NCBI RefSeq assembly: GCF_014653785.1
Contig: NZ_BNAS01000002.1
Location: 408,807-472,806 of the forward strand
Direction: 5' to 3'
DNA from: Promicromonospora soli
GTDB taxonomy: Bacteria > Actinomycetota > Actinomycetes > Actinomycetales > Cellulomonadaceae
Length of the DNA: 64,000 nucleotides
Positions 1 through 64,000 of this stretch are shown piece after piece. Position 1 is the stretch's first letter, and each line of letters starts with the position of its first letter. A program made the position numbers and the translations under genes. The notes beneath the pieces are model-generated. The model was not told the origin of the DNA. It made no database searches and saw only the letters and a list, made by a program, of their open reading frames with translations.

Positions 1-16
1 CTGGTCAGCACCTCCG

Positions 17-49
17 CCCCAGTTCTATCTCGCCACAGTTCTACTTCGG
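17..49. repeat. Partial family A hairpin repeat (GTTCTAYYTCG units)
   Basis: Two 16-bp units of the GTTCTATCTCGCC/GTTCTACTTCGG type lie just beyond the stop of the aldolase gene. The 33 bases differ from 40311-40343 at only two positions. Only one arm is inside the window; the opposite arm would lie upstream of base 1. It is probably the 3' half of an intergenic hairpin like those at 40221-40343 and 44841-44900. Confidence 0.7.
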
Positions 50-59
50 CACAGCAGGG

Positions 60-1079
<1,020 letters not shown>

Positions 1080-1186
1080 CTGCAGAACTCCAAACGACTG
1101 GTGAGATGGGCGGTCGCACGAGTCGTGTCCAAGGCCGCCCGGGGATGCACCTTCGATCTTGCCACGATCCACAGGCAGCCGTGTGC

Positions 1187-1209
1187 GGCCGTTCGCCAAT
1201 CGAACGGCC
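1187..1209. terminator. Small hairpin in the fbaA upstream region
   Basis: A perfect 9-bp stem (GGCCGTTCG / CGAACGGCC) with a 5-base loop lies in the 200-bp gap between the MFS gene stop and the aldolase start, both on the minus strand. It could end MFS transcription, but no clear T-run follows on the minus strand. The rest of the gap should hold the aldolase promoter, which I cannot place. Confidence 0.35.
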
Positions 1210-1280
1210 AAAACACTGTGGTTTTCGCATGTCCGACGATGTCACCCGGCCTCGGGCGGCCTCGCCGGTCCCCCACGGGG

Positions 1281-2519
1281 TCACGCCAGGTGATGGTCCT
1301 CGGGGTTCCGGTCGCGGATCGGGGTGAAAACGGCGACGCCGACCACGGCCACGTATACGACCGCCACGGCGAGCAGCGGCCCGGACGCGCCGAAGCGGTC
1401 GGCCGCGGCGGTGAGCACGGCTGCGCCGAGGGGAGCCAGGCTGTAGTGGATGGTCCAGAACGCGGCGGTGACGCGTCCGAGCAGCGCATCGGGCGTGACC
1501 AGCTGCCGCAGCGACATCGAGCACACCGCCGCCAGCATCAGCCCGAACCAGAACGCGAAGACCGCGGCACCGATGACCAGCACGTCGCGGCTCAGCGCCA
1601 GCACCGCGGCAGCCCCTCCGCACAGGGTCATGGCTCCTAGCCAGCAGGCGCCGAACCCCAGCTTCCTGCGCAGCCGGGCGGACAGGATCGCCGCCACGCA
1701 GGTGCCCGCCCCGGCGGCAGCCATCACGTAGCCGACGACGTTCTCGCTCTGCCCCAGACCGTGACGCACCTGGTAGATGAGCACGTCGGTCAGGCCGAAC
1801 GTGACGAAGGTGGTGATCGTCAGGAACACGGTGAGCACCCGGAGCGCCGGGTGCCGCCACAGGAACCGCGCGCCCGTGACGAAGCCCGTCCGGAGGTCGC
1901 GCCCGAGGCCCGACCTGCCCGCCGACGCCGCGTCGGGGGCCACCCGCGGCAGGCGGACGGCGAGGAGCCCGAGCGCCGAGATGCCGAACGTCGCCGCGTC
2001 GATGGCGATTGCAGCGGTGACCCCGAACGACGCCGCGACGAGCCCGGCGAGCGCCGGCCCGCCGATGCTGGCCAGCGAGGCCGTGGCCTGGAGCTTGCTG
2101 TTGGCCTCGGCCACCCGCTCCCGGCCGACGATGTTCGGCACGGCCGTGATGTAGGTGATCTGGAACAGCTGGCCGAACACGGACGCCACGCCCGCGACGA
2201 CGAAGAGCAGCCATACCTGCGGCTCGATCGCCCAGCAGACCGGCACCGCCGCGAAGAGCAGCAGCCGCGCCACGTCGCAGGCGATCAGGAGCCGACGCCG
2301 GTCGAACCGGTCGACGATCGCCCCGCCGACCAGCCCCATCGAGAGCGATCCGGCCGCCATGACGCTGGTCAGCAGGCCCATCTGCACCAGCGACCCCGTG
2401 GCCTCCAGCATGAGCAGCGGGAACGCGATCACCGAGAACGAGTCGCCCAGCACCGAGAACGTCTGGGTGCCCCAGAAGAACACGAAGTTCCGGTCTCGCC
2501 CCAGGGGTCGAGGATTCAC
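1281..2519 (-). CDS. MFS transporter
   Basis: This 412-aa inner-membrane protein has about 12 predicted hydrophobic segments and the MFS loop motif GGAIVDRFDRRR between segments 2 and 3 (about residue 65). It looks like the MFS_3/EntS-like drug or siderophore exporter branch: an N-terminal RNFVFFWGTQTFSVLGD start and a helix-rich core with no large soluble domain. The substrate cannot be read from sequence. It starts with ATG (MNPRPLGRD). The neighbours (aldolase, RNA methylase) give no hint of function, so it is probably a stand-alone gene. Confidence 0.85.
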   Translation of the reverse strand: MNPRPLGRDRNFVFFWGTQTFSVLGDSFSVIAFPLLMLEATGSLVQMGLLTSVMAAGSLSMGLVGGAIVDRFDRRRLLIACDVARLLLFAAVPVCWAIEPQVWLLFVVAGVASVFGQLFQITYITAVPNIVGRERVAEANSKLQATASLASIGGPALAGLVAASFGVTAAIAIDAATFGISALGLLAVRLPRVAPDAASAGRSGLGRDLRTGFVTGARFLWRHPALRVLTVFLTITTFVTFGLTDVLIYQVRHGLGQSENVVGYVMAAAGAGTCVAAILSARLRRKLGFGACWLGAMTLCGGAAAVLALSRDVLVIGAAVFAFWFGLMLAAVCSMSLRQLVTPDALLGRVTAAFWTIHYSLAPLGAAVLTAAADRFGASGPLLAVAVVYVAVVGVAVFTPIRDRNPEDHHLA

Positions 2520-2592
2520 CCGACGATCTTGTCGGAGCGACCGACCGGAAGCAACGGCTCACCGACGGAACGCTGCCTGCTCGGCTCAGAGG

Positions 2593-3249
2593 CTAGGCAG
2601 GCCCGCTGCCGTGCTGCTCGATCCAGCTGTGCATGGCGATGGCAGCCGCCGCGCCCGCGTTGATCGACCGGGTCGATCCGTACTGCGTGATGTGCAGGAC
2701 GACGTCGCACGCGGCCTGGGCCTCCGCCGTCAGGCCGGTCGACTCCTGGCCGAACAGCAGTACGCACTCCCGGGGGAGTGCGTACCCCTCGATCGGCACG
2801 GAGCCGGGCACGTTGTCGATCCCGATGATCGGGAGCGATCCCGCCGACGCCGCCCACTCGGCCAGCGTCACGGCGTCCGGGTGGTGCGTCACGTGCAGGT
2901 ACCGGTCGGTGACCATCGCGCCGCGGCGGTTCCACCGGCGTCGGCCCACGATGTGCACGCCCGCCGCGTTGAACGCGTTGGCGGTGCGGACCACGGAGCC
3001 GATGTTGAGGTCGTGCGCCCAGTTCTCGATCGCCACGTGGAACGGGTGCCGCCGTGTGTCCAGGTCGGCGACTATCGCCTCCACGGACCAGTACCGGTAC
3101 TGGTCCGCGACGTTCCGGCGGTCGCCGTCGGCCAGGAGCTCCGGGTCGTAGCGGGGGTCGTCAGGCAACGGGCCGTCCCAAGGGCCGACGCCGACCTGGT
3201 GCTCGGCCTCGGGCTCGGACCGGGCAGACGTACTGGTCATGCCCGTCAT
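2593..3249 (-). CDS. SpoU/TrmH-family RNA 2'-O-methyltransferase
   Basis: This protein of about 218 aa transfers a methyl group from S-adenosylmethionine to a ribose 2'-OH of tRNA or rRNA. SPOUT-fold motifs are in order: motif 1 ENWAHDLNIGSVVRTANAF (about residue 70), motif 2 CVLLFGQESTGLT (about 160), and motif 3 QYGSTRSINAGAAAAIAM near the C-terminus. The asparagine and arginine of motif 1 are present. Two in-frame ATGs (3249, 3240) are possible. I chose 3249 because GGGG precedes it, though the spacing is short. It diverges from the DedA gene, with 22 bp between starts. The exact RNA target is not deducible. Confidence 0.88.
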   Translation of the reverse strand: MTGMTSTSARSEPEAEHQVGVGPWDGPLPDDPRYDPELLADGDRRNVADQYRYWSVEAIVADLDTRRHPFHVAIENWAHDLNIGSVVRTANAFNAAGVHIVGRRRWNRRGAMVTDRYLHVTHHPDAVTLAEWAASAGSLPIIGIDNVPGSVPIEGYALPRECVLLFGQESTGLTAEAQAACDVVLHITQYGSTRSINAGAAAAIAMHSWIEQHGSGPA

Positions 3250-3271
3250 TGTGCCCCGGTAGGCTCGGCCC

Positions 3272-4042
3272 ATGCTGACGACCGCGCTCCCGGAAGTCTT
3301 GTCCGGACTGGCCGCCGCCCCCCTCCACGCAGCTCCGGTGCCGCAGCTGCTGGGCATCGACTGGATGGATCCGAACTACCTCATCGAGCGGTTCGGGGAC
3401 GCGGCGCTGGTGGGTATCGCGCTGGTCATCTTCGTCGAGACCGGCCTGCTGTTCCCGATCCTGCCCGGCGACTCGCTGCTGTTCACGGCCGGCGCGCTCG
3501 TGGCCCAGGGGACGCTGCAGATCAACGTCGGCGTGCTGTGCGTCATGCTGTTCGCCGCCGCGTTCCTTGGCGACCAGACCGGCTACCTGATCGGCCGCAA
3601 GGCCGGCCCCAAGATCTTCGACAAGCCGGACTCGAAGCTCTTCAAGCGGTCCTACATCGACCAGACCAACGCCTACTTCGACAAGTACGGCGGCCGCACG
3701 ATCATCGTCGCGCGGTTCGTGCCGATCGTGCGCACCTACGCCCCGGTCGCGGCCGGCGTCGGCAAGATGGCGTACCGGCACTTCGCGACGTACAACGCGA
3801 TCGGCGCGCTGCTCTGGGCCGTCGGCGTGACGCTGCTGGGCTACGTGCTCGGCAACTTCACGTTCGTCAAGGAGAACATCGAGGCGCTGCTCATCCTCAT
3901 CGTGCTCATCTCGGTGATCCCGATGGTCGTCGAGATCTGGCGGGCGAGGCGCGGGGAGAAGGCGGCGCCGGTCGAGCCCGGCGCGACAGGACCGGCCGAC
4001 GACGAGGCCCCGGTCGGCCCGCCGCGCCACTCGCGGCGCTGA
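3272..4042 (+). CDS. DedA family membrane protein
   Basis: This 256-aa integral membrane protein has the DedA/SNARE-associated (PF09335-type) signature: an acidic ETGLLFPILPGDSLLF re-entrant segment (about residue 53) and the conserved arginines of RFVPIVRTYAPVAAGVGKM (about residue 150). DedA proteins are linked to lipid scrambling or flipping and envelope homeostasis. Which lipid is handled here is not known. The C-terminal 25 residues are charged and cytoplasmic-looking. It is followed 48 bp later by a HAD phosphatase on the same strand, possibly co-transcribed. Confidence 0.92.
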   Translation: MLTTALPEVLSGLAAAPLHAAPVPQLLGIDWMDPNYLIERFGDAALVGIALVIFVETGLLFPILPGDSLLFTAGALVAQGTLQINVGVLCVMLFAAAFLGDQTGYLIGRKAGPKIFDKPDSKLFKRSYIDQTNAYFDKYGGRTIIVARFVPIVRTYAPVAAGVGKMAYRHFATYNAIGALLWAVGVTLLGYVLGNFTFVKENIEALLILIVLISVIPMVVEIWRARRGEKAAPVEPGATGPADDEAPVGPPRHSRR

Positions 4043-4090
4043 GCTGGACGGCCGACGCCGGGGCGCACCGCGGCCACTAGGCTGGCGCCC

Positions 4091-4867
4091 ATGATCGAGC
4101 GGACCACCGAAGCCTGGCTCACGGACATGGACGGCGTGCTGGTGCACGAGGGCACCGCCCTCCCCGGCGGCCCCGAGTTCATCAAGGCGTTGCGGGAGAA
4201 GGAGCTGCCCTTCCTCGTCCTGACGAACAACTCGATATTCACGCCGCGCGACCTGCGCGCTCGCCTCGCGTACAGCGGGATCGACGTGCCGGAGGAGAAC
4301 CTCTGGACCTCGGCCCTGGCCACCGCCCAGTTCGTGGCGGACCAGATCCCGAACGGCAGCGCGTACGCGATCGGCGAGGCGGGTCTGACGACGGCGCTGC
4401 ACCAGGCGGGCTACACGCTCACCGAGTCGGATCCGGACTACGTGGTGCTCGGCGAGACCCGCACGTACTCGTTCGAGGCGATCACCAAGGCCATCCGGCT
4501 GATCGTGGGCGGCGCCCGGTTCATCTGCACGAACCCGGACGTCACCGGCCCGTCGCAGGAGGGTCTGCTGCCCGCCGCGGGGTCCGTTGCCGCGATGATC
4601 GCGGCGGCGACCGGCCGGCAGCCCTACTACGTGGGCAAGCCCAACCCGGTGCTGTTCCGGTCCGCGCTCAACCTGATAGGGGCGCACTCGGAGTCGACGA
4701 CGATGGTCGGCGACCGCATGGACACGGACATCCTGGGCGGCATGGAGGCCGGCCTGGAGACGTTCCTGGTGCTCACGGGGTCGACGTCGGCCGACGAGGT
4801 CGAGAAGTACCCGTTCCGGCCCAGCCACGTGGTGAACTCGATAGCGGACATCGTCGACCTGGTCTGA
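4091..4867 (+). CDS. HAD-IIA family phosphatase (NagD-like)
   Basis: This 258-aa cytosolic phosphatase has the HAD motifs: DMDGVLV (motif I, first Asp nucleophile, about residue 13), VLTNNS (motif II), GKPNPVLF lysine (motif III) and GDRMDTDILGGMEAGL (motif IV). The C2 cap placed between motifs II and III (residues about 80-180) is the NagD/IIA arrangement. Substrates of this group include nucleotide monophosphates and 4-nitrophenyl phosphate, but the physiological substrate is unknown. Start ATG at 4091. It converges on the 240-aa membrane-anchored protein at 4933, leaving a 65-bp gap with weak dyad symmetry. Confidence 0.9.
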   Translation: MIERTTEAWLTDMDGVLVHEGTALPGGPEFIKALREKELPFLVLTNNSIFTPRDLRARLAYSGIDVPEENLWTSALATAQFVADQIPNGSAYAIGEAGLTTALHQAGYTLTESDPDYVVLGETRTYSFEAITKAIRLIVGGARFICTNPDVTGPSQEGLLPAAGSVAAMIAAATGRQPYYVGKPNPVLFRSALNLIGAHSESTTMVGDRMDTDILGGMEAGLETFLVLTGSTSADEVEKYPFRPSHVVNSIADIVDLV

Positions 4868-4932
4868 GCTGGACCGGCGCCCAGCGGCACCAGCCCGGGA
4901 CCGAGACCCGACCGAGCCTGGGCACGGTCGGC

Positions 4933-5655
4933 TCAGGTCAGGCCCGGGATCCCGAAGCCGTCGATCCTGCCGCCCGTCTCGAACCGCGGGCCGCCCTTCT
5001 CCAGCGGCAGCACGATCCGCGCGACGTCGGCTATGCGCTTGGCCCGCTCGGTCAGGGTCGTCACGTCCGTGCGGCCCGGGCGCCACAGCAGCACCGACGG
5101 CCCCTCGATCCGGAGCCGGGAGCCGTGGAAGTCGGGGAGCATCACGATGTTCGCGAGGCGGGCGTCGAGGGCGCGTCGCGCGAACACCTCGTCGGAGGTC
5201 CGCACGAGCCACTGCCCGTCGAACGCGGGGTTGTCGATCTGGACGTCCTGCGCGCCGAAGAGCTTCTGCCACTTCTCGCGGAGGCCCTCGGGCGACAGGT
5301 CGACCACGGGCTCGCCCGGCAGCGCGTCGAGCGCCACCACGTGCGCCGAGCGGCGCAGGCCGGGACGGCGCGCGTTGGGGGAGCCCGAGCGCCAGGTGTA
5401 GGTGAACGAGACGATGTCGTAGCCGTCGACGCTCCCGCGCAGGACGTCGCGAGCCTCGTGGTCCAGGCCGACGCCGAAGGGCCGGCCGCTCCACCGCTGG
5501 GCGAGCGTCGAGTCGTTTCCGACGTACTCCCAGCCGTTGGCCTCAGCCCACTGGGCGGCGTCCTGCGAACGCCCGCGCTTCATCACCCGCGCTGCGGCAA
5601 TTGTGAAGGTCACCACTCCGGCGACGAGCAGGACTAAAGCGACAAATGTCCCCAT
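4933..5655 (-). CDS. Hypothetical membrane-anchored protein
   Basis: This 240-aa protein has one N-terminal transmembrane segment (MGTFVALVLLVAGVVTFTIA), then a soluble domain starting at QDAAQWAEANGWEYVG. The WEYVGND and FTYTWRSG stretches resemble uncharacterised actinobacterial DUF3137-like or photosystem-assembly-like proteins, but I do not recognise a specific family. I preferred the ATG at 5655 to an upstream GTG at 5694 because the extra residues would precede the membrane anchor without adding a recognisable feature. Function unknown. Confidence 0.7.
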   Translation of the reverse strand: MGTFVALVLLVAGVVTFTIAAARVMKRGRSQDAAQWAEANGWEYVGNDSTLAQRWSGRPFGVGLDHEARDVLRGSVDGYDIVSFTYTWRSGSPNARRPGLRRSAHVVALDALPGEPVVDLSPEGLREKWQKLFGAQDVQIDNPAFDGQWLVRTSDEVFARRALDARLANIVMLPDFHGSRLRIEGPSVLLWRPGRTDVTTLTERAKRIADVARIVLPLEKGGPRFETGGRIDGFGIPGLT

Positions 5656-5736
5656 GAACCTAAAGATACCGTAGCGGTGGGCAAAAGTCTCCACAGGGAG
5701 TGATATCGAGATAGCCCAAGTACGGTATTGACAGGT

Positions 5737-6312
5737 TCAGGCGAGGCCGAGGTCCTGCAGGCCGAACAGGTAGTGGTACGGCACCCCGAGCGCCTCGATC
5801 TTCTCGCCCGCGCCGGTGGCCCGGTCGACGATGGTGGCCACACCCAGCACCTCGGCGCCGGCGGCCCGGGCCGCCTCGATCGCCGCGATCGGCGAGCCGC
5901 CCGTGGTGGTGGTGTCCTCGACGACGACCACGTTGCGGCCCGCGATGTCCGGCCCCTCGATCTGGCGCTGCATGCCGTGCGCCTTCGCCGCCTTGCGCAC
6001 CACGAACGCGTCCAGGTCCTGGCCGCGCGAGGCCGCGGCGTGCAGCAGCGCGGCCGCAATCGGGTCGGCGCCAAGGGTGAGCCCACCGACGGCGTCGATC
6101 TCGGCGGTGCCGAGCCCGACCTCCTCCAGGTGGTCCAGGAGCACGTGCCCCACGAGCGGGGCCGCCCGGTGGTGCAGCGTGATGCGGCGCAGGTCGACGT
6201 AGTAGTCGGCCTCCTTGCCGGAGGACAGGGTCACCTTGCCGTGCACCACGGCGAGCTCCTTGATGAGCTCGGCCAGCTGCTCGCGCGGGGTCGGGGAGAA
6301 GTCAGCGTTCAC
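5737..6312 (-). CDS. pyrE: Orotate phosphoribosyltransferase
   Basis: This 191-aa enzyme joins orotate to PRPP to give orotidine 5'-monophosphate, the fifth step of pyrimidine synthesis. The type I PRPP-binding motif VVVVEDTTTTGGS sits at about residue 120, preceded by the substrate loop DYYVDLRRITLHHRAAP (about residue 35) and KAHGMQRQIEGP. Length is right for the actinobacterial short PyrE. It lies apart from other pyr genes, between a hypothetical gene on the same strand and the divergent corA. Confidence 0.95.
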   Translation of the reverse strand: MNADFSPTPREQLAELIKELAVVHGKVTLSSGKEADYYVDLRRITLHHRAAPLVGHVLLDHLEEVGLGTAEIDAVGGLTLGADPIAAALLHAAASRGQDLDAFVVRKAAKAHGMQRQIEGPDIAGRNVVVVEDTTTTGGSPIAAIEAARAAGAEVLGVATIVDRATGAGEKIEALGVPYHYLFGLQDLGLA

Positions 6313-6392
6313 GGTGCAAGGGTACGTGGCGCGCCGTCGTGGAATTCCGGACGCCGTCCCGGGTTGCCCCCCACCTCTGGGAGGGTTGTGCT

Positions 6393-7460
6393 GTGAGCAT
6401 CATGGACAACGCGGTGTACGTGGACGGCAAGCGCACGGCGAATCCCGCCAGCCTCGAGGAGACCTGCGAGATCACTCGCGAGCGCCACGGCATCGCCTGG
6501 GTGGACCTGTCCTGGCCGACGCCCGCCGAGATCGAGGCAGTCGCCGAGGAGTTCTCCCTGCACCCGCTCGCCGTCGAGGACGCCATCCACGCGCACCAGC
6601 GGCCCAAGATCGAGCACTACGACGACGTGCTGTTCGTGGTGCTGCACCCGGCACGGAGCGTCGATGAGGACGGCGACGGGCACATCGACCGCGTCGAGTT
6701 CGGTGAGGTGCACGCGTGGGTGGGCCCGGACTTCGTGGTGACGATCCGACGGTCCGTCACGCCCGACCTGGCGGCGATGCGTGCCGGGCTGGAGCAAGAC
6801 CCCGACCTGCTGCGCCTCGGGCCGATAGCGATCCTCGCGGCGCTTCTGGACCAGGTGGTCGACACCTACCGGCCGGTGGTCACGCGGCTGCGCCGCGACA
6901 TCGACCAGGTCGAGGACCAGCTCTTCTCCCGCGACCCGGAGGTGTCCTTCCGGATCTACGAGGCGACGCGTGAGGTGATCGGGCTGCAGCGAGCCACCAG
7001 CCCGCTGGTCGACATCCTGCGGGAGCTGCTCGACGGCGAGAGCGAGACCGGCGAGAGCGAGACCGGCTCCGACGTCGCGCAGGACCACCGCTACGTGGAG
7101 CTCCATCGCAACCTGCGCAACGTTCTCGACCACGCCATCAAGCACGCGGAGACCTCGGACACGTTCCGGTCACTGCTGACAAACACCCTGAACGTGCACT
7201 CGACCCTCGTGACGCAGGAGCAGAACGAGGAGTCGCGCCGCCTGACGGAGATCAGCATGAACCAGGACGAGCAGGTGAAGAAGATCTCCGCCTGGGCGGC
7301 CATCCTCTTCGCGCCGTCGCTGATCGGCACCATCTACGGCATGAACTTCGAGCACATGCCCGAGCTGACCTGGACGTTCGGATACCCGCTGGCGCTCGCC
7401 ACGATGGTCGGCCTCGGCGGGATCTTCTACTGGATCTTCAAGCGGGTCGGCTGGCTCTGA
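6393..7460 (+). CDS. corA: CorA family magnesium/cobalt transport protein
   Basis: This 355-aa protein is a pentameric Mg2+ channel. A large N-terminal cytosolic domain is followed by a long helix and two C-terminal membrane segments. The first of these ends in the diagnostic YGMNFEHMPEL (GMN selectivity motif, about residue 320), and the protein ends on GYPLALATMVGLGGIFYWIFKR. I chose the GTG at 6393 because GGGAGG lies 8 bases upstream; an ATG three codons later is possible. A short duplicated peptide (SETGESETG, near 7040) sits in the cytosolic helix. Confidence 0.94.
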   Translation: MSIMDNAVYVDGKRTANPASLEETCEITRERHGIAWVDLSWPTPAEIEAVAEEFSLHPLAVEDAIHAHQRPKIEHYDDVLFVVLHPARSVDEDGDGHIDRVEFGEVHAWVGPDFVVTIRRSVTPDLAAMRAGLEQDPDLLRLGPIAILAALLDQVVDTYRPVVTRLRRDIDQVEDQLFSRDPEVSFRIYEATREVIGLQRATSPLVDILRELLDGESETGESETGSDVAQDHRYVELHRNLRNVLDHAIKHAETSDTFRSLLTNTLNVHSTLVTQEQNEESRRLTEISMNQDEQVKKISAWAAILFAPSLIGTIYGMNFEHMPELTWTFGYPLALATMVGLGGIFYWIFKRVGWL

Positions 7461-7497
7461 CGGCTGCCCGCCGCGCCGCCCGGCCAGGCCCGGCCCG

Positions 7498-8274
7498 TCA
7501 GCGGTACTTGCCGACGGCGCGGACCGCCCAGCGCGGCGCGGCCCGCAGGAGGGCGGCGGCCAACTTGTAGCGCACCGACGGCGTGGACAGGACGACGCCG
7601 CGGCGCACGTCCGCGAGCGCCACCCTGACCACGTCCTCGGCGTCGAGCCAGCCCCAGTCCGGGATGGACGACTCGGGGATGCCTGCCCGGGCGTGGAACT
7701 CGGTGTGCGTGAACCCGGGGGACAGCAGCGTCGCGGTCACGCCGGTGCCCTTGAGCTCGACGGCCAGGGACTCGGTAAAGGTCCGCACGTACGCCTTGGC
7801 GGCGGCGTACGTGCCGCCGGCCGTGAGGGCCGCGATCGAGCCGACGTTGCAGATCGCGCCGCGGTCCCGTTCGAGCATCTGCCCGACGGCGGCGTGCGTC
7901 AGCTCCACGACCGCCGTCACCATGACGTCGATCCCGCGGCGCTCTGTGGTGATCCGGCCCTTCGCGAAGCTCGCGCCCGTGGCGAAGCCTGCGTTGTTGA
8001 CGAGGAGTCCCACGGGCTGCAGGTCGCCGTCCTCGGGCCGGCCGCCGACGACGGCGAGGCGCTGCGCGACCCGCGCGACGTCGTCGGGCACCGAGAGGTC
8101 CGCCGGGAGCACCTCGACCGCCACCCCAGTGGCGGAGCGGAGCTCCTCGGCGACCTCGTCCAACCGTTCCTCGGTGCGCGCCACCAGGACCAGATCATGG
8201 TTGGACGCGGCGAGCTGACGCGCGAACTCCAGACCCAGACCGGCGGACGCGCCGGTGATCAGTGCGGTTCCCAT
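7498..8274 (-). CDS. Short-chain dehydrogenase/reductase
   Basis: This 258-aa NAD(P)-dependent oxidoreductase of the classical SDR fold has TGASAGLGLEFA cofactor binding at the N-terminus, the ADLS adenine-contact motif (about residue 62), LLVNNAGFATG (about residue 92), and the catalytic Ser...YAAAK (about residues 145-165). The C-terminal region DVVRVALADVRRGVVLSTPS is typical of the DltE/YqjQ-like group with unknown substrates. It lies 43 bp downstream of tctA on the same strand but has no obvious link to tricarboxylate uptake. Confidence 0.9.
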   Translation of the reverse strand: MGTALITGASAGLGLEFARQLAASNHDLVLVARTEERLDEVAEELRSATGVAVEVLPADLSVPDDVARVAQRLAVVGGRPEDGDLQPVGLLVNNAGFATGASFAKGRITTERRGIDVMVTAVVELTHAAVGQMLERDRGAICNVGSIAALTAGGTYAAAKAYVRTFTESLAVELKGTGVTATLLSPGFTHTEFHARAGIPESSIPDWGWLDAEDVVRVALADVRRGVVLSTPSVRYKLAAALLRAAPRWAVRAVGKYR

Positions 8275-8317
8275 GGCCGCACCCTATCGGCGCGCCCCCG
8301 CTGTCTCCGGGCCGCTG

Positions 8318-9856
8318 TCACCTGTCGTCGCCGACGCTCGCCGTCGCCGTCGCCGTCACACCCGTCGCCTGCTCCCGGCGGCGCAGCCAGATGCCCGCCA
8401 CCACCAGCACAACGATCGCCGCGTACGCCGTGGCGGCGAACGGGCTGGTCACCAGGTAGGTCAGATCGCCCTGGCTGATCGCGAGAGAACGGCGCAGCCG
8501 GTCCTCCGCCATCGGGCCGAGGATCATGCCGATCACCATGGGCGCCACCGGGTAGCCGTACCGCCGCATGAAGAAGCCGATCAGCCCCACAACCAGGAGG
8601 AGCAGCACGTCCACCGGCGAGAAGTTCAGCGCGTACGAGCCGAGCGCGCCGAACATCAGGATCCCGGCGTACAGGTAGTGCCGCGGGATGCTCAGCACCC
8701 GCACCCACATGCCCACGAGCGGCAGATTGAGCACGAGCAGCATGAGGTTGCCGATGTACAGGCTCGCCACCAGCGCCCATACCAGCGCGGACTCGTTCCG
8801 CAGCAGCATCGGCCCCGGCTGGATGCCGTACGACTGGAACGCGACCACCATGATGGCCGCCGTCGCCGTCGTGGGCAGGCCGAGCGTCAGCAGGGGCACC
8901 AGGACCCCCGCCGCCGCGGCGTTGTTCGCCGCCTCCGGGCCTGCCACGCCCTCGATGGCGCCCTTGCCGAACTCCTTGCGGCGCGACCCGGAGAGCCGGC
9001 GCTCGGCGGCGTAGGAGAGGAACGTCGCGACGTCCGCCCCGCCCGCCGGGATGGTGCCCACGGGGAACCCGATCGCCGTTCCGCGCAGCCACGGCTTCCA
9101 GGAGCGGCGCCAGTCGTCGCGCTTCATCCAGGAGCGCCAGCCCTTCTCGACCGGAATCACCTCGATGGGCCCGTGCCGCATCCGCGACCCCACGTACAGA
9201 GCCTCGCCGACGGCGAACAGCCCGACGGCGACCACTACGACGTCAATTCCGTCTGCCAGGTTCGGCACGCCGAACGTGAAGCGCTGCTGGCCCGTGAGGG
9301 TATCCGTGCCGACCAGGCCGAGGAACAGCCCGAGCGACAGCGACGCGAGCCCGCGCGGGACCGAGGACCCCAGCAGGGCGCCCACGGTGATGAAGGCGAC
9401 CACCATCAGGGCGAAGTAGTCGGGCTCACCGAGCTGGACGGCCCATCTCGCGACGACGGGCGCCACGAACGTGAGCGCGACCGTTGCGATGCTTCCCGCG
9501 ACGAACGATCCGATGGCCGCCGTCGCCAGCGCGGCCGCGCCCCGCCCCGCACGGGCCATGCGGTTGCCTTCGAGCGCCGTCACGATGGACGCCGACTCGC
9601 CCGGTGTGTTGAGCAGGATCGACGTCGTCGACCCGCCGTACATGCCGCCGTAGTAGATGCCGGCGAAAACGATGATCGCCGCCGTCGGCTCCAGTGTGTA
9701 GGTGAGCGGCAGTAGCAGGGCGATGGTCATGGCCGGGCCGATGCCCGGCAGCACGCCGACCGCCGTCCCGATGAACACGCCGAACAGCGCGTACAACAGG
9801 TACATGGGGTGCAGCACGGTGGCGAACCCCTCGAGCAGTGCGGAGAAGTTATCCAT
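8318..9856 (-). CDS. tctA: Tripartite tricarboxylate transporter large permease TctA
   Basis: This 512-aa membrane protein with 11-12 predicted helices is the large subunit of a Tct secondary carrier. Family hallmarks include [24 protein letters not shown] (about residues 28-51), [25 protein letters not shown] (about residue 66) and the repeat [21 protein letters not shown] (about residue 263). The two glycine-rich loops form the substrate site in the family. It is the last gene of tctC-tctB-tctA, overlapping tctB by 8 bp, so translation is probably coupled. Likely substrates are citrate or related tricarboxylates. The adjacent CitA/CitB-type sensor pair fits. Confidence 0.95.
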
Positions 9857-10448
9857 GGAGGAACGGCACCCCTTCCAGGAGCGGGCCCGGTGGGAGCGAC
9901 AGCTTGAGCAGCCCGCCGAAGATCACTTGGATGGTCAGGCCCAGCGCGAGCCCGACCAGGGCGGCCCGCCACCACGGACGGGCCCCCAGGACGACCGCGG
10001 CGCCCGCGAACAGGATCGCGGCGGCGAACGGCCAGCCGATGACGTTGATCGTGAACACGTGCACCACGAGGGTGCCCGCGAGCAACGCGACGGTCCGCCA
10101 GTCGGTCCGGACGGTGGGGTCGACGTCCTCCCCACCCTCCTCCTCCCCGGCCCGGCCGCTCAGGACCAGGACGACCAGCGCCACCCCGGCCGCGACGAGC
10201 ATGCCGCCCACCAGGTAGGGAAAGGCGCGCGGGCCGAGAGTGTTGGTCGAGCCCGGAACGGTGATGCTCCCGGCGGCCAGCAGTACGTAGGCGCCGAGGG
10301 CCGTCGTCGCCACGGCCAGCACGAGCTCGCCCCACCGACGGCGCGGCGGCTCGACGTGCGCAGGGATCGGGGGCGGCGGGGGGCCTGCGTCCGCCGTCGG
10401 CTCGCCCGGTTGAGTGGGCGCCACGGGCGCCGCGCCGTCGGTGCTCAC
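9849..10448 (-). CDS. tctB: Tripartite tricarboxylate transporter small permease TctB
   Basis: This 199-aa small membrane subunit has a proline-rich N-terminal tail of about 45 residues, then four hydrophobic segments, with the family motif [17 protein letters not shown] at about residue 80. It pairs with TctA to form the Tct transmembrane unit. Its start overlaps the tctC stop by 4 bp (ATGA type) and its end overlaps tctA, so the three genes form one operon. Confidence 0.9.
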
Positions 10449-11449
10449 TTGACGAGCCCGATGTCCTGGAGCACCACCTGGATCTCGGCGATGTTGTCGG
10501 TGAGGTACGAGTCGAACTCGTCACCGGCGAGGAACGCGTCGTCCCAGCCCTTCTCCTCGAGCGTGGCCTGCCACGTCTCGGACTCGGCGAGCTCGGTGAC
10601 GGCGGCGGTCAGCGCCTCCTTCTGGGCGTCGTCGATCGAGCCGGGGGCGACCACACCGCGCCAGTTGGTGAGGACCAGGTCGTACCCGGCCTCGGTGAGG
10701 GTGGGCGTGTCCGGGAGCGCGTCGACACGCTCCCCGCCGGAGACCGCGAGCGCCCGCAGATCGCCCGCCTCGACCTGCTCGGCGTACTCGCTGACGCCGG
10801 AGATGCCGGCGTCCACCTTGTTGCCGAGCAGGGCCGCCAGGGACTCGCCGCCGCCGGAGTAGGCGACGTAGTTGAGGCTGGTCGCGACGTCCTCAGCGGG
10901 CATGCCGGCGGCCTTGAGCAGCATGCCGGCGAGGATGTGGTCGGTTCCGCCGGCGGAACCGCCGGTGATGGTGACGTCCTTGCCGTTCTTCTCGACGTCG
11001 GCGATGAGGTCGTCGATGGTCTCGTACGGCGACTCCGCCGGGACCACGATGACCTCCTGCTCCTCGGTGAGGCGCGCGATCGGCGTCGTGTCCTCGATCC
11101 GGGCCTGGGACTGGTTGGTCTCGACGGCGCCGACCATGACCAGGCCCATCACCAGCAAGGTGTTGGGGTCGGTGGCGTTGGCGATGTTGGCCAGGCCGAC
11201 CGTGCCGCCCGCGCCGTCGACGTTGGTGACCGTTGCGGAGCCGACAAGCTTCTCCGACTGCATGTCGGCCTGCATCGCGCGGCCGGTCGAGTCCCAGCCG
11301 CCGCCCGGCGCTGCGGGGACCACGATGCTGAGGTCGTCGATAGCGGTGTCGTCGCTACCGCCACCGCTCGGTTCCAGGCTGGAACAGCCCGCAAGGGCCA
11401 GTGCCAGGACGATTCCGACGGGGGCAGCCCCGGTCCGGATGATGCGCAT
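10445..11449 (-). CDS. tctC: Tripartite tricarboxylate transporter substrate-binding lipoprotein TctC
   Basis: This 334-aa extracytoplasmic binding protein of the Bug/TctC family is lipid-anchored (lipobox LALAGC at about residue 20). Conserved features: IVVPAAPGGGWDSTGRAM (about residue 50), NVDGAGGTVGLANIANA (about 78) and GSAGGTDHILAGML (about 165). An excellent ribosome site (AAGGAGG, 4 bases before the ATG at 11449) decides the start. It is first in tctCBA and diverges from the sensor kinase gene, the arrangement expected for an operon switched on by that two-component system when the acid is present. Confidence 0.95.
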   Translation of the reverse strand: MRIIRTGAAPVGIVLALALAGCSSLEPSGGGSDDTAIDDLSIVVPAAPGGGWDSTGRAMQADMQSEKLVGSATVTNVDGAGGTVGLANIANATDPNTLLVMGLVMVGAVETNQSQARIEDTTPIARLTEEQEVIVVPAESPYETIDDLIADVEKNGKDVTITGGSAGGTDHILAGMLLKAAGMPAEDVATSLNYVAYSGGGESLAALLGNKVDAGISGVSEYAEQVEAGDLRALAVSGGERVDALPDTPTLTEAGYDLVLTNWRGVVAPGSIDDAQKEALTAAVTELAESETWQATLEEKGWDDAFLAGDEFDSYLTDNIAEIQVVLQDIGLVK

Positions 11450-11559
11450 GTCTCCTCCTTGAGCGGATGCGTGTACCCGGCCGGCTACGTCGCCAGCACT
11501 CGGGTTCACTTGCGGCGGGAGTCTAGGAAGCGACGCCTGCCGGGGTCCGGTTCTGGTCG

Positions 11560-11571
11560 CAACGAACGTTG
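11560..11571. promoter_or_regulatory. Possible operator between tctC and sensor kinase
   Basis: CAAC-GAAC-GTTG is a short perfect inverted repeat in the 185-bp divergent region between tctC and the sensor kinase. It is a plausible binding site for the response regulator, but it is unsupported by any second copy that I could find. Confidence 0.25.
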
Positions 11572-11634
11572 TGGTCGTTTAGGTCGCGGCCCTCGGCTAC
11601 CGCACTGGCCGCAACCCGGTGCACACTGGCGTCC

Positions 11635-12981
11635 GTGAGAAGAGCGATGACGCTCCGGGCGCAGCTACTGGTGCTGCAGGTCGTCATCGTGCTCGTGCTC
11701 GTGTGCACGACCGGGCTCGTAGCCTCCACCCTGCAGGAGCGCCAGCTTCGCGAGGCCTACGTCGACCGGATGACCGGGGTGGCGCAGTCGGTCGCGCGCC
11801 TGCCCGCCATCCACGACGCGTTCGACGACGAGGACCCCTCTGCCACGATCCAGCCGATCGCCGAGGTGATCCGCGAGGCGTCAGAGGTGACCTACGTGGT
11901 CGTCACCGACGAGAACGGCGTCCGCTACTCCCACCCCGACCCCGAGCAGATCGGCCAGCGCGTCTCGACCGACCCGTCCGTGCCGCTGTCCGGGCAGATC
12001 TGGACGGGCACGCAGACCGGCACGCTCGGCACGTCGTGGCGCGTCAAGGTCCCGGTCTACGGCGACGCGGCCGACGACGCCTCACCCGCCCCCGTCATCG
12101 GCACCGCCAGCGTCGGGATCCTCGAGTCCGAGCTGCGCGCCGACCTGACCGACGACCACAACTGGCTGCTCGGCGCGCTCGCGGCCGCCACGGTGATCGG
12201 CGTGCTGTGTGCGGCGTGGGTGACCCGCCTGGTCCGCCGCCGCATCTACCTGCTCGAGCCCGAGGACATCGCGACCCTGCTGGAGACCCGGGGCCTCACC
12301 GACGCACTGCGCTCCCAGTCGCACGAGTTCGCCAACACCGTGCACGTGATCTCGGGGCTGCTGGAGCTGGGCCGCACGGAGGAGGCCGTCGCGTTCATCG
12401 AGCGGTCCGGTTACGGCGGGCTGGTCACCGCCTCCGCCGTCGCGCCGGGCGTGCGGTCCCCCGAGCTCGCGGCGCTGCTCCTGGTGAAGGTGATCACGGC
12501 GCGCGAACGCGGCGCGACGCTCGACGTCGACGACGCGTCCGAGCTCGCCGCGCCGGCCACGCCGGACGCCTCGTCGCTGCACACGGACGCCCTCGTCGTG
12601 CTCGGGAACCTGATCGACAACGCGGTCGACGCGGTGGGCCAGGACGGCCGCGTCCGCGTCCTGCTGTGCTCGGACGGGACGCACCTGCGCCTGCAGGTGG
12701 ACGACGACGGCCCCGGCATCCCCGACGCGTTGCACCACCAGGTGTTCAAGGCCGGGTTCTCGACCAAGGTGCCCGGCGACCGGGAGCACAGCCGGGGCAT
12801 CGGCCTGGCACTCGTCCGGCGCGTCGTGGACCGGCGGGACGGCGAGGTGGCCATCGGGACCGGTGACCTCGGCGGCGCACGAGTGACCGTCGACTTGCCC
12901 GTACCCGCGTCGGCGGGTGGGCGCTCGCGGGCCGCCGCGGGTTCCCGGGTGGCCACCGGCGCCCCGGAGGTGACGGCATGA
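11635..12981 (+). CDS. CitA/DcuS-type sensor histidine kinase
   Basis: This membrane sensor of about 448 aa detects di- or tricarboxylates outside the cell and phosphorylates the next gene's product. An N-terminal membrane helix (LLVLQVVIVLVLVCTTGLVAS) is followed by an extracytoplasmic PAS/Cache-like domain (about residues 35-175), a second helix (LLGALAAATVIGVLCAAWV), and the kinase core. The core shows the SQSHEFANTVHVISGLLELG phosphoacceptor box typical of the CitA family, NLIDNAVDAV (N box), DDDGPGIP (G1) and SRGIGLALVRRVV (G2). No cytoplasmic PAS is obvious between the helix and the H box. GTG 11635 or ATG 11647 may be the start, and neither has a strong ribosome site. It overlaps the regulator gene by 4 bp. 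Confidence 0.92.
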   Translation: MRRAMTLRAQLLVLQVVIVLVLVCTTGLVASTLQERQLREAYVDRMTGVAQSVARLPAIHDAFDDEDPSATIQPIAEVIREASEVTYVVVTDENGVRYSHPDPEQIGQRVSTDPSVPLSGQIWTGTQTGTLGTSWRVKVPVYGDAADDASPAPVIGTASVGILESELRADLTDDHNWLLGALAAATVIGVLCAAWVTRLVRRRIYLLEPEDIATLLETRGLTDALRSQSHEFANTVHVISGLLELGRTEEAVAFIERSGYGGLVTASAVAPGVRSPELAALLLVKVITARERGATLDVDDASELAAPATPDASSLHTDALVVLGNLIDNAVDAVGQDGRVRVLLCSDGTHLRLQVDDDGPGIPDALHHQVFKAGFSTKVPGDREHSRGIGLALVRRVVDRRDGEVAIGTGDLGGARVTVDLPVPASAGGRSRAAAGSRVATGAPEVTA

Positions 12982-13670
12982 CGGCGCAAGCCCGGACGCT
13001 CATCGTCGAGGACGATCCGGCCGTCGCCATGGTGCACCGCGGGTTCGTGGAGAGCCACCCCCGGTTCGTAGTGGTGGGCGAGGCGCGCAACGGCGCCGAC
13101 GCGCTGCGCCTCGCGTCCGCGCTGCGGCCCGACCTGGTGCTGCTGGACCTGCACCTGCCGGACATCGGCGGGCTCGACGTGCTCCAGCGCCTGCGCCTGC
13201 TGCCCGGCCCGCCCATCGACGTCGTCGCGACCACCGCCGCTCGGGAGCTCGACAGCGTGCGGCAGGCCATGGCCGGGGGCGTGCTCGCCTACCTGGTCAA
13301 GCCGTTCACGTCTGCCGCGCTGCGCGAGCGGCTCGACGAGGTGTGGCAGCGGCGCGAGGACGTGCGCCGGGCCCAGGCCACGCTCGACCAGGACGAGGTG
13401 GACCAGCTCCTCGCCGGGCCCCGCTCCGCCACCGAACGGCTGCCCAAGGGGCTCTCGGGCCGGAGCCGTGAGCTGGTCCGCGAGGCACTGGCCGGTTTGT
13501 GCGGTGTGGCGGGGAGGGACGCGTCAGCGGCCGAGGTCGCCGAGGCGGTCGGGATGTCGCGGGTGAGCGCCCGCCGGTACCTGGAGCAGCTGGTCGCGGA
13601 GGGGTACGCCCAGGTCACGCCCCGGTACGGGGCGACGGGCCGGCCCGAGAACCGCTACCGGCCGGCGTGA
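12978..13670 (+). CDS. CitB/DcuR-type response regulator
   Basis: This 230-aa partner of the upstream kinase has a receiver domain (IVEDDPAV at the start; phosphoacceptor Asp in LVLLDLHLPDIGG, about residue 55; YLVKPF, about residue 104). A linker and a C-terminal helix-turn-helix (ASAAEVAEAVGMSRVSARRYLEQL, residues about 180-205) follow, typical of the CitB subfamily. Its ATG overlaps the kinase stop. It most probably activates the divergent tctCBA operon; this rests on gene context and family behaviour, not on a mapped site. Confidence 0.93.
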   Translation: MTAQARTLIVEDDPAVAMVHRGFVESHPRFVVVGEARNGADALRLASALRPDLVLLDLHLPDIGGLDVLQRLRLLPGPPIDVVATTAARELDSVRQAMAGGVLAYLVKPFTSAALRERLDEVWQRREDVRRAQATLDQDEVDQLLAGPRSATERLPKGLSGRSRELVREALAGLCGVAGRDASAAEVAEAVGMSRVSARRYLEQLVAEGYAQVTPRYGATGRPENRYRPA

Positions 13671-13705
13671 CCAGTACTGGTCCACGGAAGCCGGACCCGG
13701 GCCAG

Positions 13706-13777
13706 GTCCGCTTCGAGAACGCGATCAGGCATGGTTCCCGCCCTTGAACCGTGCCTGATCGCGTTCTCGAAGCGGAC
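13706..13777. repeat. 72-bp palindrome (family F), convergent intergenic hairpin
   Basis: Two 32-bp arms (13706-13737 and 13746-13777) with one mismatch and an 8-base loop lie between the stops of the response regulator (+) and the rhodanese gene (-). Arms begin GTCCGCTTCGAGAACGCG. It can fold into a very stable hairpin on either strand and may act as a two-way terminator, but it is far longer than a normal intrinsic terminator and lacks a T-run. I found no second copy in the window. Confidence 0.85.
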
Positions 13778-13800
13778 TTTGGCGCCGGCGCGCGGGTCGC

Positions 13801-14220
13801 TCAGACCGGAGCGGTCAGCGGGTCGGCGTCGGGCTGGACCGGGCCGGACGCCGTGTCGTACGCGAACCCCTCGCGCACCCAGTACTCGAAGCCGCCGATC
13901 ATCTCCTTGACCTGGTAGCCGAGCCTGGCGAACTCGAGCGCCGCCTTCGTCGCCCCGTTGCAGGCCGGGCCCCAGCAGTACACGACGACGGGCAGCTCCG
14001 GGTCGACGGTCTGCTCCGCGCGCAGGCGCACCTTGCCGGTGGGCAGGTGGATCGCTCCGGGGACGTGGCCCTGGTCCCACGACTCGGGGGACCGGACGTC
14101 GACGAGGGTGAACGGGGTGTTCGCGGCGAGGGCGGCGTGGACGTCGCTGACGTCGGTCTCGAAGGCGAGCCGCGCGGTGAAGTGCGCGACGGCGGCGGAG
14201 ACATCGGAAGAGATGGTCAT
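13801..14220 (-). CDS. Rhodanese-like domain protein
   Basis: This 139-aa single-domain sulfurtransferase-fold protein has FTLVDVRSPESWDQGHVPGAIHLP (about residue 35) and an active-site loop VVVYCWGPACNGATKAAL whose first cysteine is the expected persulfide carrier. The sulfur donor and acceptor are unknown. I chose the ATG at 14220; the frame extends 12 codons to a TTG with no added homology. It is a stand-alone gene. Confidence 0.85.
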   Translation of the reverse strand: MTISSDVSAAVAHFTARLAFETDVSDVHAALAANTPFTLVDVRSPESWDQGHVPGAIHLPTGKVRLRAEQTVDPELPVVVYCWGPACNGATKAALEFARLGYQVKEMIGGFEYWVREGFAYDTASGPVQPDADPLTAPV

Positions 14221-14298
14221 GACCCGAGTCTGCGGACGCCGGAACACCGAGGACAAGACCCCGGACGCACACCATTTCTGAAGCGTGCGTAAGGCCCG

Positions 14299-14673
14299 CT
14301 ACTCCGAACGCCAGGTGCCGCGCCAGTCGTAGAGCGGAGCGGTCGTCTGATACTCGCGAAGAGTGAGGATGAGCCCACCCCTGGTGCGGACGACGGTGGC
14401 GCCGTCGAACGTGCTCCGCACGCCCGCCCACGTGCACTCGAACGTCCACTCGGCGACCTCGCGGTCGGCGGTGACCATGTGGTCGGTGACGTCCCAACGG
14501 TGCACGACGCCGCCCGCGCCGAACCATTCCTGACCCCACCGACGCACCCAGTCCCGCCCGCGATAGACCGGTCCGTAGCACTCGGTGATGATGCAGTCCT
14601 CGGCGACCGTGCCGGCAATTCGCTCCACGTCTCCGGCTACCCAGGCGTCGATGTAGTCGCTCAGCGCAGTCAT
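14299..14673 (-). CDS. NTF2-like/SnoaL-fold protein
   Basis: This 124-aa protein with the cone-shaped NTF2-like fold starts with LSDYIDAWVAGDVERIAGTVAEDC and contains a tryptophan-rich middle (WVRRWGQEWFGAGG). The family includes polyketide cyclases, ketosteroid isomerases and many proteins with no known activity. No catalytic set can be assigned with confidence. It lies 25 bp downstream of the alpha/beta-hydrolase-like gene on the same strand, possibly in one transcript. Confidence 0.75.
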   Translation of the reverse strand: MTALSDYIDAWVAGDVERIAGTVAEDCIITECYGPVYRGRDWVRRWGQEWFGAGGVVHRWDVTDHMVTADREVAEWTFECTWAGVRSTFDGATVVRTRGGLILTLREYQTTAPLYDWRGTWRSE

Positions 14674-14698
14674 GGAGCCGACCCTAGTAGGGGAGCGC

Positions 14699-15403
14699 CT
14701 ACACGACCTCGCGCAGGAAGCGCACGACCCTTCGGGCCCGGAACATCAGCGCGTATCCGATGGCGATCACGTGACCCACCACGCGCATCGTCTCGTTCAC
14801 GGCGCCCTCGAGCAGCGTGTCCTCGTCGTCGACCACGCCGTCCCTCGCTGACCGCAGGCTGAGGATCCGGGCACGGTCCTCCGGTCCCAGCTCCTCCAGG
14901 AGCTTCGGCACCGTCGACAACGACTGCGCGAAGGGCGCGTTGCGCAGGAGCACCGGCTTGATGATGTCTTCGGGTTCGAGGAACTTCCCGGCGATGATCA
15001 CGACGGCGATGATCGACCGGCGCCGGGCGTACTCCGCGAGCACCGCACCCGCGCCGGCGGAGGCGCCCATCAGCGCTACCCGCTCGCCCCGCTGCTCGAA
15101 CCGTTCGACCAGGGCGTCGAGCCGGTCGAGCCGTTCCTGGAACGACGCGTCCGACGACCAGCGGACGCGAAACATCGTGGTGCGTATCCCGAGCGCGCGC
15201 CATGTGCGCAGCGCCTCGCGCTGGAGGTGCACCAGGGGCGGCAGCCGGTCGCCGAGCCCGGGCACGAAGATCAGGCGGATCGGCGCCGCCTGGCCACGCA
15301 CCGCCCGGATAGGCACCGCTCCGGTAGGCACCGCCCGGGTAGGCGAGGCGCCGCCGTCGGGCGCATCGAGGTCGCTGTCGCCGCTGGTCGTGTGCTCGCT
15401 CAT
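14699..15403 (-). CDS. Alpha/beta-hydrolase-like protein of unknown function
   Basis: This 234-aa protein has RLIFVPGLGDRLPPLVHLQ (about residue 43) and a GxSxG-type nucleophile elbow in VALMGASAGAGAVLAEYARRR (about residue 112), pointing to an alpha/beta-hydrolase fold. A clear catalytic histidine is not obvious; GHVIAIGY near the end is one candidate. The N-terminal 35 residues are low-complexity and contain a degenerate TRAVPTGAVPIRAV repeat encoded by tandem 18-bp-like units (15297-15350). I chose ATG 15403 although it lacks a good ribosome site. Confidence 0.6.
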   Translation of the reverse strand: MSEHTTSGDSDLDAPDGGASPTRAVPTGAVPIRAVRGQAAPIRLIFVPGLGDRLPPLVHLQREALRTWRALGIRTTMFRVRWSSDASFQERLDRLDALVERFEQRGERVALMGASAGAGAVLAEYARRRSIIAVVIIAGKFLEPEDIIKPVLLRNAPFAQSLSTVPKLLEELGPEDRARILSLRSARDGVVDDEDTLLEGAVNETMRVVGHVIAIGYALMFRARRVVRFLREVV

Positions 15404-15430
15404 GTCGCGCAGGAGGCTACACGCCACGAA

Positions 15431-15477
15431 CGTGTCGGACCCACAGGCCACCCGGCTGACCTGCGGGGTCCGACACG
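15431..15477. repeat. Intergenic palindrome (family G)
   Basis: Arms CGTGTCGGACCC(C)...CAGG of about 17 bp (15431-15447 / 15460-15477, one single-base gap) lie 20 bp beyond the stop of the fused ABC transporter gene. A second, 12-base dyad (CTGACAGGTCAG) overlaps that stop codon. This probably forms the terminator of the ABC operon on the minus strand. Confidence 0.6.
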
Positions 15478-15496
15478 TCGGCGGGTTCCTGACAGG

Positions 15497-18184
15497 TCAG
15501 CGCACGAGCAGCGGGGTCGCCTCGCGCAGGCGGCGCGTGTAGTCGTGCTGCGGATCGTCGTAGACCTGGTCAGTAGGTCCCTGCTCGACGACGAGGCCGT
15601 CGCGCATCACCGCCACGTGGTCGCAGACGTGCCGCACCACGCCGAGGTCGTGCGACACCAGTAGCAGGGTCAGGGCGTGCTCGTCCGCCAGCCGCGCGAG
15701 CAGGTCCAGCACCTGTCGCCGGACGGAGACGTCGAGCGCGCTGACCGGCTCGTCCGCCACGAGGATGCGCGGCCGGCACACCAGGGCCCGCGCGATGGCG
15801 ATGCGCTGCCGCTGCCCGCCCGAGAACTGGTGCGGATACCGGTCGGCCGCGTCGAGCGGCAGGCCGACGGCGTCCAGCATCTCGCGCACCGCGTCGCGCC
15901 GCGCGGACGCTGCGGGGCCCCCGCGAAGACCCGCAGCGAAGCGAGGACGCTTCGTGGGGTATGCCGGAAGAGGCCCGCCGTCCCGGACGTTCGCCGGGTT
16001 CAGGAGCGGCTCCGCCACGATGTCGCCGACGGTCATGCGGGGGTCGAGCGACCCGTACGGGTCCTGGAACACGACCTGCAGGACGGCGCGCAGCTCGCCC
16101 AGGTCCCGCGGCGGCGTCGGCCCGGTCAGGTCGACGCCGGCGCTCGTGACCCGGCCCGACGTCGCACGGTCCAGCCCCGCCACGATCCGGAGCAGCGTCG
16201 ACTTGCCCGACCCGGACTCCCCCACGATCCCGAACCGCTGCCCCTCGCGAACATTCAGGGAGACGCCGCGCAGCGCGTGCACCGTCTGGCCCCGGCCCGT
16301 GTATGTGCGGGTCACGTCCTCGACCCGGATCAGGGCCTGGTCGACCCGGTCGGCTCGAAGGTTGACCATGCGGTTGCTGCTTGATCCTTCCGCGGATCCG
16401 GGAGCAACCGCATGGTCGACCGTCGCCGGCGTCGCCCGGGGCTCGAGGGTGGACGCAGCCAGCAGCTGCCGCGTGTAGTCGTGGCGGGGGTGTGCGAAGA
16501 CCTCGGCGACCGGGCCTTCCTCGACGACTACACCGTCGAGCAGCACCACCACCCGCTCGCACACCTGGGACACCACGGCCAGGTCGTGCGTGATGAACAG
16601 CAGGCCGGCTCCCCGGTCGCGGACCAGCCGCACCATCAGGTCCAGCACCTGGCGCTGCACGGTGACGTCGAGGGCCGTGGTCGGCTCGTCCGCGACCAGC
16701 ACCGCCGGATCGTTGGCCAGTGCCATCGCCAGCACCACCCGCTGCCGCTGGCCGCCGGACAGCTCGTGCGGGTAGCGCCGGGCGGCGCCCGCGGGCAGGC
16801 CGACCTCGGCCAACAGCTCCGCCGCCCGCCGGGTGGCCGTGCGACGCACGGCCCCGTGCACCGTCATCGTCTCCGCTACCTGACGGCCCACGCGCATCAG
16901 CGGGTTCAGCGCGGTCATCGGTTCCTGGAACACCATCGAGATCTCCCGGCCGCGCAGCCGCGCCAGGGCGCCCTCGCCCCGGTCCAGAAGGTTCCCCGGA
17001 ACCCCGGCGAGGCCGACGTGCCCGGTGGCCGCGACGCCGTCGGGCAGCAGGCCGAGCGCCGCGAGGGCCGTCATGGTCTTGCCCGAGCCGGACTCGCCGA
17101 TCAGGCCGACACGCTCGCCCGCGCCGACACGGATGGTGACGTCGGACAGGAGCGTGCGGCCGCCGCCGGTGCGGACGGTGAGGTCCCGCAGGTCGAGGGC
17201 CGGGGGCGGTTCCTGAGCCTGTCGAGGGGCGACCGGCTCGACCAGAGAGGCGGGCGGGGTCTCGACAGGCTCGGCTTTCGGTCTGGGCTCGGCCGGCGGA
17301 CTGACGGCGGAGAGCCTCGGGTCGAGCACGTCGCGCAGGCCGTCGCCCAGGAGGTTGAGGCCCAGGACCGCCGTCGCGATCGCGATGCCGGGGACTATCG
17401 CAAGGTGGTCGGCGACGCCGAGGAACTGCTGCGACTCCTGCAGCATGCGGCCCCACGACGGCGTCGGCGGGGGTGTGCCCAGGCCGAGGAACGACAGCCC
17501 CGCCTCGGCGAGCACGGCGATCGCGAAGTTGACGGAGCACTGCACCAGCACCGTGCCGGCGATGTTGGGCAGCACGTGCCGCGCAGCTATCGCGAGCTCG
17601 CCGCGGTTCGCCGCGCGCGCGGCGAGCACGTAGTCGGACCGCATCACCTGCAGCGTCCCGCTCCGGGCCACGCGCGCGAAGGCCGGGATCGAGCCGATGC
17701 CGAGCGCGACCATCGCCGTCACCGTGCCTGCGCCGTATACGGCGCCCAGCACTATCGCGAGGAGCAGGCCCGGGAACGCGAGCAGGATGTCGCTGCCCCG
17801 CATCAGGAGCGCGCCCAGCCGCCCGCCGCGCATGCCCGCGAGCACGCCGAGCGGCACGCCCGCCACCACGGCGATGCCGACCGCAACCAGCCCCACCAGG
17901 AGCGTGATCTGCGCACCGGCCATGACCTGCGAGAACACATCGCGGCCGAACCGGTCGGTGCCGAACCAGTGCTCGGCGCCCGGCGGCAGGAGGCGCTCGG
18001 CACCTGCGTGCTCCGGGTCGTACGGGGTCCAGATCAGCGACACGAGAGCCGTGACCACGACCAGCCCCACGAGCACCGCGCCGATGACGAGCTGCGGGTG
18101 CACGCCGGGGCGGCGGCCGGCGGTGCCCGCTCCGAGGTCGGGCAGTGGCTGCCCGACGACGGCGACCGTGGCCGGGTCGGTCAT
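15497..18184 (-). CDS. Fused peptide/nickel-type ABC transporter: permease (DppC) + ATPase (DppD) + ATPase (DppF)
   Basis: A single 895-aa frame holds three normally separate subunits. Residues about 1-300 are a DppC-like permease (LLPPGAEHWFGTDRFGRDVFSQ; EAA loop around AARAANRGELAIAARHVLPN). Residues about 325-585 are ATPase 1 (GESGSGKT Walker A, LSGGQRQRVVLAMAL signature, VLVADEPTTALD Walker B). Residues about 612-895 are ATPase 2 (GESGSGKST, FSGGQRQRIAIARAL, ILVADEPVSALD). All catalytic motifs are intact, so it should be functional. Both linkers contain palindromes (17215-17272, 16361-16420) and ATPase 2 holds a further element (15919-15959). The ATG at 18184 overlaps the DppB gene stop (ATGA). 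It imports peptides, nickel or similar solutes with its two upstream partners. Confidence 0.93.
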   Translation of the reverse strand: MTDPATVAVVGQPLPDLGAGTAGRRPGVHPQLVIGAVLVGLVVVTALVSLIWTPYDPEHAGAERLLPPGAEHWFGTDRFGRDVFSQVMAGAQITLLVGLVAVGIAVVAGVPLGVLAGMRGGRLGALLMRGSDILLAFPGLLLAIVLGAVYGAGTVTAMVALGIGSIPAFARVARSGTLQVMRSDYVLAARAANRGELAIAARHVLPNIAGTVLVQCSVNFAIAVLAEAGLSFLGLGTPPPTPSWGRMLQESQQFLGVADHLAIVPGIAIATAVLGLNLLGDGLRDVLDPRLSAVSPPAEPRPKAEPVETPPASLVEPVAPRQAQEPPPALDLRDLTVRTGGGRTLLSDVTIRVGAGERVGLIGESGSGKTMTALAALGLLPDGVAATGHVGLAGVPGNLLDRGEGALARLRGREISMVFQEPMTALNPLMRVGRQVAETMTVHGAVRRTATRRAAELLAEVGLPAGAARRYPHELSGGQRQRVVLAMALANDPAVLVADEPTTALDVTVQRQVLDLMVRLVRDRGAGLLFITHDLAVVSQVCERVVVLLDGVVVEEGPVAEVFAHPRHDYTRQLLAASTLEPRATPATVDHAVAPGSAEGSSSNRMVNLRADRVDQALIRVEDVTRTYTGRGQTVHALRGVSLNVREGQRFGIVGESGSGKSTLLRIVAGLDRATSGRVTSAGVDLTGPTPPRDLGELRAVLQVVFQDPYGSLDPRMTVGDIVAEPLLNPANVRDGGPLPAYPTKRPRFAAGLRGGPAASARRDAVREMLDAVGLPLDAADRYPHQFSGGQRQRIAIARALVCRPRILVADEPVSALDVSVRRQVLDLLARLADEHALTLLLVSHDLGVVRHVCDHVAVMRDGLVVEQGPTDQVYDDPQHDYTRRLREATPLLVR
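15919..15959. repeat. Family E palindromic element inside ATPase 2 of the ABC fusion
   Basis: This 41-bp element runs from CCCCGCGAAG to CTTCGTGGGG, with a GCAGCGAAGCGAGGAC core. It is read on the minus strand as PTKRPRFAAGLRGG, about residues 742-755 of the fused protein. It lies in the helical subdomain before the signature motif, where other DppF proteins have no equivalent. Related copies are at 21181, 39149, 39203 and 50467. Confidence 0.85.
16361..16420. repeat. Family C palindrome in the linker between the two ATPase domains
   Basis: Two 18-bp arms (16361-16378, 16403-16420; one mismatch) of the GTTGACCATGCGGTTGCT type lie inside coding sequence, where they encode part of the inter-ATPase linker (about residues 588-608). 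The same arm type, TTGACCATGC-NN-TTGCTGCC, recurs intergenically at 62555-62611. Confidence 0.85.
17215..17272. repeat. Family H palindrome in the permease-ATPase linker
   Basis: Perfect 12-bp arms GAGCCTGTCGAG (17215-17226) and CTCGACAGGCTC (17261-17272) lie in the proline-rich linker (about residues 304-323) joining the DppC-like permease to ATPase 1. Confidence 0.75.
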
Positions 18185-19128
18185 GACGCCCTCCTCAGCC
18201 GCGGGTCGAGCACGGTGTAGGCGAGGTCGACCAGGAAGTTCAGCAGCACGACCAGCACGACGAGTACCGCCACTATCGACTGCACGGCGAGCAGGTCGCG
18301 GTTGCCCACCGAGTCCAGCAGGAGGCTGCCGAGGCCCGGCACCGCGAAGACCCGCTCGATCACGACGGCGCCGATCAGCATCGACGCGATCTGCACCCCC
18401 ACCACGGTCACGATCGGCACGCCGGCGTTCCGCAGCCCGTGCCGCATCAGGGCGCCGGTAAAGGTGAGCCCCTTGGCGCGGGCGGTGCGCAGAAAGTCCT
18501 CGCGCATGATCTCCAGCACGGCACTGCGCACGTACCGCGTGATGATCGCGGCCTGTACCGAACCGAGCGCGACCGCCGGCAGCAGCACGTGCCGCCAGAA
18601 CTCCCCGAACCCGTCCACGGGCGCGGTCCAGCCGCCAGACGGCAGCCAGCCCAGCCGCACCGCGAACAGCGCCACGAGCAGCACGCCCACCAGGAAGTTC
18701 GGCACCGCCACGCCCACCTGGCTCACAGCGGACAGCGTCACGCCGCCTGCGTTCCGGTGCCAGACGGCGGCCAGCGTGCCCACCGGCACCGCCACCACCA
18801 GGGCGATCAGCATGCCGAGCAGCACCAGGATGCCCGTCACCTGCACCCGGTCGGCGACCAGCGGCGTGAGCTCCTGCGACGTCACGTAGCTCGTCCCTAG
18901 GTCTCCCGTGAGCAGCCCGCCGACCCACTCCAGGTACTGGGCGAGGAGCGGCCCGTCCGTGCCGTGCTCAGCGCGCCAGGCCGCGAGCGCCCCGGGGGTG
19001 GCCTCGATCCCGAGGGCGACGACCGCGGGGTCGCCGGGCAGCACCCGCAGCAGCACGAAGATCGCCGCCGTCGCTACGAGGAGCGTGGCGGCGAGCTGCG
19101 CGACGTGCGAGGCGAGGTGTCTGGCCAC
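18181..19128 (-). CDS. Peptide/nickel-type ABC transporter permease (DppB)
   Basis: This 315-aa permease has six predicted helices and family features: ATLLVATAAIFVLLRVLPGDP at the N-terminus, QYLEWVGGLLTGDLGTSYVTSQEL (about residue 63) and the EAA-type cytoplasmic loop RTARAKGLTFTGALMRHGLRNAGVP (about residue 215). It partners the fused DppC-D-F protein and the lipoprotein encoded upstream. GTG at 19128 is the first plausible start after the binding-protein gene; no ATG serves. Its stop overlaps the next start by 4 bp, indicating translational coupling. Confidence 0.93.
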   Translation of the reverse strand: MARHLASHVAQLAATLLVATAAIFVLLRVLPGDPAVVALGIEATPGALAAWRAEHGTDGPLLAQYLEWVGGLLTGDLGTSYVTSQELTPLVADRVQVTGILVLLGMLIALVVAVPVGTLAAVWHRNAGGVTLSAVSQVGVAVPNFLVGVLLVALFAVRLGWLPSGGWTAPVDGFGEFWRHVLLPAVALGSVQAAIITRYVRSAVLEIMREDFLRTARAKGLTFTGALMRHGLRNAGVPIVTVVGVQIASMLIGAVVIERVFAVPGLGSLLLDSVGNRDLLAVQSIVAVLVVLVVLLNFLVDLAYTVLDPRLRRAS

Positions 19129-19154
19129 GTATGGTTGTCCGGCGTCGGGCCGGG

Positions 19155-20672
19155 TCAGCTGGCGGACCAGGTCAGGCCGGTGAGGTCCATCGACTCCGTG
19201 GTGGCGTTCGTGGCGATGCCGTTCAGGCCGGCGTCGGCCACCACCGTGTTGGGGAAGAGGAACAGCGGAGCGCTCGCCGCGTCGTCGACGATCATCCGGG
19301 CGACCTCCTGCATGCCCGCGACGTACTGGTCCGGGCTGCCCTGGTCGGCCTCCTCGGCGACCTCGCTGACGCGCGGGTTGTCGTAGCCGATGTAGTAGTC
19401 GGGGTCGCCGAAGATCGTCAGCATGTCCCGGGCCTCGGTGTGGAGGATCACGGACATCTGGTAGTCGTGCTTGGTGAACACCTTGTCGAGCCAGACGGCG
19501 GGAAACTCCGCCGGGACGATCCTCGCGTCGATCCCGACGTCCTCGAGCTGCGACACCACCACCTGGGCGACGGCCTCCGCGTAGGGGCGGGTCGGGACGT
19601 CGAACGTGATGCCCAGGTCTTCGGCGCCGGCCTCGCCCAGCAGCTCCCGTGCCCTGTCCGGGTCGTACGGGTACGCGTCCGTCAGGTCCTGGTAGTACGG
19701 GTCGGTGGGCGGCACCATCGAGCCGATGAGCTGCCCGTGCCCGGCCCACGCCGTGCTGAGGACTGCCTCCCGGTCGATCGCGTGCATGACCGCCTGGCGC
19801 ACCCTGAGGTCGTCGAAGGGCGGTTCGGCGTTGTTCAGCGCGAGCAGCACCTCGCCCGTGGAGGTGCCGTCGACGACCTGCAGGTCCTCGTCCTGTTCGA
19901 GGCCCGACAGCAGGTCCGGGGCCTGCATGTTGTACGCCATGTCGATGTCGCCGGCGCGTACCGCGTTGGCCTGCGCGTTTGCGTCGGCGAAGTAGCGGAC
20001 GGTGACCTCGGAGATCGCGGGCACCTTGCCCCAGTAGTCGTCGCGGGCTGCCAGCGTGACGTGCTCGCCGGTGGCGACCTCCTCGACCGTGTAGGGGCCG
20101 GTGCCGACCGCCTCGGTCGCGAGGTCGGCGGACAGGTCGTCGGGGAACATGGCGCCGACGGACGTGCCCATGTCGAACAGCCACGAGTTGCTCGGGTGCT
20201 TCAGGGTGACGGCGACCTCGGTGTCGCTGATCGCCTCGGCCTTCGCCACCACGTCCATCTTGGACTTCAGGCTCAGCGTCCAGTCGTCCTGCACCCGGCC
20301 GATCGACGCTACGACGTCGTCCGCGGTGAAGAGTGAGCCGTCGGAGAACGTCACACCGTCGTGCAGCGTGAACGTGTAGACCGTGCGGTCCCCGTTGATC
20401 TCCCACGACTCGGCGAGCTGCGGCTGCACCTCGCCCGCCTGGTCGATGGTCACGAGGCCCTCGTACACGTTGTTCATCAGCAGCTGGGGGATCGCAGAGC
20501 CCGACGTCCTCGTGAAGTCGAGGTTGGTCGGCTCCCCGGTCAGCCCGACGACGACGTCCGTGCGCGCCTCGCCGGTGCCCCCGCCGGAGCTTCCGGCGGA
20601 GCACGCCCCGAGCGCCGCGGTGGTGAGGGCGACTGCCGCGCCGACAGCGATGCGCCTGGTGAGGATCTGCAC
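19155..20672 (-). CDS. ABC transporter substrate-binding lipoprotein (family 5, DppA-like)
   Basis: This 505-aa solute-binding lipoprotein has a lipobox at LGAC (about residue 23) followed by a glycine/serine linker. Family 5 features include VVVGLTGEPTNLDFTRT, LAESWEINGDRTVYTFTLHDGVTFSDG (about residue 90) and AVMHAIDREAVL (about residue 295). It should capture a peptide or related ligand for the dppB-(CDF) importer immediately downstream. GTG 20672 is the likely start. A TACCCT hexamer ends 9 bases before it and no Shine-Dalgarno is visible, so the mRNA may be leaderless. It diverges from exonuclease III, with 37 bp between start codons. Confidence 0.9.
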   Translation of the reverse strand: MQILTRRIAVGAAVALTTAALGACSAGSSGGGTGEARTDVVVGLTGEPTNLDFTRTSGSAIPQLLMNNVYEGLVTIDQAGEVQPQLAESWEINGDRTVYTFTLHDGVTFSDGSLFTADDVVASIGRVQDDWTLSLKSKMDVVAKAEAISDTEVAVTLKHPSNSWLFDMGTSVGAMFPDDLSADLATEAVGTGPYTVEEVATGEHVTLAARDDYWGKVPAISEVTVRYFADANAQANAVRAGDIDMAYNMQAPDLLSGLEQDEDLQVVDGTSTGEVLLALNNAEPPFDDLRVRQAVMHAIDREAVLSTAWAGHGQLIGSMVPPTDPYYQDLTDAYPYDPDRARELLGEAGAEDLGITFDVPTRPYAEAVAQVVVSQLEDVGIDARIVPAEFPAVWLDKVFTKHDYQMSVILHTEARDMLTIFGDPDYYIGYDNPRVSEVAEEADQGSPDQYVAGMQEVARMIVDDAASAPLFLFPNTVVADAGLNGIATNATTESMDLTGLTWSAS

Positions 20673-20709
20673 GAGGCCAGGGTAGTCGGGGTGAACATAG
20701 GCTGAGCCT

Positions 20710-21591
20710 GTGCGCCTCGTCACCTGGAACGTCAACTCCATCCGCACGCGTCTCGACCGCGTGCTCGGCTTCCTCGACCGGTCGCAGACCGACGTCCTGG
20801 CGATCCAGGAGACCAAGTGCCGCGACGACCAGTTCCCCACGCAGGCGTTCGAGGCCGCCGGGTACCAGGTGGCACATTTCGGGCTGTCGCAGTGGAACGG
20901 TGTGGCGATCGCGTCGCGCGTAGGCCTGGACGACGTCGCCACCCAGTTCCCGGACCAGCCGGGCTTCGCGAAGGCGATCATCGAGGACGACATGGACCCG
21001 CTGCTCGACGTCGTCCCGCCGGTCGAGGCGCGGGCGATCGGCGCCACCTGCGGCGGCGTCCGCGTGTGGAGCCTGTACGTGCCGCACGGCCGGGCGCTCG
21101 GCGACCCGCACTACACCTACAAGCTGGCCTGGCTGGAGGCCCTGCGCACCGCGGCACAGACCTGGGCCGAACCTCGCGGCCCCCGCGAAGTACCGCAGCG
21201 CAGCGAGGACACTTCGTGGGGCAGGGGCGCCGGTGACGCCGTCGCGCTCATGGGCGACTGGAACGTGATCCCGCTGGACACCGACGTGTACAACGTCGCC
21301 GACTTCGCGGGGAAGACGCACGTGTCCCCGCCGGAGCGGGCCGCGTTCGACGCTTTCGGCAAGGCCGGATACACGGAGCTGACGCGGCAGTTCATCCCGG
21401 AGGAGCACACCTACACCTACTGGGACTATCAGCAGCTCTCCTTCCCGCGGAACAAAGGGCTGCGGATCGACTTCTGCTGGGCGTCGCCCGCGCTCGCGAG
21501 CCGCGCGTCGGGTGCGCTGATCGACCGCGAAGAGCGCAAGGGCAAGGGCGCTTCCGACCACGTGCCGGTGATCGTCGACCTGACGGACTGA
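20710..21591 (+). CDS. xth: Exodeoxyribonuclease III (AP endonuclease)
   Basis: This 293-aa cytosolic base-excision-repair nuclease acts at abasic sites and on 3' ends. The catalytic pattern of the ExoIII family is complete: WNVNSIRTR at the N-terminus, IQETKC (metal Glu, about residue 37), GDWNVIP (about residue 182) and SDHVPVIVD at the C-terminus (catalytic Asp-His). It starts with GTG. A family E palindrome at 21181-21221 adds about 14 residues (PREVPQRSEDTSWG), placing a polar insertion just before GDWN and making the protein longer than typical homologs. Confidence 0.95.
   Translation: MRLVTWNVNSIRTRLDRVLGFLDRSQTDVLAIQETKCRDDQFPTQAFEAAGYQVAHFGLSQWNGVAIASRVGLDDVATQFPDQPGFAKAIIEDDMDPLLDVVPPVEARAIGATCGGVRVWSLYVPHGRALGDPHYTYKLAWLEALRTAAQTWAEPRGPREVPQRSEDTSWGRGAGDAVALMGDWNVIPLDTDVYNVADFAGKTHVSPPERAAFDAFGKAGYTELTRQFIPEEHTYTYWDYQQLSFPRNKGLRIDFCWASPALASRASGALIDREERKGKGASDHVPVIVDLTD
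21181..21221. repeat. Family E palindromic element inside xth
   Basis: This 41-bp element (CCCCGCGAAG ... CTTCGTGGGG, core GCAGCGCAGCGAGGAC) is inserted in-frame at about residues 157-170 of exonuclease III. It is read in the same frame as the copies in ada-alkA (PRE-x-PQRSED-x-S). Confidence 0.88.
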
Positions 21592-21736
21592 CGCCGCCCC
21601 GTACGGGCCATGACGCGCCAAGGTTCCACTTGCGATGGGGAAATCGGCGGGTGAAATTGTCCGTAAACGGAACGCACCCGAAGTGGGCGCCGTCCCGGTA
21701 CCAAGGTCGTTGCCGAATGTCGGTAAGTTAACCTGC

Positions 21737-23611
21737 ATGACGTCGACGCCCGACCAGTTCCCGGCCGCCACCGAAGTCGCCGAGATCCCTGCCACGGATC
21801 CTGTCGAGAAGGCGCCCGCGGTCGAGTCGGAGCCGAATCGGGTGCGCAGCGGTTCCGCCGGCAAGGGCGACAGCGAGGGCAGTGCGGAGGCACCCGGGCA
21901 GGTCGGCAACGGTACCGCGGCCGGGCAGCCGACGAACGGGGCCGCCGGGCCGACGTCGGCCGCGAAGGCGCCGGCCGGGGATGACGGGCCCGCGGAGGCT
22001 GTGACCCCGGAGGACGGACCCGCGGCTGGCGGCGAGGAAGCCATTGCCGCCGGGGCGGGCAGGCCCGAGAGGCTCCCGGCTGAGCCGACAGCGGAGACGC
22101 CGTCCGTGCCGGAGCAAGACGCGGAAGATTCCGAGGCAGCCGACGTGGCCGACGCCGCGGCAGGGCACGACGCGGAGCCCGAGGCGACCGCGGCCGAACC
22201 CACCGCTCGGGCAGAGGCCGCCGCAGCCGAAGCCGCAGCAGCCGAGGCCGTTAGGGCACAGCCAACACAGCGCTACGAGGCAGCGCCCACCGAGGAGATC
22301 GCCATCGTGCCGGCGGCCGCGCGGCCGAAGCCCGCTGCCCCGGCGCCCGGTCCGGCGGCGCCCGTCGAGCCGGAGCACCCCACCGCCGAGGACACGACGC
22401 CCGAGCCCACCGAAGCCACGGTGTCGCAGGCCGAGCCTGGCGCAGAGCCCGCGGCGGCGCCCGAGGCGGAGGACGGCGACGCCGGCAGCGAGCCGGCCAC
22501 GCCGTCGGCTGCCGGTGCGAGCGAGCCCGCGGCCACCACGCCGTCGGGCGGCGGGACGACCACGGTCATGGACGAGACGTTCGACTTCAAGGCCCTCTCC
22601 TTCGCGGCGATCGCCGCGGCGCACAAGAAGGCGCTGGGGCCGCGGACGGTTGTCGGCGAGGCCGAGACGCCCGAGGAGCAGAGTGCCGAGGCCGAGGGTT
22701 CTCCCACCGAAGCGGCCGGCGACGCGCCCGCCGAGGCGCTTGCGGGGGACACGCCCGCCGGGGCGCTTGCGGGGGACACGCCCGAGAAGGAAGCGCCCGC
22801 CGAGGAGGGGTCCGCCGGGCCCAGCGGTGACACACCGAGCGGGGCGGAAGCGCCTACCGAGGCGCCGGAGCTCTTCGCGTCGCCCGCGACACGCACCCAG
22901 CCGGACCCCGTGCCGCCGAGCCCGTTTCCGACGCCCGCCGCGCCGACCCAGCACCAGCCGGGTGCGCCGACGCAGGCCGAGCCCCCCGCGCCGCAGCAGC
23001 CGCCGTCGCCGTTCCCGACTCCCCGTGGCGGTTCGGCGCACTCGTTCCCGGCGGTTCACGACTACGCGCCTGGGGCGTCCTACGCCGGCTGGCATCCGCC
23101 CACCCCTGCCGAGGAGACCGCGAAGCGGCGCCGGCTCGCGCTGATCGGCGGAGCGGTGCTGGCCGTGGTTGCCGTGGTCGCCGTAACCGCTGTCATCGTG
23201 AACGTGGTCAACAGCCAGCAATGGGAGCCGATCGAGGCGATGATCGCGGAGGCTCAGGAGGTCCATCCGCTGCAGCTCGTGCTCGGATCGTGCGTGGAGA
23301 GCATTCCCGCGGACGGCGAGGTCTCCGAGGTCCTCGCGGTTCCCTGCGACGCCTCGCACACCGCGCAGGTGGTGGGCCGTACCGACTTCGCCGACGCCGC
23401 CGTCTGGCCGGGCCGGGACGACGTCGACAAGCGCATCGCGCAGGTGTGCGGCACGAAGCAGCTCGGCCCGATCGCGCGCACCAGCCCGGTCGCGGACACC
23501 GTGAGCTACGTGGTCTGGGGCCCCAGCGAGGCCTCGTGGGACGACGGCGACCGCGTCGGCCTGTGCCTCGCGACGACGCCGGAGCCGATCACGCAGGATC
23601 TGCTGCAGTAG
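21737..23611 (+). CDS. Membrane protein with long disordered N-terminus and septum-formation-like C-terminal domain
   Basis: This 624-aa protein in three parts: residues 1-460 are alanine/proline/glutamate-rich and almost certainly disordered; a single membrane helix LALIGGAVLAVVAVVAVTAVIVNVV sits at about residues 475-500; a C-terminal extracytoplasmic domain of about 120 residues has VLGSCVESIPADGEVSEVLAVPCDASHTAQVVG. The cysteine pair and CDASHTAQV stretch resemble the actinobacterial Septum_form/DUF4190-associated domain. A 27-bp tandem repeat (22738-22790, peptide ALAGDTPAG) lies in the disordered part. I chose ATG 21737; the frame continues 34 codons upstream without support. A role in the envelope is inference only. 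Confidence 0.75.
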   Translation: MTSTPDQFPAATEVAEIPATDPVEKAPAVESEPNRVRSGSAGKGDSEGSAEAPGQVGNGTAAGQPTNGAAGPTSAAKAPAGDDGPAEAVTPEDGPAAGGEEAIAAGAGRPERLPAEPTAETPSVPEQDAEDSEAADVADAAAGHDAEPEATAAEPTARAEAAAAEAAAAEAVRAQPTQRYEAAPTEEIAIVPAAARPKPAAPAPGPAAPVEPEHPTAEDTTPEPTEATVSQAEPGAEPAAAPEAEDGDAGSEPATPSAAGASEPAATTPSGGGTTTVMDETFDFKALSFAAIAAAHKKALGPRTVVGEAETPEEQSAEAEGSPTEAAGDAPAEALAGDTPAGALAGDTPEKEAPAEEGSAGPSGDTPSGAEAPTEAPELFASPATRTQPDPVPPSPFPTPAAPTQHQPGAPTQAEPPAPQQPPSPFPTPRGGSAHSFPAVHDYAPGASYAGWHPPTPAEETAKRRRLALIGGAVLAVVAVVAVTAVIVNVVNSQQWEPIEAMIAEAQEVHPLQLVLGSCVESIPADGEVSEVLAVPCDASHTAQVVGRTDFADAAVWPGRDDVDKRIAQVCGTKQLGPIARTSPVADTVSYVVWGPSEASWDDGDRVGLCLATTPEPITQDLLQ

Positions 23612-24611
23612 CCGTCAGCTCCGCGGGGCCCGGCCCGCCGCGGCCGTCCAGCAGGGTCCGGCCCAGCGGGGTCAGCGCGTGGATCACGGTGTTGCGCTCG
23701 CGTCCGCTCGCGATGAGCCCGGCGTTGCGCAGCACCGTCGCGTGCTCCGAGGCCGACGCCGGGGAGATCCCCAGCCGCTGCGCGAGCTCGCTGGTCGTAG
23801 CCCCGGTGCCGAGCGCGCGCAGGACGGCGGCCCGCGTGCGGCCGAGCAGCGCGGTGAGCTGCCGGCCGCCGTCGTTCCGCGCCTCGATGCCCCTGTCCGT
23901 CCAGGTGGTCTCGTGGGTGATCGGGTAGAGCAGCACGGGCGGGAGCTCGGGGTCGGCCAGCGAGATCGGGGCGCGAGTGCAGAAGTACGAAGGGATGATC
24001 AGCAGGCCGCGGCCCGCCAGGTCCACGTCCCGCTCCGCGGCGGTCGACACCGACAGCACGGGGTGCTTCCACCGGATCGCGGGATGCAGGGTCCGTAGCG
24101 CGTGCTCGGTGCCGCCCGCCACCCAGGCGCGCGTGCGCGCCGCCCGGTCGAGGTCGACTGCGGCCCGGATCCCGCTCCAGTACGGCCCGATCGCCTGCTC
24201 GTGGTAGGCACGCATCGCGACGCCGAGCCCGCGCAGGGCAGGCGCGGAGCCGTCGGCTAGGTCGCGCATCCACTGGTGCGGCCGGTGGCCGTTCGCCAGC
24301 CGCGAGATGTCGTGGCGGAGCCGGGCTCGCGGCGTGGACAGCACCACGTCGAGTCCGGTCTCGAAGTTGTCGGTGCCGGTCAGGGGCGTGAGGAAGTCCG
24401 GCGAGTAACCGCGCGACGGCGTCAGTCGCAGCAGCATCCGGGCCGCTGGCGGCAAGCCGGGCAGCACCCGCTCGCGCCAGGGTCCGAACAGCCCGGCACC
24501 CGAGCGCTGGTTCACCACGTGGGCGCTGAGCAGCACCTCCCACATGGGGTCCGGGCCCGGAGCGATCCGAACCCGGGCAAGATCATCCGGAGTGAAGTGG
24601 AACCGCAGCAT
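23589..24611 (-). CDS. ArsR-like winged-helix transcriptional regulator
   Basis: This 340-aa regulator has an N-terminal domain of about 240 residues starting MLRFHFTPDDLARVRIAPGPDPMWE (DUF5937-like, frequent in actinobacteria). A C-terminal ArsR-type winged helix follows (TRAAVLRALGTGATTSELAQRLGISPASASEHATVLRNAGLI, residues about 262-305). No metal-binding cysteine pair is present, so it is probably not a metal sensor. It converges on the preceding gene with a 23-bp overlap of 3' ends. It diverges from the GH43 gene, but the GH43 operator is LacI-like rather than ArsR-like, so control of that gene is doubtful. Confidence 0.85.
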   Translation of the reverse strand: MLRFHFTPDDLARVRIAPGPDPMWEVLLSAHVVNQRSGAGLFGPWRERVLPGLPPAARMLLRLTPSRGYSPDFLTPLTGTDNFETGLDVVLSTPRARLRHDISRLANGHRPHQWMRDLADGSAPALRGLGVAMRAYHEQAIGPYWSGIRAAVDLDRAARTRAWVAGGTEHALRTLHPAIRWKHPVLSVSTAAERDVDLAGRGLLIIPSYFCTRAPISLADPELPPVLLYPITHETTWTDRGIEARNDGGRQLTALLGRTRAAVLRALGTGATTSELAQRLGISPASASEHATVLRNAGLIASGRERNTVIHALTPLGRTLLDGRGGPGPAELTATAADPA

Positions 24612-24801
24612 CAGGCCCTCCCTGACCGTCCGCCTCTACCCGTGGCCCTCGTTGGCTCGCCCCCCGCGCGCCACCCACAGATGATCGCAGACCCGGGCCC
24701 GGCGTCGCGTCGGCCGATCGACGTAACCGAGCGTACGTCGAGCGGCGTACCGGCTAGACGGCTGGCTTGACCAGAACATCCCCGGTGGTGCACCCTACGC
24801 A

Positions 24802-24817
24802 ATGTTAGCGCTCACAT
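24802..24817. promoter_or_regulatory. LacI-family operator upstream of the GH43 gene
   Basis: ATGTTAGCGCTCACAT is a near-perfect 16-bp palindrome centred on AGCGCT, the core typical of LacI-family repressor sites. It ends 14 bp before the GH43 start codon, overlapping where a repressor would block initiation. A TTGACC hexamer lies at 24767-24772. No lacI-type gene occurs in the window, so the repressor is encoded elsewhere. Confidence 0.7.
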
Positions 24818-24831
24818 GACGAAGGAGTCCC

Positions 24832-26277
24832 ATGAGCATCCTTGCCGGTGCCCGACGCCGTATCGCCGCCACCCTCGCCGTCGCCTTGTCGGTCCTCGCG
24901 CTTGTCGCGACTCCTGCGGCCGCCCAGTTCATCGACGTCCCGAACCCGCTGGTGCAGCAGCGCGCCGACACGGCGATCTACAAGCACACCGACGGCTACT
25001 ACTACATGACCGCCTCCGTGCCGGACTACAAGCGAGTCGAGCTGCGCCGGTCGCAGACGCTCGCCGGTCTCGGCTCGGCCACACCGGTCACCGCGTTCAC
25101 CGCGCCGTCCAGCGGCAACCTGAGCGGCTGGATCTGGGCGCCCGACATCCAGTACGTCGACGGCGCCTGGTACATGTACTTCTCGGCGTCGCCCAGCTCG
25201 TCGCAGTTCGCGCAGCGTCTCTACTGGATACGCAACACGTCGGCGGACCCGACGACGGGCACGTGGTCGGCACCGCAGCGCCTGACGACGGGCTGGGAGT
25301 CGTTCCAGCTCGACCCGGCGTCGTTCACGGTGAACGGCACCCGGTACTTCGCGTGGGCGCAGGACAGCCCGAGCACCAGCTACAACAGCCACATGTACCT
25401 GGCGCGGATGACGTCGCCGACAACCATCGACACGGCGTCGGCGATCGAGATCGCCCGACCCACGCACTCGTGGGAGATGGAGGGCGTCGCCGGCGTGGTC
25501 GAGGGACCGTCGCCGTTGGTCAGGAACGGGAAGGTGTTCATCGCGTACTCCGCTTCGGCGACCGACTCCCGGTACAAGCTGGGCCTCCTCTCGGCGTCCG
25601 CGTCGGCGAACCTGCTGGACCCCGCCTCCTGGAGCAAGAAGTCGACACCCGTGTTCCAGACCGCCAACGGCGTCTACGGTCCGGGCCACGGCAGCTTCAC
25701 CGTCGCCGAGGACGGCGTGACCGACATGCTGATCTTCCACGCGCGCGACTACGCCACCCCGACGCCGGACGCGCTCACGGACCCGAACCGGCACACGCGC
25801 GCCCAGCAGCTCTACTGGTCGGACACGGGTGACCCGTTCTTCGGCCAGCCCATCGCGACCGGCACGCGCCAGCCGGGCATCCGCGGCAAGCACAGCGACA
25901 AGTGCGTCGACGACTACGACTTCAACACCGCCGACGGTGCGCTCGTGCGCCTCTACAGCTGCAACTCGAACTCCGTCCAGAAGTGGGAGTTCACGTACGT
26001 CAACGGGTACTACCGGATCAAGAATCTCTATGCCGGCAAGTGCCTCGACAACCTCGACGGCGCCACGGCCAACAACTCCGACGTGGGTCTGTGGACGTGC
26101 AACGGCAGCAGCAACCAGGACTGGTCGGTCCAGGACCGGGGGAACGGCTGGTTCTCCCTGCGGAACCGGACCTCGGGGTTGTGCCTCGACAACTACGAGT
26201 GGAACACCGCCAACGGCGCGCGCCTGTCGATGTACGCGTGCAACGGCCTTGCCGCCCAGCTCTGGCGCAGGGGCTGA
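24832..26277 (+). CDS. Secreted GH43 arabinofuranosidase with CBM13 (ricin-type) module
   Basis: This 481-aa exported glycoside hydrolase has a signal peptide (residues 1-31, cleaved near ATPAAAQ). A GH43 five-blade propeller (about 33-345) shows the catalytic base Asp in QQRADTAIYKH, the pKa-modulating Asp in WAPDIQYVDG and the acid Glu in VVEGPSPLV. A C-terminal beta-trefoil (about 350-481) carries three Gln-x-Trp repeats (QKW, QDW, QLW). It most resembles GH43 exo-1,5-alpha-L-arabinofuranosidases that release arabinose from arabinan, but substrate is inferred. AAGGAG sits 7 bases before the ATG. A LacI-type operator overlaps the leader. No sugar transporter is adjacent. Confidence 0.9.
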   Translation: MSILAGARRRIAATLAVALSVLALVATPAAAQFIDVPNPLVQQRADTAIYKHTDGYYYMTASVPDYKRVELRRSQTLAGLGSATPVTAFTAPSSGNLSGWIWAPDIQYVDGAWYMYFSASPSSSQFAQRLYWIRNTSADPTTGTWSAPQRLTTGWESFQLDPASFTVNGTRYFAWAQDSPSTSYNSHMYLARMTSPTTIDTASAIEIARPTHSWEMEGVAGVVEGPSPLVRNGKVFIAYSASATDSRYKLGLLSASASANLLDPASWSKKSTPVFQTANGVYGPGHGSFTVAEDGVTDMLIFHARDYATPTPDALTDPNRHTRAQQLYWSDTGDPFFGQPIATGTRQPGIRGKHSDKCVDDYDFNTADGALVRLYSCNSNSVQKWEFTYVNGYYRIKNLYAGKCLDNLDGATANNSDVGLWTCNGSSNQDWSVQDRGNGWFSLRNRTSGLCLDNYEWNTANGARLSMYACNGLAAQLWRRG

Positions 26278-26293
26278 GCAGGCCTCACCCGGT

Positions 26294-26328
26294 CCCGGTG
26301 GCCCGTCCTACTTGGACGGGCCACCGGG
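26294..26328. terminator. Bidirectional terminator between GH43 and clpB
   Basis: A perfect 15-bp stem (CCCGGTGGCCCGTCC and its complement) with a 5-base loop lies exactly between the converging GH43 and clpB genes. A strict T-run is absent, as is common for actinobacterial terminators. Confidence 0.7.
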
Positions 26329-26337
26329 GCCAGCGGT

Positions 26338-28968
<2,631 letters not shown>

Positions 28969-29017
28969 GAGGCCTCCCAGAATGCTGAGCTCTGCACGAG
29001 ATGAAACGTGCTCAAAG

Positions 29018-29036
29018 TTGAGTCTATTCCGCTCAA
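29018..29036 (-). promoter_or_regulatory. HAIR element (HspR operator) upstream of clpB
   Basis: TTGAGT-N7-GCTCAA, embedded in a longer AAGTTGAG/CTCAACTT dyad, matches the HspR-associated inverted repeat consensus CTTGAGT-N7-ACTCAAG with one core change. It lies 50-68 bp upstream of the clpB start, the position expected for heat-shock repression. The divergent kinase gene begins 49 bp away on the other side and could share the control. Confidence 0.8.
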
Positions 29037-29084
29037 CTTGGAAATCACTGTAGCGCGCGTCACCGACACTCGTACCGTTGCCGC

Positions 29085-29642
29085 ATGCACACCCAGGTCG
29101 TCGTTCTCAACGGCGGGTCCAGCTCCGGCAAGTCCGCGATCGCACGCGGCCTGCAGACGGCGCTCCCCGGCGCGTGGCTGTCGCTCAGCATCGACACCCT
29201 CGTCGACGCGATGCCCGCCCGCCTGACGACCGGCGGCGACGGGATCGGGTTCGCGGACGACGGCGGTGTCGCCGTCGGGCCGGAGTTCATTGCCCTGCAG
29301 GACGCCTGGATCGCCGGGCTGGTCGCCATGGCACGCGCGGGCGCGCACATCGTGGTCGACGACGTGTTTCTCGGGGGCGCCGCATCGCAGCGGCGCTGGC
29401 TGGACGCCCTGGGCGACGTGCCGACCCTCTGGGTCGGGGTGCGCTGCGACGGTGCGGTCGCCGAGGACCGTGAGGCGGCTCGCGGTGACCGGGTCGCTGG
29501 CATGGCGGCGAAGCAGGCCGACGTCGTCCACGAGGGCGTCGCGTACGACCTGGAGGTCGACACCACGAACACCGGGTCGGTGGACTGTGCGCGGGCCATC
29601 GCGGCACACCTGAGATCATCACGGGGTGACCGAGCAGACTGA
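29085..29642 (+). CDS. Chloramphenicol phosphotransferase-like (CPT) kinase
   Basis: This 185-aa P-loop kinase has [16 protein letters not shown] at residues 9-24 (Walker A), [10 protein letters not shown] at about residue 35 (the aspartate that acts as catalytic base in CPT), and [11 protein letters not shown] at about 87. This layout is that of the Streptomyces venezuelae chloramphenicol 3'-O-phosphotransferase family, which phosphorylates the antibiotic's primary hydroxyl. Whether this protein uses chloramphenicol or another alcohol is unknown, and many homologs have no tested role. Its 3' end overlaps the TSUP exporter gene by 17 bp. Confidence 0.85.
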
Positions 29643-30426
29643 CGACTCCCTGACCCCTCCCCGCGCCGCCCTCGTCGGGATCGTCGGCGGGACCTTCTCC
29701 GGGCTGTTCGGCCTCGGCGGCGGCATCGTGATGGTGCCCCTCCTGACGTCGCTCGGCGGCCTCACGCAGCGCCGCGCCAGCGCCTACTCGCTCGCGGCGA
29801 TCCTGCCGGCGGCGATCGTCGGGTCCATCCCGTACCTGACGCACCAGGCCGTCGACCTGATCGCCGCCGGACTGCTCGTCGTGGGCTCGGTGATCGGCGC
29901 GGTGGTCGGGGCGCGGCTGCTCGCCCGCGTCCCCGAGAGCCTGCTGCGCTGGCTGTTCGTCGGGGTGCTCGTCGCAGGGATCGTGCGGTCTCTGCTGGAT
30001 GCGTTCGGGGAGCCGCCGTCGGTCGATACCGCCGAGGGCCTGCCCAGCGTGCTCGACGGCGCGGGCATGATCGGGCTCGGCCTCGTCATGGGGGTCGCAT
30101 CGGGCCTGCTCGGCATCGGCGGCGGCCAGCTTGCCGTGCCCGGTCTGTCCGCCCTGTTCGACTTCGCACCCGCGCTCGCCAAGGGCACGTCCCTGGTCGC
30201 GATGATCCCGACCGCCATCTCGGGCACCTGGGTCAATGCCCGCAACCGCCTGGTCCACCTGCGCATGGCCGCGCTCATCGGCCTGGTGGCGTCCGCCTTC
30301 TCGTTCGGCGGCGCGAGCCTGTCGGTGATGCTGTCAGACGACGTCGCGTCGATCGCCTTCGCCGCCCTCCTCGTGTTCGCGCTGGTCCAGCAGGTGCGCA
30401 AGGCCATCGAGAAGCAGCGCCACTAG
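29626..30426 (+). CDS. TSUP (TauE/SafE) family membrane exporter
   Basis: This 266-aa protein has about eight membrane segments and the two family repeats: [29 protein letters not shown] (residues about 17-46) and [27 protein letters not shown] (about 150-177). TSUP proteins move sulfite, sulfonates or small organic anions. It starts with GTG inside the preceding kinase gene, suggesting coupled translation. Its TAG stop overlaps, through a CTAG, the stop of the converging carboxyltransferase gene. Confidence 0.9.
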
Positions 30427-31853
30427 CTACCCGCATCCATCTCCCGCAGCATCGCGGCGCACTCCGCCGCCACGGCCACAGCGACGTCGCGCACCGTGTC
30501 GCCGTCGTACTCCGGGACCACCCGCTGCACCGCACCCTCGGCGAGCAGGTCGACGGCCCGCACGTGCTGCGCCTCCGCCATCTGCGCAGCGTGCGCGGTG
30601 TCCCCGTGCACGATGACGCTCGCGCCCTCGGGCGGGAGCGGGGACAGCCAGGCGTGCTCAGCGGCGATCACCGCCTGGGCCGGCAGCAGCGCGAGCGCCC
30701 CGCCGCCACAGCCCTGGCCCAGGATGACCGACAGCGTCGGCACGGTCATCCGGGTGAGCGCCGCCATGCAGCGTGCGATCTCGCCGGCGAGCGCGCCCTC
30801 CTCGGCGTCCTGCGAGAGCTCGGCCCCCGGGGTGTCGATCACCGCGACCAGGGGCAGCCGCAGCTCCTCGGCCAGCCCCATCGCACGTCGTGCCACGCGA
30901 AGCGCAGCGGGCCCCATCGGTGTGCGTTCGGACTGCCGGGTCCGGTCCTGTCCCACGACCAGGCAGGGCCGGCCGTCCAGCCGGGTGAGCGCGACCAGCA
31001 TCGACTCGTCGCGCTCGCCCTGGTCCGTACCGGACATCCGGACTGTCCCCGCCGCTCCGTAACGCAGCAGGTCCCGCACGCCTACGCGGTCGTCCCGGCG
31101 GGTCCGCAGCACGGAGTCCCAGGCGGACGTCGTCCCGGACGGCTCGCCGTCCCGGCGGGGGAGGGACGGCGCCGACGGCGGGTCGACGAGCACCGCGAGC
31201 GCCCGCTCCACCAGCGCCGGCAGGTTTTCGGGGGCGACGACGCCGTCGAGCACGCCCTTGGCCGCGAGGTTCTCGGCGGACTGGACGCCGTCGGGCAGGG
31301 CCTTGCCCGTAAGGGCCTCGACCACGCGCGGCCCGAGGAACCCGATGAGCGCCCCGGGCTCTGCGACGGTGAGGTGCGCGAGCGAGCCCCACGACGCGTA
31401 CACGCCGCCGGTCGTCGGGTGCCGCAGGTACACGAGGTACGGCAGGCCGGCGTCGCGATGGTCCATGACGGCGCGGGAGATCTCGACCATCCGGAGGAAC
31501 GCGGGGGTGCCCTCTTGCATCCGGGTCCCGCCCGACGCCGTCGTCGCCAGGACGGGCAGGCGTTCCGCGGTCGCGCGCCGGACGGCGGCGGTGATCCGCT
31601 GCGCCGCGGCCCGGCCGATGGAGCCGCCGAGGAACCGGAACTCGTTGACGACGACCACCACGGGCCGCCCCCGCACGCGCCCCCGCCCGGTGAGCACTGA
31701 CTCGTCGGTGCCGGCCTTCTCGGCGGCCGCCGCCAGCACCGCGCGGTACTCCGCCGTGTGCCCGGACGTGTCGACCGGCTGGTCCCAGGACTCGAAGCTG
31801 CCCTCGTCCAGGACGAGGTCCAGCAGCTCGCGCGCCGTCCACCGGCGGGTCAT
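30423..31853 (-). CDS. Fused carboxyltransferase beta-alpha protein (AccD-AccA/MdcD-MdcE-like)
   Basis: This 476-aa protein has two crotonase-fold carboxyltransferase halves. The N-terminal half (about 1-225) is beta-like (ATTASGGTRMQEGTPAFLRM; GVYASWGSLAHLTVAEPGALIGFLGPRV). The C-terminal half (about 230-476) is alpha-like (PLVAVIDTPGAELSQDAEEGALAGEIARCM; ILGQGCGGGALALL). The Cys4 zinc ribbon found in AccD is missing, and no biotin carboxylase or biotin carrier gene is nearby. That argues against acetyl-CoA carboxylase and for a decarboxylase role like malonate decarboxylase beta/gamma. It is last in matC-caiB-this gene, with ATGA overlaps. The start at 31853 is fixed by the overlap. Confidence 0.88.
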   Translation of the reverse strand: MTRRWTARELLDLVLDEGSFESWDQPVDTSGHTAEYRAVLAAAAEKAGTDESVLTGRGRVRGRPVVVVVNEFRFLGGSIGRAAAQRITAAVRRATAERLPVLATTASGGTRMQEGTPAFLRMVEISRAVMDHRDAGLPYLVYLRHPTTGGVYASWGSLAHLTVAEPGALIGFLGPRVVEALTGKALPDGVQSAENLAAKGVLDGVVAPENLPALVERALAVLVDPPSAPSLPRRDGEPSGTTSAWDSVLRTRRDDRVGVRDLLRYGAAGTVRMSGTDQGERDESMLVALTRLDGRPCLVVGQDRTRQSERTPMGPAALRVARRAMGLAEELRLPLVAVIDTPGAELSQDAEEGALAGEIARCMAALTRMTVPTLSVILGQGCGGGALALLPAQAVIAAEHAWLSPLPPEGASVIVHGDTAHAAQMAEAQHVRAVDLLAEGAVQRVVPEYDGDTVRDVAVAVAAECAAMLREMDAGS

Positions 31854-33052
31854 CGGCCCGCCTCGGACCCAGGCCCGGGCGCGTCGAGCCAGGCGCGGAT
31901 CCGGGTGGCGTGCTCGTCGAGCACCGGGGGCGCCTGATGGTCCTGGCGGGTGACCTCGGCGCCGGAGGGGTCGAAGAACCGCAGCGGCGGACCCGGCAAT
32001 GTCACCGTGCCGAGGCTCGTGTGCTTCACGTCCACCAGCAGGCCCTGGCTGGCCGTCTGCTCCCATGCGTACACCTCGTCGAGCGTACGCACCCGGCCCG
32101 CCGGGATCCCGGCGTCGGCGAGCCGGGTCAGCAGCGCGTCCGCCTCGAGCTCGGCGAACACCCCCTCGACCACCTCGATGACCCGGTCGCGGTGGGCCAC
32201 GCGCTCGGGATTGCTTCCCATGCCCTCCGCTTCGGCGTCGAGCGCGAACGCGAGGCAGAACCGCTGCCACAGTGCCTCGGACCCGACGGCGATCTGGACT
32301 GCGCCGTCACGGCAGCGGAAGAGACCGTACGGCGCTATGGAAGGGTGGTGGTTGCCCTGCGCGCGCCCCACCTCCCCGCCGACCGTCCACCGCGTGCCCT
32401 GGAACGCGTGCACCCCGGTCACGGCTGCCAGCAGCGACGTCCGCACCACCTGCCCGACGCCGGTGCTGTGCCGCTCGTGCAGCGCCGCGAGCACGCCGTA
32501 CGCGCCGTAGATCCCGGCGAGCAGGTCGCCGATCGGCACCCCGACGCGCTGCGGGTCGTCCGGGCCGGACCCCGTCAGGGACATCAGTCCGGCCTCGCCC
32601 TGGGCGATCTGGTCGTACCCGGCACGGCCGCCCTCCGGGCCGTCGTGCCCGAACCCGGTGATCGAGAGCACCACCAGGCGCGGGTTGCGTTCGAGCAGCA
32701 TGTCGACGCCGAGCCCGAGCCGGTCCAGCACCCCCGGCCGGAAGTTCTCCACGAGCACGTCGGCGCGGTCGACGAGCGCGAGGAGGGTCGCCCGGCCGGC
32801 GTCGGCCTTGAGGTCGAGCGCTATCGACTCCTTGTTGCGGTTGGCCGACAGAAAGTACGTCGACTCGCGCTCGCCCTCCTCCCCGACGAACGGCGGGCCC
32901 CAGCCACGCGTGTCGTCGCCGCGGCCGGGCACCTCCACCTTGACGACGCGGGCGCCCAGGTCGCCGAGCATCATCGTGGCGTGCGGCCCGGCGAGGGCCC
33001 GGGAGAGGTCGACGACGACGACGTCGTCCAGAGGTCCGGTCATCGTGCTCAC
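31850..33052 (-). CDS. Family III (CaiB/BaiF) CoA-transferase
   Basis: This 400-aa enzyme moves CoA between acids. Family markers: VVVDLSRALAGPHATMMLGDLGARVVKVE at the N-terminus, FLSANRNKESIALDLK (about residue 68) and a likely catalytic Asp in RVGVPIGDLLAGIYGAYG (about residue 178). The GTG at 33052 overlaps the transporter stop (GTGA); an ATG three codons later is also possible. Its place between a MatC-like carrier and a carboxyltransferase suggests that it activates the imported diacid, perhaps malonate to malonyl-CoA. The substrate is inference. Confidence 0.9.
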   Translation of the reverse strand: MSTMTGPLDDVVVVDLSRALAGPHATMMLGDLGARVVKVEVPGRGDDTRGWGPPFVGEEGERESTYFLSANRNKESIALDLKADAGRATLLALVDRADVLVENFRPGVLDRLGLGVDMLLERNPRLVVLSITGFGHDGPEGGRAGYDQIAQGEAGLMSLTGSGPDDPQRVGVPIGDLLAGIYGAYGVLAALHERHSTGVGQVVRTSLLAAVTGVHAFQGTRWTVGGEVGRAQGNHHPSIAPYGLFRCRDGAVQIAVGSEALWQRFCLAFALDAEAEGMGSNPERVAHRDRVIEVVEGVFAELEADALLTRLADAGIPAGRVRTLDEVYAWEQTASQGLLVDVKHTSLGTVTLPGPPLRFFDPSGAEVTRQDHQAPPVLDEHATRIRAWLDAPGPGSEAGR

Positions 33053-34371
33053 CAGCCCGGCAGGACGAGGATGCCCCAGACCAGCAGCGGCCCCGCGAGG
33101 GTGACGATGATGGCGTAGTTGAGGATCTGCTTGTAGTAGGCCTGCTCGGAGATCGTGTCCGGGCGGTTGGCGAGCATCAGGGCTCCGTTCGTGGAGAAGG
33201 GGCTGACATCGACGATGGTCGAGGAGACGGCGAGGGCGGCCGCCATGGCCCAGGGGCTCACGCCGCCGCCGACGATGAGCGGCACGGCGATCGGGATGAT
33301 GACCGGCAGCAGCGCAGTCGACGACGCGAAAGCGGAGACGATTCCGCCGACGTAGCAGAGGACGAGCGCCCCGATGGCGGCGATGCCAAGGCCCGCGGCC
33401 CAGGTGCCGATGTACTCGGGCGAGCCGGCCGCGTTGAGGACCGTCGCGTAGGTGCTCACGCCCGCCACCAGCAGCACGGTGGGCCAGGCGATCTGCTTGA
33501 CGGCGTCCTTGTGCTGCTGCGGGGACAGCATGGCCAGCGCGACCGCGGCAGTGATCGAGACGAAGCCGATGTTCTGGTCGAACGCGAGGGCGGTCGTGGC
33601 GACCGCCGCGAAGGCGACGAGAGTCAGCACGTGGTCGCGGCGCACGCCCAGCGCGCGGGTGGTGGTCGAGACGCTGGCGCCCTGACCGCTGACGGTCACG
33701 GACTGCCCGCCGGTGTGCAGGTCGTCGGCGATGTGGCCGGCCGCTTCCGCGGGGTCGACCCGCTCCCGCATGAGCTGGCGCCCACCGAGCGCCAAGAACA
33801 GGATCACCGCCATCGCGGTGTTGATCGCGAGCGACGCGATGAACACGCCCATCTCGGTGCCCTCGTAGCCGACGTCGGCCATGACCGAGTTGGTGATGGT
33901 GCCGTAGATGCTGATCGGGGAGAACCCGCCGCCCTGTGCGCCGTGCACCACGAACATGCCCATCATGAGCGGGTTGATCTTGTAGCGGCGGGCGAACCCG
34001 AGCGCGACCGGGCCGATGACGGCGCATGCCGCCGGGCTGGCCGCGCCGATGGCGGTGAGCAGCGCGGTCACGGCGAACATGACCCAGGGGATGAGCGCCA
34101 CCCGCCCGCCGACCGCCTGGACAGCCTTGGAGACGATGAGGTCGACGGTGCCGTTGTTCTTGGCTATGGAGAACAGATAGGTGACACCGATGAGGGTGAG
34201 CACGAGGTCGGCGCTGATGCCGCCCAGAACCTCTTTCTCATCCATGTGCAGGGCGAAGACGCCGACAAACCACGCCGCGACATAGGCGAGCGCGCCCATG
34301 TTGATCGGCAGGACTGTCCCGGCGACGAACAACGCGACCAGCGCGATGATCGCGATCCACTCAGGACCCAT
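33049..34371 (-). CDS. MatC-like dicarboxylate (malonate-type) transporter
   Basis: This 440-aa polytopic carrier has about 11-12 helices. The N-terminal LPINMGALAYVAAWFVGVF, the TYLFSIAKNNGTVDLIVSKAV stretch (about residue 67) and PWVMFAVTALLTAIGAASPAACAVIGP follow the MatC N-terminal family described for malonate uptake. A second repeat contains GIVSAFASSTALLPVIIPIAVPL. I chose ATG 34371 because GAGGAG lies 6 bases upstream. It is first of a three-gene operon whose promoter faces gntR across a TGGCCTA/TAGGCCA dyad. The carrier probably brings in the diacid that the next two enzymes process. Confidence 0.85.
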   Translation of the reverse strand: MGPEWIAIIALVALFVAGTVLPINMGALAYVAAWFVGVFALHMDEKEVLGGISADLVLTLIGVTYLFSIAKNNGTVDLIVSKAVQAVGGRVALIPWVMFAVTALLTAIGAASPAACAVIGPVALGFARRYKINPLMMGMFVVHGAQGGGFSPISIYGTITNSVMADVGYEGTEMGVFIASLAINTAMAVILFLALGGRQLMRERVDPAEAAGHIADDLHTGGQSVTVSGQGASVSTTTRALGVRRDHVLTLVAFAAVATTALAFDQNIGFVSITAAVALAMLSPQQHKDAVKQIAWPTVLLVAGVSTYATVLNAAGSPEYIGTWAAGLGIAAIGALVLCYVGGIVSAFASSTALLPVIIPIAVPLIVGGGVSPWAMAAALAVSSTIVDVSPFSTNGALMLANRPDTISEQAYYKQILNYAIIVTLAGPLLVWGILVLPGW

Positions 34372-34429
34372 GACCACTCCTCTTCCCATCGCGGCGGACA
34401 CCTTTGACCGACGAGACACGATGGATCAG

Positions 34430-34448
34430 TGGCCTAGCCAATAGGCCA
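34430..34448. promoter_or_regulatory. Palindromic operator in the gntR/matC divergent promoter
   Basis: TGGCCTA-GCCAA-TAGGCCA is a perfect 7-bp inverted repeat with a 5-base spacer, 27 bp upstream of the GntR start and 59 bp upstream of matC. Its size fits a FadR/GntR dimer site and its position would let one regulator control both directions. It is followed by a further AGGCCAATAAG stretch. Confidence 0.65.
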
Positions 34449-34474
34449 ATAAGAGATCTGTCAAGTATTCTCGT

Positions 34475-35191
34475 GTGGTGACCCCTAAGGCTTCGGCCGA
34501 ACTGCCGACACCGCTGGCCCGCACCCGCCTCTACGAGCAGGTCGCGGAGCAGATCACCGCCTGGATCCGGCAGAACGGGCTCGCAGCCGGTGACCGGCTC
34601 CCGCCGGAGCGCGAGCTCGCCGCGCGGCTCGGCGTCAGCCGGGCGACCCTCAGCCAGGCCCTCGTCGCGCTCGAGGTGGTCGGCGTCGTCGTGGTGCGGC
34701 ACGGGGACGGCACGGTGCTGACCGGCAAGCACAGCGAGAGCCGCATCGTCGAGGCCATCCGGGCGCACGCCAACCGGATGCCCGAGATCATCGACATCCG
34801 GGATGCGCTTGAGACCAAGATCGCCGCGCTGGCCGCGCAACGCCGCACCGAGGACGACCTGGCAGCCATCGACGCGGCCCTGGACGTGATGGAGGCGTCC
34901 ATCGAGCACGGGGACCGCGGCGTCGACGCCGACGAACAGTTCCACGCGGCAGTGACCGCTGCCGCGCACTCGGAGCTCCTGGCCCAGACCATGCGGGAGA
35001 TCGCGAGCCTGATCCGGGAGAGCCGGATCGAGTCGCTCTCGCAGCCGGGCCGCCCCCGCAACTCCCTCAACGGGCACCGGGCCATCGCGGACGCCATCCG
35101 GGCCCGCGACCCGGAGGCCGCCGCCGCGGCCATGCACGCACACGTCGAGATGGTCAGCGACGTGGCACTCCTGCGGGACCGGGACCGATGA
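34475..35191 (+). CDS. GntR family (FadR subfamily) transcriptional regulator
   Basis: This 238-aa regulator has an N-terminal winged helix (RLYEQVAEQITAWIRQNGLAAGDRLPPERELAARLGVSRATLSQALVALE, residues about 14-70) and a helical FCD ligand-binding domain (about 90-230: IIDIRDALETKIAALAA; DEQFHAAVTAAAHSELL). FCD regulators usually sense organic acids. GTG at 34475 or 34478. It diverges from the MatC operon and most likely represses it until its ligand appears. It overlaps the following TSUP gene by 4 bp. Confidence 0.92.
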   Translation: MVTPKASAELPTPLARTRLYEQVAEQITAWIRQNGLAAGDRLPPERELAARLGVSRATLSQALVALEVVGVVVVRHGDGTVLTGKHSESRIVEAIRAHANRMPEIIDIRDALETKIAALAAQRRTEDDLAAIDAALDVMEASIEHGDRGVDADEQFHAAVTAAAHSELLAQTMREIASLIRESRIESLSQPGRPRNSLNGHRAIADAIRARDPEAAAAAMHAHVEMVSDVALLRDRDR

Positions 35192-35949
35192 CCGGCTGGG
35201 AGCAGCTCGCGGTGCTCGGCACCGGGCTCGCGGCAGGCGTGCTCACCTCGACGGTGGGCGTCGCCTCGCTCCTGAGCTTCCCGGTGCTGCTGGCCGTCGG
35301 GCTGCCCCCCGTCGTCGCGAACGCATCGAACACGGTGGGCCTCGTGCCGGCCGGGCTGAGCGGCTCGTTCGGCTACCGCCAGGAGCTGCGCGAGCACCCC
35401 CGCGCCACGGTGCTGGTGCTCCTCACCTGCGCCGCCGGGTCCGTGGGCGGCGCGTTCCTGCTGCTCGCGCTCCCGCCGGGCGTGTTCGAGGCAGTGGTGC
35501 CCTGGCTGATCCTGCTGTCCTGCCTGCTCGTCGGCGCGCAGCCGTGGATCAGCCGGTGGCTGCGCCGCACCCGTAACGAGCCCACCCGCCTACGCCACGA
35601 CATGTCGCCGGCGACCGTCGTGTTCGCGGTGCTCACCGGCGCGTACGGCGGCTACTTCGGCGCCGGTTCCGGCGTGATGATGGCCGCGGTGCTGGGGCTC
35701 GGGACCGACTTCCCGGTGCGGATCGTGAACGCGCTCAAGACGCTCGCCGTGCTGGCCGCCAACGTGGTGGCCACGATCATCTTCGTGGTGGTCGCGGACC
35801 TGGACTGGCTGGCGATCGGGCTGCTCGCCGCTGGGTCCGTGGTCGGCGGATACGTCGGTGCGCGCCTCGGGCGCAAGATGCCGCCGACGGTGTTTCGGGT
35901 GCTCGTCGTCATCGCCGGCGTGGGAACCGCGGTGTTCATGCTGTTCTGA
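35188..35949 (+). CDS. TSUP (TauE/SafE) family membrane exporter
   Basis: This 253-aa membrane protein has the TSUP repeats (GLAAGVLTSTVGVASLLSFPVLLAVGLPP near residue 12; VLTGAYGGYFGAGSGVMMAAVLGLG near residue 148). Its ATG overlaps the gntR stop, so both are co-expressed. With the MatC-CaiB-carboxyltransferase operon across the shared promoter it may move the same organic acid or a waste anion. It is distinct in sequence from the TSUP at 29626, so it is not a recent duplicate. Confidence 0.9.
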   Translation: MTGWEQLAVLGTGLAAGVLTSTVGVASLLSFPVLLAVGLPPVVANASNTVGLVPAGLSGSFGYRQELREHPRATVLVLLTCAAGSVGGAFLLLALPPGVFEAVVPWLILLSCLLVGAQPWISRWLRRTRNEPTRLRHDMSPATVVFAVLTGAYGGYFGAGSGVMMAAVLGLGTDFPVRIVNALKTLAVLAANVVATIIFVVVADLDWLAIGLLAAGSVVGGYVGARLGRKMPPTVFRVLVVIAGVGTAVFMLF

Positions 35950-36000
35950 CCGGGCCGGCGCCCAGGAGTCCCTGTCCACCCAGTCGTGCCCTCGGCTGGA

Positions 36001-36126
36001 CGGCGGGCTTGCTGTCCCACGCCGGCGGCCATGGTGCTGGGTGGCGTGTTCAGCACCCTGGGCGCCGTGTGCTTCCTCCCCGCGCTGCGCCGGGAACGGA
36101 TGCTCGCCGCCGCTGTCGGGGGGTAG
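36001..36126 (+). pseudogene. Probable remnant of an MFS transporter C-terminus
   Basis: The stretch between the TSUP and hydrolase genes encodes, in one frame ending at TAG 36124-36126, a peptide containing MVLGGVFSTLGAVCFLPALR. It resembles the last helix and cytoplasmic tail of a drug-efflux MFS protein. No upstream part is present, so it looks like the end of a deleted gene. Alternatively it is chance coding potential in GC-rich DNA. The remaining 77 bases to the next start hold nothing else that I recognise. Confidence 0.35.
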
Positions 36127-36202
36127 TTGTTGGATATATGGTCAGCCGACGGCGGCGCACGACAGGCTGACCATGAGGGCAGTCATGACGCACGGGAGCG
36201 AC

Positions 36203-37162
36203 ATGGAAGAGACCGCGAACGACTGGACCGAGGACGTGCTGGGGGCGGGCTTCGACACCCGCACGCTGCGGCTGCCGGACGGCGCCGAAGCCACCCTGGT
36301 CCGCTACACGCCCGACGACGGGCCCGGCGTCGGGCGCCCGCCCGTGCTGTACGTGCACGGGTACACCGACTACTTCTTCCAGCGGCACCTCGCGGAGGCG
36401 ATCGCCGCGCGCGGCTACCCGTTCTACGCGATCGACCTGCGGGCCCACGGGCGCTCCATCGCCGCATGGACCGCAGCCGGGGGCGACGCCAACATGGTCA
36501 ACAGCCTGCGGCTCTACCGGCAGGACCTCGACGCCGCGGCGGACGTCATCGCCGCGGAGGGCCACACCGGGCTGGTGCTCCTGGGCCACTCGACGGGCGG
36601 GCTGATCGCCTCGATGTACGCGAACGCGCACCCCGACCGGGTGACGGCCCTGGTGCTGAACAGCCCGTGGTTCGACCTGAGGGGCAGCTGGTCTGACCGG
36701 ACCGTGGTCACCCAGGCGGTCTACGCGCTCGGGCGGATCGCGCCGCGGACGGTGGTGAACAAGCCCGGCGAGGACTACGGCCGGGCCTTGCACACGGCCA
36801 CGGGCGGCGAGTGGGACTACGACCTGCTCTGGAAGCCGCACGGCGGGTTCCCGGTCCGCGCCGGGTGGTTGGCCGAGATCCGGCGCGCCCACCGCAGGCT
36901 CGGACGTGGCCTGTCCGTGCAGTGCCCGGTGCTCGTGTGCACCAGCGACAAGACCGGGCCCGACGGCGGCGAGGCTGCGGTGATGCTCAGCACCGACGCG
37001 GTCCTCGACGTCGCGCACATGCATGCGCGCGCCCCGAAGCTGGGGGCGACGGTGGACGTCTCGGTCATCGAGGGCGGCGCCCACGACCTGGTGCTGTCCC
37101 CGAAGCCGGCCCGGGAGAAATACCTGACCACGGTGCTGGACTGGCTGGACGCGAAGGTCTGA
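36203..37162 (+). CDS. Alpha/beta hydrolase (lysophospholipase-like)
   Basis: This protein of about 319 aa has the serine-hydrolase set: VLYVHGYTDYFFQRHLAEAIAARGYPFYAIDLRAHGRS (oxyanion and lid region, about residue 50), nucleophile elbow LLGHSTGGLIASMYA (about residue 130) and a C-terminal His in EGGAHDLVLSP. The layout resembles monoacylglycerol lipase/lysophospholipase proteins of the Hydrolase_4 type. Three in-frame ATGs (36173, 36185, 36203) are possible; I favour 36203 because GGGAG precedes it. The substrate is unknown. Confidence 0.85.
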   Translation: MEETANDWTEDVLGAGFDTRTLRLPDGAEATLVRYTPDDGPGVGRPPVLYVHGYTDYFFQRHLAEAIAARGYPFYAIDLRAHGRSIAAWTAAGGDANMVNSLRLYRQDLDAAADVIAAEGHTGLVLLGHSTGGLIASMYANAHPDRVTALVLNSPWFDLRGSWSDRTVVTQAVYALGRIAPRTVVNKPGEDYGRALHTATGGEWDYDLLWKPHGGFPVRAGWLAEIRRAHRRLGRGLSVQCPVLVCTSDKTGPDGGEAAVMLSTDAVLDVAHMHARAPKLGATVDVSVIEGGAHDLVLSPKPAREKYLTTVLDWLDAKV

Positions 37163-37197
37163 GCGGCATCCCGCGATGAGCATGGTGGGATAGCGGC

Positions 37198-37791
37198 ATG
37201 CAGCACGACCTCCACCTCACCGCCCACGGAGTCCGCCTCGAACCGCTGTCCCGCGACCACGCCCCGGCGCTGGCCCGCCTCGTCGACGCCCAGCTCTGGG
37301 CGGGCATGACCAGCGCCCTCCCCGACACCGCCCCGGCGATGGAGGCGTACGTGGACAAGGCGGTCGCGGCCGGCGACCACCTCGCCTTCGCGGTGCTCGG
37401 GCCCGACGGCGAGGTGCGCGGCTCCACGCGGTTCTACGAGCTCAACGCCGGTCAGGGCCGGGTCGAGATCGGCTCCACGTTCTACGGCCGCGACTGGTGG
37501 GCGGGCGTCACGAACCCGGCGTGCAAGCTGATGCTGCTGCGGCACGCCTTCGAGACCCTGGGTCTGCGCCGGGTAGCGCTGCGCTGCGACGCGCGGAACG
37601 CCCGGTCGCGCGCCGCGATCCTGAAGCTCGGCGCCAGGGAGGAGGGCCGGCTGCGCGCGCACCGCGTGGCGCCCGACGGCTCCGAGGGCGACACCCTCTA
37701 CTTCTCGATCCTGTCCGACGAGTGGCCCGCCGTCCGCGAGGGCCTTGAGGCGCGCCTGACGGCGCTCACTGCCGTGTCCGAATCCCGCTAG
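37198..37791 (+). CDS. GNAT family N-acetyltransferase (RimJ/RimL-like)
   Basis: This 197-aa acetyl-CoA-dependent acyltransferase begins [29 protein letters not shown]. It has the RimL-type core [66 protein letters not shown] (about 87-155), which carries the acetyl-CoA loop and the N-x-R-S motif. Such proteins acetylate protein N-termini or small amines; the target here is unknown. It lies 36 bp after the hydrolase gene, possibly in one transcript. Confidence 0.88.
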
Positions 37792-37825
37792 CCGCCACGT
37801 CCGGGCGGGGCGCAGGATGGTGGCT

Positions 37826-39613
37826 ATGACCGACGTCGAGCTCCGCGATCCAGCGTTCACCGAGCGTTACCGCGCCATCGCCGCGCGCGACTCCCGCTTC
37901 GACGGGCAGTTCTACACGGCGGTGCGCACCACGGGTATCTACTGCCGGCCGTCGTGTCCGGCGCGCACGCCGAAGGCCGAGAACGTGGCGTTCTACCTGA
38001 CGTCCGCCGCCGCGCACGAGGCCGGCTTCCGCGCCTGCAAGCGCTGCCTTCCGGAGGCCGCGCCGGGCACGCCCGCATGGGACCTGCGTCGCGACCTCAC
38101 GGGCCGGGCGATGCGCCTCGTGGCCGACGGCGTGGTCGACCGCGAGGGTGTGTCGGGGCTGGCCAACCGGCTGGGCTACTCCGAGCGCCAGCTGCACCGG
38201 CTGCTGGTCAGCGAGCTGGGCGCGGGGCCGCTGGCGCTGGCCCGGGCCCAGCGCGCGCAGACGGCGCGCGCCCTCCTGGTCGGCACGTCCCTGCGTCTGG
38301 CGGACGTCGCCTTCGCTGCGGGGTTCGGCTCGATCCGGCAGTTCAACGACACCGTGGCCGAGGTCTTCGGCGCGACGCCGTCCGAGCTGCGCGCCCGGGG
38401 TCGGCGGGCCAGGCGTGGGGGCGGGGGCTCTGCCCGTGAGTTCGGTCGGTTGCCTCGAGATCGGTCCGTCGATGGACCGATCTCGCGGCAACCGACCGAA
38501 CTCGCGGCAACCGACCGATCTCGCACCGCGCAGCCGACCGATCTCGCCGCCACGATCGGCGAGCCCGTGCGGATCTCGCTCACCCTGCCGGTCCGGGAGC
38601 CGTTCGACGCGCGGGGTGTGCTGGAGTTCCTCGCGGTCCGCGCGATCGACGGCGTCGAGTCGGCGGACCTGGATCCTGGCCCTGGCACTCCGACCGGAGC
38701 GGACGGCTCGTCGAACGCCCTCCGGTACGCCCGCACCGTCGCCCTGCCGCACGGCCCCGGCGCGTTCGAGGTGCGGGTGCCCCGCCCGGGCAGCGGCCGG
38801 GTCGACCTGGACCTCGAGCTCGCCGACCTGGCCGACGCGCCGGTCGCCGTCGCGCGCGTGCGGCGCCTGCTGGACCTCGACGCGGACCCGGTCGCCGTCG
38901 ACTCCGCCCTGGCCACCGACCCGGTGCTCGCGCCGTCCGTCGCCGCGGTCCCGGGCATCCGGGTGCCCGGCACGCTCGACCCGGCGGAGCTCCTGGTCCG
39001 CGCGATAGTCGGCCAGCAGATCAGCGTCGCCGCCGCGCGCACGCACCTGTCGCGCCTCGCGAAGGGCGTCGGCACCCCGTACGCGTCGGCGTTCGAGGGC
39101 CTCACCCGCCTGTTCCCCACGCCCACCCAGGTGGCTGGTCGCCCGGGTCCCCGCGAGGACCCGCAGCGCAGCGAGGACGCCTCGTGGGGTGAGGGCCCGG
39201 GTCCCCGCGAGGACCCGCAGCGCAGCGAGGACGCCTCGCGGGGTGAGGGCGGCGGCGAGGCGCACCTCCGCCTGCCCGCCCGGACCCTGGCGACCGTGAT
39301 CGGCGCGGCCCGCGACCTCGCGGACGGAAGCCTCGCCCTGAGCGTCGGGGACGACCCCGACGACCTGCGCCGACGCCTGGTCTCCCGGCCGGGGATCGGG
39401 CCCTGGACGGCCGGCTACGTGGCGCTCCGAGTGCTCGGCGACCCGGACGTCCTCATGGAGGGCGACGTCGCGCTGCTCTCCGGCGCGCGCAACCTCGGCC
39501 TGGTCTCCGCGGAGGATCCCCGGCCGCACCAGTTCAAGGAGCTCGCCCGACGCGGCGCGGCGTGGGCGCCCTGGCGCTCGTACGCCGCCATGCACCTCTG
39601 GCGCTCCGCTTGA
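37826..39613 (+). CDS. Ada-AlkA fusion: methylphosphotriester-sensing AraC-type activator with 3-methyladenine DNA glycosylase
   Basis: This 595-aa adaptive-response protein has an Ada zinc domain ([24 protein letters not shown] ... [11 protein letters not shown], residues about 30-75, with the four cysteines including the methyl-acceptor). An AraC helix-turn-helix follows ([20 protein letters not shown]; about 105-190). The C-terminal AlkA domains have a helix-hairpin-helix [17 protein letters not shown] and the likely catalytic Asp in LMEGDVALL (about residue 553). It is unusually long. A 66-bp palindrome plus trailing repeats adds about 28 residues between activator and glycosylase, and two tandem family E elements add about 32 inside the glycosylase. 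ogt follows 67 bp later. Confidence 0.94.
38438..38523. repeat. Family D 66-bp palindrome plus extra unit inside ada-alkA
   Basis: Arms 38438-38470 and 38471-38503 (33 bp each, 2 mismatches, no loop) contain GGTCGGTTGCC and GAGATCGGTC. A further GCGGCAACCGACCGATCTCG unit follows. Read in-frame they give [20 protein letters not shown], almost the same peptide as the HemY copy at 63669-63734. Confidence 0.92.
39149..39243. repeat. Two tandem family E palindromes inside ada-alkA
   Basis: Copies at 39149-39189 and 39203-39243 have a 54-bp period and nearly identical sequence (CCCCGCGAGG ... CCTCGYGGGG). They encode [13 protein letters not shown] twice in the glycosylase domain. The frame is the same as in the xth copy. 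The doubling looks like a recent tandem duplication. Confidence 0.92.
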
Positions 39614-39680
39614 CGAGTCGAACACGCGGGTCACCCGAGCGACCCATGCGTCCGACAGCTCACCTCACGGAAGGAAGATC

Positions 39681-40229
39681 ATGAACGCCACGACCCTCAC
39701 CACTCCGGACGGTCCCTTCAGCATCGTCGTCTCCACCGTCCCGGAGACCGCCGGGAGCCCGGCCAAGGACGCGGTGCTCGCCGCCGGCTGGACCGCCGAC
39801 GTCGACGCGCTGCTCGCGCTCGTCCACCCCACCCTCCGCCCCACGACGGAGGCGGAAATGCTCGACCGGCTGTCGACGCCGGACGGCGTGCTCGCCGAGG
39901 CGGCCGACGCCGTCCGCGCGTACTACGACGGCGACCACGGGGCGCCCGGCCGCGTGCCCGTGCGGCAGGCGAGCGGACCGTTCCGGACGCACGCGTGGGA
40001 CGTGCTGCGCGACGTGAAGGCCGGCGAGCGGATCACCTACAGCGAGTACGCGGTGCGGGCCGGCCGGCCCGCCGCGGTGCGTGCGGCGGCCGGGGCGTGC
40101 GCGATGAACGCGGCGGCGCTGTTCGTGCCGTGCCACCGCATCCTGCGCATGGACGGCAGCCTCGGCGGGTTCCGCTACGGGCTGCCGATCAAGGAGAGCC
40201 TGCTGGCCCGCGAGACCCTGCCGAGATAG
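39681..40229 (+). CDS. ogt: Methylated-DNA--[protein]-cysteine S-methyltransferase
   Basis: This 182-aa suicide enzyme removes methyl from O6-methylguanine onto its own cysteine. The active-site motif AALFVPCHRILRMDGSLGGFRYG (Cys at about residue 151) and the preceding helix-turn-helix ERITYSEYAVRAGRPAAVRAAAGACAMN are complete. GGAAGG precedes the ATG. It probably belongs to the adaptive-response transcript with ada-alkA. The last two codons and TAG stop (CCGAGATAG) are the first bases of the family A palindrome at 40221, so the repeat supplies the C-terminus. Confidence 0.96.
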   Translation: MNATTLTTPDGPFSIVVSTVPETAGSPAKDAVLAAGWTADVDALLALVHPTLRPTTEAEMLDRLSTPDGVLAEAADAVRAYYDGDHGAPGRVPVRQASGPFRTHAWDVLRDVKAGERITYSEYAVRAGRPAAVRAAAGACAMNAAALFVPCHRILRMDGSLGGFRYGLPIKESLLARETLPR

Positions 40230-40343
40230 AACCGTGGCGAGATAGAACTGGGGCGCGGGACAGATGCACTGTCCCGCGCCCCAGTTCTATCTCGCCCTAG
40301 TTCTATCTCGCCCCAGTTCTATCTCGCCACGGTTCTACCTCGG
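40221..40343. repeat. 123-bp family A palindrome overlapping the ogt stop codon
   Basis: The left arm (40221-40263) starts CCGAGATAGAACCGTGGCG. The right side (40269-40343) repeats its complement, with two additional 16-bp GTTCTATCTCGCC units. The loop is ATGCA. It lies between the converging ogt and ABC permease genes. Unit number differs between the arms, indicating unit gain or loss. Related copies: 17-49 and 44841-44900. Confidence 0.9.
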
Positions 40344-40353
40344 CTGCTCGGGG

Positions 40354-41280
40354 TCAGCCCTTGACCGAACCCGCCAGCAGTCCGCGCACGAAGTAGCGCT
40401 GCAACGCGAGGAACACGATCAGCGGCACCACGATCGCGATGAACGCGCCGGCGGACAGCACGTGCCAGTCACCGCCGCGGGAACCCGCCATCTCGGCCAC
40501 GCGCACCGTCAGCGGGAACGTCTGGGTACCGCCCATGACCAGGGCGACGAGCAGGTCGTTCCACACCCACAGGAACTGGAAGATCGCGAACGCCGCGATC
40601 GCCGGGGTGAGGAGCGGCAGCATCACCGAGAAGAAGATCTTCACGTGCCCGGCGCCGTCCACACGAGCCGCCTCGACGAGCGAGGAGGGGATGTCCTTCA
40701 TGAAGTTGTGGAGCAGGAAGATCGCCAGCGGCAGCGCGAACATCGAGTGCGACAGCCAGATGGGCCAGAACGTCCCGTTGACCCCGGTGTCCACGTAGGC
40801 GGTGAGCAGCGGGATGAGCGTGATCTGGATGGGCACGATCTGCAGCGCGAACACCGCGACGAACAGGAGGTCGCGGCCCTTGAAGTCGATCCACGCGAAC
40901 GCGTAGGCGGCCAGCAGCGCCACGGTGATCGGGATGAACACAGCGGGCAGCGTGATCACGAACGAGTTCACGAAGAACTGGATCAAGTTGGTCGAGCTGT
41001 CGAACAGCGCCGACTCGTAGTTGGCCAGCGTGAACACGCCCTCGCCCGCGATCGCGTCGCCGAAGACCGTCCACCAGCCGCTGCGCCGGATGTCCAGCTC
41101 GGGCCGGAACGACGTGACCAGCAGCCCGAAGGTCGGCACCGTCCAGATGATCGCGATGATCACGGCGATCGCGCTCGCCCACGGCGAGGTAAGCGCCTTT
41201 TTCGCCTTGCGCGCCCGCTCGTTCACGGTAGACGGCGGAGGGACCACCCTGGGCGTCACGGCCGGCTGTGTGGTACTCAT
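40354..41280 (-). CDS. Sugar ABC transporter permease (AglG/MalG-like)
   Basis: This 308-aa membrane subunit has six predicted helices and the CUT1 EAA loop VEAARVDGAGHVKIFFSVMLPLLTPAIA (about residue 195). A cytoplasmic N-terminus precedes SPWASAIAVIIAIIWTVPTFGLLVTSFRP. The closest resemblance is to AglG of alpha-glucoside importers. It overlaps the AglF-like gene by 4 bp. No ATPase gene is present; like many actinobacterial CUT1 systems it likely shares an MsiK-type ATPase encoded elsewhere. Confidence 0.92.
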   Translation of the reverse strand: MSTTQPAVTPRVVPPPSTVNERARKAKKALTSPWASAIAVIIAIIWTVPTFGLLVTSFRPELDIRRSGWWTVFGDAIAGEGVFTLANYESALFDSSTNLIQFFVNSFVITLPAVFIPITVALLAAYAFAWIDFKGRDLLFVAVFALQIVPIQITLIPLLTAYVDTGVNGTFWPIWLSHSMFALPLAIFLLHNFMKDIPSSLVEAARVDGAGHVKIFFSVMLPLLTPAIAAFAIFQFLWVWNDLLVALVMGGTQTFPLTVRVAEMAGSRGGDWHVLSAGAFIAIVVPLIVFLALQRYFVRGLLAGSVKG

Positions 41281-42269
41281 CGGACCTCCTCGGCCAGGCG
41301 CATCTGGCGCACGTTGTAGATGATCACCGGGATGACGATGACGAACAGGAGCACGGCGAGCGCAGCGCCCAGGCCTGCGTTGTTCTGCCGGAAGCTCTGC
41401 TCGTAGAACTCGTTCGCGACGACCGAGGTGCCGTACCGGCCCGCGGTCATGGTGCGCACGATGTCGAAGACCTTGAGCGTCGTCATAGCGATGGTGGTCA
41501 GCACGACGACGAGCGCCGGGCGGATGCTCGGGATCGTGATGCGCCAGAACATGCCGAAGCCGGACAGGCCGTCCAGGCGGGCCGCCTCGACGATGTCGGT
41601 GGGGATGGCGCGGATCGACGCCGAGAGCAGGGTCATCGAGAAACCTGTCTGGATCCAGATGAGCACCACCATGAGCAGGAACGTGTTGAGCGGCCGTTCC
41701 AGCAGGAACTGCACGGGCTCACCACCGAGCCAGACGATGAGCTGGTTCAGGAGGCCGGTCTGCTCGATACCCGGCTGGTCGGGCTTGTACTCGTAGACGA
41801 AGCGCCAGATGATGCTCGCACCGACCATCGAGATGGCCATGGGCAGGAACACGAGGGCCTTGGCGAACTTCTCGAACCGGCTGTGGTCCACCACCACGGC
41901 GTAGACGAGGCCGAAGAATGTGGCCAGGAGCGGCGCCACGAGCACCCACAGCGCGGTGTTGCCCAGGACGAGCAGGAACGCCGGCTCAGTGAACGCCCTG
42001 ATGTAGTTGTCGAAGCCGATGAACTCGTTACTGGTCCGGAACTGGAACGAGTTCACGATCGTCCCGAAGGCCGGATACAGCAGACCGAGCGCCAGGAGCA
42101 GGAGCGCAGGCCCGACGAATCCGGCTGCGACGAACCACTTCGACGGGTTCCGTCGCCGGTCCACGATGAAGAGGATCAGGGCCATCACCACGATGAAGAG
42201 CGCTATCGCGATGAGCATCAGCAAGAACTTGTGTACCGGGTCGTCCCCGGCGTGCAGCAGCCACTCCAC
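41277..42269 (-). CDS. Sugar ABC transporter permease (AglF/MalF-like)
   Basis: This 330-aa protein has an N-terminal pair of helices (FLLMLIAIALFIVVMALILFIVD) before the six-helix CUT1 core. Its EAA loop is PTDIVEAARLDGLSGFGMFWRITIPSIRPAL (about residue 222). The extra N-terminal membrane part and the VYEYKPDQPGIEQTGLLNQ stretch match AglF rather than short MalF proteins. It forms the transmembrane channel with the next gene's product. A hairpin 65-97 bp upstream separates it from the binding-protein gene. Confidence 0.9.
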   Translation of the reverse strand: MEWLLHAGDDPVHKFLLMLIAIALFIVVMALILFIVDRRRNPSKWFVAAGFVGPALLLLALGLLYPAFGTIVNSFQFRTSNEFIGFDNYIRAFTEPAFLLVLGNTALWVLVAPLLATFFGLVYAVVVDHSRFEKFAKALVFLPMAISMVGASIIWRFVYEYKPDQPGIEQTGLLNQLIVWLGGEPVQFLLERPLNTFLLMVVLIWIQTGFSMTLLSASIRAIPTDIVEAARLDGLSGFGMFWRITIPSIRPALVVVLTTIAMTTLKVFDIVRTMTAGRYGTSVVANEFYEQSFRQNNAGLGAALAVLLFVIVIPVIIYNVRQMRLAEEVR

Positions 42270-42333
42270 GGCTATCTCCTGTCGCTGTACTGGTCCGGTC
42301 GTCCTTGACTGGTCCTATACCAGCCTAGGACGG

Positions 42334-42366
42334 CGGAGGCGCGGGACTCCAGGTCCCACGCCTCCG
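42334..42366. terminator. Hairpin between sugar-binding protein and permease genes
   Basis: A 14-bp stem CGGAGGCGYGGGAC (one G-T position) with a 5-base loop lies in the 121-bp gap. In CUT1 operons such hairpins commonly stabilise the binding-protein mRNA or attenuate the permease genes, giving more binding protein than channel. A small CTGGTCCTATACCAG dyad lies just below it. Confidence 0.6.
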
Positions 42367-42390
42367 CACGTCATATCCGGGAGGCGGACG

Positions 42391-43779
42391 TCACTTCGGC
42401 CAGGAGGCCTCGATGTCGTCCGTGACCTCTTGGCTGCTGAGGTCAGACGCGAACCACTCGGTCATGCCGGCCCAGAACGACCCCGTACCGACCTCGGAGG
42501 GCATCAGGTCGGAAGCGTCGAACCGAGCAACCGTGGCCGGGTCGGCCAGGATCTCCGCAGACAGCCTGTCGAACTCCGTGGCCAGCAGCTCCGGGTCGAG
42601 CCCCTTGTTCGCGCTCACCCAGCCGCCGACCGGCGTTGCCGCCGCCTTGGCGTTGGCCCAGTCAGCACTCGACAAGTACGTCTGGAAGGCCTGCACCTCG
42701 GGAGCGTCGTTGAACGCGCCGATGAACTCGCCGGCCACGAGGGTCGGCCGCTCGGCGGCATCCATCGACGGGAGGTAGAAGGCGTAGACGTCGCCGTCCG
42801 GCGCCACCTCGGTGCCCTCGGGCCACTGCGTCTGGTAGAAGTTCGCCGCGCGGTGCATCCAGCAGGAACCCTCGAGGATCGGGTAGCCCGCGTCCGTCCA
42901 GGGCGCCGTCGCGATCGAGTCGACCCCGCCCAGGCCACCGTTCACGTAGTCCGGGTTCTTGAGGATCTCGGCGGCCATGTCGAACGCCTCGACGATCTGC
43001 GGGTCGTTGAACGGGATCTCGTGCTTGTACCACTGGTCGTAGACCTCGGGGCCCGCGGAGCGGAGCACGACGTCCTCGATCCAGTCGGTGGCCGGCCAGC
43101 CCGTCGCGTCGCCGGACTCGACACCGGCGCACCACGGGACGGCGTCGGTCGAGGCGATCTCTTCCGTCAGCGCCAGCAGGTCGTCCCAGGTCTCCGGGAT
43201 CTCGTAGCCCGCCTCTTCGAACATGGACGGCGAGTACCAGACGTAGGACTTGACGTTCGAGCCCAGGGGCGCGGCATAGAAGGTGCCGTCGACGGTGCCG
43301 TAAGCCTTCCAGTCCTCGCTCCAGCCCTCGTCCACGTTGGCCTCGACCTGCGCCGGCGCGGGCAGCACGGCGTCATACTGCGTCACCAGGGTGTTCAGCA
43401 GACCCGGCTGCGGCAGGATCGCGATGTCCGGCGGGTTGCCGGCCTGGACGCGCACGGGAAGCTGCGCCTCCATCTCGCGCGACCCCTCGTAGTTGATCGT
43501 GACGCCGGTGCACTCCTCGAACGGCTCGTACGAAGCCGTCTGCGTCTCGGCCTCCGGCTCGACGATCGTGGTGTAGACGTCGACCGAGGTGCCCTCGAGG
43601 TCACCGAACTCCTCGAAGACACTGCAGTCGATCTCGTAGGCGCCGGGCTCGCCGCCGTCGCCGCCGCCGTCGCCTCCGCCATCATCGGTGTCGGCACAGG
43701 CCGCGAGGACCAGGGCCAGGCTCGCGCCGGTCGCCGCAAGGGCGACCGCTCGACGTCTGGAAGACATCCGGATAGTCAT
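42391..43779 (-). CDS. Sugar ABC transporter substrate-binding lipoprotein (AglE-like)
   Basis: This 462-aa family 1 solute-binding protein has a signal peptide with lipobox LVLAAC (about residue 28), followed by a Gly/Asp-rich linker. The mature part includes FEECTGVTINYEGSREMEAQLPVRVQAGNPPDIAILPQPG (about 75-115) and WPATDWIEDVVLRSAGPEVYDQW, as in AglE-type alpha-glucoside receptors. GGAGG sits 8 bases before ATG 43779. It is first gene of an aglE-F-G-like operon. The upstream 275 bp contain spaced TTGCA half-sites. Confidence 0.92.
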   Translation of the reverse strand: MTIRMSSRRRAVALAATGASLALVLAACADTDDGGGDGGGDGGEPGAYEIDCSVFEEFGDLEGTSVDVYTTIVEPEAETQTASYEPFEECTGVTINYEGSREMEAQLPVRVQAGNPPDIAILPQPGLLNTLVTQYDAVLPAPAQVEANVDEGWSEDWKAYGTVDGTFYAAPLGSNVKSYVWYSPSMFEEAGYEIPETWDDLLALTEEIASTDAVPWCAGVESGDATGWPATDWIEDVVLRSAGPEVYDQWYKHEIPFNDPQIVEAFDMAAEILKNPDYVNGGLGGVDSIATAPWTDAGYPILEGSCWMHRAANFYQTQWPEGTEVAPDGDVYAFYLPSMDAAERPTLVAGEFIGAFNDAPEVQAFQTYLSSADWANAKAAATPVGGWVSANKGLDPELLATEFDRLSAEILADPATVARFDASDLMPSEVGTGSFWAGMTEWFASDLSSQEVTDDIEASWPK

Positions 43780-43887
43780 CTCGTGCTCCTCCACTGCTTC
43801 GTGGGCTGAGAACCCTCTGACGTGCGGGTACGGCCCGGCAGAGTGCCAGGTTGCCCTTCCTCTACGCAACCGTGGTTCACGAGGTTA

Positions 43888-43930
43888 TGCAAGCCGATAC
43901 TGCATCGCCTTGCATTACGAAACCGTTGCA
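43888..43930. promoter_or_regulatory. Cluster of TGCA/TTGCA half-sites upstream of the sugar-uptake operon
   Basis: TGCAA (43888), TGCA (43901), TTGCA (43910) and TTGCA (43926) lie within 43 bp in the 275-bp divergent region between the AglE-like gene and map, with a related GCAAC at 43866. Spaced TTGCA motifs suggest binding by a LacI-type maltose/alpha-glucoside regulator, but no regulator gene is adjacent. Nothing else is recognisable in this gap. Confidence 0.4.
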
Positions 43931-44054
43931 ATCGCCCGAGTCGCCGATGTCGGGGGAGCCACTGGCGGGCGCCTGCGGCACGGCGGCTCGCGTGTCACTG
44001 GCGGGACGTAGGCTTGTGCCGCCAGATCACTGGTGCCCCTACGGAAGGACGGAC

Positions 44055-44831
44055 ATGATCGAGCTGAGGACGCCGCGCGAGATCGAGGAGATGCGCCCGG
44101 CGGGACGCTTCGTCGCGGACGTGCTGCTCGCCGTCCGGGAGACCGCCGGAGTGGGGGTGAACCTGCTCGAGCTCGACGAGGTCGCCCACAAGATGATCCG
44201 TGACCAGGGCGCGGAGTCGTGCTACATCGACTACCACCCGTCGTTCGGCGCCATGCCCTTCGGCAAGACTCTCTGCACCTCGGTGAACGACGGCGTCCTG
44301 CACGGCCTGCCGCACGACTACAGGCTGCAGGACGGCGACCTGCTGTCGATCGACTTCGCAGCGTCCGTGAACGGCTGGGTCTCCGACTCCGCGATGTCGT
44401 TCGTGGTGGGCACGCCCGCCCCGGACCGCGCTGAGCCGGACGCGAAGCTGATCCGCACCACCGAGGTCGCGCTGGAGGCGGGCATCGCCGCCGCGCAGCC
44501 GGGCAAGAAGATCGGCGACATCTCCGCCGCGATCGCCGAGGTGGCCCACGCCGCCGGCTACTCGATCAACACCGACTTCGGCGGGCACGGCGTGGGTCGC
44601 ACCATGCACGGCGACCCGCACGTGCCGAACAACGGGCGCGCCGGGCGGGGCTTCCCGCTCAAGCCGGGCCTCGTGATCGCCGTCGAGCCGTGGTTCCTCG
44701 AGACCACCGACGAGATCTTCACCGACCCCGACGGCTGGACGCTGCGTTCCGTGGACGGTTCCCGCGGGGCGCACTCGGAACACACGATCGCGATCACCGA
44801 GGACGGCCCGCTGATCCTGACGGCCCGCTGA
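44055..44831 (+). CDS. map: Methionine aminopeptidase, type I
   Basis: This 258-aa metalloprotease removes the initiator methionine from new proteins. All five metal ligands are visible: Asp in LSIDFAASVNG, Asp in VSDSAMSF, His in FGGHGVGRTMHGDPHVPN, Glu in VIAVEPWF and Glu in GAHSEHTIAI. GGAAGG upstream decides ATG 44055, and the frame's 68-codon upstream extension is not conserved. A perfect hairpin follows the stop and separates it from a converging HAD gene. Confidence 0.97.
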   Translation: MIELRTPREIEEMRPAGRFVADVLLAVRETAGVGVNLLELDEVAHKMIRDQGAESCYIDYHPSFGAMPFGKTLCTSVNDGVLHGLPHDYRLQDGDLLSIDFAASVNGWVSDSAMSFVVGTPAPDRAEPDAKLIRTTEVALEAGIAAAQPGKKIGDISAAIAEVAHAAGYSINTDFGGHGVGRTMHGDPHVPNNGRAGRGFPLKPGLVIAVEPWFLETTDEIFTDPDGWTLRSVDGSRGAHSEHTIAITEDGPLILTAR

Positions 44832-44840
44832 CCCCTCTTG

Positions 44841-44900
44841 CCGAAGTAGAACCAGGGCGAAGTAGAACCCTGGTTCTACTTCGCCCTGGTTCTACTTCGG
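44841..44900. repeat. Perfect 29-bp-arm family A hairpin between map and a HAD gene
   Basis: Arms 44841-44869 and 44872-44900 are exact complements with a 2-base loop. Each arm consists of two CCGAAGTAGAACC / GGCGAAGTAGAACC units. It sits between the converging map and HAD stops and can serve both as terminator. Perfect complementarity over 29 bp implies recent origin or ongoing correction. Confidence 0.95.
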
Positions 44901-44904
44901 CATC

Positions 44905-45723
44905 TCAGATGAGGGTGTTCAGCGCCTGGATCACGCCGTGCTGACTGATGTCGCCGACGGTCTCGTCGGCTATCGCCTTCACCTCGTCGGGGGCGTGCCC
45001 CATCGCCACGGCGCGGGCAGCCCAGCTCAGCATCTCGATGTCGTTCAGACCGTCGCCGACGGCGAACGTGTTGTGCCGTGCGATGCCGAGCGTGGAGCGG
45101 ATGTTCTCCAGCGACGTCGCCTTGCTCTGGTGCCGCGGCGTCACGTCGATCCAGTCCAGCCCGGCGGGCGTCGCGGTGACCCCGTGCAGGCGTAGCGGCT
45201 CGAGCAGGTCCAGCACGCCCGTCCCGTGGAGGATCGCGCGCGACGCGGGCAGCTCGCCCAGCCCGTCGATATCGACCGTGCGCTGCGCACCGTTGACCTT
45301 GTGCGGCTCGAAAGTCCGGTTCACGCGGTAGCCGACGCCGATCTCCTCGACGCCGATCTGCACGTCGGGGAACCGGCTGAGCGCCATCTGGACCACCGGC
45401 CCGACGTCGAACGTCAGCACGTCCTCGAGCATGTATCCGTCGGCGCAGGTGTCGCACAGCCGTGCCGTCACGGCGCCGTTGGAGGCGACCACCCAGCCGT
45501 CGGTGATCCCGAGCTCCTTGGCCACGGGCAGGATTCCCGTCAACGACCGACCCGACGCCAGGACCACGTGATGCTTCCGGCCGCGCACGCGCTGCACGGC
45601 CAGAACCGTTGGTTCGGGCACGGGCTGCCCGGTGACCAACAGGGTCCCGTCGATGTCGAGGGCGACCAGGTGGGGCGCGTCATTGCGCACCCGCATGGAC
45701 ACCGGTTGGTCGTCCAGGATCAT
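44905..45723 (-). CDS. HAD family (Cof-type) hydrolase
   Basis: This 272-aa phosphatase has ALDIDGTLLVTG (motif I, about residue 20), VVLASGRS (motif II), a lysine in HQSKATSLENI (motif III) and VGDGLNDIEMLSWAARAVAMGHA (motif IV). The C2B cap lies between motifs II and III, as in Cof/YidA sugar-phosphate phosphatases. I chose ATG 45723 because GGGGG lies 6 bases upstream; the frame extends 22 codons further. Its nearest relative in the window is the next gene, from which it diverged by an old tandem duplication. Confidence 0.9.
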   Translation of the reverse strand: MILDDQPVSMRVRNDAPHLVALDIDGTLLVTGQPVPEPTVLAVQRVRGRKHHVVLASGRSLTGILPVAKELGITDGWVVASNGAVTARLCDTCADGYMLEDVLTFDVGPVVQMALSRFPDVQIGVEEIGVGYRVNRTFEPHKVNGAQRTVDIDGLGELPASRAILHGTGVLDLLEPLRLHGVTATPAGLDWIDVTPRHQSKATSLENIRSTLGIARHNTFAVGDGLNDIEMLSWAARAVAMGHAPDEVKAIADETVGDISQHGVIQALNTLI

Positions 45724-45860
45724 CACGTACCCCCATGGCACCGTGAGCGCCGTCACTCCTCGACGGATCGCGCCCAAATGTACAGGCATTCAACCAGTGA
45801 TCCATACCTTTGCACGGATAACTTTTCACCCGCGGCGTCAGCCCTTGGACCTTTTTATCA

Positions 45861-46664
45861 TCAAAGCAAGGAGCGGAGTACTTCTACGACACCGTCGCTG
45901 TCGATCGAGGCCGTGACCTCGTCGGCCGCCGCCCGCACGGTCTCGGACGCGTGGCCCATGGCCACGCCCCGGCCGGCCCACCGCAGCATGTCGATGTCGT
46001 TGCTGCCGTCACCGACCGCGACGGTGTTCTCGGCCGGCACGCCGAGCGCCTGGCGCACTTGCTCCAGGGCGGACGCCTTGGTCACGCCCTGGGGTGCGAT
46101 GTCCATCCATGCGGACCACCCGACGGCGTAGGTCACGTCGTCGAATCCGAGGCGCCCAGCGATCTCGTGGAACTCCGCGCTGGTCTCGCCGGGGCTGCGC
46201 ACCACCACGCGGGTGACCTCGCCGGCCCAGAGCTCCTCGAAGTCGACCACCCGGTGCTCTCCGTTGAGCTCCCCGTCAGGGAAGAGCTCGGTCATGCGGA
46301 AGCCGACACCGACGTCCTCCACCGCGTACCGCGCGTGCGGGAGCTCTACCTTGAGCATGCGGAGCACCGGCTCGGGGTCGAACGTCTGGACTCGTTCCAG
46401 GGTGTAGCCCATGTCGGCTGCCGCGTCGAGGCGCGCGGTGACCGCGCCGTTCGAGGCGACGATCCAGGAATCTTCGATCTTGAGCTCCGCGGCGACGGGC
46501 GTCATCGCGATGAGCGACCGTCCCGACGCCAGCACCACGTGGTGTCCCGCTGCCCGGACCGCGGCGACCGCGTCCCGGGCCGCGTCGGACAGCACGTCGT
46601 CGTACGTGACGAGCGTGCCGTCGATGTCGAGGGCTACTAGCTTTCGATCGATGTCGCGGGGCAC
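45861..46664 (-). CDS. HAD family (Cof-type) hydrolase, paralog
   Basis: This 267-aa phosphatase is collinear with the 44905 gene: ALDIDGTLVTYD, VVLASGRSLIAM, IVASNGAVTARL, lysine in VTKASALEQVRQALG and AVGDGSNDIDMLRWAGRGVAMGHA. All catalytic aspartates are kept, so both copies should be active, perhaps on different sugar phosphates. It starts with GTG 46664. The 137-bp gap to its neighbour is AT-richer than the surroundings and probably holds that gene's promoter. Confidence 0.9.
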   Translation of the reverse strand: MPRDIDRKLVALDIDGTLVTYDDVLSDAARDAVAAVRAAGHHVVLASGRSLIAMTPVAAELKIEDSWIVASNGAVTARLDAAADMGYTLERVQTFDPEPVLRMLKVELPHARYAVEDVGVGFRMTELFPDGELNGEHRVVDFEELWAGEVTRVVVRSPGETSAEFHEIAGRLGFDDVTYAVGWSAWMDIAPQGVTKASALEQVRQALGVPAENTVAVGDGSNDIDMLRWAGRGVAMGHASETVRAAADEVTASIDSDGVVEVLRSLL

Positions 46665-46735
46665 GATCGCAGCCTACCGACCCGCGCGTGAACACCGGTC
46701 GTCCACCCGTACGAGATCGCCCAAATGTCGGGTGA

Positions 46736-46812
46736 CCGGCCTGGTTGCGGGCGTGACCGTTGCGCCTACGTGTCCCTTATAGGCGCAACGGTCACGCCCA
46801 CAACCAAGCCGG
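46736..46812. repeat. Family B palindrome between serS and a HAD gene
   Basis: Two 33-bp arms (46736-46768, 46780-46812; 2 mismatches) with an 11-base loop carry the GTTGYGGGCGTGACCGTTGCGCCTA motif. It lies 12 bp beyond the serS stop. The same motif forms the hairpin at 56936-57004. It is a likely terminator for the long serS transcript. Confidence 0.9.
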
Positions 46813-46824
46813 CTGGTGCGGTGG

Positions 46825-48096
46825 CTACTTGACCGGCTCGAGGAGCTCCAGGCCGCCCAGGTACGGGCGGAGGCCCTCCGGCACGTACACCGAGCCGTCG
46901 GGCTGCTGGTGGTTCTCCAGGAGGGCGACGATCCAGCGCGTGGTGCCGAGGGTGCCGTTCAGGGTGGCGACGTTCCGGGTGGAACCGTCCTCGGTCCGCT
47001 CGCGAACGCCCAGGCGGCGGGCCTGGAACGTGGTGCAGTTCGACGTCGAGGTGAGCTCCAGCCAGCGCTCTTGGGTGGGCAGCCACGCCTCGCAGTCGAA
47101 CTTGCGCGCCGCCGACGAGCCCAGGTCGCCCGCCGCCGTGTCGATGACGCGGTAGGGCAGCTCGACCTTGGCCATCATGTCCTCTTCCCAGCCCAGCAGG
47201 CGCTGGTGCTCGGCCTCCGCGTCCTCGGGGGCGCAGTAGCTGAACATCTCGACCTTGTGGAACTGGTGCACGCGGATGATCCCGCGCGTGTCGCGGCCCG
47301 CCGAACCTGCCTCGCGGCGGTAGCAGGCGCTCCAGCCGGCGTAGCGCAGGGGCCCGTCGGACAGGTCCACTATCTCGTCGCTGTGGTAGCCGGCGAGAGC
47401 CACCTCGGAGGTACCGACCAGGTACAGGTCGTCCTTCTCCAGGCGGTAGATCTCGTCGGCGTGCGCACCGAGGAAGCCCGTGCCCCGCATCGTCTCGGGC
47501 TTCACGAGCGTCGGCGTGATCATCGGCGTGAAGCCCTGCTGCACGGCCTGGTCCATCGCCATGTTGAGCAGCGCCAGCTCCAGGCGCGCGCCGATGCCGG
47601 TGAGGAAGTAGAACCGCGCCCCCGACACCTTCGCCCCGCGCTTGGTGTCGATGGCGCGCAAGCCCTCGCCCAGCTCCAGGTGGTCCTTCGGCTCGAAGCC
47701 CTCGGCCGCGAAGTCGCGCGGCGTGCCGACCTGCTTGAGCTCGATGAAGTCTTCCTCGCCGCCCGCGGGCGCGCCCGCGATCACGTTGGCGATGGAGTAC
47801 AGCACCCGGTCGAGTTCCTGCTCGGCCTCCGCGGCCGCTGCCTGATGGTTCTTGACGTCCTGGGCGAGCTGCTTGGTATGCGCCAGCAGTGCCTGCTTCT
47901 CGTCGCCCTTCGCCTGCGCCACGCGCTTGCCCAGGGACTTCTGCTCCGCGCGCAGGTTCTCGAACTCCGCCAGGGAGGAGCGGCGGCGCGCGTCGGCGTC
48001 GAGTGCCGCGTCCACGAGGTCGGGGTCGTCGCCGCGGGCCACCTGGCTCGCGCGGACGACGTCTGGGTTGTCGCGCAGAAGTCGGAGATCGATCAC
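46825..48096 (-). CDS. serS: Seryl-tRNA synthetase
   Basis: This 423-aa class II synthetase charges tRNA-Ser. An N-terminal coiled-coil arm (residues about 30-105) binds the tRNA long variable arm. The catalytic core follows: motif 2 [17 protein letters not shown] (about 260), ATP/serine residues in [15 protein letters not shown], and motif 3 [36 protein letters not shown] at the C-terminus. It starts 9 bp after the stop of the 1460-aa membrane protein and is probably co-transcribed with it and the lipid kinase. Confidence 0.98.
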
Positions 48097-48105
48097 GGGA
48101 GGAGC

Positions 48106-51100
48106 CTAACGGGGCTGCCCTGGCCGCGTGGTCCGCAGCGCGACCATCGTGAGCAGCGGCACCGCCGGGATGAGCGCGATCATCGCGATCCGGAGGCCGA
48201 AGTCGTTGACCAGCGAGCCCAGCACGGCCATCACCCACATCGCCACCAGCGCGGGCCGCAGGAACTCCCAGCGTTCCTGGGCGCGCCCGAACCAGTCAGG
48301 GATCAGGCGCTCCCGCCATGCCGCCGGCCCGTAGAGCGCCAGCCCCACCACCACGAGCACGAGCACGGTGACCCAGACCGCGGGCCCGCCAGTGATCGAG
48401 TTCAGCGCGTACAGGGCCTTGCGCAGCACGGTCGACACCGCCTCGCCGTCGACCACCTGGGCCACGAACCGGCCGAGGTGCGAACGCGACTCCGGCGGGC
48501 GCAGCCAGTCCAGCACCCCCACGAGGGCCACTACGCCGACGCCGGCCGCCGCCACCCAGGCGAAGCGCCAGAACGTGAGCCGAAGCCCGGAGGCGGCGGT
48601 GGCGACCACCACGAACGCAGGGACGAGCACCAGCCCGCCGCCGAGGTCGGCCCCGAGGGTGGGCCAGACGTCGACCGCCATCGCGACCACGCCAACGACC
48701 GTCACGGCCAGGGTGGCCAGAACCCGCTTCCCGCGTGACACGAGCAGCTGGGCCAGCGCGGCCGCGAGCACGATCGCCGCCACCGCGTACACCGAGAACG
48801 TCGGGTTGCCGAAGCCGTAGAACCGCGCGCCGAACGTCGGTGCCGACCCCAGGGGGGCCGCCCGGTTCAGCGGCGTACCGAACAGCGCGTCGAGCGTGAG
48901 CGCGACGAACGTGATGCCCGCGACCACCGCCGGGGCCGCCCAGAGCGGTCGTCGTGGGGCAAGCAGGCCAAGCCCGGTCACGGCCGCCGTCACGAGCAGG
49001 GTGGCGCCCACTATCGCGAGCACGGGCAGGTCGAACCGCCACCAGCCGGTCAGGGAGACGAGGAACCCGCCGGCCGGGAGCGCCGTCAGCGCGGTCGCGC
49101 CGATCTCGGCGGCGCGGCGCCACCGGCCCGGCACCTCGCCCAGCCCGCGCGCCCGGCGTCGGCGGGGCACCCACCAGCACGCCGCCGCCAGCGCGAGGCC
49201 CAGCCAGAACGGCATGTCCACGAGCCAGACGTACGCGTCGCGGCGCACGTGGTCGCGGGCGGTCATGTCGGCGAGCTCGTCGGCGGTGAGCCACGCCGAG
49301 GCGGGGCGCTCGCCGCCGCGCATCAGCGGCGTCGGGTCGATGTCGGCGGGCAGGTCCACCCCGGCCGCGTCGAGCACGGACGCCGGGACGTCCATCAGGC
49401 GCGCCACGCCCTCCGTGCGGGTCGCCGTGCTGGCCAGGTAGCGCGGCAGACCGTCGCCGGACGGCCGCACCATCGCCATCCCGAGCTCGAGGGCGTGCTC
49501 CGGCACCGTCGCGACGTCGATCACCAGCACCGTCGCGTCCGCGGGGGCTGCGTCCAGGACCCGCCACACCGCGAGGTCGACCATGGAGACGAGCTCGGCG
49601 CGGCGGGCCTCGACCTGCTCCTTGCCGTCGGGCCGCTCCTCCAGGTCCGCGCGTTCCGCGACGTTCAGCAGCGCGGAGCCCGCGTCCACGAAGGTGACCG
49701 GGCAGTCCCACGCGCCCGACCCCTCCGCCACCGCGGTGGCGAGGTCGAAGTACCGCCCGACGCTCCCGCCCCGGTCGGCGAGCGCCACCGCGGCGCCCGG
49801 GCCGACCGCCGTCGTGCACTGGTCGGCGAGCGCTGCGCCGAACGTGCCCGGGTGAGCGGCGTAGCCGGAGCCGCGCTGCAGCGCGGTCAAGCGGTCCCAC
49901 TGGTCGACGACGGCGGGCCGGTCACCCCGTGCCGCTCCGTCGCCTTCCTGAGCGCCTTCCTGGGCACCGTCCTCGGCTTCTTCCCCGCCGTCACCGGCGC
50001 CAGGCGCGTCGCCCGCAACCGGTGTCACCGAGATCTCGTCGCAGATCCAGTGGTCGTCGGCGTCGCGCTCGTCGGCCACCTCGGCGAGGCGGCCCGCCGA
50101 CAGGCTGAGCCAGCCGCTGTCCGGGCAGCGCGCCGCACGCCCGTTGGGCAGGGTGAGGCCGGCGGCGTCCGCGCCGTCGGTCAGCAGGCCGTACAGGGTG
50201 GGTGCGGGCGCCGTGCCGGTGTCGAGGGACGGCTGGACGTCGGTCCAGCGCAGGCCCTGCGTGCCGATGACGATCACGTCGCCACCCGGCGGTACAGCGA
50301 GCTCGGCGGTGTTGAGCGAGCCCGACTCCTCGCCCGCGGCGTCGGCGCCGGGCACGGGGAGCACGGCCGCCGCGAACAGCAGGCTCAGCAGCAGCGCGCC
50401 GGACAGGCCCAGCACCGCGGACGGTACGTTGCGCACCGGCTCGGTGGGCCTGCCCGGGTCTCGGAGCCCCCGCGTGGTATCGGAGCGAAGCGAGGACGCT
50501 TCGTAGGGGGACGACGGCAGCCAGCCGCGGGCGCCGAGGAACCGGGCCATCTGGTCCGGACGGGCCGCCAGGAGCGCGAGCACGGCGAACGGCACGAGCA
50601 GGACGAGCCCGCGCAGGCGGTCCCCGAAGAACGGCGCGGCGTCCACCCCGGTGGTCACGAGCGCTACGGCGGCCACCGCGCCGGCCGCGAGCCACATCGG
50701 GCGCGTGGTCCGCTGGGTGTCCGTCCTGCGGGTGCCGTCGCCCAGCACGGTCCCGACGCTCATCGCGGTACGGCGGCGCGCCAGGTAGGCCGCGATTCCG
50801 CCCGCGAGGACCAGCCCGGCCACCGCGTAGAGCACGAAGGCCACGTCGGAGAACCCGTAGAACCGGTCGGCGGTAGCGAGCGACGGGCCCAGCAGCGAGC
50901 CCTGGAGCAGCGTGAACCCGGTGAGGCCGTCGACGGTGAAGACCAGCCAGGTGACCCCCGCCGCCGCGACGGCGTTGCGCCAGGGGGCCGGGGAGAGCAG
51001 GCGGGACACGCCGCGCACGGTGAGCGCGACGGCGACCGCCGCCACGGTCAGCGACAGGGCCAGGCCGAACTCGGGCGCGGGCCACACCCACCAGCGCGTC

Positions 51101-52488
51101 AGCGTCGCCAGGCTTGCCGCCGCCGGGGCCGACACCGCGAGCAGCGCCGCGCCCAGCGCCAGTCGCCGCCGGTAGGGCCCGGGCTCCCGGCGCGGCCGGG
51201 CGGCGCGGCGCGGCAGCACCATGATCAGTACCGCCATCAGCAGGAACAGGACTATCGCGCCCCCGAACGCCGGGACCTGCGCGGGGATCGTGTCGGCCAG
51301 GACGTTGATGTACTGCCGGTTCTCGACCGTGCGGGCGACGGTGGTGCGGCGCGGCTCGCCCACCTCGATCGGCATGCCGTCGATCACCGGCTCCTCGACG
51401 GCCGGGGCCTGCTCGGGCTCCTCGGCCTCGGGGTCCGGCAGGGCGCCCCCGGCCTCGGCCGCGGTCGCCGTCAGGTCCGTGAGCTGCACGAACCCGGTGC
51501 TCCGCGACGCTTCCGACGTCAGCCAGCGGACCCGCGGCACGTCCACCACCCAGTCCACGACGACCTGCAGCCCCTGCTGCGTGAGCGGCGTGTCGGCGAT
51601 GCCCGCGACCAGCACGCGCGTCCCGGTCGGCAGGTTCCGCGTCAGGCTGCTGAGCGTGCCGTCAAGGGCCTCGAGCGCCTCGGCGCGCTCCGGGCCCTCG
51701 GGCAGGCTCCCGGCGTCGATGACGGTGACCGGGCACTCGGTGAGCACCTCGGTCCAGCCCGAACCGGGCGACGCGCCCGTGCCGGTCGACCCCGGCGCGT
51801 CCGGGCTCAGCGCGTCCAGGGACGCGACGTACCGGCTCACGGTCCCGTCCTCGCGGGCGAGCATCACGGCGGCGCCCGGCCCGACCGCCGTCGAGCAGGT
51901 GCCCGCCTCGGCCAGCATCTCGCCGAGGAGGCCGGGGGCCGGAGCCTCCGTGCGGCCGACGGGCTCGTCGTCCCGCCCCTCTTCCTCTTCGGGAAGCTGG
52001 GCCCAGCCGTCCACCGTCGCTTCGGCCGGCTCGGCGCCGCCCGCGCCGTCCGCCCTGGGCACCGGGGTGCACGACGTCGCCCCGCGCGCCTCCGGCTCCT
52101 GGCCGTCCTGCCGCCCGGGGTCGGGCTCGTCCGCACGTTCGGCGCTGCCCGCCGAGACCATCCGGCTGCCGGCCGAGAGCGTGAGCCACGCGTCCAGCGG
52201 ACAGGTCGCGGGCGCGGCGGTGCGGACGTTGATCGAGGCGACGGAGCCGCCGCCGATCATGTGCCACAGGTTCGGGGTGGTGCTGCGGGACACGTCGGTC
52301 CAGCGCAGACCGGCGACGCCGACCACCACGACGGGAGCTCCGGGTTCCGGCCTCGGGGCCGCCGACGCCGTCGTCGGCGCGACCAGGCCCAGCAGGGCCG
52401 CCACGAGCATGACCAGAACTGCGGGCACGGTCAGGGCTCGTGTGGAACGGGGATTCACCCGCCCAGAGTAAATGGCTGGAGCGGTCAC
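48106..52488 (-). CDS. Internally duplicated, very large membrane protein of unknown function
   Basis: This 1460-aa protein is built as two homologous halves. Half 1 (about 1-655) has a signal peptide, an extracytoplasmic domain (VVVVGVAGLRWTDVSRSTTPNLW; CPLDAWLTLSAGSR; CSTAVGPGAAVMLA) and about six helices with RFYGFSDVAFVLYAVAGL. Half 2 (about 680-1460) repeats the order (VIVIGTQGLRWTDVQ; CPDSGWLSLSAGR; CTTAVGPGAAVALA; RFYGFGNPTFSVYAVAAI) with extra C-terminal helices. The ecto-domain looks like the alkaline-phosphatase superfamily, but I see no metal ligand set. Half 1 lacks the final helices, and a family E palindrome (50467-50510) lies at the junction. GTG 52488 overlaps the lipid kinase stop; GTG 52458 is an alternative. 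Confidence 0.8.
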   Translation of the reverse strand: MTAPAIYSGRVNPRSTRALTVPAVLVMLVAALLGLVAPTTASAAPRPEPGAPVVVVGVAGLRWTDVSRSTTPNLWHMIGGGSVASINVRTAAPATCPLDAWLTLSAGSRMVSAGSAERADEPDPGRQDGQEPEARGATSCTPVPRADGAGGAEPAEATVDGWAQLPEEEEGRDDEPVGRTEAPAPGLLGEMLAEAGTCSTAVGPGAAVMLAREDGTVSRYVASLDALSPDAPGSTGTGASPGSGWTEVLTECPVTVIDAGSLPEGPERAEALEALDGTLSSLTRNLPTGTRVLVAGIADTPLTQQGLQVVVDWVVDVPRVRWLTSEASRSTGFVQLTDLTATAAEAGGALPDPEAEEPEQAPAVEEPVIDGMPIEVGEPRRTTVARTVENRQYINVLADTIPAQVPAFGGAIVLFLLMAVLIMVLPRRAARPRREPGPYRRRLALGAALLAVSAPAAASLATLTRWWVWPAPEFGLALSLTVAAVAVALTVRGVSRLLSPAPWRNAVAAAGVTWLVFTVDGLTGFTLLQGSLLGPSLATADRFYGFSDVAFVLYAVAGLVLAGGIAAYLARRRTAMSVGTVLGDGTRRTDTQRTTRPMWLAAGAVAAVALVTTGVDAAPFFGDRLRGLVLLVPFAVLALLAARPDQMARFLGARGWLPSSPYEASSLRSDTTRGLRDPGRPTEPVRNVPSAVLGLSGALLLSLLFAAAVLPVPGADAAGEESGSLNTAELAVPPGGDVIVIGTQGLRWTDVQPSLDTGTAPAPTLYGLLTDGADAAGLTLPNGRAARCPDSGWLSLSAGRLAEVADERDADDHWICDEISVTPVAGDAPGAGDGGEEAEDGAQEGAQEGDGAARGDRPAVVDQWDRLTALQRGSGYAAHPGTFGAALADQCTTAVGPGAAVALADRGGSVGRYFDLATAVAEGSGAWDCPVTFVDAGSALLNVAERADLEERPDGKEQVEARRAELVSMVDLAVWRVLDAAPADATVLVIDVATVPEHALELGMAMVRPSGDGLPRYLASTATRTEGVARLMDVPASVLDAAGVDLPADIDPTPLMRGGERPASAWLTADELADMTARDHVRRDAYVWLVDMPFWLGLALAAACWWVPRRRRARGLGEVPGRWRRAAEIGATALTALPAGGFLVSLTGWWRFDLPVLAIVGATLLVTAAVTGLGLLAPRRPLWAAPAVVAGITFVALTLDALFGTPLNRAAPLGSAPTFGARFYGFGNPTFSVYAVAAIVLAAALAQLLVSRGKRVLATLAVTVVGVVAMAVDVWPTLGADLGGGLVLVPAFVVVATAASGLRLTFWRFAWVAAAGVGVVALVGVLDWLRPPESRSHLGRFVAQVVDGEAVSTVLRKALYALNSITGGPAVWVTVLVLVVVGLALYGPAAWRERLIPDWFGRAQERWEFLRPALVAMWVMAVLGSLVNDFGLRIAMIALIPAVPLLTMVALRTTRPGQPR
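50467..50510. repeat. Family E palindrome at the duplication junction of the 1460-aa protein
   Basis: CCCCCGCG ... CTTCGTAGGGGG with the GAGCGAAGCGAGGACG core (44 bp) is read on the minus strand as YEASSLRSDTTRGLR, about residues 659-674. This is exactly where half 1 ends and the second signal-peptide-like helix begins. Confidence 0.85.
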
Positions 52489-53603
52489 GGTGCTCGGACC
52501 AGCAACGCGCCCGGCTGGACACGTACGTCGATCCCGACCGCCCGCCCGAGGGGGTCGCCATCGACCTGGGCCTCCTCGCCCGCGGGCACTTGGATGCGGG
52601 CTCGCCGGGCCTTCGTGTGGTCGATGCGGCCCAGCTTCTCCGGCAGCTCGTTACGCACACCGACACCCTGCATGGCGATCTCTAGCGTCAGCTGGGCCCA
52701 GCCGAACACGCCGCCGCGGACGTCGACGGCGGCCACGTCGAGCACCCCGTCGTCGAGCACGGCGTCGGGCAGCAGATTGACGCCGCCGGGGAGCATGCCC
52801 ACGTTGCCGACCATGATCGAGCGCGCGCGGGCCTCGACGGGCGGCTGGTCGTCGAGCTGCAGGTGGGCACGCATCCGCCGGGCCTGCATGTGCGACAGCC
52901 CGGCCACGAAGTAGGCGAGCCAGCCCACCTTCTTCTTCAGGTCGGCGTCGGCGGTGGCGACCATCGCGGCGTCGAAACCCAGGCCCGCGATGACGAGGAA
53001 GATGTGCTCCCGCTCCGTGTCGGGCTCGTGGTCGGGCTGGTTGGCGTTTTCGCCGTTGCGGGGCATCTCCGCGAACTCGGTCACCCGCAGCCAGCCGACG
53101 TCGATGGCACGTGTGCGGCCGTGCACGATCACGTCGAGGGCATCGCCAGTGCTGGCCAGCGGCAGCTCGAGGTTTCGGGCCAGGAGGTTGCCGGTGCCGA
53201 CGGGCAGCACGCCCATCGGCATGTTCGCGCCGACCATGGTCTCCGCGACCGCCCGGACGGTCCCGTCCCCGCCCGCCGCGACCACGATGTCGGCGCCGTC
53301 GTCCAGGGCCCGCTGGGCCTGGCCCTTGCCCGGGTCGTCCACGGTGGTCTCGTACCAGAGGGGCTCCGGGAGCCCGTGGGCGCTGCAGTGCGCCCGCACC
53401 TGGGCGAGCAGGCCGGCTGCGCCTTGTTTGGACGGGTTCACGATCACCGCCAGCTGCGGGGCCGCCTGCACGCTCTGCGGCGTGGCACGCCGCGGGTCGC
53501 GGCGCCGCTTCCACGCCTGCTGGGACCAGACGCCGATCGCGACGGCGAGTGCCAGCAACGCCACGGCGATCGCGGCCACCCCTAACCAAGCCTGCCACTC
53601 CAC
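52485..53603 (-). CDS. Diacylglycerol kinase family lipid kinase
   Basis: This 372-aa membrane-associated lipid kinase has one N-terminal helix (WLGVAAIAVALLALAVAIGVW), then the DAGK catalytic domain with AVIVNPSKQG (about residue 53), VVAAGGDGTVRAVAETMVG (GGDGT nucleotide motif, about 110) and GVLPVGTGNLLARNLELP (about 135). A C-terminal YegS-like beta domain follows. It phosphorylates diacylglycerol, sphingoid bases or another membrane lipid; the substrate is unknown. Its stop overlaps the start of the 1460-aa membrane protein gene (GTGA), so the two are translated together and may act on the same envelope lipid. Confidence 0.93.
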   Translation of the reverse strand: MEWQAWLGVAAIAVALLALAVAIGVWSQQAWKRRRDPRRATPQSVQAAPQLAVIVNPSKQGAAGLLAQVRAHCSAHGLPEPLWYETTVDDPGKGQAQRALDDGADIVVAAGGDGTVRAVAETMVGANMPMGVLPVGTGNLLARNLELPLASTGDALDVIVHGRTRAIDVGWLRVTEFAEMPRNGENANQPDHEPDTEREHIFLVIAGLGFDAAMVATADADLKKKVGWLAYFVAGLSHMQARRMRAHLQLDDQPPVEARARSIMVGNVGMLPGGVNLLPDAVLDDGVLDVAAVDVRGGVFGWAQLTLEIAMQGVGVRNELPEKLGRIDHTKARRARIQVPAGEEAQVDGDPLGRAVGIDVRVQPGALLVRAP

Positions 53604-53642
53604 GAGGTCAGCGTACGTGGCGGACCTGTGGAAGCAGGTTCA

Positions 53643-54440
53643 TCAGCTGCGGACGTTGGAGCCCGCGTGCCGCACCGCATCCACCGCACCGCGCACCTTG
53701 CGCGCGTTCACGGCCAGCAGGACGTCGCGGTACTGCGCCGCACGGTGGATCTGGCCCTTGAGGTCGTTCGCGGACGCCCGGTGCTTGAGGTCGCACGGCA
53801 CCTCGACCGCGACGTACCCCTTGCGCAGCAGGTCGATCGTCATGCCGGTCTCGACACCCCAGCCGCGGGCGAGCGGCGTGGCCGCCTCGAACGCCTCACG
53901 GGTGAGGCAGCGCATGCCGGAGAGCGGCTGCGACGGGCTCCAGCCCGTCATCGCCTCGATCGCCCGGCGGGACGCGCCCACCACGATTCCGCGGCCGCCC
54001 GCACCTGCCTGCTTGGGCAGCAGGGCGATCGCGAGATCGGCCACACCCTCGCGGACCGGGCGCACGAGGGGAGCCGTGTTCACGGCGGTGTCGCCGAGGT
54101 CGCCGTCGATGAACATGAGCAGGCGCGGGGGCCGCCCGTCGGCGTCGCGCATGGCGACCACCGCGGCGCCCGTCTCCATCGCGGCGGCCTTGCCGCGATT
54201 GTGCGAGTGGCGCACGACGACAGCCCCGGCGGCACGCGCAACGTGCTGCGTGTCGTCCTCGGAGCCGTCGTCGACCACGAGCACGAGGTCGACGTGGGGG
54301 ATCGCACGCGCGGAGCGCACAGTAGCGGCAATGCGCTCGGCCTCGTCCTTGGCGGGAATGATCGCCGCCACCCGTTGGACGTTCTTGCCTGCCAGAGCAT
54401 TGCCGGGACGCGTAGTCTTCGCGACCGGGAGAGCGTTCAC
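53643..54440 (-). CDS. Family 2 glycosyltransferase
   Basis: This 265-aa soluble GT-A enzyme has RVAAIIPAKDEAERIAATVRS, VDLVLVVDDGSEDDT (about residue 55), RLLMFIDGDLGDT (DxD-like metal site, about 108) and GASRRAIEAMTGWSPSQPLSGMRCL (acceptor region, about 155). The SGMRCL and ETGMTIDLL pattern resembles glucosyl-3-phosphoglycerate synthase-like and dolichyl-phosphate-sugar synthase proteins. No membrane helix is present. I chose GTG 54440 because GGACAGG lies just upstream; earlier in-frame codons lack a good site. It lies 39 bp upstream of the lipid kinase start on the same strand. Confidence 0.85.
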   Translation of the reverse strand: MNALPVAKTTRPGNALAGKNVQRVAAIIPAKDEAERIAATVRSARAIPHVDLVLVVDDGSEDDTQHVARAAGAVVVRHSHNRGKAAAMETGAAVVAMRDADGRPPRLLMFIDGDLGDTAVNTAPLVRPVREGVADLAIALLPKQAGAGGRGIVVGASRRAIEAMTGWSPSQPLSGMRCLTREAFEAATPLARGWGVETGMTIDLLRKGYVAVEVPCDLKHRASANDLKGQIHRAAQYRDVLLAVNARKVRGAVDAVRHAGSNVRS

Positions 54441-54635
54441 ACCTGTCCTGCCTGAAGCGTCGATTTGCCTTGGTGGGTGACCGGATAGCCCTTTGCTTGG
54501 TGAGTGCAAAGGTTTACCCCTGGAATCCTACTCCCTTGGTCCGCTAGTTGCCGAAACCAGGGCCGCTCGTGGCGATCCTCGGTGACTGCCGACGCGTTCC
54601 GGGCCGCTCGCGCACGACCGGCCGGGGCGTCCGGA

Positions 54636-55460
54636 CTAGCGCAGGGTGACCTGCCGGGAGACGATACCTGCTCTTGCGCGTCGCTCGTTCGCATCAAGCG
54701 GCTCCTTGATGGAAAGTGCTTTCGCGAGCTTCTTGCCGAGCTCGGTCGCGGGGCCCTCCAGATCGGCCGCCTGGGTGCCTTTCGGCAGCTCCCAGACAGG
54801 AACGACCAGGCCCGACGCACGAAACGCTCCCACGAACTTCCCACCCGCGAGCCCTGACTCGCGCTTTGCGTGGAGCCGAGAGATCGCGTCGATCACGTCG
54901 TCCTCCGGCTCGGGACGCGCCCAGCGCATGAACTCGCGGGTCATGCTGCACCAGTACGCCGACTCGACGGAAGACACCTTGACGGTGGGGATCGCGCCGT
55001 CGGCGGCGTCTTCAAGGTTCTCCTTGAGCTCCGGCGTGACGTCAGCGCTCGGGTCGAGCCAGAAGTCGAACGTGTCGTGCACGGTGACCTCGAACGGGAC
55101 GCTCAGGTCGAGCACGTCCTGCAGTCGCGGGCCCGCACCCGGCAGCTCGCCCGACTCGACAGCCGTACCCGGCTCGACCTCCAGCGCCTCGAGGAGCGCC
55201 GCGGCGAGGTCGCGGCTCACGTCGCCGGTGCTGAGGACCCCCTGCACGGCCAGCAGGATCGCGCCGTCGGCGCGGTGCAGCGCGGTCCAAGCACCCGGCA
55301 GGAGCGTCACGACAGTGACGTCGCGGGAGCCGTACTCGGCGGTGGTGCGAGCCGTCGCGGTCGCTGACGGGACGATCTCGCGCATCGCGACCCAGTCGGT
55401 CTCCCCGGGGAGACCTTCGAAGGGCCGGAGCACGAAGTCGGAGGAGGGGTTCTTGGCCAT
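54636..55460 (-). CDS. DUF5926 family protein
   Basis: This 274-aa cytosolic protein of unknown function is conserved in actinobacteria. Recognisable stretches: MAKNPSSDFVLRPFEGLPGETDWVAMREIVPSATA at the N-terminus, HDTFDFWLDP (about residue 130), VSSVESAYWCSMTREFMRWARPEPEDDVIDAI (about 175) and a C-terminal KKLAKALSIKEPLDANERRARAG. No catalytic motif is apparent. ATG 55460 gives the conserved start; 48 upstream codons in frame are not conserved. It diverges from a CoA-transferase gene. Confidence 0.85.
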   Translation of the reverse strand: MAKNPSSDFVLRPFEGLPGETDWVAMREIVPSATATARTTAEYGSRDVTVVTLLPGAWTALHRADGAILLAVQGVLSTGDVSRDLAAALLEALEVEPGTAVESGELPGAGPRLQDVLDLSVPFEVTVHDTFDFWLDPSADVTPELKENLEDAADGAIPTVKVSSVESAYWCSMTREFMRWARPEPEDDVIDAISRLHAKRESGLAGGKFVGAFRASGLVVPVWELPKGTQAADLEGPATELGKKLAKALSIKEPLDANERRARAGIVSRQVTLR

Positions 55461-55582
55461 GCGGCGAGTGTATCCGCGCGCATGGTTGCAGATCTGTCGA
55501 GCCGGTGATGTTTTTCGGAGCAGTCCGTCGCCGACCTGTCGAGCCGCGGCAGTACGGAAGGACGGGACGTGATGATGGAGAG

Positions 55583-56935
55583 GTGGAACCCTGGCTCGCC
55601 GCACACCTGCCCGTGCTCGACCTCGCGCTCGACGCCGTCCGGGCGGCCCAGCGCGCGGCCACGAGGGCCGGCCTCCGGCTGACGACCACGGATCCCGCCC
55701 GGCTCGATCCGGCCCGGATCGCTACCGCCTTCGCCTCGGACCGCGTCCTCGAGCTCGACGGACAGCCGGTGGACGGGTTCGCCCCGCTCTCCGGTTTCTT
55801 TCCTGCCGCCGACGGCTGGGTCCGCACGCACGCCAACTACCCGCACCACCGGTCGCGGCTGACGGCTCTCGTCGGCCTGCCCGACGACGTCGGCCGGCCC
55901 GCCTTCGCCCACCGCCTCACCGGCTTCCCGGCCCAGGAGCTCGAGGACCGGGCGGCCGACGCCGGCGCGATCGTGGCGCGCGTCCGGACCGAGCGGGAGT
56001 GGCGGGAGTCGGGACCGGGGCGCGCCGCGGCGTCGGGCCCGGTGGTGCGGACGCGGCTGCGGCCCGGCCCTTTGACAGGCACAGGACGGCGCCTTGCGGC
56101 GGGCTCAGGGCGGCGCGGCGGGGCCGACCCTCGCTCCTTGGCTGATCCGGGACCCGGCGGGACGGCCCTGGCCGGCGTCCGGGTGCTCGACCTGACGCGC
56201 GTCATCGCGGGTCCGGTCGCCACCCGGACGCTGGCGCTCCTCGGCGCGGACGTGCTGCGGGTGGACCCGCCGGACCCCGCGGAGATCGAGTGGCAGCACC
56301 TCGACACGGGGCAGGGCAAGCGCAGCGCCGTCCTGGACCTCAGGGATGCCCGCGACCGCCGCATCGCCCAGGACCTGCTGGACGCCGCGGACGTGCTCGT
56401 GACGGGCTACCGGCCCGGCGCGGTCGAGGCGCTCGGGCTCCGGGTCCCGCCCGGCGTCGTGACCGGACGGGTGTCCGCCTGGGGCGACGCGGGGCCGTGG
56501 GCCGACCGGCGGGGGTTCGACTCGATAGTGCAGGCAGCGAGCGGCATAGCGCTGCTGGAGGGCCGCGACGGGACGCCAGGGGCGCTACCCGCCCAGGCGC
56601 TCGACCACGCCTCGGGATACCTGCTCGCCGCGGGGATCGTCGATGCGCTGACACTCCGGGACGGCCGACCCCAGGACGGCGCGGCCGGCAGCGTCCCGGG
56701 CGACGGGCTCGGCCGCGACGTCTCGGTGTCGCTCGCGCGCACCGCTACGTGGCTGCTGGACCTGCCGGGACGGGACCCGCTGCACCCGGCCGCCGCGCCG
56801 GCGTCGGGCAGCCAGACCGTGACGCACGAGCGAGTGACCACGGCGCGTCCTGCGCTGCCCGGGTACGAGGACTACCCGCACCCGGCGCACCGGTGGGGCA
56901 AGGACGACCCGACGTGGCGCCCAGCGCCGAACTAG
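55583..56935 (+). CDS. CoA-transferase family III protein with an extra N-terminal domain
   Basis: This 450-aa protein's C-terminal two-thirds is CaiB/BaiF-like: GVRVLDLTRVIAGPVATRTLALLGADVLRVDPP (about residue 198), TGQGKRSAVLDLRD and a candidate catalytic Asp in ALPAQALDHASGYLLAAG (about residue 345). The first 190 residues look like a degenerate second transferase half (FAPLSGFFPAADGWVRTHANYPHHR), as seen in some long members. Its acid substrate is unknown and no CoA-ester enzyme lies next to it. GTG 55583, directly after GGAGAG, is my start; an earlier GTG at 55505 is possible. Confidence 0.8.
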   Translation: MEPWLAAHLPVLDLALDAVRAAQRAATRAGLRLTTTDPARLDPARIATAFASDRVLELDGQPVDGFAPLSGFFPAADGWVRTHANYPHHRSRLTALVGLPDDVGRPAFAHRLTGFPAQELEDRAADAGAIVARVRTEREWRESGPGRAAASGPVVRTRLRPGPLTGTGRRLAAGSGRRGGADPRSLADPGPGGTALAGVRVLDLTRVIAGPVATRTLALLGADVLRVDPPDPAEIEWQHLDTGQGKRSAVLDLRDARDRRIAQDLLDAADVLVTGYRPGAVEALGLRVPPGVVTGRVSAWGDAGPWADRRGFDSIVQAASGIALLEGRDGTPGALPAQALDHASGYLLAAGIVDALTLRDGRPQDGAAGSVPGDGLGRDVSVSLARTATWLLDLPGRDPLHPAAAPASGSQTVTHERVTTARPALPGYEDYPHPAHRWGKDDPTWRPAPN

Positions 56936-57004
56936 CTTGGTTGTGGGCGCGATCGTTGCGCCTACCTGCCCGGTTTAGGCGCAACGATCGCGCCCACAAC
57001 CAGG
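56936..57004. repeat. Family B palindrome between CoA-transferase and LAXTG protein genes
   Basis: Arms 56936-56964 and 56976-57004 (29 bp, one mismatch) with an 11-base loop share the GTTGTGGGCGCGATCGTTGCGCCTA motif with 46736-46812. It begins directly after the TAG stop of the CoA-transferase and ends 4 bases before the converging gene's stop, filling the whole gap. Terminator for both genes is likely. Confidence 0.93.
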
Positions 57005-57008
57005 TGGG

Positions 57009-57923
57009 TCAGGCGCGGATGTGGCTGCGGCGAGCGACCAGGAGCGAGCCCGCACCGCCGATGACCAGGGCGCCGGCCGCCGCCGTGAGGGCCGCAGCCT
57101 CGGCGCCGGTCGTAGCGAGCCGGACCGGGGCGTCGAGCGTGGCCTCGGCGAGCGCGGACGCCTCCTTCTCGATGGCCTCGACGCTGGCGCCCTCGTTCGG
57201 GACGAAGGCGGTGAGCTCGGCGCCGAGGGTGTCCGGCGTCGTCGACGGTCCCTGCCACTGCTGCCCGGGCGCCTGGACGGCCAGCGGCGGCTCCGACGCG
57301 GCGATCTGCACGGGGGCGGCCAGCACCACGGGGGCGGCCAGCACCACCGGTGCGGGAGCCTCCTCCGGGGCTGCGGGGGTGGGCGCCTCGGCGGGCGCGG
57401 CCGGCCGTGCGGCAGCCGTGGCGACCTCGGGCTCAGGCTCAGGCTCGGGCTCGGGCTTCGGCTTGGGTGCCGGCGCCTCGGCTTCCTTCACGTTCTCCCG
57501 GACGGCCTCGCGCTCCTGCTCGCGGTCGCCCCCGTCCCACTCGCCGTTGCTGCTCTGGGCCTCGGCGCCGCCCTGCACCTCGGTGCGGTCGCAGTCACCC
57601 TGCTCGGCCTCGTACTGCGGCACGTCGTAGCTGGGCTCCGCGTTACCCGTGGGCTCGTACGAGCGCGGGGCCCCGTAGGAGTGGCGACCGGCCTCGTACC
57701 CGCGACCGCCGTCGGCCCCGTGGCCACCGTCGTAGGCGCGAGCGCCGTCGTGCCCACCGGCGTAGTCGACGGAGTGCCCGCCGTGCCCGCCTTGGCCGTG
57801 TCCTTCGTTCGCCATCGCCGGGCTGGCGACGGCGGTCGCCGCGGTGGCGAGCGCGATCGTCGCCACGACGCGGGAGGCCGCGGACTTAGCGGCGGACGTG
57901 GGCTTGATGGCGGCGTGCTTCAT
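57009..57923 (-). CDS. Sortase-anchored (LAXTG) surface protein
   Basis: This 304-aa exported protein has a signal peptide MKHAAIKPTSAAKSAASRVV... cleaved near SPAMANE (about residue 38). A Gly/His-rich segment (residues 40-75: GHGQGGHGGH) precedes a charged and PKPEPEPEPEPE stretch (about 150). The C-terminal sorting signal is LATTG, followed by a hydrophobic stretch and the tail ARRSHIRA. LAXTG is the class E sortase signal used by actinobacteria, so the product should be linked to peptidoglycan. GGAG lies 8 bases before the ATG. The signal peptide closely matches that of the next secreted gene. The histidines might bind metal. Confidence 0.88.
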   Translation of the reverse strand: MKHAAIKPTSAAKSAASRVVATIALATAATAVASPAMANEGHGQGGHGGHSVDYAGGHDGARAYDGGHGADGGRGYEAGRHSYGAPRSYEPTGNAEPSYDVPQYEAEQGDCDRTEVQGGAEAQSSNGEWDGGDREQEREAVRENVKEAEAPAPKPKPEPEPEPEPEVATAAARPAAPAEAPTPAAPEEAPAPVVLAAPVVLAAPVQIAASEPPLAVQAPGQQWQGPSTTPDTLGAELTAFVPNEGASVEAIEKEASALAEATLDAPVRLATTGAEAAALTAAAGALVIGGAGSLLVARRSHIRA

Positions 57924-58033
57924 AGGAGCTGCTCCAGCTGGTCGGCTACAACGGCCCGGAACCCGGGATGGCACGACGCTACCTGATCGGGAATAGAGGG
58001 AAAAAGTGGTGGACCGGAAAAAGCCGGACTGCC

Positions 58034-58055
58034 TATAACGATTCGGTAACAACGG
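58034..58055 (-). promoter_or_regulatory. Shared upstream motif, copy 1
   Basis: TATAACGATTCGGTAACAACGG (plus-strand reading) lies about 111 bp upstream of the LAXTG gene start and matches 17 of 22 bases at 59817-59838, upstream of the related secreted gene. It probably binds a common regulator. GTTAC-type repeats recall MtrA-like sites, but that assignment is a guess. Confidence 0.5.
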
Positions 58056-58097
58056 CCATGTGAATGGAACCTTCTCAAAGCGCCGGAAAACGCAAAC

Positions 58098-58126
58098 AGG
58101 GTGGAGCGCCAATGGCGCTCCACCCT
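58098..58126 (-). terminator. Terminator of the repetitive secreted protein gene
   Basis: A perfect 14-bp stem AGGGTGGAGCGCCA with a 1-base loop lies 46 bp beyond the stop of the 517-aa protein gene (minus strand). It is followed on that strand by CTGTTTGCGTTTT, giving the closest thing to a classic intrinsic terminator in the window. Confidence 0.8.
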
Positions 58127-58172
58127 GCTACGTCAAGACCGAAGAGGCTGGGGTCCTCCCGGGGTTCTCAGA

Positions 58173-59726
58173 TCAGGAGAGGCCTCCCAGCAGTCCGCCC
58201 ACGGCACCGCCGGTGAGGCCGTCCACCGTGCCGGTCACGGTGCCGACGGTGTCCGTCACGGCACCGCCGGCAACGCCGTCGACCGTCTTCACGACGGGCT
58301 TGGCGACGCCGTCCACGACGACGTCCTTCACGACGGGCTTGGCGACGCCGTCCACGACGACGTCCTCGACGAGCGGCTTCGCGACGCCGTCCACGACGGT
58401 GTCCTTCACCGGGTTCACCACGTTGCCGACCACGCCGTCCTTGACGACACCGCCGACGACGCCGTCGAGCACGACGCCCTCCACGACCGGCTTGGCGACG
58501 CCGACGGCGCCCGGCACGACGTCGCCGGTCACGGTGCCGACGGCACCCGGGACGACCGAACCGGTCACGCCGCCCACGGTCGAGGTGACGCCCGGAACGA
58601 CGCTCCCCTGCACCGAGCCGACGGCACCCGGGACGATGTCCGTGGCGACGGGCTTGACGACGCCGTCCACGGCGACATCGCCCACGACGGTCTCGAACGC
58701 ACCGGCGGCCGGGGTGGTGAACTGGGCCACGACACCCGGAACGCTCTGGACCACGCCAGGAACGTTCGACACGACGCTGTTCACAACGCCGGCCACGCCA
58801 CCGAGCACGCCCGGCAGGTTCGCGGCCAGGCCTGCGACCGGAGCGGTCGCGGCGCCCACGACGTTCGGCACGTTGCGGATCACGCCGGCCACGGTGGTCG
58901 GCGCGGACTCGACGGTGCCGATCGCGGCGCCGGTGGCACCGTTCACGACGTCGCCCGAGGTCACGCCGCTGACAACGCCGTTGGCGGTGCCCACGACGCC
59001 ACCGGCAACGCCGGTAGCCGTGCCCACGGCGCCGGTCGCGGTGCCCGTAGCGGTGCCCACGACGCCGGTCGCGGTGCCCACGACGTTGCCGCCGAGCACG
59101 TTGGCCAGCGCCGAGTGAGCGGTGCCGGTCACGCCGGCAACCGTTGAGCCATCGGTCACGCCACCCACGACGCCGGTCGCGGTGCCGACAGCGCCGCCGG
59201 CAACGCCGGTAGCGGTGCCGACAACACCGGTCGCGGTGCCGACGACGTTGCCGCCGAGCACGTTGTTGAGCGCCGAGTGCGCGGTGCCGGTCAGGCCGCC
59301 TGCGACGGAGCCGTTGACGACGCCGTTGACAGTGCTGTTGACGGAGCCGTGGACAGCACCGTTGGCCACACCGAAGGCCGCGCCCGCGGCGCCCTGGACG
59401 GCACCGGACACGTACTGCGCCGGCTCGTAGTTCGGCGCGAGGGCCGTGGTGGGGGCGATGGAGGCGGGCAGCTCGCTCTTCACCACGTCGGTCGCGGGGA
59501 GCGACTTGGTGAGCTCGCTGAGGTCGATCGACGTCGACGAGAGGGCGGGGAGGCCCGACTTGAGGCCCTCGGCGGTGGTGCCGAGGTCGCCCAGGGAGTC
59601 CAGCGGCGAGGCCTCAGCAGCCATGGCCGGTGCGGCCATGCTCGTGGCCGCGGTCGCGATGGCGACGGTCGCGATGGTGCGCGCGCCCGCCGATGCGGTC
59701 TTCTTCTTGGGTGCTGCGTGCTTCAA
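58173..59726 (-). CDS. Secreted Gly/Val/Thr-rich repeat protein
   Basis: This exported protein of about 517 aa has a signal peptide KHAAPKKKTASAG... ending near AMAAE (about residue 36), then about 60 ordinary residues and over 400 residues of repeats. These include two 54-aa units starting GTAHSAL (162-bp DNA period, 59108 and 59270), many VGTATGV copies, and three 13-aa GVAKPVVKDVVVD units (39 bp). No sorting signal, membrane anchor or catalytic motif is seen; it could form fibres or a matrix. Start TTG 59726 is chosen by analogy: GGAGCACC-TTG-AAGCACGCA parallels GGAGCAGCTCCT-ATG-AAGCACGCC of the LAXTG gene. An upstream ATG at 59741 is the alternative. Confidence 0.75.
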   Translation of the reverse strand: MKHAAPKKKTASAGARTIATVAIATAATSMAAPAMAAEASPLDSLGDLGTTAEGLKSGLPALSSTSIDLSELTKSLPATDVVKSELPASIAPTTALAPNYEPAQYVSGAVQGAAGAAFGVANGAVHGSVNSTVNGVVNGSVAGGLTGTAHSALNNVLGGNVVGTATGVVGTATGVAGGAVGTATGVVGGVTDGSTVAGVTGTAHSALANVLGGNVVGTATGVVGTATGTATGAVGTATGVAGGVVGTANGVVSGVTSGDVVNGATGAAIGTVESAPTTVAGVIRNVPNVVGAATAPVAGLAANLPGVLGGVAGVVNSVVSNVPGVVQSVPGVVAQFTTPAAGAFETVVGDVAVDGVVKPVATDIVPGAVGSVQGSVVPGVTSTVGGVTGSVVPGAVGTVTGDVVPGAVGVAKPVVEGVVLDGVVGGVVKDGVVGNVVNPVKDTVVDGVAKPLVEDVVVDGVAKPVVKDVVVDGVAKPVVKTVDGVAGGAVTDTVGTVTGTVDGLTGGAVGGLLGGLS

Positions 59727-59816
59727 AAGGTGCTCCAGCATCTCGTTGCGCAAATGCGCGTTCGGTCCTTGAGCCACCGAACTTAGTCTTCACCCCCGGG
59801 TGAATAAAATCACCCA

Positions 59817-59838
59817 TGTTACGATTTGGTAACGATGG
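59817..59838 (-). promoter_or_regulatory. Shared upstream motif, copy 2
   Basis: TGTTACGATTTGGTAACGATGG lies about 91 bp upstream of the repeat-protein start, with an internal GTTAC/GTAAC dyad. See copy 1 at 58034. A CACCC...GGGTG small dyad lies between it and the gene (59791-59803). Confidence 0.5.
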
Positions 59839-59898
59839 GCAAATTGGACACGTGAAATCGGTCCGTCCGGCTTGTTCCGGCGGCTTTGTGCTGGGGAA

Positions 59899-61377
59899 TT
59901 ATCGGCGTGCCGAGGGATCGGCGTCTCGCTGGGCGGACGCCTCCATCGTCAGGGCCTCGGCGCCCTGGACCAGCGCGGCCTCCGCGGCCCGCGCCCGCGC
60001 GGTGGCCTTCTCCCGGACGGCGACGATCTTGTCGTGCAGCTCGGCGTGCACCCGCTTGCGCACGTTGCGGGCGATGACGTCGAGGTCGGCCTCGTCCGGG
60101 GCGTGCACGCCGCGCAGGGCCAGCTCGTCGGTGAGCCGGCTCACGGCGTCGTCGATCTCCGCCACCACCCGGACCTCCGCCTCGTCCAGCAGGGCGATCA
60201 CCGCGGCGTCGGCCTCCCGGCCCAGGCGCGTCTCCTCGAAGCGGCGGGCGGCGGCGTCCACGATCTGCTGCGCCTGCGCGACGACGTCGTGCGCCACGGC
60301 CGGCGCGTGCGCCTTCAGCGTGCCGAGGTCGAAGAGCAGCACGCCCTCGACGTCGGCGACCCGCGGGTCGACGTCGCGGTGCAGGGCGAGGTCGAGGATC
60401 ACGAGCGGTCGGGGCTCCGGCTCGTCGCCCGCCCGGTCCGCGGCGCGCTCCCGTGCCCGCACCAGTGCGGCGGCGTCCAGCACGTGGCCCAGGCTGGCCT
60501 CGGGGGCGCTCTCGCTCACCAGGCCCGGGAGCGTCGTCGCGTAGCCGTGGCCCCCGGTCTCGCGCTCGTCCTGGGGCTCGGCGGGAGCCTCGGCCTGCGC
60601 GGCGAGGAGGCGGCCGCGGGCGCCGCTGCAGCTGACCACGAGGTCGGCGTCGGCCAGCGCGTCGACGAGCGAGGCAACGGGCTGCACGCCGTGCGACTCG
60701 GCGAAGGCTTCGGCGCGGCCGGACTGCGAGTAGACGCGGATGTCCTGGCAGCCGCGGGCTCGGAGAGCCGCGACGGACGCGCCCGCGTACGAGCCCGTGC
60801 CGATGAGTACGGCGCTCGCGCCGTCCCACGGCGGCAGCTCGCCCTCGGCGAGGTCCAGCGCGAGCGCGACGACGGATCGGCCGGCGGCGCCGAGCTCCGT
60901 GTCGGTGCCGACGCGCTTGGAGGTGCGCGACGCCGTCTGGAAGAGCAGCTCGAGCGTCTTGGACGTGGTCTCCTGTTCGCGCGCCTCCGCGAGCGAGCGC
61001 TTCACCTGGCCGGCGATCTCCCGCTCGCCCACGACCATCGCGTCCAGGCCGGACGCCACGGCGAACAGGTGCTCGGTGACCTCCGGGCCGGTGCGGACCG
61101 TGAAGCTGCGGGCGGCGACGTCGCCGGTCACGCCGGACGCGTTGGCCACGAGCTCGGCCACGTGCCGCGTCGCGTGCCGGACGCTGTCGCCGCTCAGGGG
61201 CGCGTCCACGTCCAGGTAGAGCTCGAAGCGGTTGCACGTCGAGATCACCACGGCGCCCGCGACGGGGCCGCACGTACCCACGACGACGCGACCCACTGAC
61301 GACGAACCCGTGGACAGGCGTTCCAGCGCGTCGAGATCGAGCTCGCGGTGGCTGGCGGTGAGGGAGAGGAGAACCAC
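59899..61377 (-). CDS. hemA: Glutamyl-tRNA reductase
   Basis: This 492-aa enzyme reduces glutamyl-tRNA to glutamate-1-semialdehyde, the committed step of C5 heme synthesis. The catalytic Cys lies in VISTCNRFELY (about residue 48), with the substrate motif MVVGEREIAGQVK (about residue 114) and the NADPH-binding domain with VLIGTGSYAGASV (about 190). The C-terminal dimerisation helices extend to about 470. A 40-residue polar insertion (APAEPQDERETGGHG, about residue 262) lengthens the NADPH domain. GTG start preceded by GGGG. It diverges from hemE, 49 bp away, so heme genes are expressed from a shared promoter region. Confidence 0.96.
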   Translation of the reverse strand: MVLLSLTASHRELDLDALERLSTGSSSVGRVVVGTCGPVAGAVVISTCNRFELYLDVDAPLSGDSVRHATRHVAELVANASGVTGDVAARSFTVRTGPEVTEHLFAVASGLDAMVVGEREIAGQVKRSLAEAREQETTSKTLELLFQTASRTSKRVGTDTELGAAGRSVVALALDLAEGELPPWDGASAVLIGTGSYAGASVAALRARGCQDIRVYSQSGRAEAFAESHGVQPVASLVDALADADLVVSCSGARGRLLAAQAEAPAEPQDERETGGHGYATTLPGLVSESAPEASLGHVLDAAALVRARERAADRAGDEPEPRPLVILDLALHRDVDPRVADVEGVLLFDLGTLKAHAPAVAHDVVAQAQQIVDAAARRFEETRLGREADAAVIALLDEAEVRVVAEIDDAVSRLTDELALRGVHAPDEADLDVIARNVRKRVHAELHDKIVAVREKATARARAAEAALVQGAEALTMEASAQRDADPSARR

Positions 61378-61426
61378 AGTGCCCCAACTTTATGCACCCC
61401 GGCCCGGCAGGGCAGAATCGGGAAGC

Positions 61427-62512
61427 GTGAAGTCCACCACGATCGCCCCCGCTCATCCGCTCGCCGACGGGCGGACCTCTGCCGCGCCCCTGGTGCAGGC
61501 TCTCCGGGGTGAACGTCCTAGCCGCACGCCCATCTGGTTCATGCGCCAGGCCGGCCGCTCCCTGCCGGAGTACCGCAAGGTACGGGCCGGTACCGGCATG
61601 CTCGAGTCCTGCCTCCGGCCCGAGCTCGCGTCGGAGATCACGCTCCAGCCCGTCCGCCGGCACGGGGTCGACGCCGCGGTCTTCTTCTCCGACATCGTGG
61701 TGCCGCTCAAGCTCGCCGGGGTCGGCGTGGACATCAAGTCCGGGGTGGGCCCGGTGATGGACCAGCCGTACCGCACGGCCGACGACGTCGCGCGGCTCGT
61801 GTCCCGCGGCCTGGACGACGCGGCCCTGGAGCCGATCCGGGAGGCAGTCGCGCTGACCGTGGCCGAGCTGGGCTCGACGCCGCTCGTCGGCTTCGGCGGT
61901 GCGCCGTTCACACTGGCCGCGTACCTCGTGGAGGGCCGGCCGTCGCGCGACCACCTGGCCGCGCGCACCCTGATGCACGCCGACCCCGCCACGTGGGACG
62001 CGCTCGTGGCGTGGACCGCCGACCTCACCGGCGCGTTCCTCCGGGCGCAGGTCGAGGCGGGGGCCAGCGCGGTGCAGCTGTTCGACTCGTGGGCAGGGTC
62101 GCTCTCGCTCGCGGACTACACCTCGCGGGTCGCCGCGTCGTCCACCCGGGCGCTGGCGCACATCGCGGACACCGGGGTGCCCGGCATCCACTTCGGCACC
62201 GGCACCGGGCACCTGCTGCCCGCCATGCGTTCGGTCCTGGTCTCCGCGGGGATCGCGGACCACGCGGTGGGCATCGACTACCGGACGCCGCTCGACGAGG
62301 CGGCCGACCTGCTCCCCGGCGTTCCCCTGCAGGGGAACATCGACCCGGCGCTGCTCGCCGCCCCCTGGGACGTGCTGGAGGCGCACGTACGGGACGTCGT
62401 CTCCCGCGGGCTCAAGGCGCCCGGACACGTGGTCAACCTCGGCCATGGCGTGCCGCCGGAGACGGACCCGACGGTGCTGACCCGCGTGGTCGAGCTGGTG
62501 CACTCGTTGTGA
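61427..62512 (+). CDS. hemE: Uroporphyrinogen III decarboxylase
   Basis: This 361-aa enzyme decarboxylates the four acetate arms of uroporphyrinogen III to give coproporphyrinogen III. Conserved signatures: PIWFMRQAGRSLPEYRKVRAGTGMLE (about residue 35, with the essential Arg), FFSDIVVPLKLAGVGVDI (catalytic Asp, about residue 85) and GFGGAPFTLAAYLVEGRPSRD (about 150). GTG 61427 follows GGGAAG closely. hemY follows 148 bp later, with a palindrome in the gap. Confidence 0.97.
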   Translation: MKSTTIAPAHPLADGRTSAAPLVQALRGERPSRTPIWFMRQAGRSLPEYRKVRAGTGMLESCLRPELASEITLQPVRRHGVDAAVFFSDIVVPLKLAGVGVDIKSGVGPVMDQPYRTADDVARLVSRGLDDAALEPIREAVALTVAELGSTPLVGFGGAPFTLAAYLVEGRPSRDHLAARTLMHADPATWDALVAWTADLTGAFLRAQVEAGASAVQLFDSWAGSLSLADYTSRVAASSTRALAHIADTGVPGIHFGTGTGHLLPAMRSVLVSAGIADHAVGIDYRTPLDEAADLLPGVPLQGNIDPALLAAPWDVLEAHVRDVVSRGLKAPGHVVNLGHGVPPETDPTVLTRVVELVHSL

Positions 62513-62554
62513 GCTGCTGGGCGGCCGGGCCGGCGGCGGCCGGGCCAGCGGTCT

Positions 62555-62611
62555 TTGACCATGCACTTGCTGCCATAACCGGGCCTCGGCCGGCAGCAAG
62601 TGCATGGTCAA
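62555..62611. repeat. Family C palindrome between hemE and hemY
   Basis: Perfect 20-bp arms TTGACCATGCACTTGCTGCC (62555-62574) and its complement (62592-62611) with a 17-base loop. The same arm type occurs inside coding sequence at 16361-16420. Here it sits between co-directional genes 50 bp before hemY and might attenuate or terminate hemE transcription. Confidence 0.93.
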
Positions 62612-62660
62612 CGAGAGCGGCTCTCGCGGGCCTCGGTCTCCGACGCGCGATCTGGCCGAG

Positions 62661-64000
62661 ATGACCGAGATGACCGAGGCCGCCGACGCCGTCGTCGTCG
62701 GTGCCGGGATCGCCGGGCTCGTCGCCGCGCACACGCTTTCGGCGCGAGGGCTGCGCGTGGTCGTGCTGGAGGCTGCCGACAGGGCGGGCGGGCCGATCCG
62801 TGGCGGGTCGTTCGTGTCGCTGCCGGGGGTGCCCGTGGACCTCGGCGCGGAGTCGTTCGCGGTGCGAGGCGGCGTCGTCGAACGGCTGGCCGAGGAGCTC
62901 GGGCTGACCGTCGAGAGCCCCGCCGGGCTCTCTGCCTGGGGTTATGCGGCCGGCCGCGCCTTTCCGCTGCCCGCCGCCGGGGTCCTCGGGATCCCCTCGC
63001 GGCCGTGGGCCGCGGACGTGCGGCGCGCGGTCGGCTGGCCGGGGGCGCTGCGCGGCTCGCTGGACCGGGTGGTGCCGTCGCGGTTCGTCGACACCACCGA
63101 CCTCGGGACGTTCGCGCGGTCGCGGCTCGGGTCCCGGGTGGCGGACCGATTGGTCACGCCGGTGGCGGCCGGGGTGCACTCGGCGCCGCTCGACCGGCTG
63201 GACGTCGCCGCCGTCGCGCCCGGGCTGCTGGACGCGTACGCGCGGACCGGATCCCTCTCGCGGGCGGTGGCGTCGCTGCGGGCGGCAGCTCCCCCTGGGT
63301 CCGCGGTGCGCGGGATCGACGGTGGCATCCATGCCCTGGTGAACGCCCTGGTGGAGCGCCTGGACGTCCGGTTGGGGGCGCGGGTCGTGGGCGTGGAGCG
63401 AGTGCCCGGCGGGGCTGGCACGACCGCGGGAGGCGGTGCTGTGCCCGGGGGGCAGGGCACTTCCGGGCAGGGCAGCTCTGGCCAGGACACTTCCGGCCAA
63501 GGCAGTGTGATGCAGGCCGGTGCCATGCAGGGCAGCGCCGGCCAGGGCACCACCGGCCACGGCACCACCGACTGGCTGGTGCGCACCGAGGGCGGCCAGG
63601 TGCTGCGCGCGCCGCGGCTGGTGCTGGCAACCCGCGCCGAGATCGGTCCGTTGCCCGCTGCCGGTCCCGAGGTCGGTCGGTTGCCTCGAGATCGGTCAAT
63701 CGATGGACCGATCTCGAGGCAACCGACCGATCTCGAAGCGGACTCCCACCAAGGGACCGAGCTCGCACCAGCGCAGCCCGGCATGCCCGCCGCCGCAGAG
63801 CCGAGCGAACTCACCCCGCCGCGCGCCCCCGAGCGCGGCGCGGACATCCGCCTGGTCACGCTGCTCCTGGAGGCGCCCGAGCTGGACGCGGCCCCGCGCG
63901 GTTCGGGGATGCTCGTGGCCCCGGGCATGACGCCGGGCGATGTCCGCGCCAAGGCGCTGACCCACGCGACGGCGAAGTGGCCGTGGCTTGCCCGGCGGGT
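62661..64000 (+). CDS. hemY: Protoporphyrinogen/coproporphyrinogen III oxidase, 3' end outside the window
   Basis: This FAD enzyme oxidises copro- or protoporphyrinogen; in actinobacteria it serves the coproporphyrin-dependent heme route. 446 residues are visible and the frame stays open to the window end. The FAD-binding start VVVGAGIAGLVAAHTLSARGLRVVVLEA and the PVDLGAESFAVRGG stretch are typical, as is VRGIDGGIHALVNALVERL (about residue 215). Two insertions are unusual: a Gly/Ser/Gln-rich repeat (SGQGT-like units, about residues 250-305) and a family D palindrome peptide (about 336-358). ATG 62661 or 62670 may be the start. Confidence 0.93.
   Translation, partial: MTEMTEAADAVVVGAGIAGLVAAHTLSARGLRVVVLEAADRAGGPIRGGSFVSLPGVPVDLGAESFAVRGGVVERLAEELGLTVESPAGLSAWGYAAGRAFPLPAAGVLGIPSRPWAADVRRAVGWPGALRGSLDRVVPSRFVDTTDLGTFARSRLGSRVADRLVTPVAAGVHSAPLDRLDVAAVAPGLLDAYARTGSLSRAVASLRAAAPPGSAVRGIDGGIHALVNALVERLDVRLGARVVGVERVPGGAGTTAGGGAVPGGQGTSGQGSSGQDTSGQGSVMQAGAMQGSAGQGTTGHGTTDWLVRTEGGQVLRAPRLVLATRAEIGPLPAAGPEVGRLPRDRSIDGPISRQPTDLEADSHQGTELAPAQPGMPAAAEPSELTPPRAPERGADIRLVTLLLEAPELDAAPRGSGMLVAPGMTPGDVRAKALTHATAKWPWLARR
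63669..63734. repeat. Family D 66-bp palindrome inside hemY
   Basis: Arms 63669-63701 and 63702-63734 (33 bp, about 3 mismatches, no loop) contain GGTCGGTTGCCTCGAGATCGGTC. The in-frame reading [20 protein letters not shown] differs at two of twenty positions from the Ada-AlkA copy at 38438-38503. Degenerate fragments (GAGATCGGTCCGTTGCC near 63640) flank it. Confidence 0.93.

Follow-up and report, generated by a model that had tools for sequence, protein, structure and literature searches.

The window, i.e., the whole 64,000-nucleotide stretch of the Promicromonospora soli genome that was analyzed, carries two unrelated genes with an in-frame copy of the same palindrome (Table 1). One encodes an Ada-AlkA protein, in which the palindrome lies in the linker between the HTH and AlkA_N domains, and the other a protein with the Pfam Amino_oxidase domain, which we take to be HemY. 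The original prediction that two 66-bp palindromes are read in the same phase in these genes was confirmed: both copies begin at codon position 1 of the host ORF, and they are 93% identical over 67 nt (repeat family D9). Single-strand folding yielded energies of -60.4 and -61.2 kcal/mol, whereas shuffled sequences averaged about -23.4 (z = -12.2 and -12.0; none of 200 shuffles was equally good). The elements had been described as loop-less with 33-bp arms; they are indeed palindromic, but their geometry is different. The HemY copy forms a perfect 29-bp stem with an 8-nt loop, the Ada copy has a 6-nt loop and one internal mismatch, and related 16-bp units extend outside the predicted limits. 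Across 110 copies (110 of 112 were taken for this count) the arms match at most of positions 1–29, and at positions 30–31 no better than in shuffles.

Ada-AlkA additionally contains an unrelated imperfect palindrome of family D3, other copies of which are found at 15911, 21173 and 50460 of the window. The D3 pair is unique to the P. soli genome among the aligned Ada orthologs, with G002 having a shorter related stretch.

Table 1. Genes, palindromes and 16-bp units at the two window loci (positions in the window).
Feature	Position	Strand	Details
Host gene Ada-AlkA	37817..39613	+	Ada_Zn_binding 16-80, HTH_18 115-194, AlkA_N 255-388
Palindromic element family D, Ada-AlkA copy	38438..38503	.	Phase 0, residues 208-229, 22-residue peptide
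Ada-AlkA side 16-bp unit GAGATCGGTCGGTTGC	38507..38522	-	0 mismatches, 19-bp step, inside the Ada-AlkA reading frame
Second Ada-AlkA side 16-bp unit	38530..38545	-	1 mismatch
Imperfect palindrome family D3, two tandem 54-bp copies	39141..39248	.	In frame in Ada-AlkA
Host gene HemY (presumed)	62604..64000	+	Pfam Amino_oxidase; ends beyond the window; 585 aa in L030:436-2190
HemY outer unit GAGATCGGTCCGTTGC	63639..63654	+	30-bp step upstream of the terminal unit
Palindromic element family D, HemY copy	63669..63734	.	Phase 0, residues 356-377, 22-residue peptide
HemY downstream outer unit	63749..63764	-	2 mismatches, 30-bp step

Architecture and genomic distribution of the repeat family

The window copies belong to a REP-like repeat family of Promicromonospora and its relatives. 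Its unit is 16 bp long, GA(G/C)NTCGGTCSRTTGC. Four units, organized as two inverted pairs with a 19-bp step, make up the palindrome with its 29-bp stem and 8-nt loop, and additional units may be positioned on either side at a 30–31 bp step. When the complete genome and sister species were searched, as the original prediction had proposed, a dispersed repeat emerged that is present in 12 of 13 Promicromonospora genomes and in one other among the 59 genomes searched. Searched with at most 3 mismatches, a 27-base half-element pattern gave 15 forward and 14 reverse matches in the P. soli genome and 0 with the reversed-pattern control. Forward half-site matches numbered 22 in P. soli, 15–56 in 10 of the 12 further genomes of the genus, 4 in G007 and 0 in G006 (reversed control 0). 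Many pattern matches were also noted in genome G144. Three further genera of the bacterial family have genomes in which the same 19-bp geometry occurs with a different tail.

Two other types of repeat were considered and rejected. DNA uptake sequences are short words that recur hundreds to thousands of times in a genome; at up to 2 mismatches the 16-bp unit has 161 matches and its reversed control 67, which is too few copies. As for carriage by phages or plasmids, a 126-bp array found no match in phage and plasmid collections.

We sampled 144 copies, a set that is incomplete because BLAST similarity to the HemY copy was the sampling criterion in several genomes (for G001, G003, G005, G010 and G011, mainly the best 15 scored matches per genome). 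They fall into 67 sites, defined as clusters of copies with matching flanks, the largest of which (11 copies, 5 genomes) joins neighboring elements; 34 clusters are common to at least two genomes. For copy-level analyses 140 of the 144 were used, after exclusion of two P. soli copies containing runs of N and two that duplicated the sequence of a neighbor at the same clustered site. According to our own codon-usage gene caller, which was used instead of annotation, 33 sites are located in tandem, 21 in convergent and 7 in divergent gaps, and 6 within called genes; background gaps comprise 166 tandem, 46 convergent and 62 divergent ones (p = 5e-4 by gap count, 1.5e-5 by bp). In this count three copies overlapping a gene end by a few bases are intergenic, and the calling of one locus varies with the stretch (G000:C2:258826, in a gene once and between genes once). 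Tandem copies are nearer to the upstream stop in 56 of 66 cases. The repeat thus persists at shared addresses across species and is biased to gene 3' ends and convergent gaps, as is characteristic of the intergenic palindromic repeats of the REP/REPIN type. With 61 of the 67 sampled sites intergenic, it is not mainly a gene-inserting element. In 464 kb of the P. soli genome, long palindromes of several families (n = 46) show 18 convergent, 22 tandem and 0 divergent positions, with 6 in genes or unplaced.

Copies within genes and covariation of their arms

The two insertions originally counted proved an underestimate. Phase 0 copies are carried, in several species, by four genes encoding HemY, Ada-AlkA, an MpaB-like oxygenase and a presumably sacsin-like ATPase (named from its N-terminal sequence; Pfam gave no match), and a GDSL hydrolase gene contains the repeat in phase 2. 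One phase-1 case lies in a doubtful ORF. Since so few genes are involved, the preference for phase 0 is suggestive. Openness of the frame is rejected as its cause: stop-free copies amount to 57 of 140 when read from the first base, 131 from the second and 92 from the third.

Unrelated proteins thus contain one DNA repeat in frame, and alignment of HemY and Ada-AlkA homologs revealed filled and unfilled sites within Promicromonospora. The HemY site is filled in 7 and unfilled in 4 of 11 informative genomes (G007 and G009 are cut by contig ends), and the Ada site is filled in 5, degenerate in 2 and unfilled in 5 of 12, where presence was judged by eye on the peptide and 4 copies pass the DNA detector. 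Outside the genus, comparison covered HemY and Ada. The peptide is absent from the 15 HemY and 11 Ada rows aligned from other genera, Antribacter gilvus (G014) set aside; Ada row L082 is aligned in its AlkA part only. Some of these rows possess short unrelated inserts in the same linker. The claim that the host families lack the segment therefore holds for these orthologs, but not for A. gilvus. A related segment is found there at both sites, and that in HemY, equal in place and phase, is a palindrome of that genome's own type, for which BLAST gave 26 matches in the genome (both strands counted). This shared position indicates that the insertions are old. In Antribacter soli, a different Gly/Pro-rich stretch occupies the HemY site, while Xylanimonas oleitrophica and Myceligenerans indicum offered no usable ORF for this comparison. 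Most probably the host proteins tolerate the insert as an extension of a linker.

Reading in frame leaves a mark on in-gene copies, namely the avoidance of stops. A T at position 19, which creates a TGA stop in phase 0, was found in 0 of 19 in-gene 5' arms vs. 146 of 242 arms elsewhere (p = 7e-8; p values for the 19 in-gene copies overstate independence, because these come from only four genes), the expectation from each genome's own frequency being 10.2 of 19. At the four phase-0 gene sites all 33 outer-unit steps are 30 bp, while elsewhere (n = 106) 48 are 30 bp and 53 are 31 bp.

The two arms covary. Of 110 copies, 78 have an identical spacer triplet, where 2000 shuffles gave 31.5 on average and 45 at most; with one copy per site the count is 43 of 67 (mean 23.0, maximum 33). 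In 10 of the 19 in-gene copies, codons 6 and 17 are reverse complements of each other, against a shuffle mean of 2.5 and 0 of 5000 shuffles reaching this count; with within-site shuffles, 1 of 5000 reached the observed value. Since the arms covary, two residues of the peptide change in concert, the coupled pairs, as codon and reverse-complement codon, being P-R, H-V, H-M, L-E, L-K and S-R. Stem mismatches are slightly more numerous in genes (2.89 vs. 2.12 of 29, p = 0.08). G-U vs. A-C mismatches in all tandem copies (25 vs. 14) gave a hint of RNA-level pairing, which was gone with one copy per tandem site (15 vs. 16). Copies at different sites of the same genome differ at 3.88 of 29 positions and copies of different genomes at 4.71, a gap of 0.83 where the maximum of 300 shuffles was 0.217, and for 17 of the 19 in-gene copies the intergenic copies of the host genome are the closer ones. 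Descent accounts for part of this resemblance, because same-site copies across genomes are also alike (4.16).

Probable origin and upkeep, and comparison with known systems

We consider it likely that a REP-like family spread in the past without autonomous mobility, survived in protein linkers, and has been subject to DNA-level arm upkeep and partial homogenization within genomes. Copies would have spread as short non-autonomous palindromes, and some of those landing in flexible linkers in a stop-free phase may have survived. Their arms would since have been kept complementary, more probably through DNA than through RNA, for instance by repair that is guided by a hairpin or a template switch and rewrites one arm from the other, and dispersed copies would have been partly homogenized within each genome. 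In genes, such upkeep would oblige two positions of the inserted peptide to change together. Of the mobile element originally envisaged, we thus retain past spread, as an inference. Neither a parent transposon nor a transposase was found, and Y1_Tnp (PF01797, RAYT) was detected in 0 of 14 genomes, with 5 of 14 control genomes positive. Eight sites are unique to one of two close genomes, and four of them were aligned with the empty site. No target duplication was seen by eye in these four. One has ragged ends, and in the other three one unit or remnants of units persist, a picture that deletion explains as well as non-insertion does.

Compatible with past spread and arm upkeep, and quite possible in itself though we do not favor it outright, is that the array serves as a DNA-binding platform. 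A putative sequence-specific protein would sit on the 16-bp units, which the 30–31 bp pitch would place along one helical face, at the ends of transcription units, with a boundary, nucleoid or topology function, and in-gene copies would be functional sites coded through. Outer units lie at 30 or 31 bp (34 left and 36 right over 65 sites), with smaller peaks at 60–62 and 90–93 and few elsewhere, but are missing at 22 of 66 sites. Extension of the hairpin into the outer units was rejected, as outer units and spacers do not pair. Pairing leaves the pitch unexplained, because the spacers between units are random and the 31 sites that have an outer unit on each side show no covariation of left with right. 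A partner unit (up to 3 mismatches) was present at 29–32 bp in 168 of 310 ordered ortholog comparisons, against 4 for the control offset. In all of 84 orthologous comparisons the units had diverged less than the spacers (24 of 26 for the close pair), a count biased by the choice of units by consensus likeness and by non-independent pairs. The genome-specific shifts seen at dispersed loci are consistent with a trans factor co-evolving with its sites. On the other hand, some arrays resemble recent tandem duplications with similar neighboring spacers, protein binding does not require the spacer-triplet covariation, no match was obtained in G006, and we know of no protein that binds the array. The 30–31 bp pitch with randomized spacers, explained neither by mobility nor by arm repair, suggests protein binding. 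More tentatively, and on the doubtful side, the repeat could be a class of DNA-level elements of Promicromonospora and relatives read by a putative sequence-specific factor that co-evolves with its sites by genus; genes would carry these sites as translated linkers, with the protein shaped by matching codons 33 nt apart on opposite arms.

A role of the palindromes in terminating transcription in both directions or in protecting mRNA 3' ends, with the in-gene copies being accidents, we regard as unlikely. The very stable hairpin, the bias to 3' ends and convergent gaps and the lack of divergent positions among the long palindromes would suit such a role, but six or more T in the 10 nt after the stem occur at 0 of 29 tandem sites (mean 1.66 vs. 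1.48 at a control place), and G-U pairs are not in excess with one copy per site. Seven sites are divergent, and four genes carry the repeat in several species. A known RNA family was likewise rejected, the window having no Rfam match at gathering scores. RAYT-mobilized REPINs, as in gamma-proteobacteria, are very improbable: the repeat is palindromic, dispersed, 3'-biased and sometimes intragenic like REPs (PMC3733652), but Y1_Tnp is missing from the 14 genomes and the stem is 29 bp long instead of 5–13 bp (PMC3733652, Table 1). An ancestral segment of HemY and Ada merely resembling the repeat is hardly tenable, for despite the related segments in A. gilvus, of which the HemY one is itself a repeated palindrome, the other orthologs aligned from outside the genus did not show the peptide, let alone encode it by unrelated DNA, and the same DNA lies at 61 intergenic sites.

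In-frame palindromes have been described for Rickettsia and several other bacteria (PMC3733652, PMC10969869). The likeness to Rickettsia palindromic elements (RPE) noted in the original prediction was borne out: in both, in-frame palindromes occur in several unrelated genes with a recurrent peptide, and several families are present per genome (PMC10969869, PMC3733652). Yet, compared by description, the Promicromonospora element is unit-built and 66 bp long whereas RPE are ~150 bp (PMC10969869), its sites are mostly intergenic and it belongs to a different phylum; peptide-level arm covariation and a 30–31 bp pitch are not mentioned for RPE in the parts of PMC10969869 and PMC3733652 consulted. 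REP/BIME and intragenic REPs (GTAG, CGTC) also favor convergent or unidirectional gene pairs and positions near stop codons, with occasional intragenic units, many of them in DNA synthesis and repair genes (PMC3733652), and Ada-AlkA is a repair gene. In contrast, their stems measure 5–13 bp (GTAG) or 8–9 bp (CGTC) (PMC3733652, Table 1), and the Promicromonospora repeat has no RAYT and forms extended unit arrays. MITEs are short inverted repeats with known in-frame fusions (PMC10969869), but here no target duplication was seen at the four aligned sites, no parent transposon was found, and a single palindrome makes up the entire element. PARCEL (palindromic amphipathic repeat coding elements) share coding sequence with dyad symmetry, yet consist of tandem 25-residue motifs (PMC2996958), unlike the single copies in ordinary enzyme linkers and mostly non-coding copies observed here. 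The main text of PMC3733652 contains no word beginning with actinobacteri, and nothing in the open-access literature covered contradicts the absence of an earlier actinobacterial description. Taken as a whole, the original interpretation is partly supported.

The Promicromonospora group is free-living and offers a large number of related genomes, with occupied and empty sites as well as intergenic copies as controls, which makes the origin and upkeep of coding palindromes testable. The pitch of 30–31 bp provides a direct target for a binding-protein search. The coupled residues clearly exemplify how a constraint on nucleic acid can be imprinted on protein, and they call for caution in methods that take residue covariation as contact.

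Position, architecture and distribution of the family D palindrome

We found that both 66-bp palindromes of the original prediction, one in the gene for Ada-AlkA and one in that for HemY, were correctly located in the window, and that they are in the same frame as claimed, each beginning at codon position 1 of its host ORF. Compared with shuffled sequences, their predicted folds are better by about 12 standard deviations. Among 110 copies, the arms agree at most of positions 1–29, with weaker agreement at positions 3, 4, 11, 12 and 18, and positions 30–31 agree no better than shuffles; because the arm match ends after position 29, family D is best described as a 29-bp stem with an 8-nt loop. 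The HemY copy is flanked on both sides by extra copies of the element's 16-bp unit at a 30-bp step, and the Ada copy has such units close downstream. N runs lie inside the element in two of the 18 copies of the genome itself (G000:C5:241370, stretch L011; G000:C9:151834, stretch L020), where the assembly was perhaps broken by the hairpin.

Repeats and host genes in the window
Feature	Positions	Remarks
Member of GAGATAGAAC/GAAGTAGAAC family	15-51	family trait: units in tandem around a palindrome
ada-alkA	37817-39613	host gene
Family D, Ada-AlkA	38438-38503	in frame
Family D3, palindromic	39141-39248	unrelated to family D; in frame; two tandem copies; AlkA part of Ada-AlkA
Member of GAGATAGAAC/GAAGTAGAAC family	40222-40310	as at 15-51; convergent genes on either side
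Member of GAGATAGAAC/GAAGTAGAAC family	44839-44902	as at 15-51; convergent genes on either side
Family with arms like TGGTTGTGGGCGYGATCGTTGCG	46736-46812	
Family with arms like TGGTTGTGGGCGYGATCGTTGCG	56938-57002	
Families D1, D2, D6, D7	58244-59343	long degenerate GC-rich tandem repeats; apparently a repetitive protein
hemY	62604 onward	host gene; 585 aa in stretch L030
Gly/Gln/Ser-rich tandem-like stretch (GQGTSGQGSSGQDTSGQG)	63430-63560	in HemY; longest among aligned orthologs
Family D, HemY	63669-63734	in frame

Family D was present in 12 of the 13 Promicromonospora genomes and in one other among the 59 genomes searched; the latter is G014, whose HemY segment matches the Antribacter gilvus one exactly. 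The half-site pattern gave 22 matches in the genome itself and 15–56 forward matches in 10 of the 12 further genus genomes, with four forward matches in G007 and none in G006, and the reversed-pattern control gave none in these 12. In a family-wide search of 200 genomes, 36 showed some match. Of these, 24 belong to other genera, and most of the 24 have one to six matches each; higher counts were seen in G218 (10 forward, 17 reverse) and G144 (15 and 14), and the reversed control yielded a single match in each of two genomes. In stretches of G218, G147, G089 and G202, the core word GAGATCGGTC and the 19-bp geometry recur but the tail differs; symmetric, shortened and lopsided forms occur. No record matching a family D array was found in the phage and plasmid collections.

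The 144 sampled copies fall into 67 site clusters, defined by flanking sequence, of which 34 are common to at least two genomes. Tandem genes surround 33 of these sites, convergent genes 21 and divergent genes seven, and six lie inside called genes, versus 166 tandem, 46 convergent and 62 divergent background gaps of at least 20 bp in 464 kb of the genome itself (p 5e-4 by count, 1.5e-5 by bp). Copies between tandem genes are mostly closer to the upstream stop (56/66). When these 464 kb were scanned for long palindromes, 46 turned up, belonging to several families: 22 lie between tandem genes, 18 between convergent and none between divergent genes, and six are in genes or unplaced. Thus, this genome generally carries palindromes behind genes. 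The TGGTTGTGGGCGYGATCGTTGCG-type family has 13 copies in this stretch, all between tandem or convergent genes, and the GAGATAGAAC/GAAGTAGAAC family has a 16-bp unit plan similar to that of family D.

Copies inside genes and the mark of translation

In several species, the element is in phase 0 within the genes for HemY (seven copies), an MpaB-like oxygenase (five), Ada-AlkA (four) and a sacsin-like ATPase (three). One copy in a GDSL hydrolase gene is in phase 2, and an ORF of G002 is a doubtful case in phase 1. The HemY element is present in seven and absent from four of 11 informative genus genomes, and HemY of G008 retains a stretch resembling half an element. In Ada, where the insert is placed between HTH_18 (115–194) and AlkA_N (255–388), five of 12 genus genomes have a clear element, two a degenerate one and five none. 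The peptide is absent from 15 HemY and 11 Ada rows of other genera, G014 excepted. As to other repeats in these genes, the D3 pair occurs only in the genome itself among aligned Ada orthologs, with a shorter related stretch in G002; G014 has many D3 copies too (17 matches). In the sacsin-like gene of G003 (L166), a 30-bp unit in tandem copies encodes ASIAGQPTDL repeats, which suggests recent array growth within the gene.

Outside the phase-0 genes, 146 of 242 arms have T at position 19; in the 5' arm this T would give TGA in phase 0. None of the 19 in-gene 5' arms, which derive from only four genes and are not independent, has it (p 7e-8 against the arms outside these genes), versus 10.2 expected from the frequencies of the genomes concerned; in their 3' arms, where it makes no stop, it is present in 5/19. 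Translation leaves a visible trace in the sequence of the element. Outer-unit steps are 30 bp in 33/33 cases at phase-0 gene sites and, elsewhere, 31 bp in 53 and 30 bp in 48 of 106. Over 140 copies, phase 0 is least often stop-free (57, versus 131 and 92 for the other two phases); therefore, openness is not the reason why the four genes use it.

Covariation of the arms and pitch of the outer units

In 78 of 110 copies the two arms share the same spacer triplet; within-genome shuffling gives 31.5 on average (at most 45 in 2000 shuffles). With one copy per site the count is 43 of 67 (23.0 shuffled, largest 33). Between species at one site, triplets often differ yet match between arms. Insert codon 6 is the reverse complement of codon 17 in 10/19 in-gene copies (shuffle mean 2.5, 0/5000; within-site shuffle 1/5000), since the arms covary, and the residues are coupled as P-R, H-V, H-M, L-E, L-K and S-R. 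Selection at the protein level could hardly produce this coupling by itself. Stem mismatches across all tandem copies comprise 25 G-U and 14 A-C; with one copy per tandem site the two are equal (15 and 16), which favors a DNA-level cause of arm matching. Template-switch repair, by which one arm would be rewritten from the other, might keep the arms matched, or selection might act on the DNA hairpin; the data fit both.

In a rival reading, the arrays would be a platform for a DNA-binding protein; the main argument for it is the fixed 30–31 bp pitch, which looks like the spacing of a protein along DNA. At 65 sites, outer units at 30 or 31 bp gave 34 matches on the left and 36 on the right, with smaller peaks at multiples of 30–31 bp; 22 of 66 sites have no outer units. 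Left versus right spacers are random, and no covariation of left and right outer units was found. Some neighboring spacers in one array are similar, as expected from tandem duplication. Among orthologous partners, the outer unit is either well kept (0–2 mismatches, 157/310) or lost.

Inferred past mobility and probable homogenization within genomes

Two close genomes have 20 sites in common and four unique sites each. Four of these eight were aligned with an empty site: three empty sites retain single units or unit traces and one is ragged. No target duplication was seen at these four, and 14 genomes searched for a RAYT (Y1_Tnp transposase) gene all lacked one, so mobility in the past is inferred from dispersal and from presence and absence. 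Family D behaves like the Rickettsia palindromic elements and like intragenic REPs, a likeness rather than shown membership. Searches of open-access papers aimed at this point gave no earlier description for an actinobacterium, and nothing there speaks against the novelty claimed.

Copies at different sites of the same genome differ by 3.88 of 29 and those of different genomes by 4.71, a gap of 0.83 (largest of 300 shuffles: 0.217); same-site copies in different genomes show an intermediate difference (4.16 of 29). For 17 of the 19 in-gene copies, the intergenic copies in the same genome are closer than those in other genomes. The strongest case of homogenization is HemY of Antribacter gilvus, which has an imperfect palindrome (24/33 arm positions) in the same place and phase with a different sequence, one with 26 BLAST matches in its own genome (both strands counted). 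Genome G015 has seven matches to this variant (stretches L398, L404 and others), one of them (C10:46280) near its Ada gene (C10:46520). The Antribacter palindrome may be an independent insertion at a hot spot; on the simplest reading, the HemY palindrome would be one old insertion that has changed in step with the genome.
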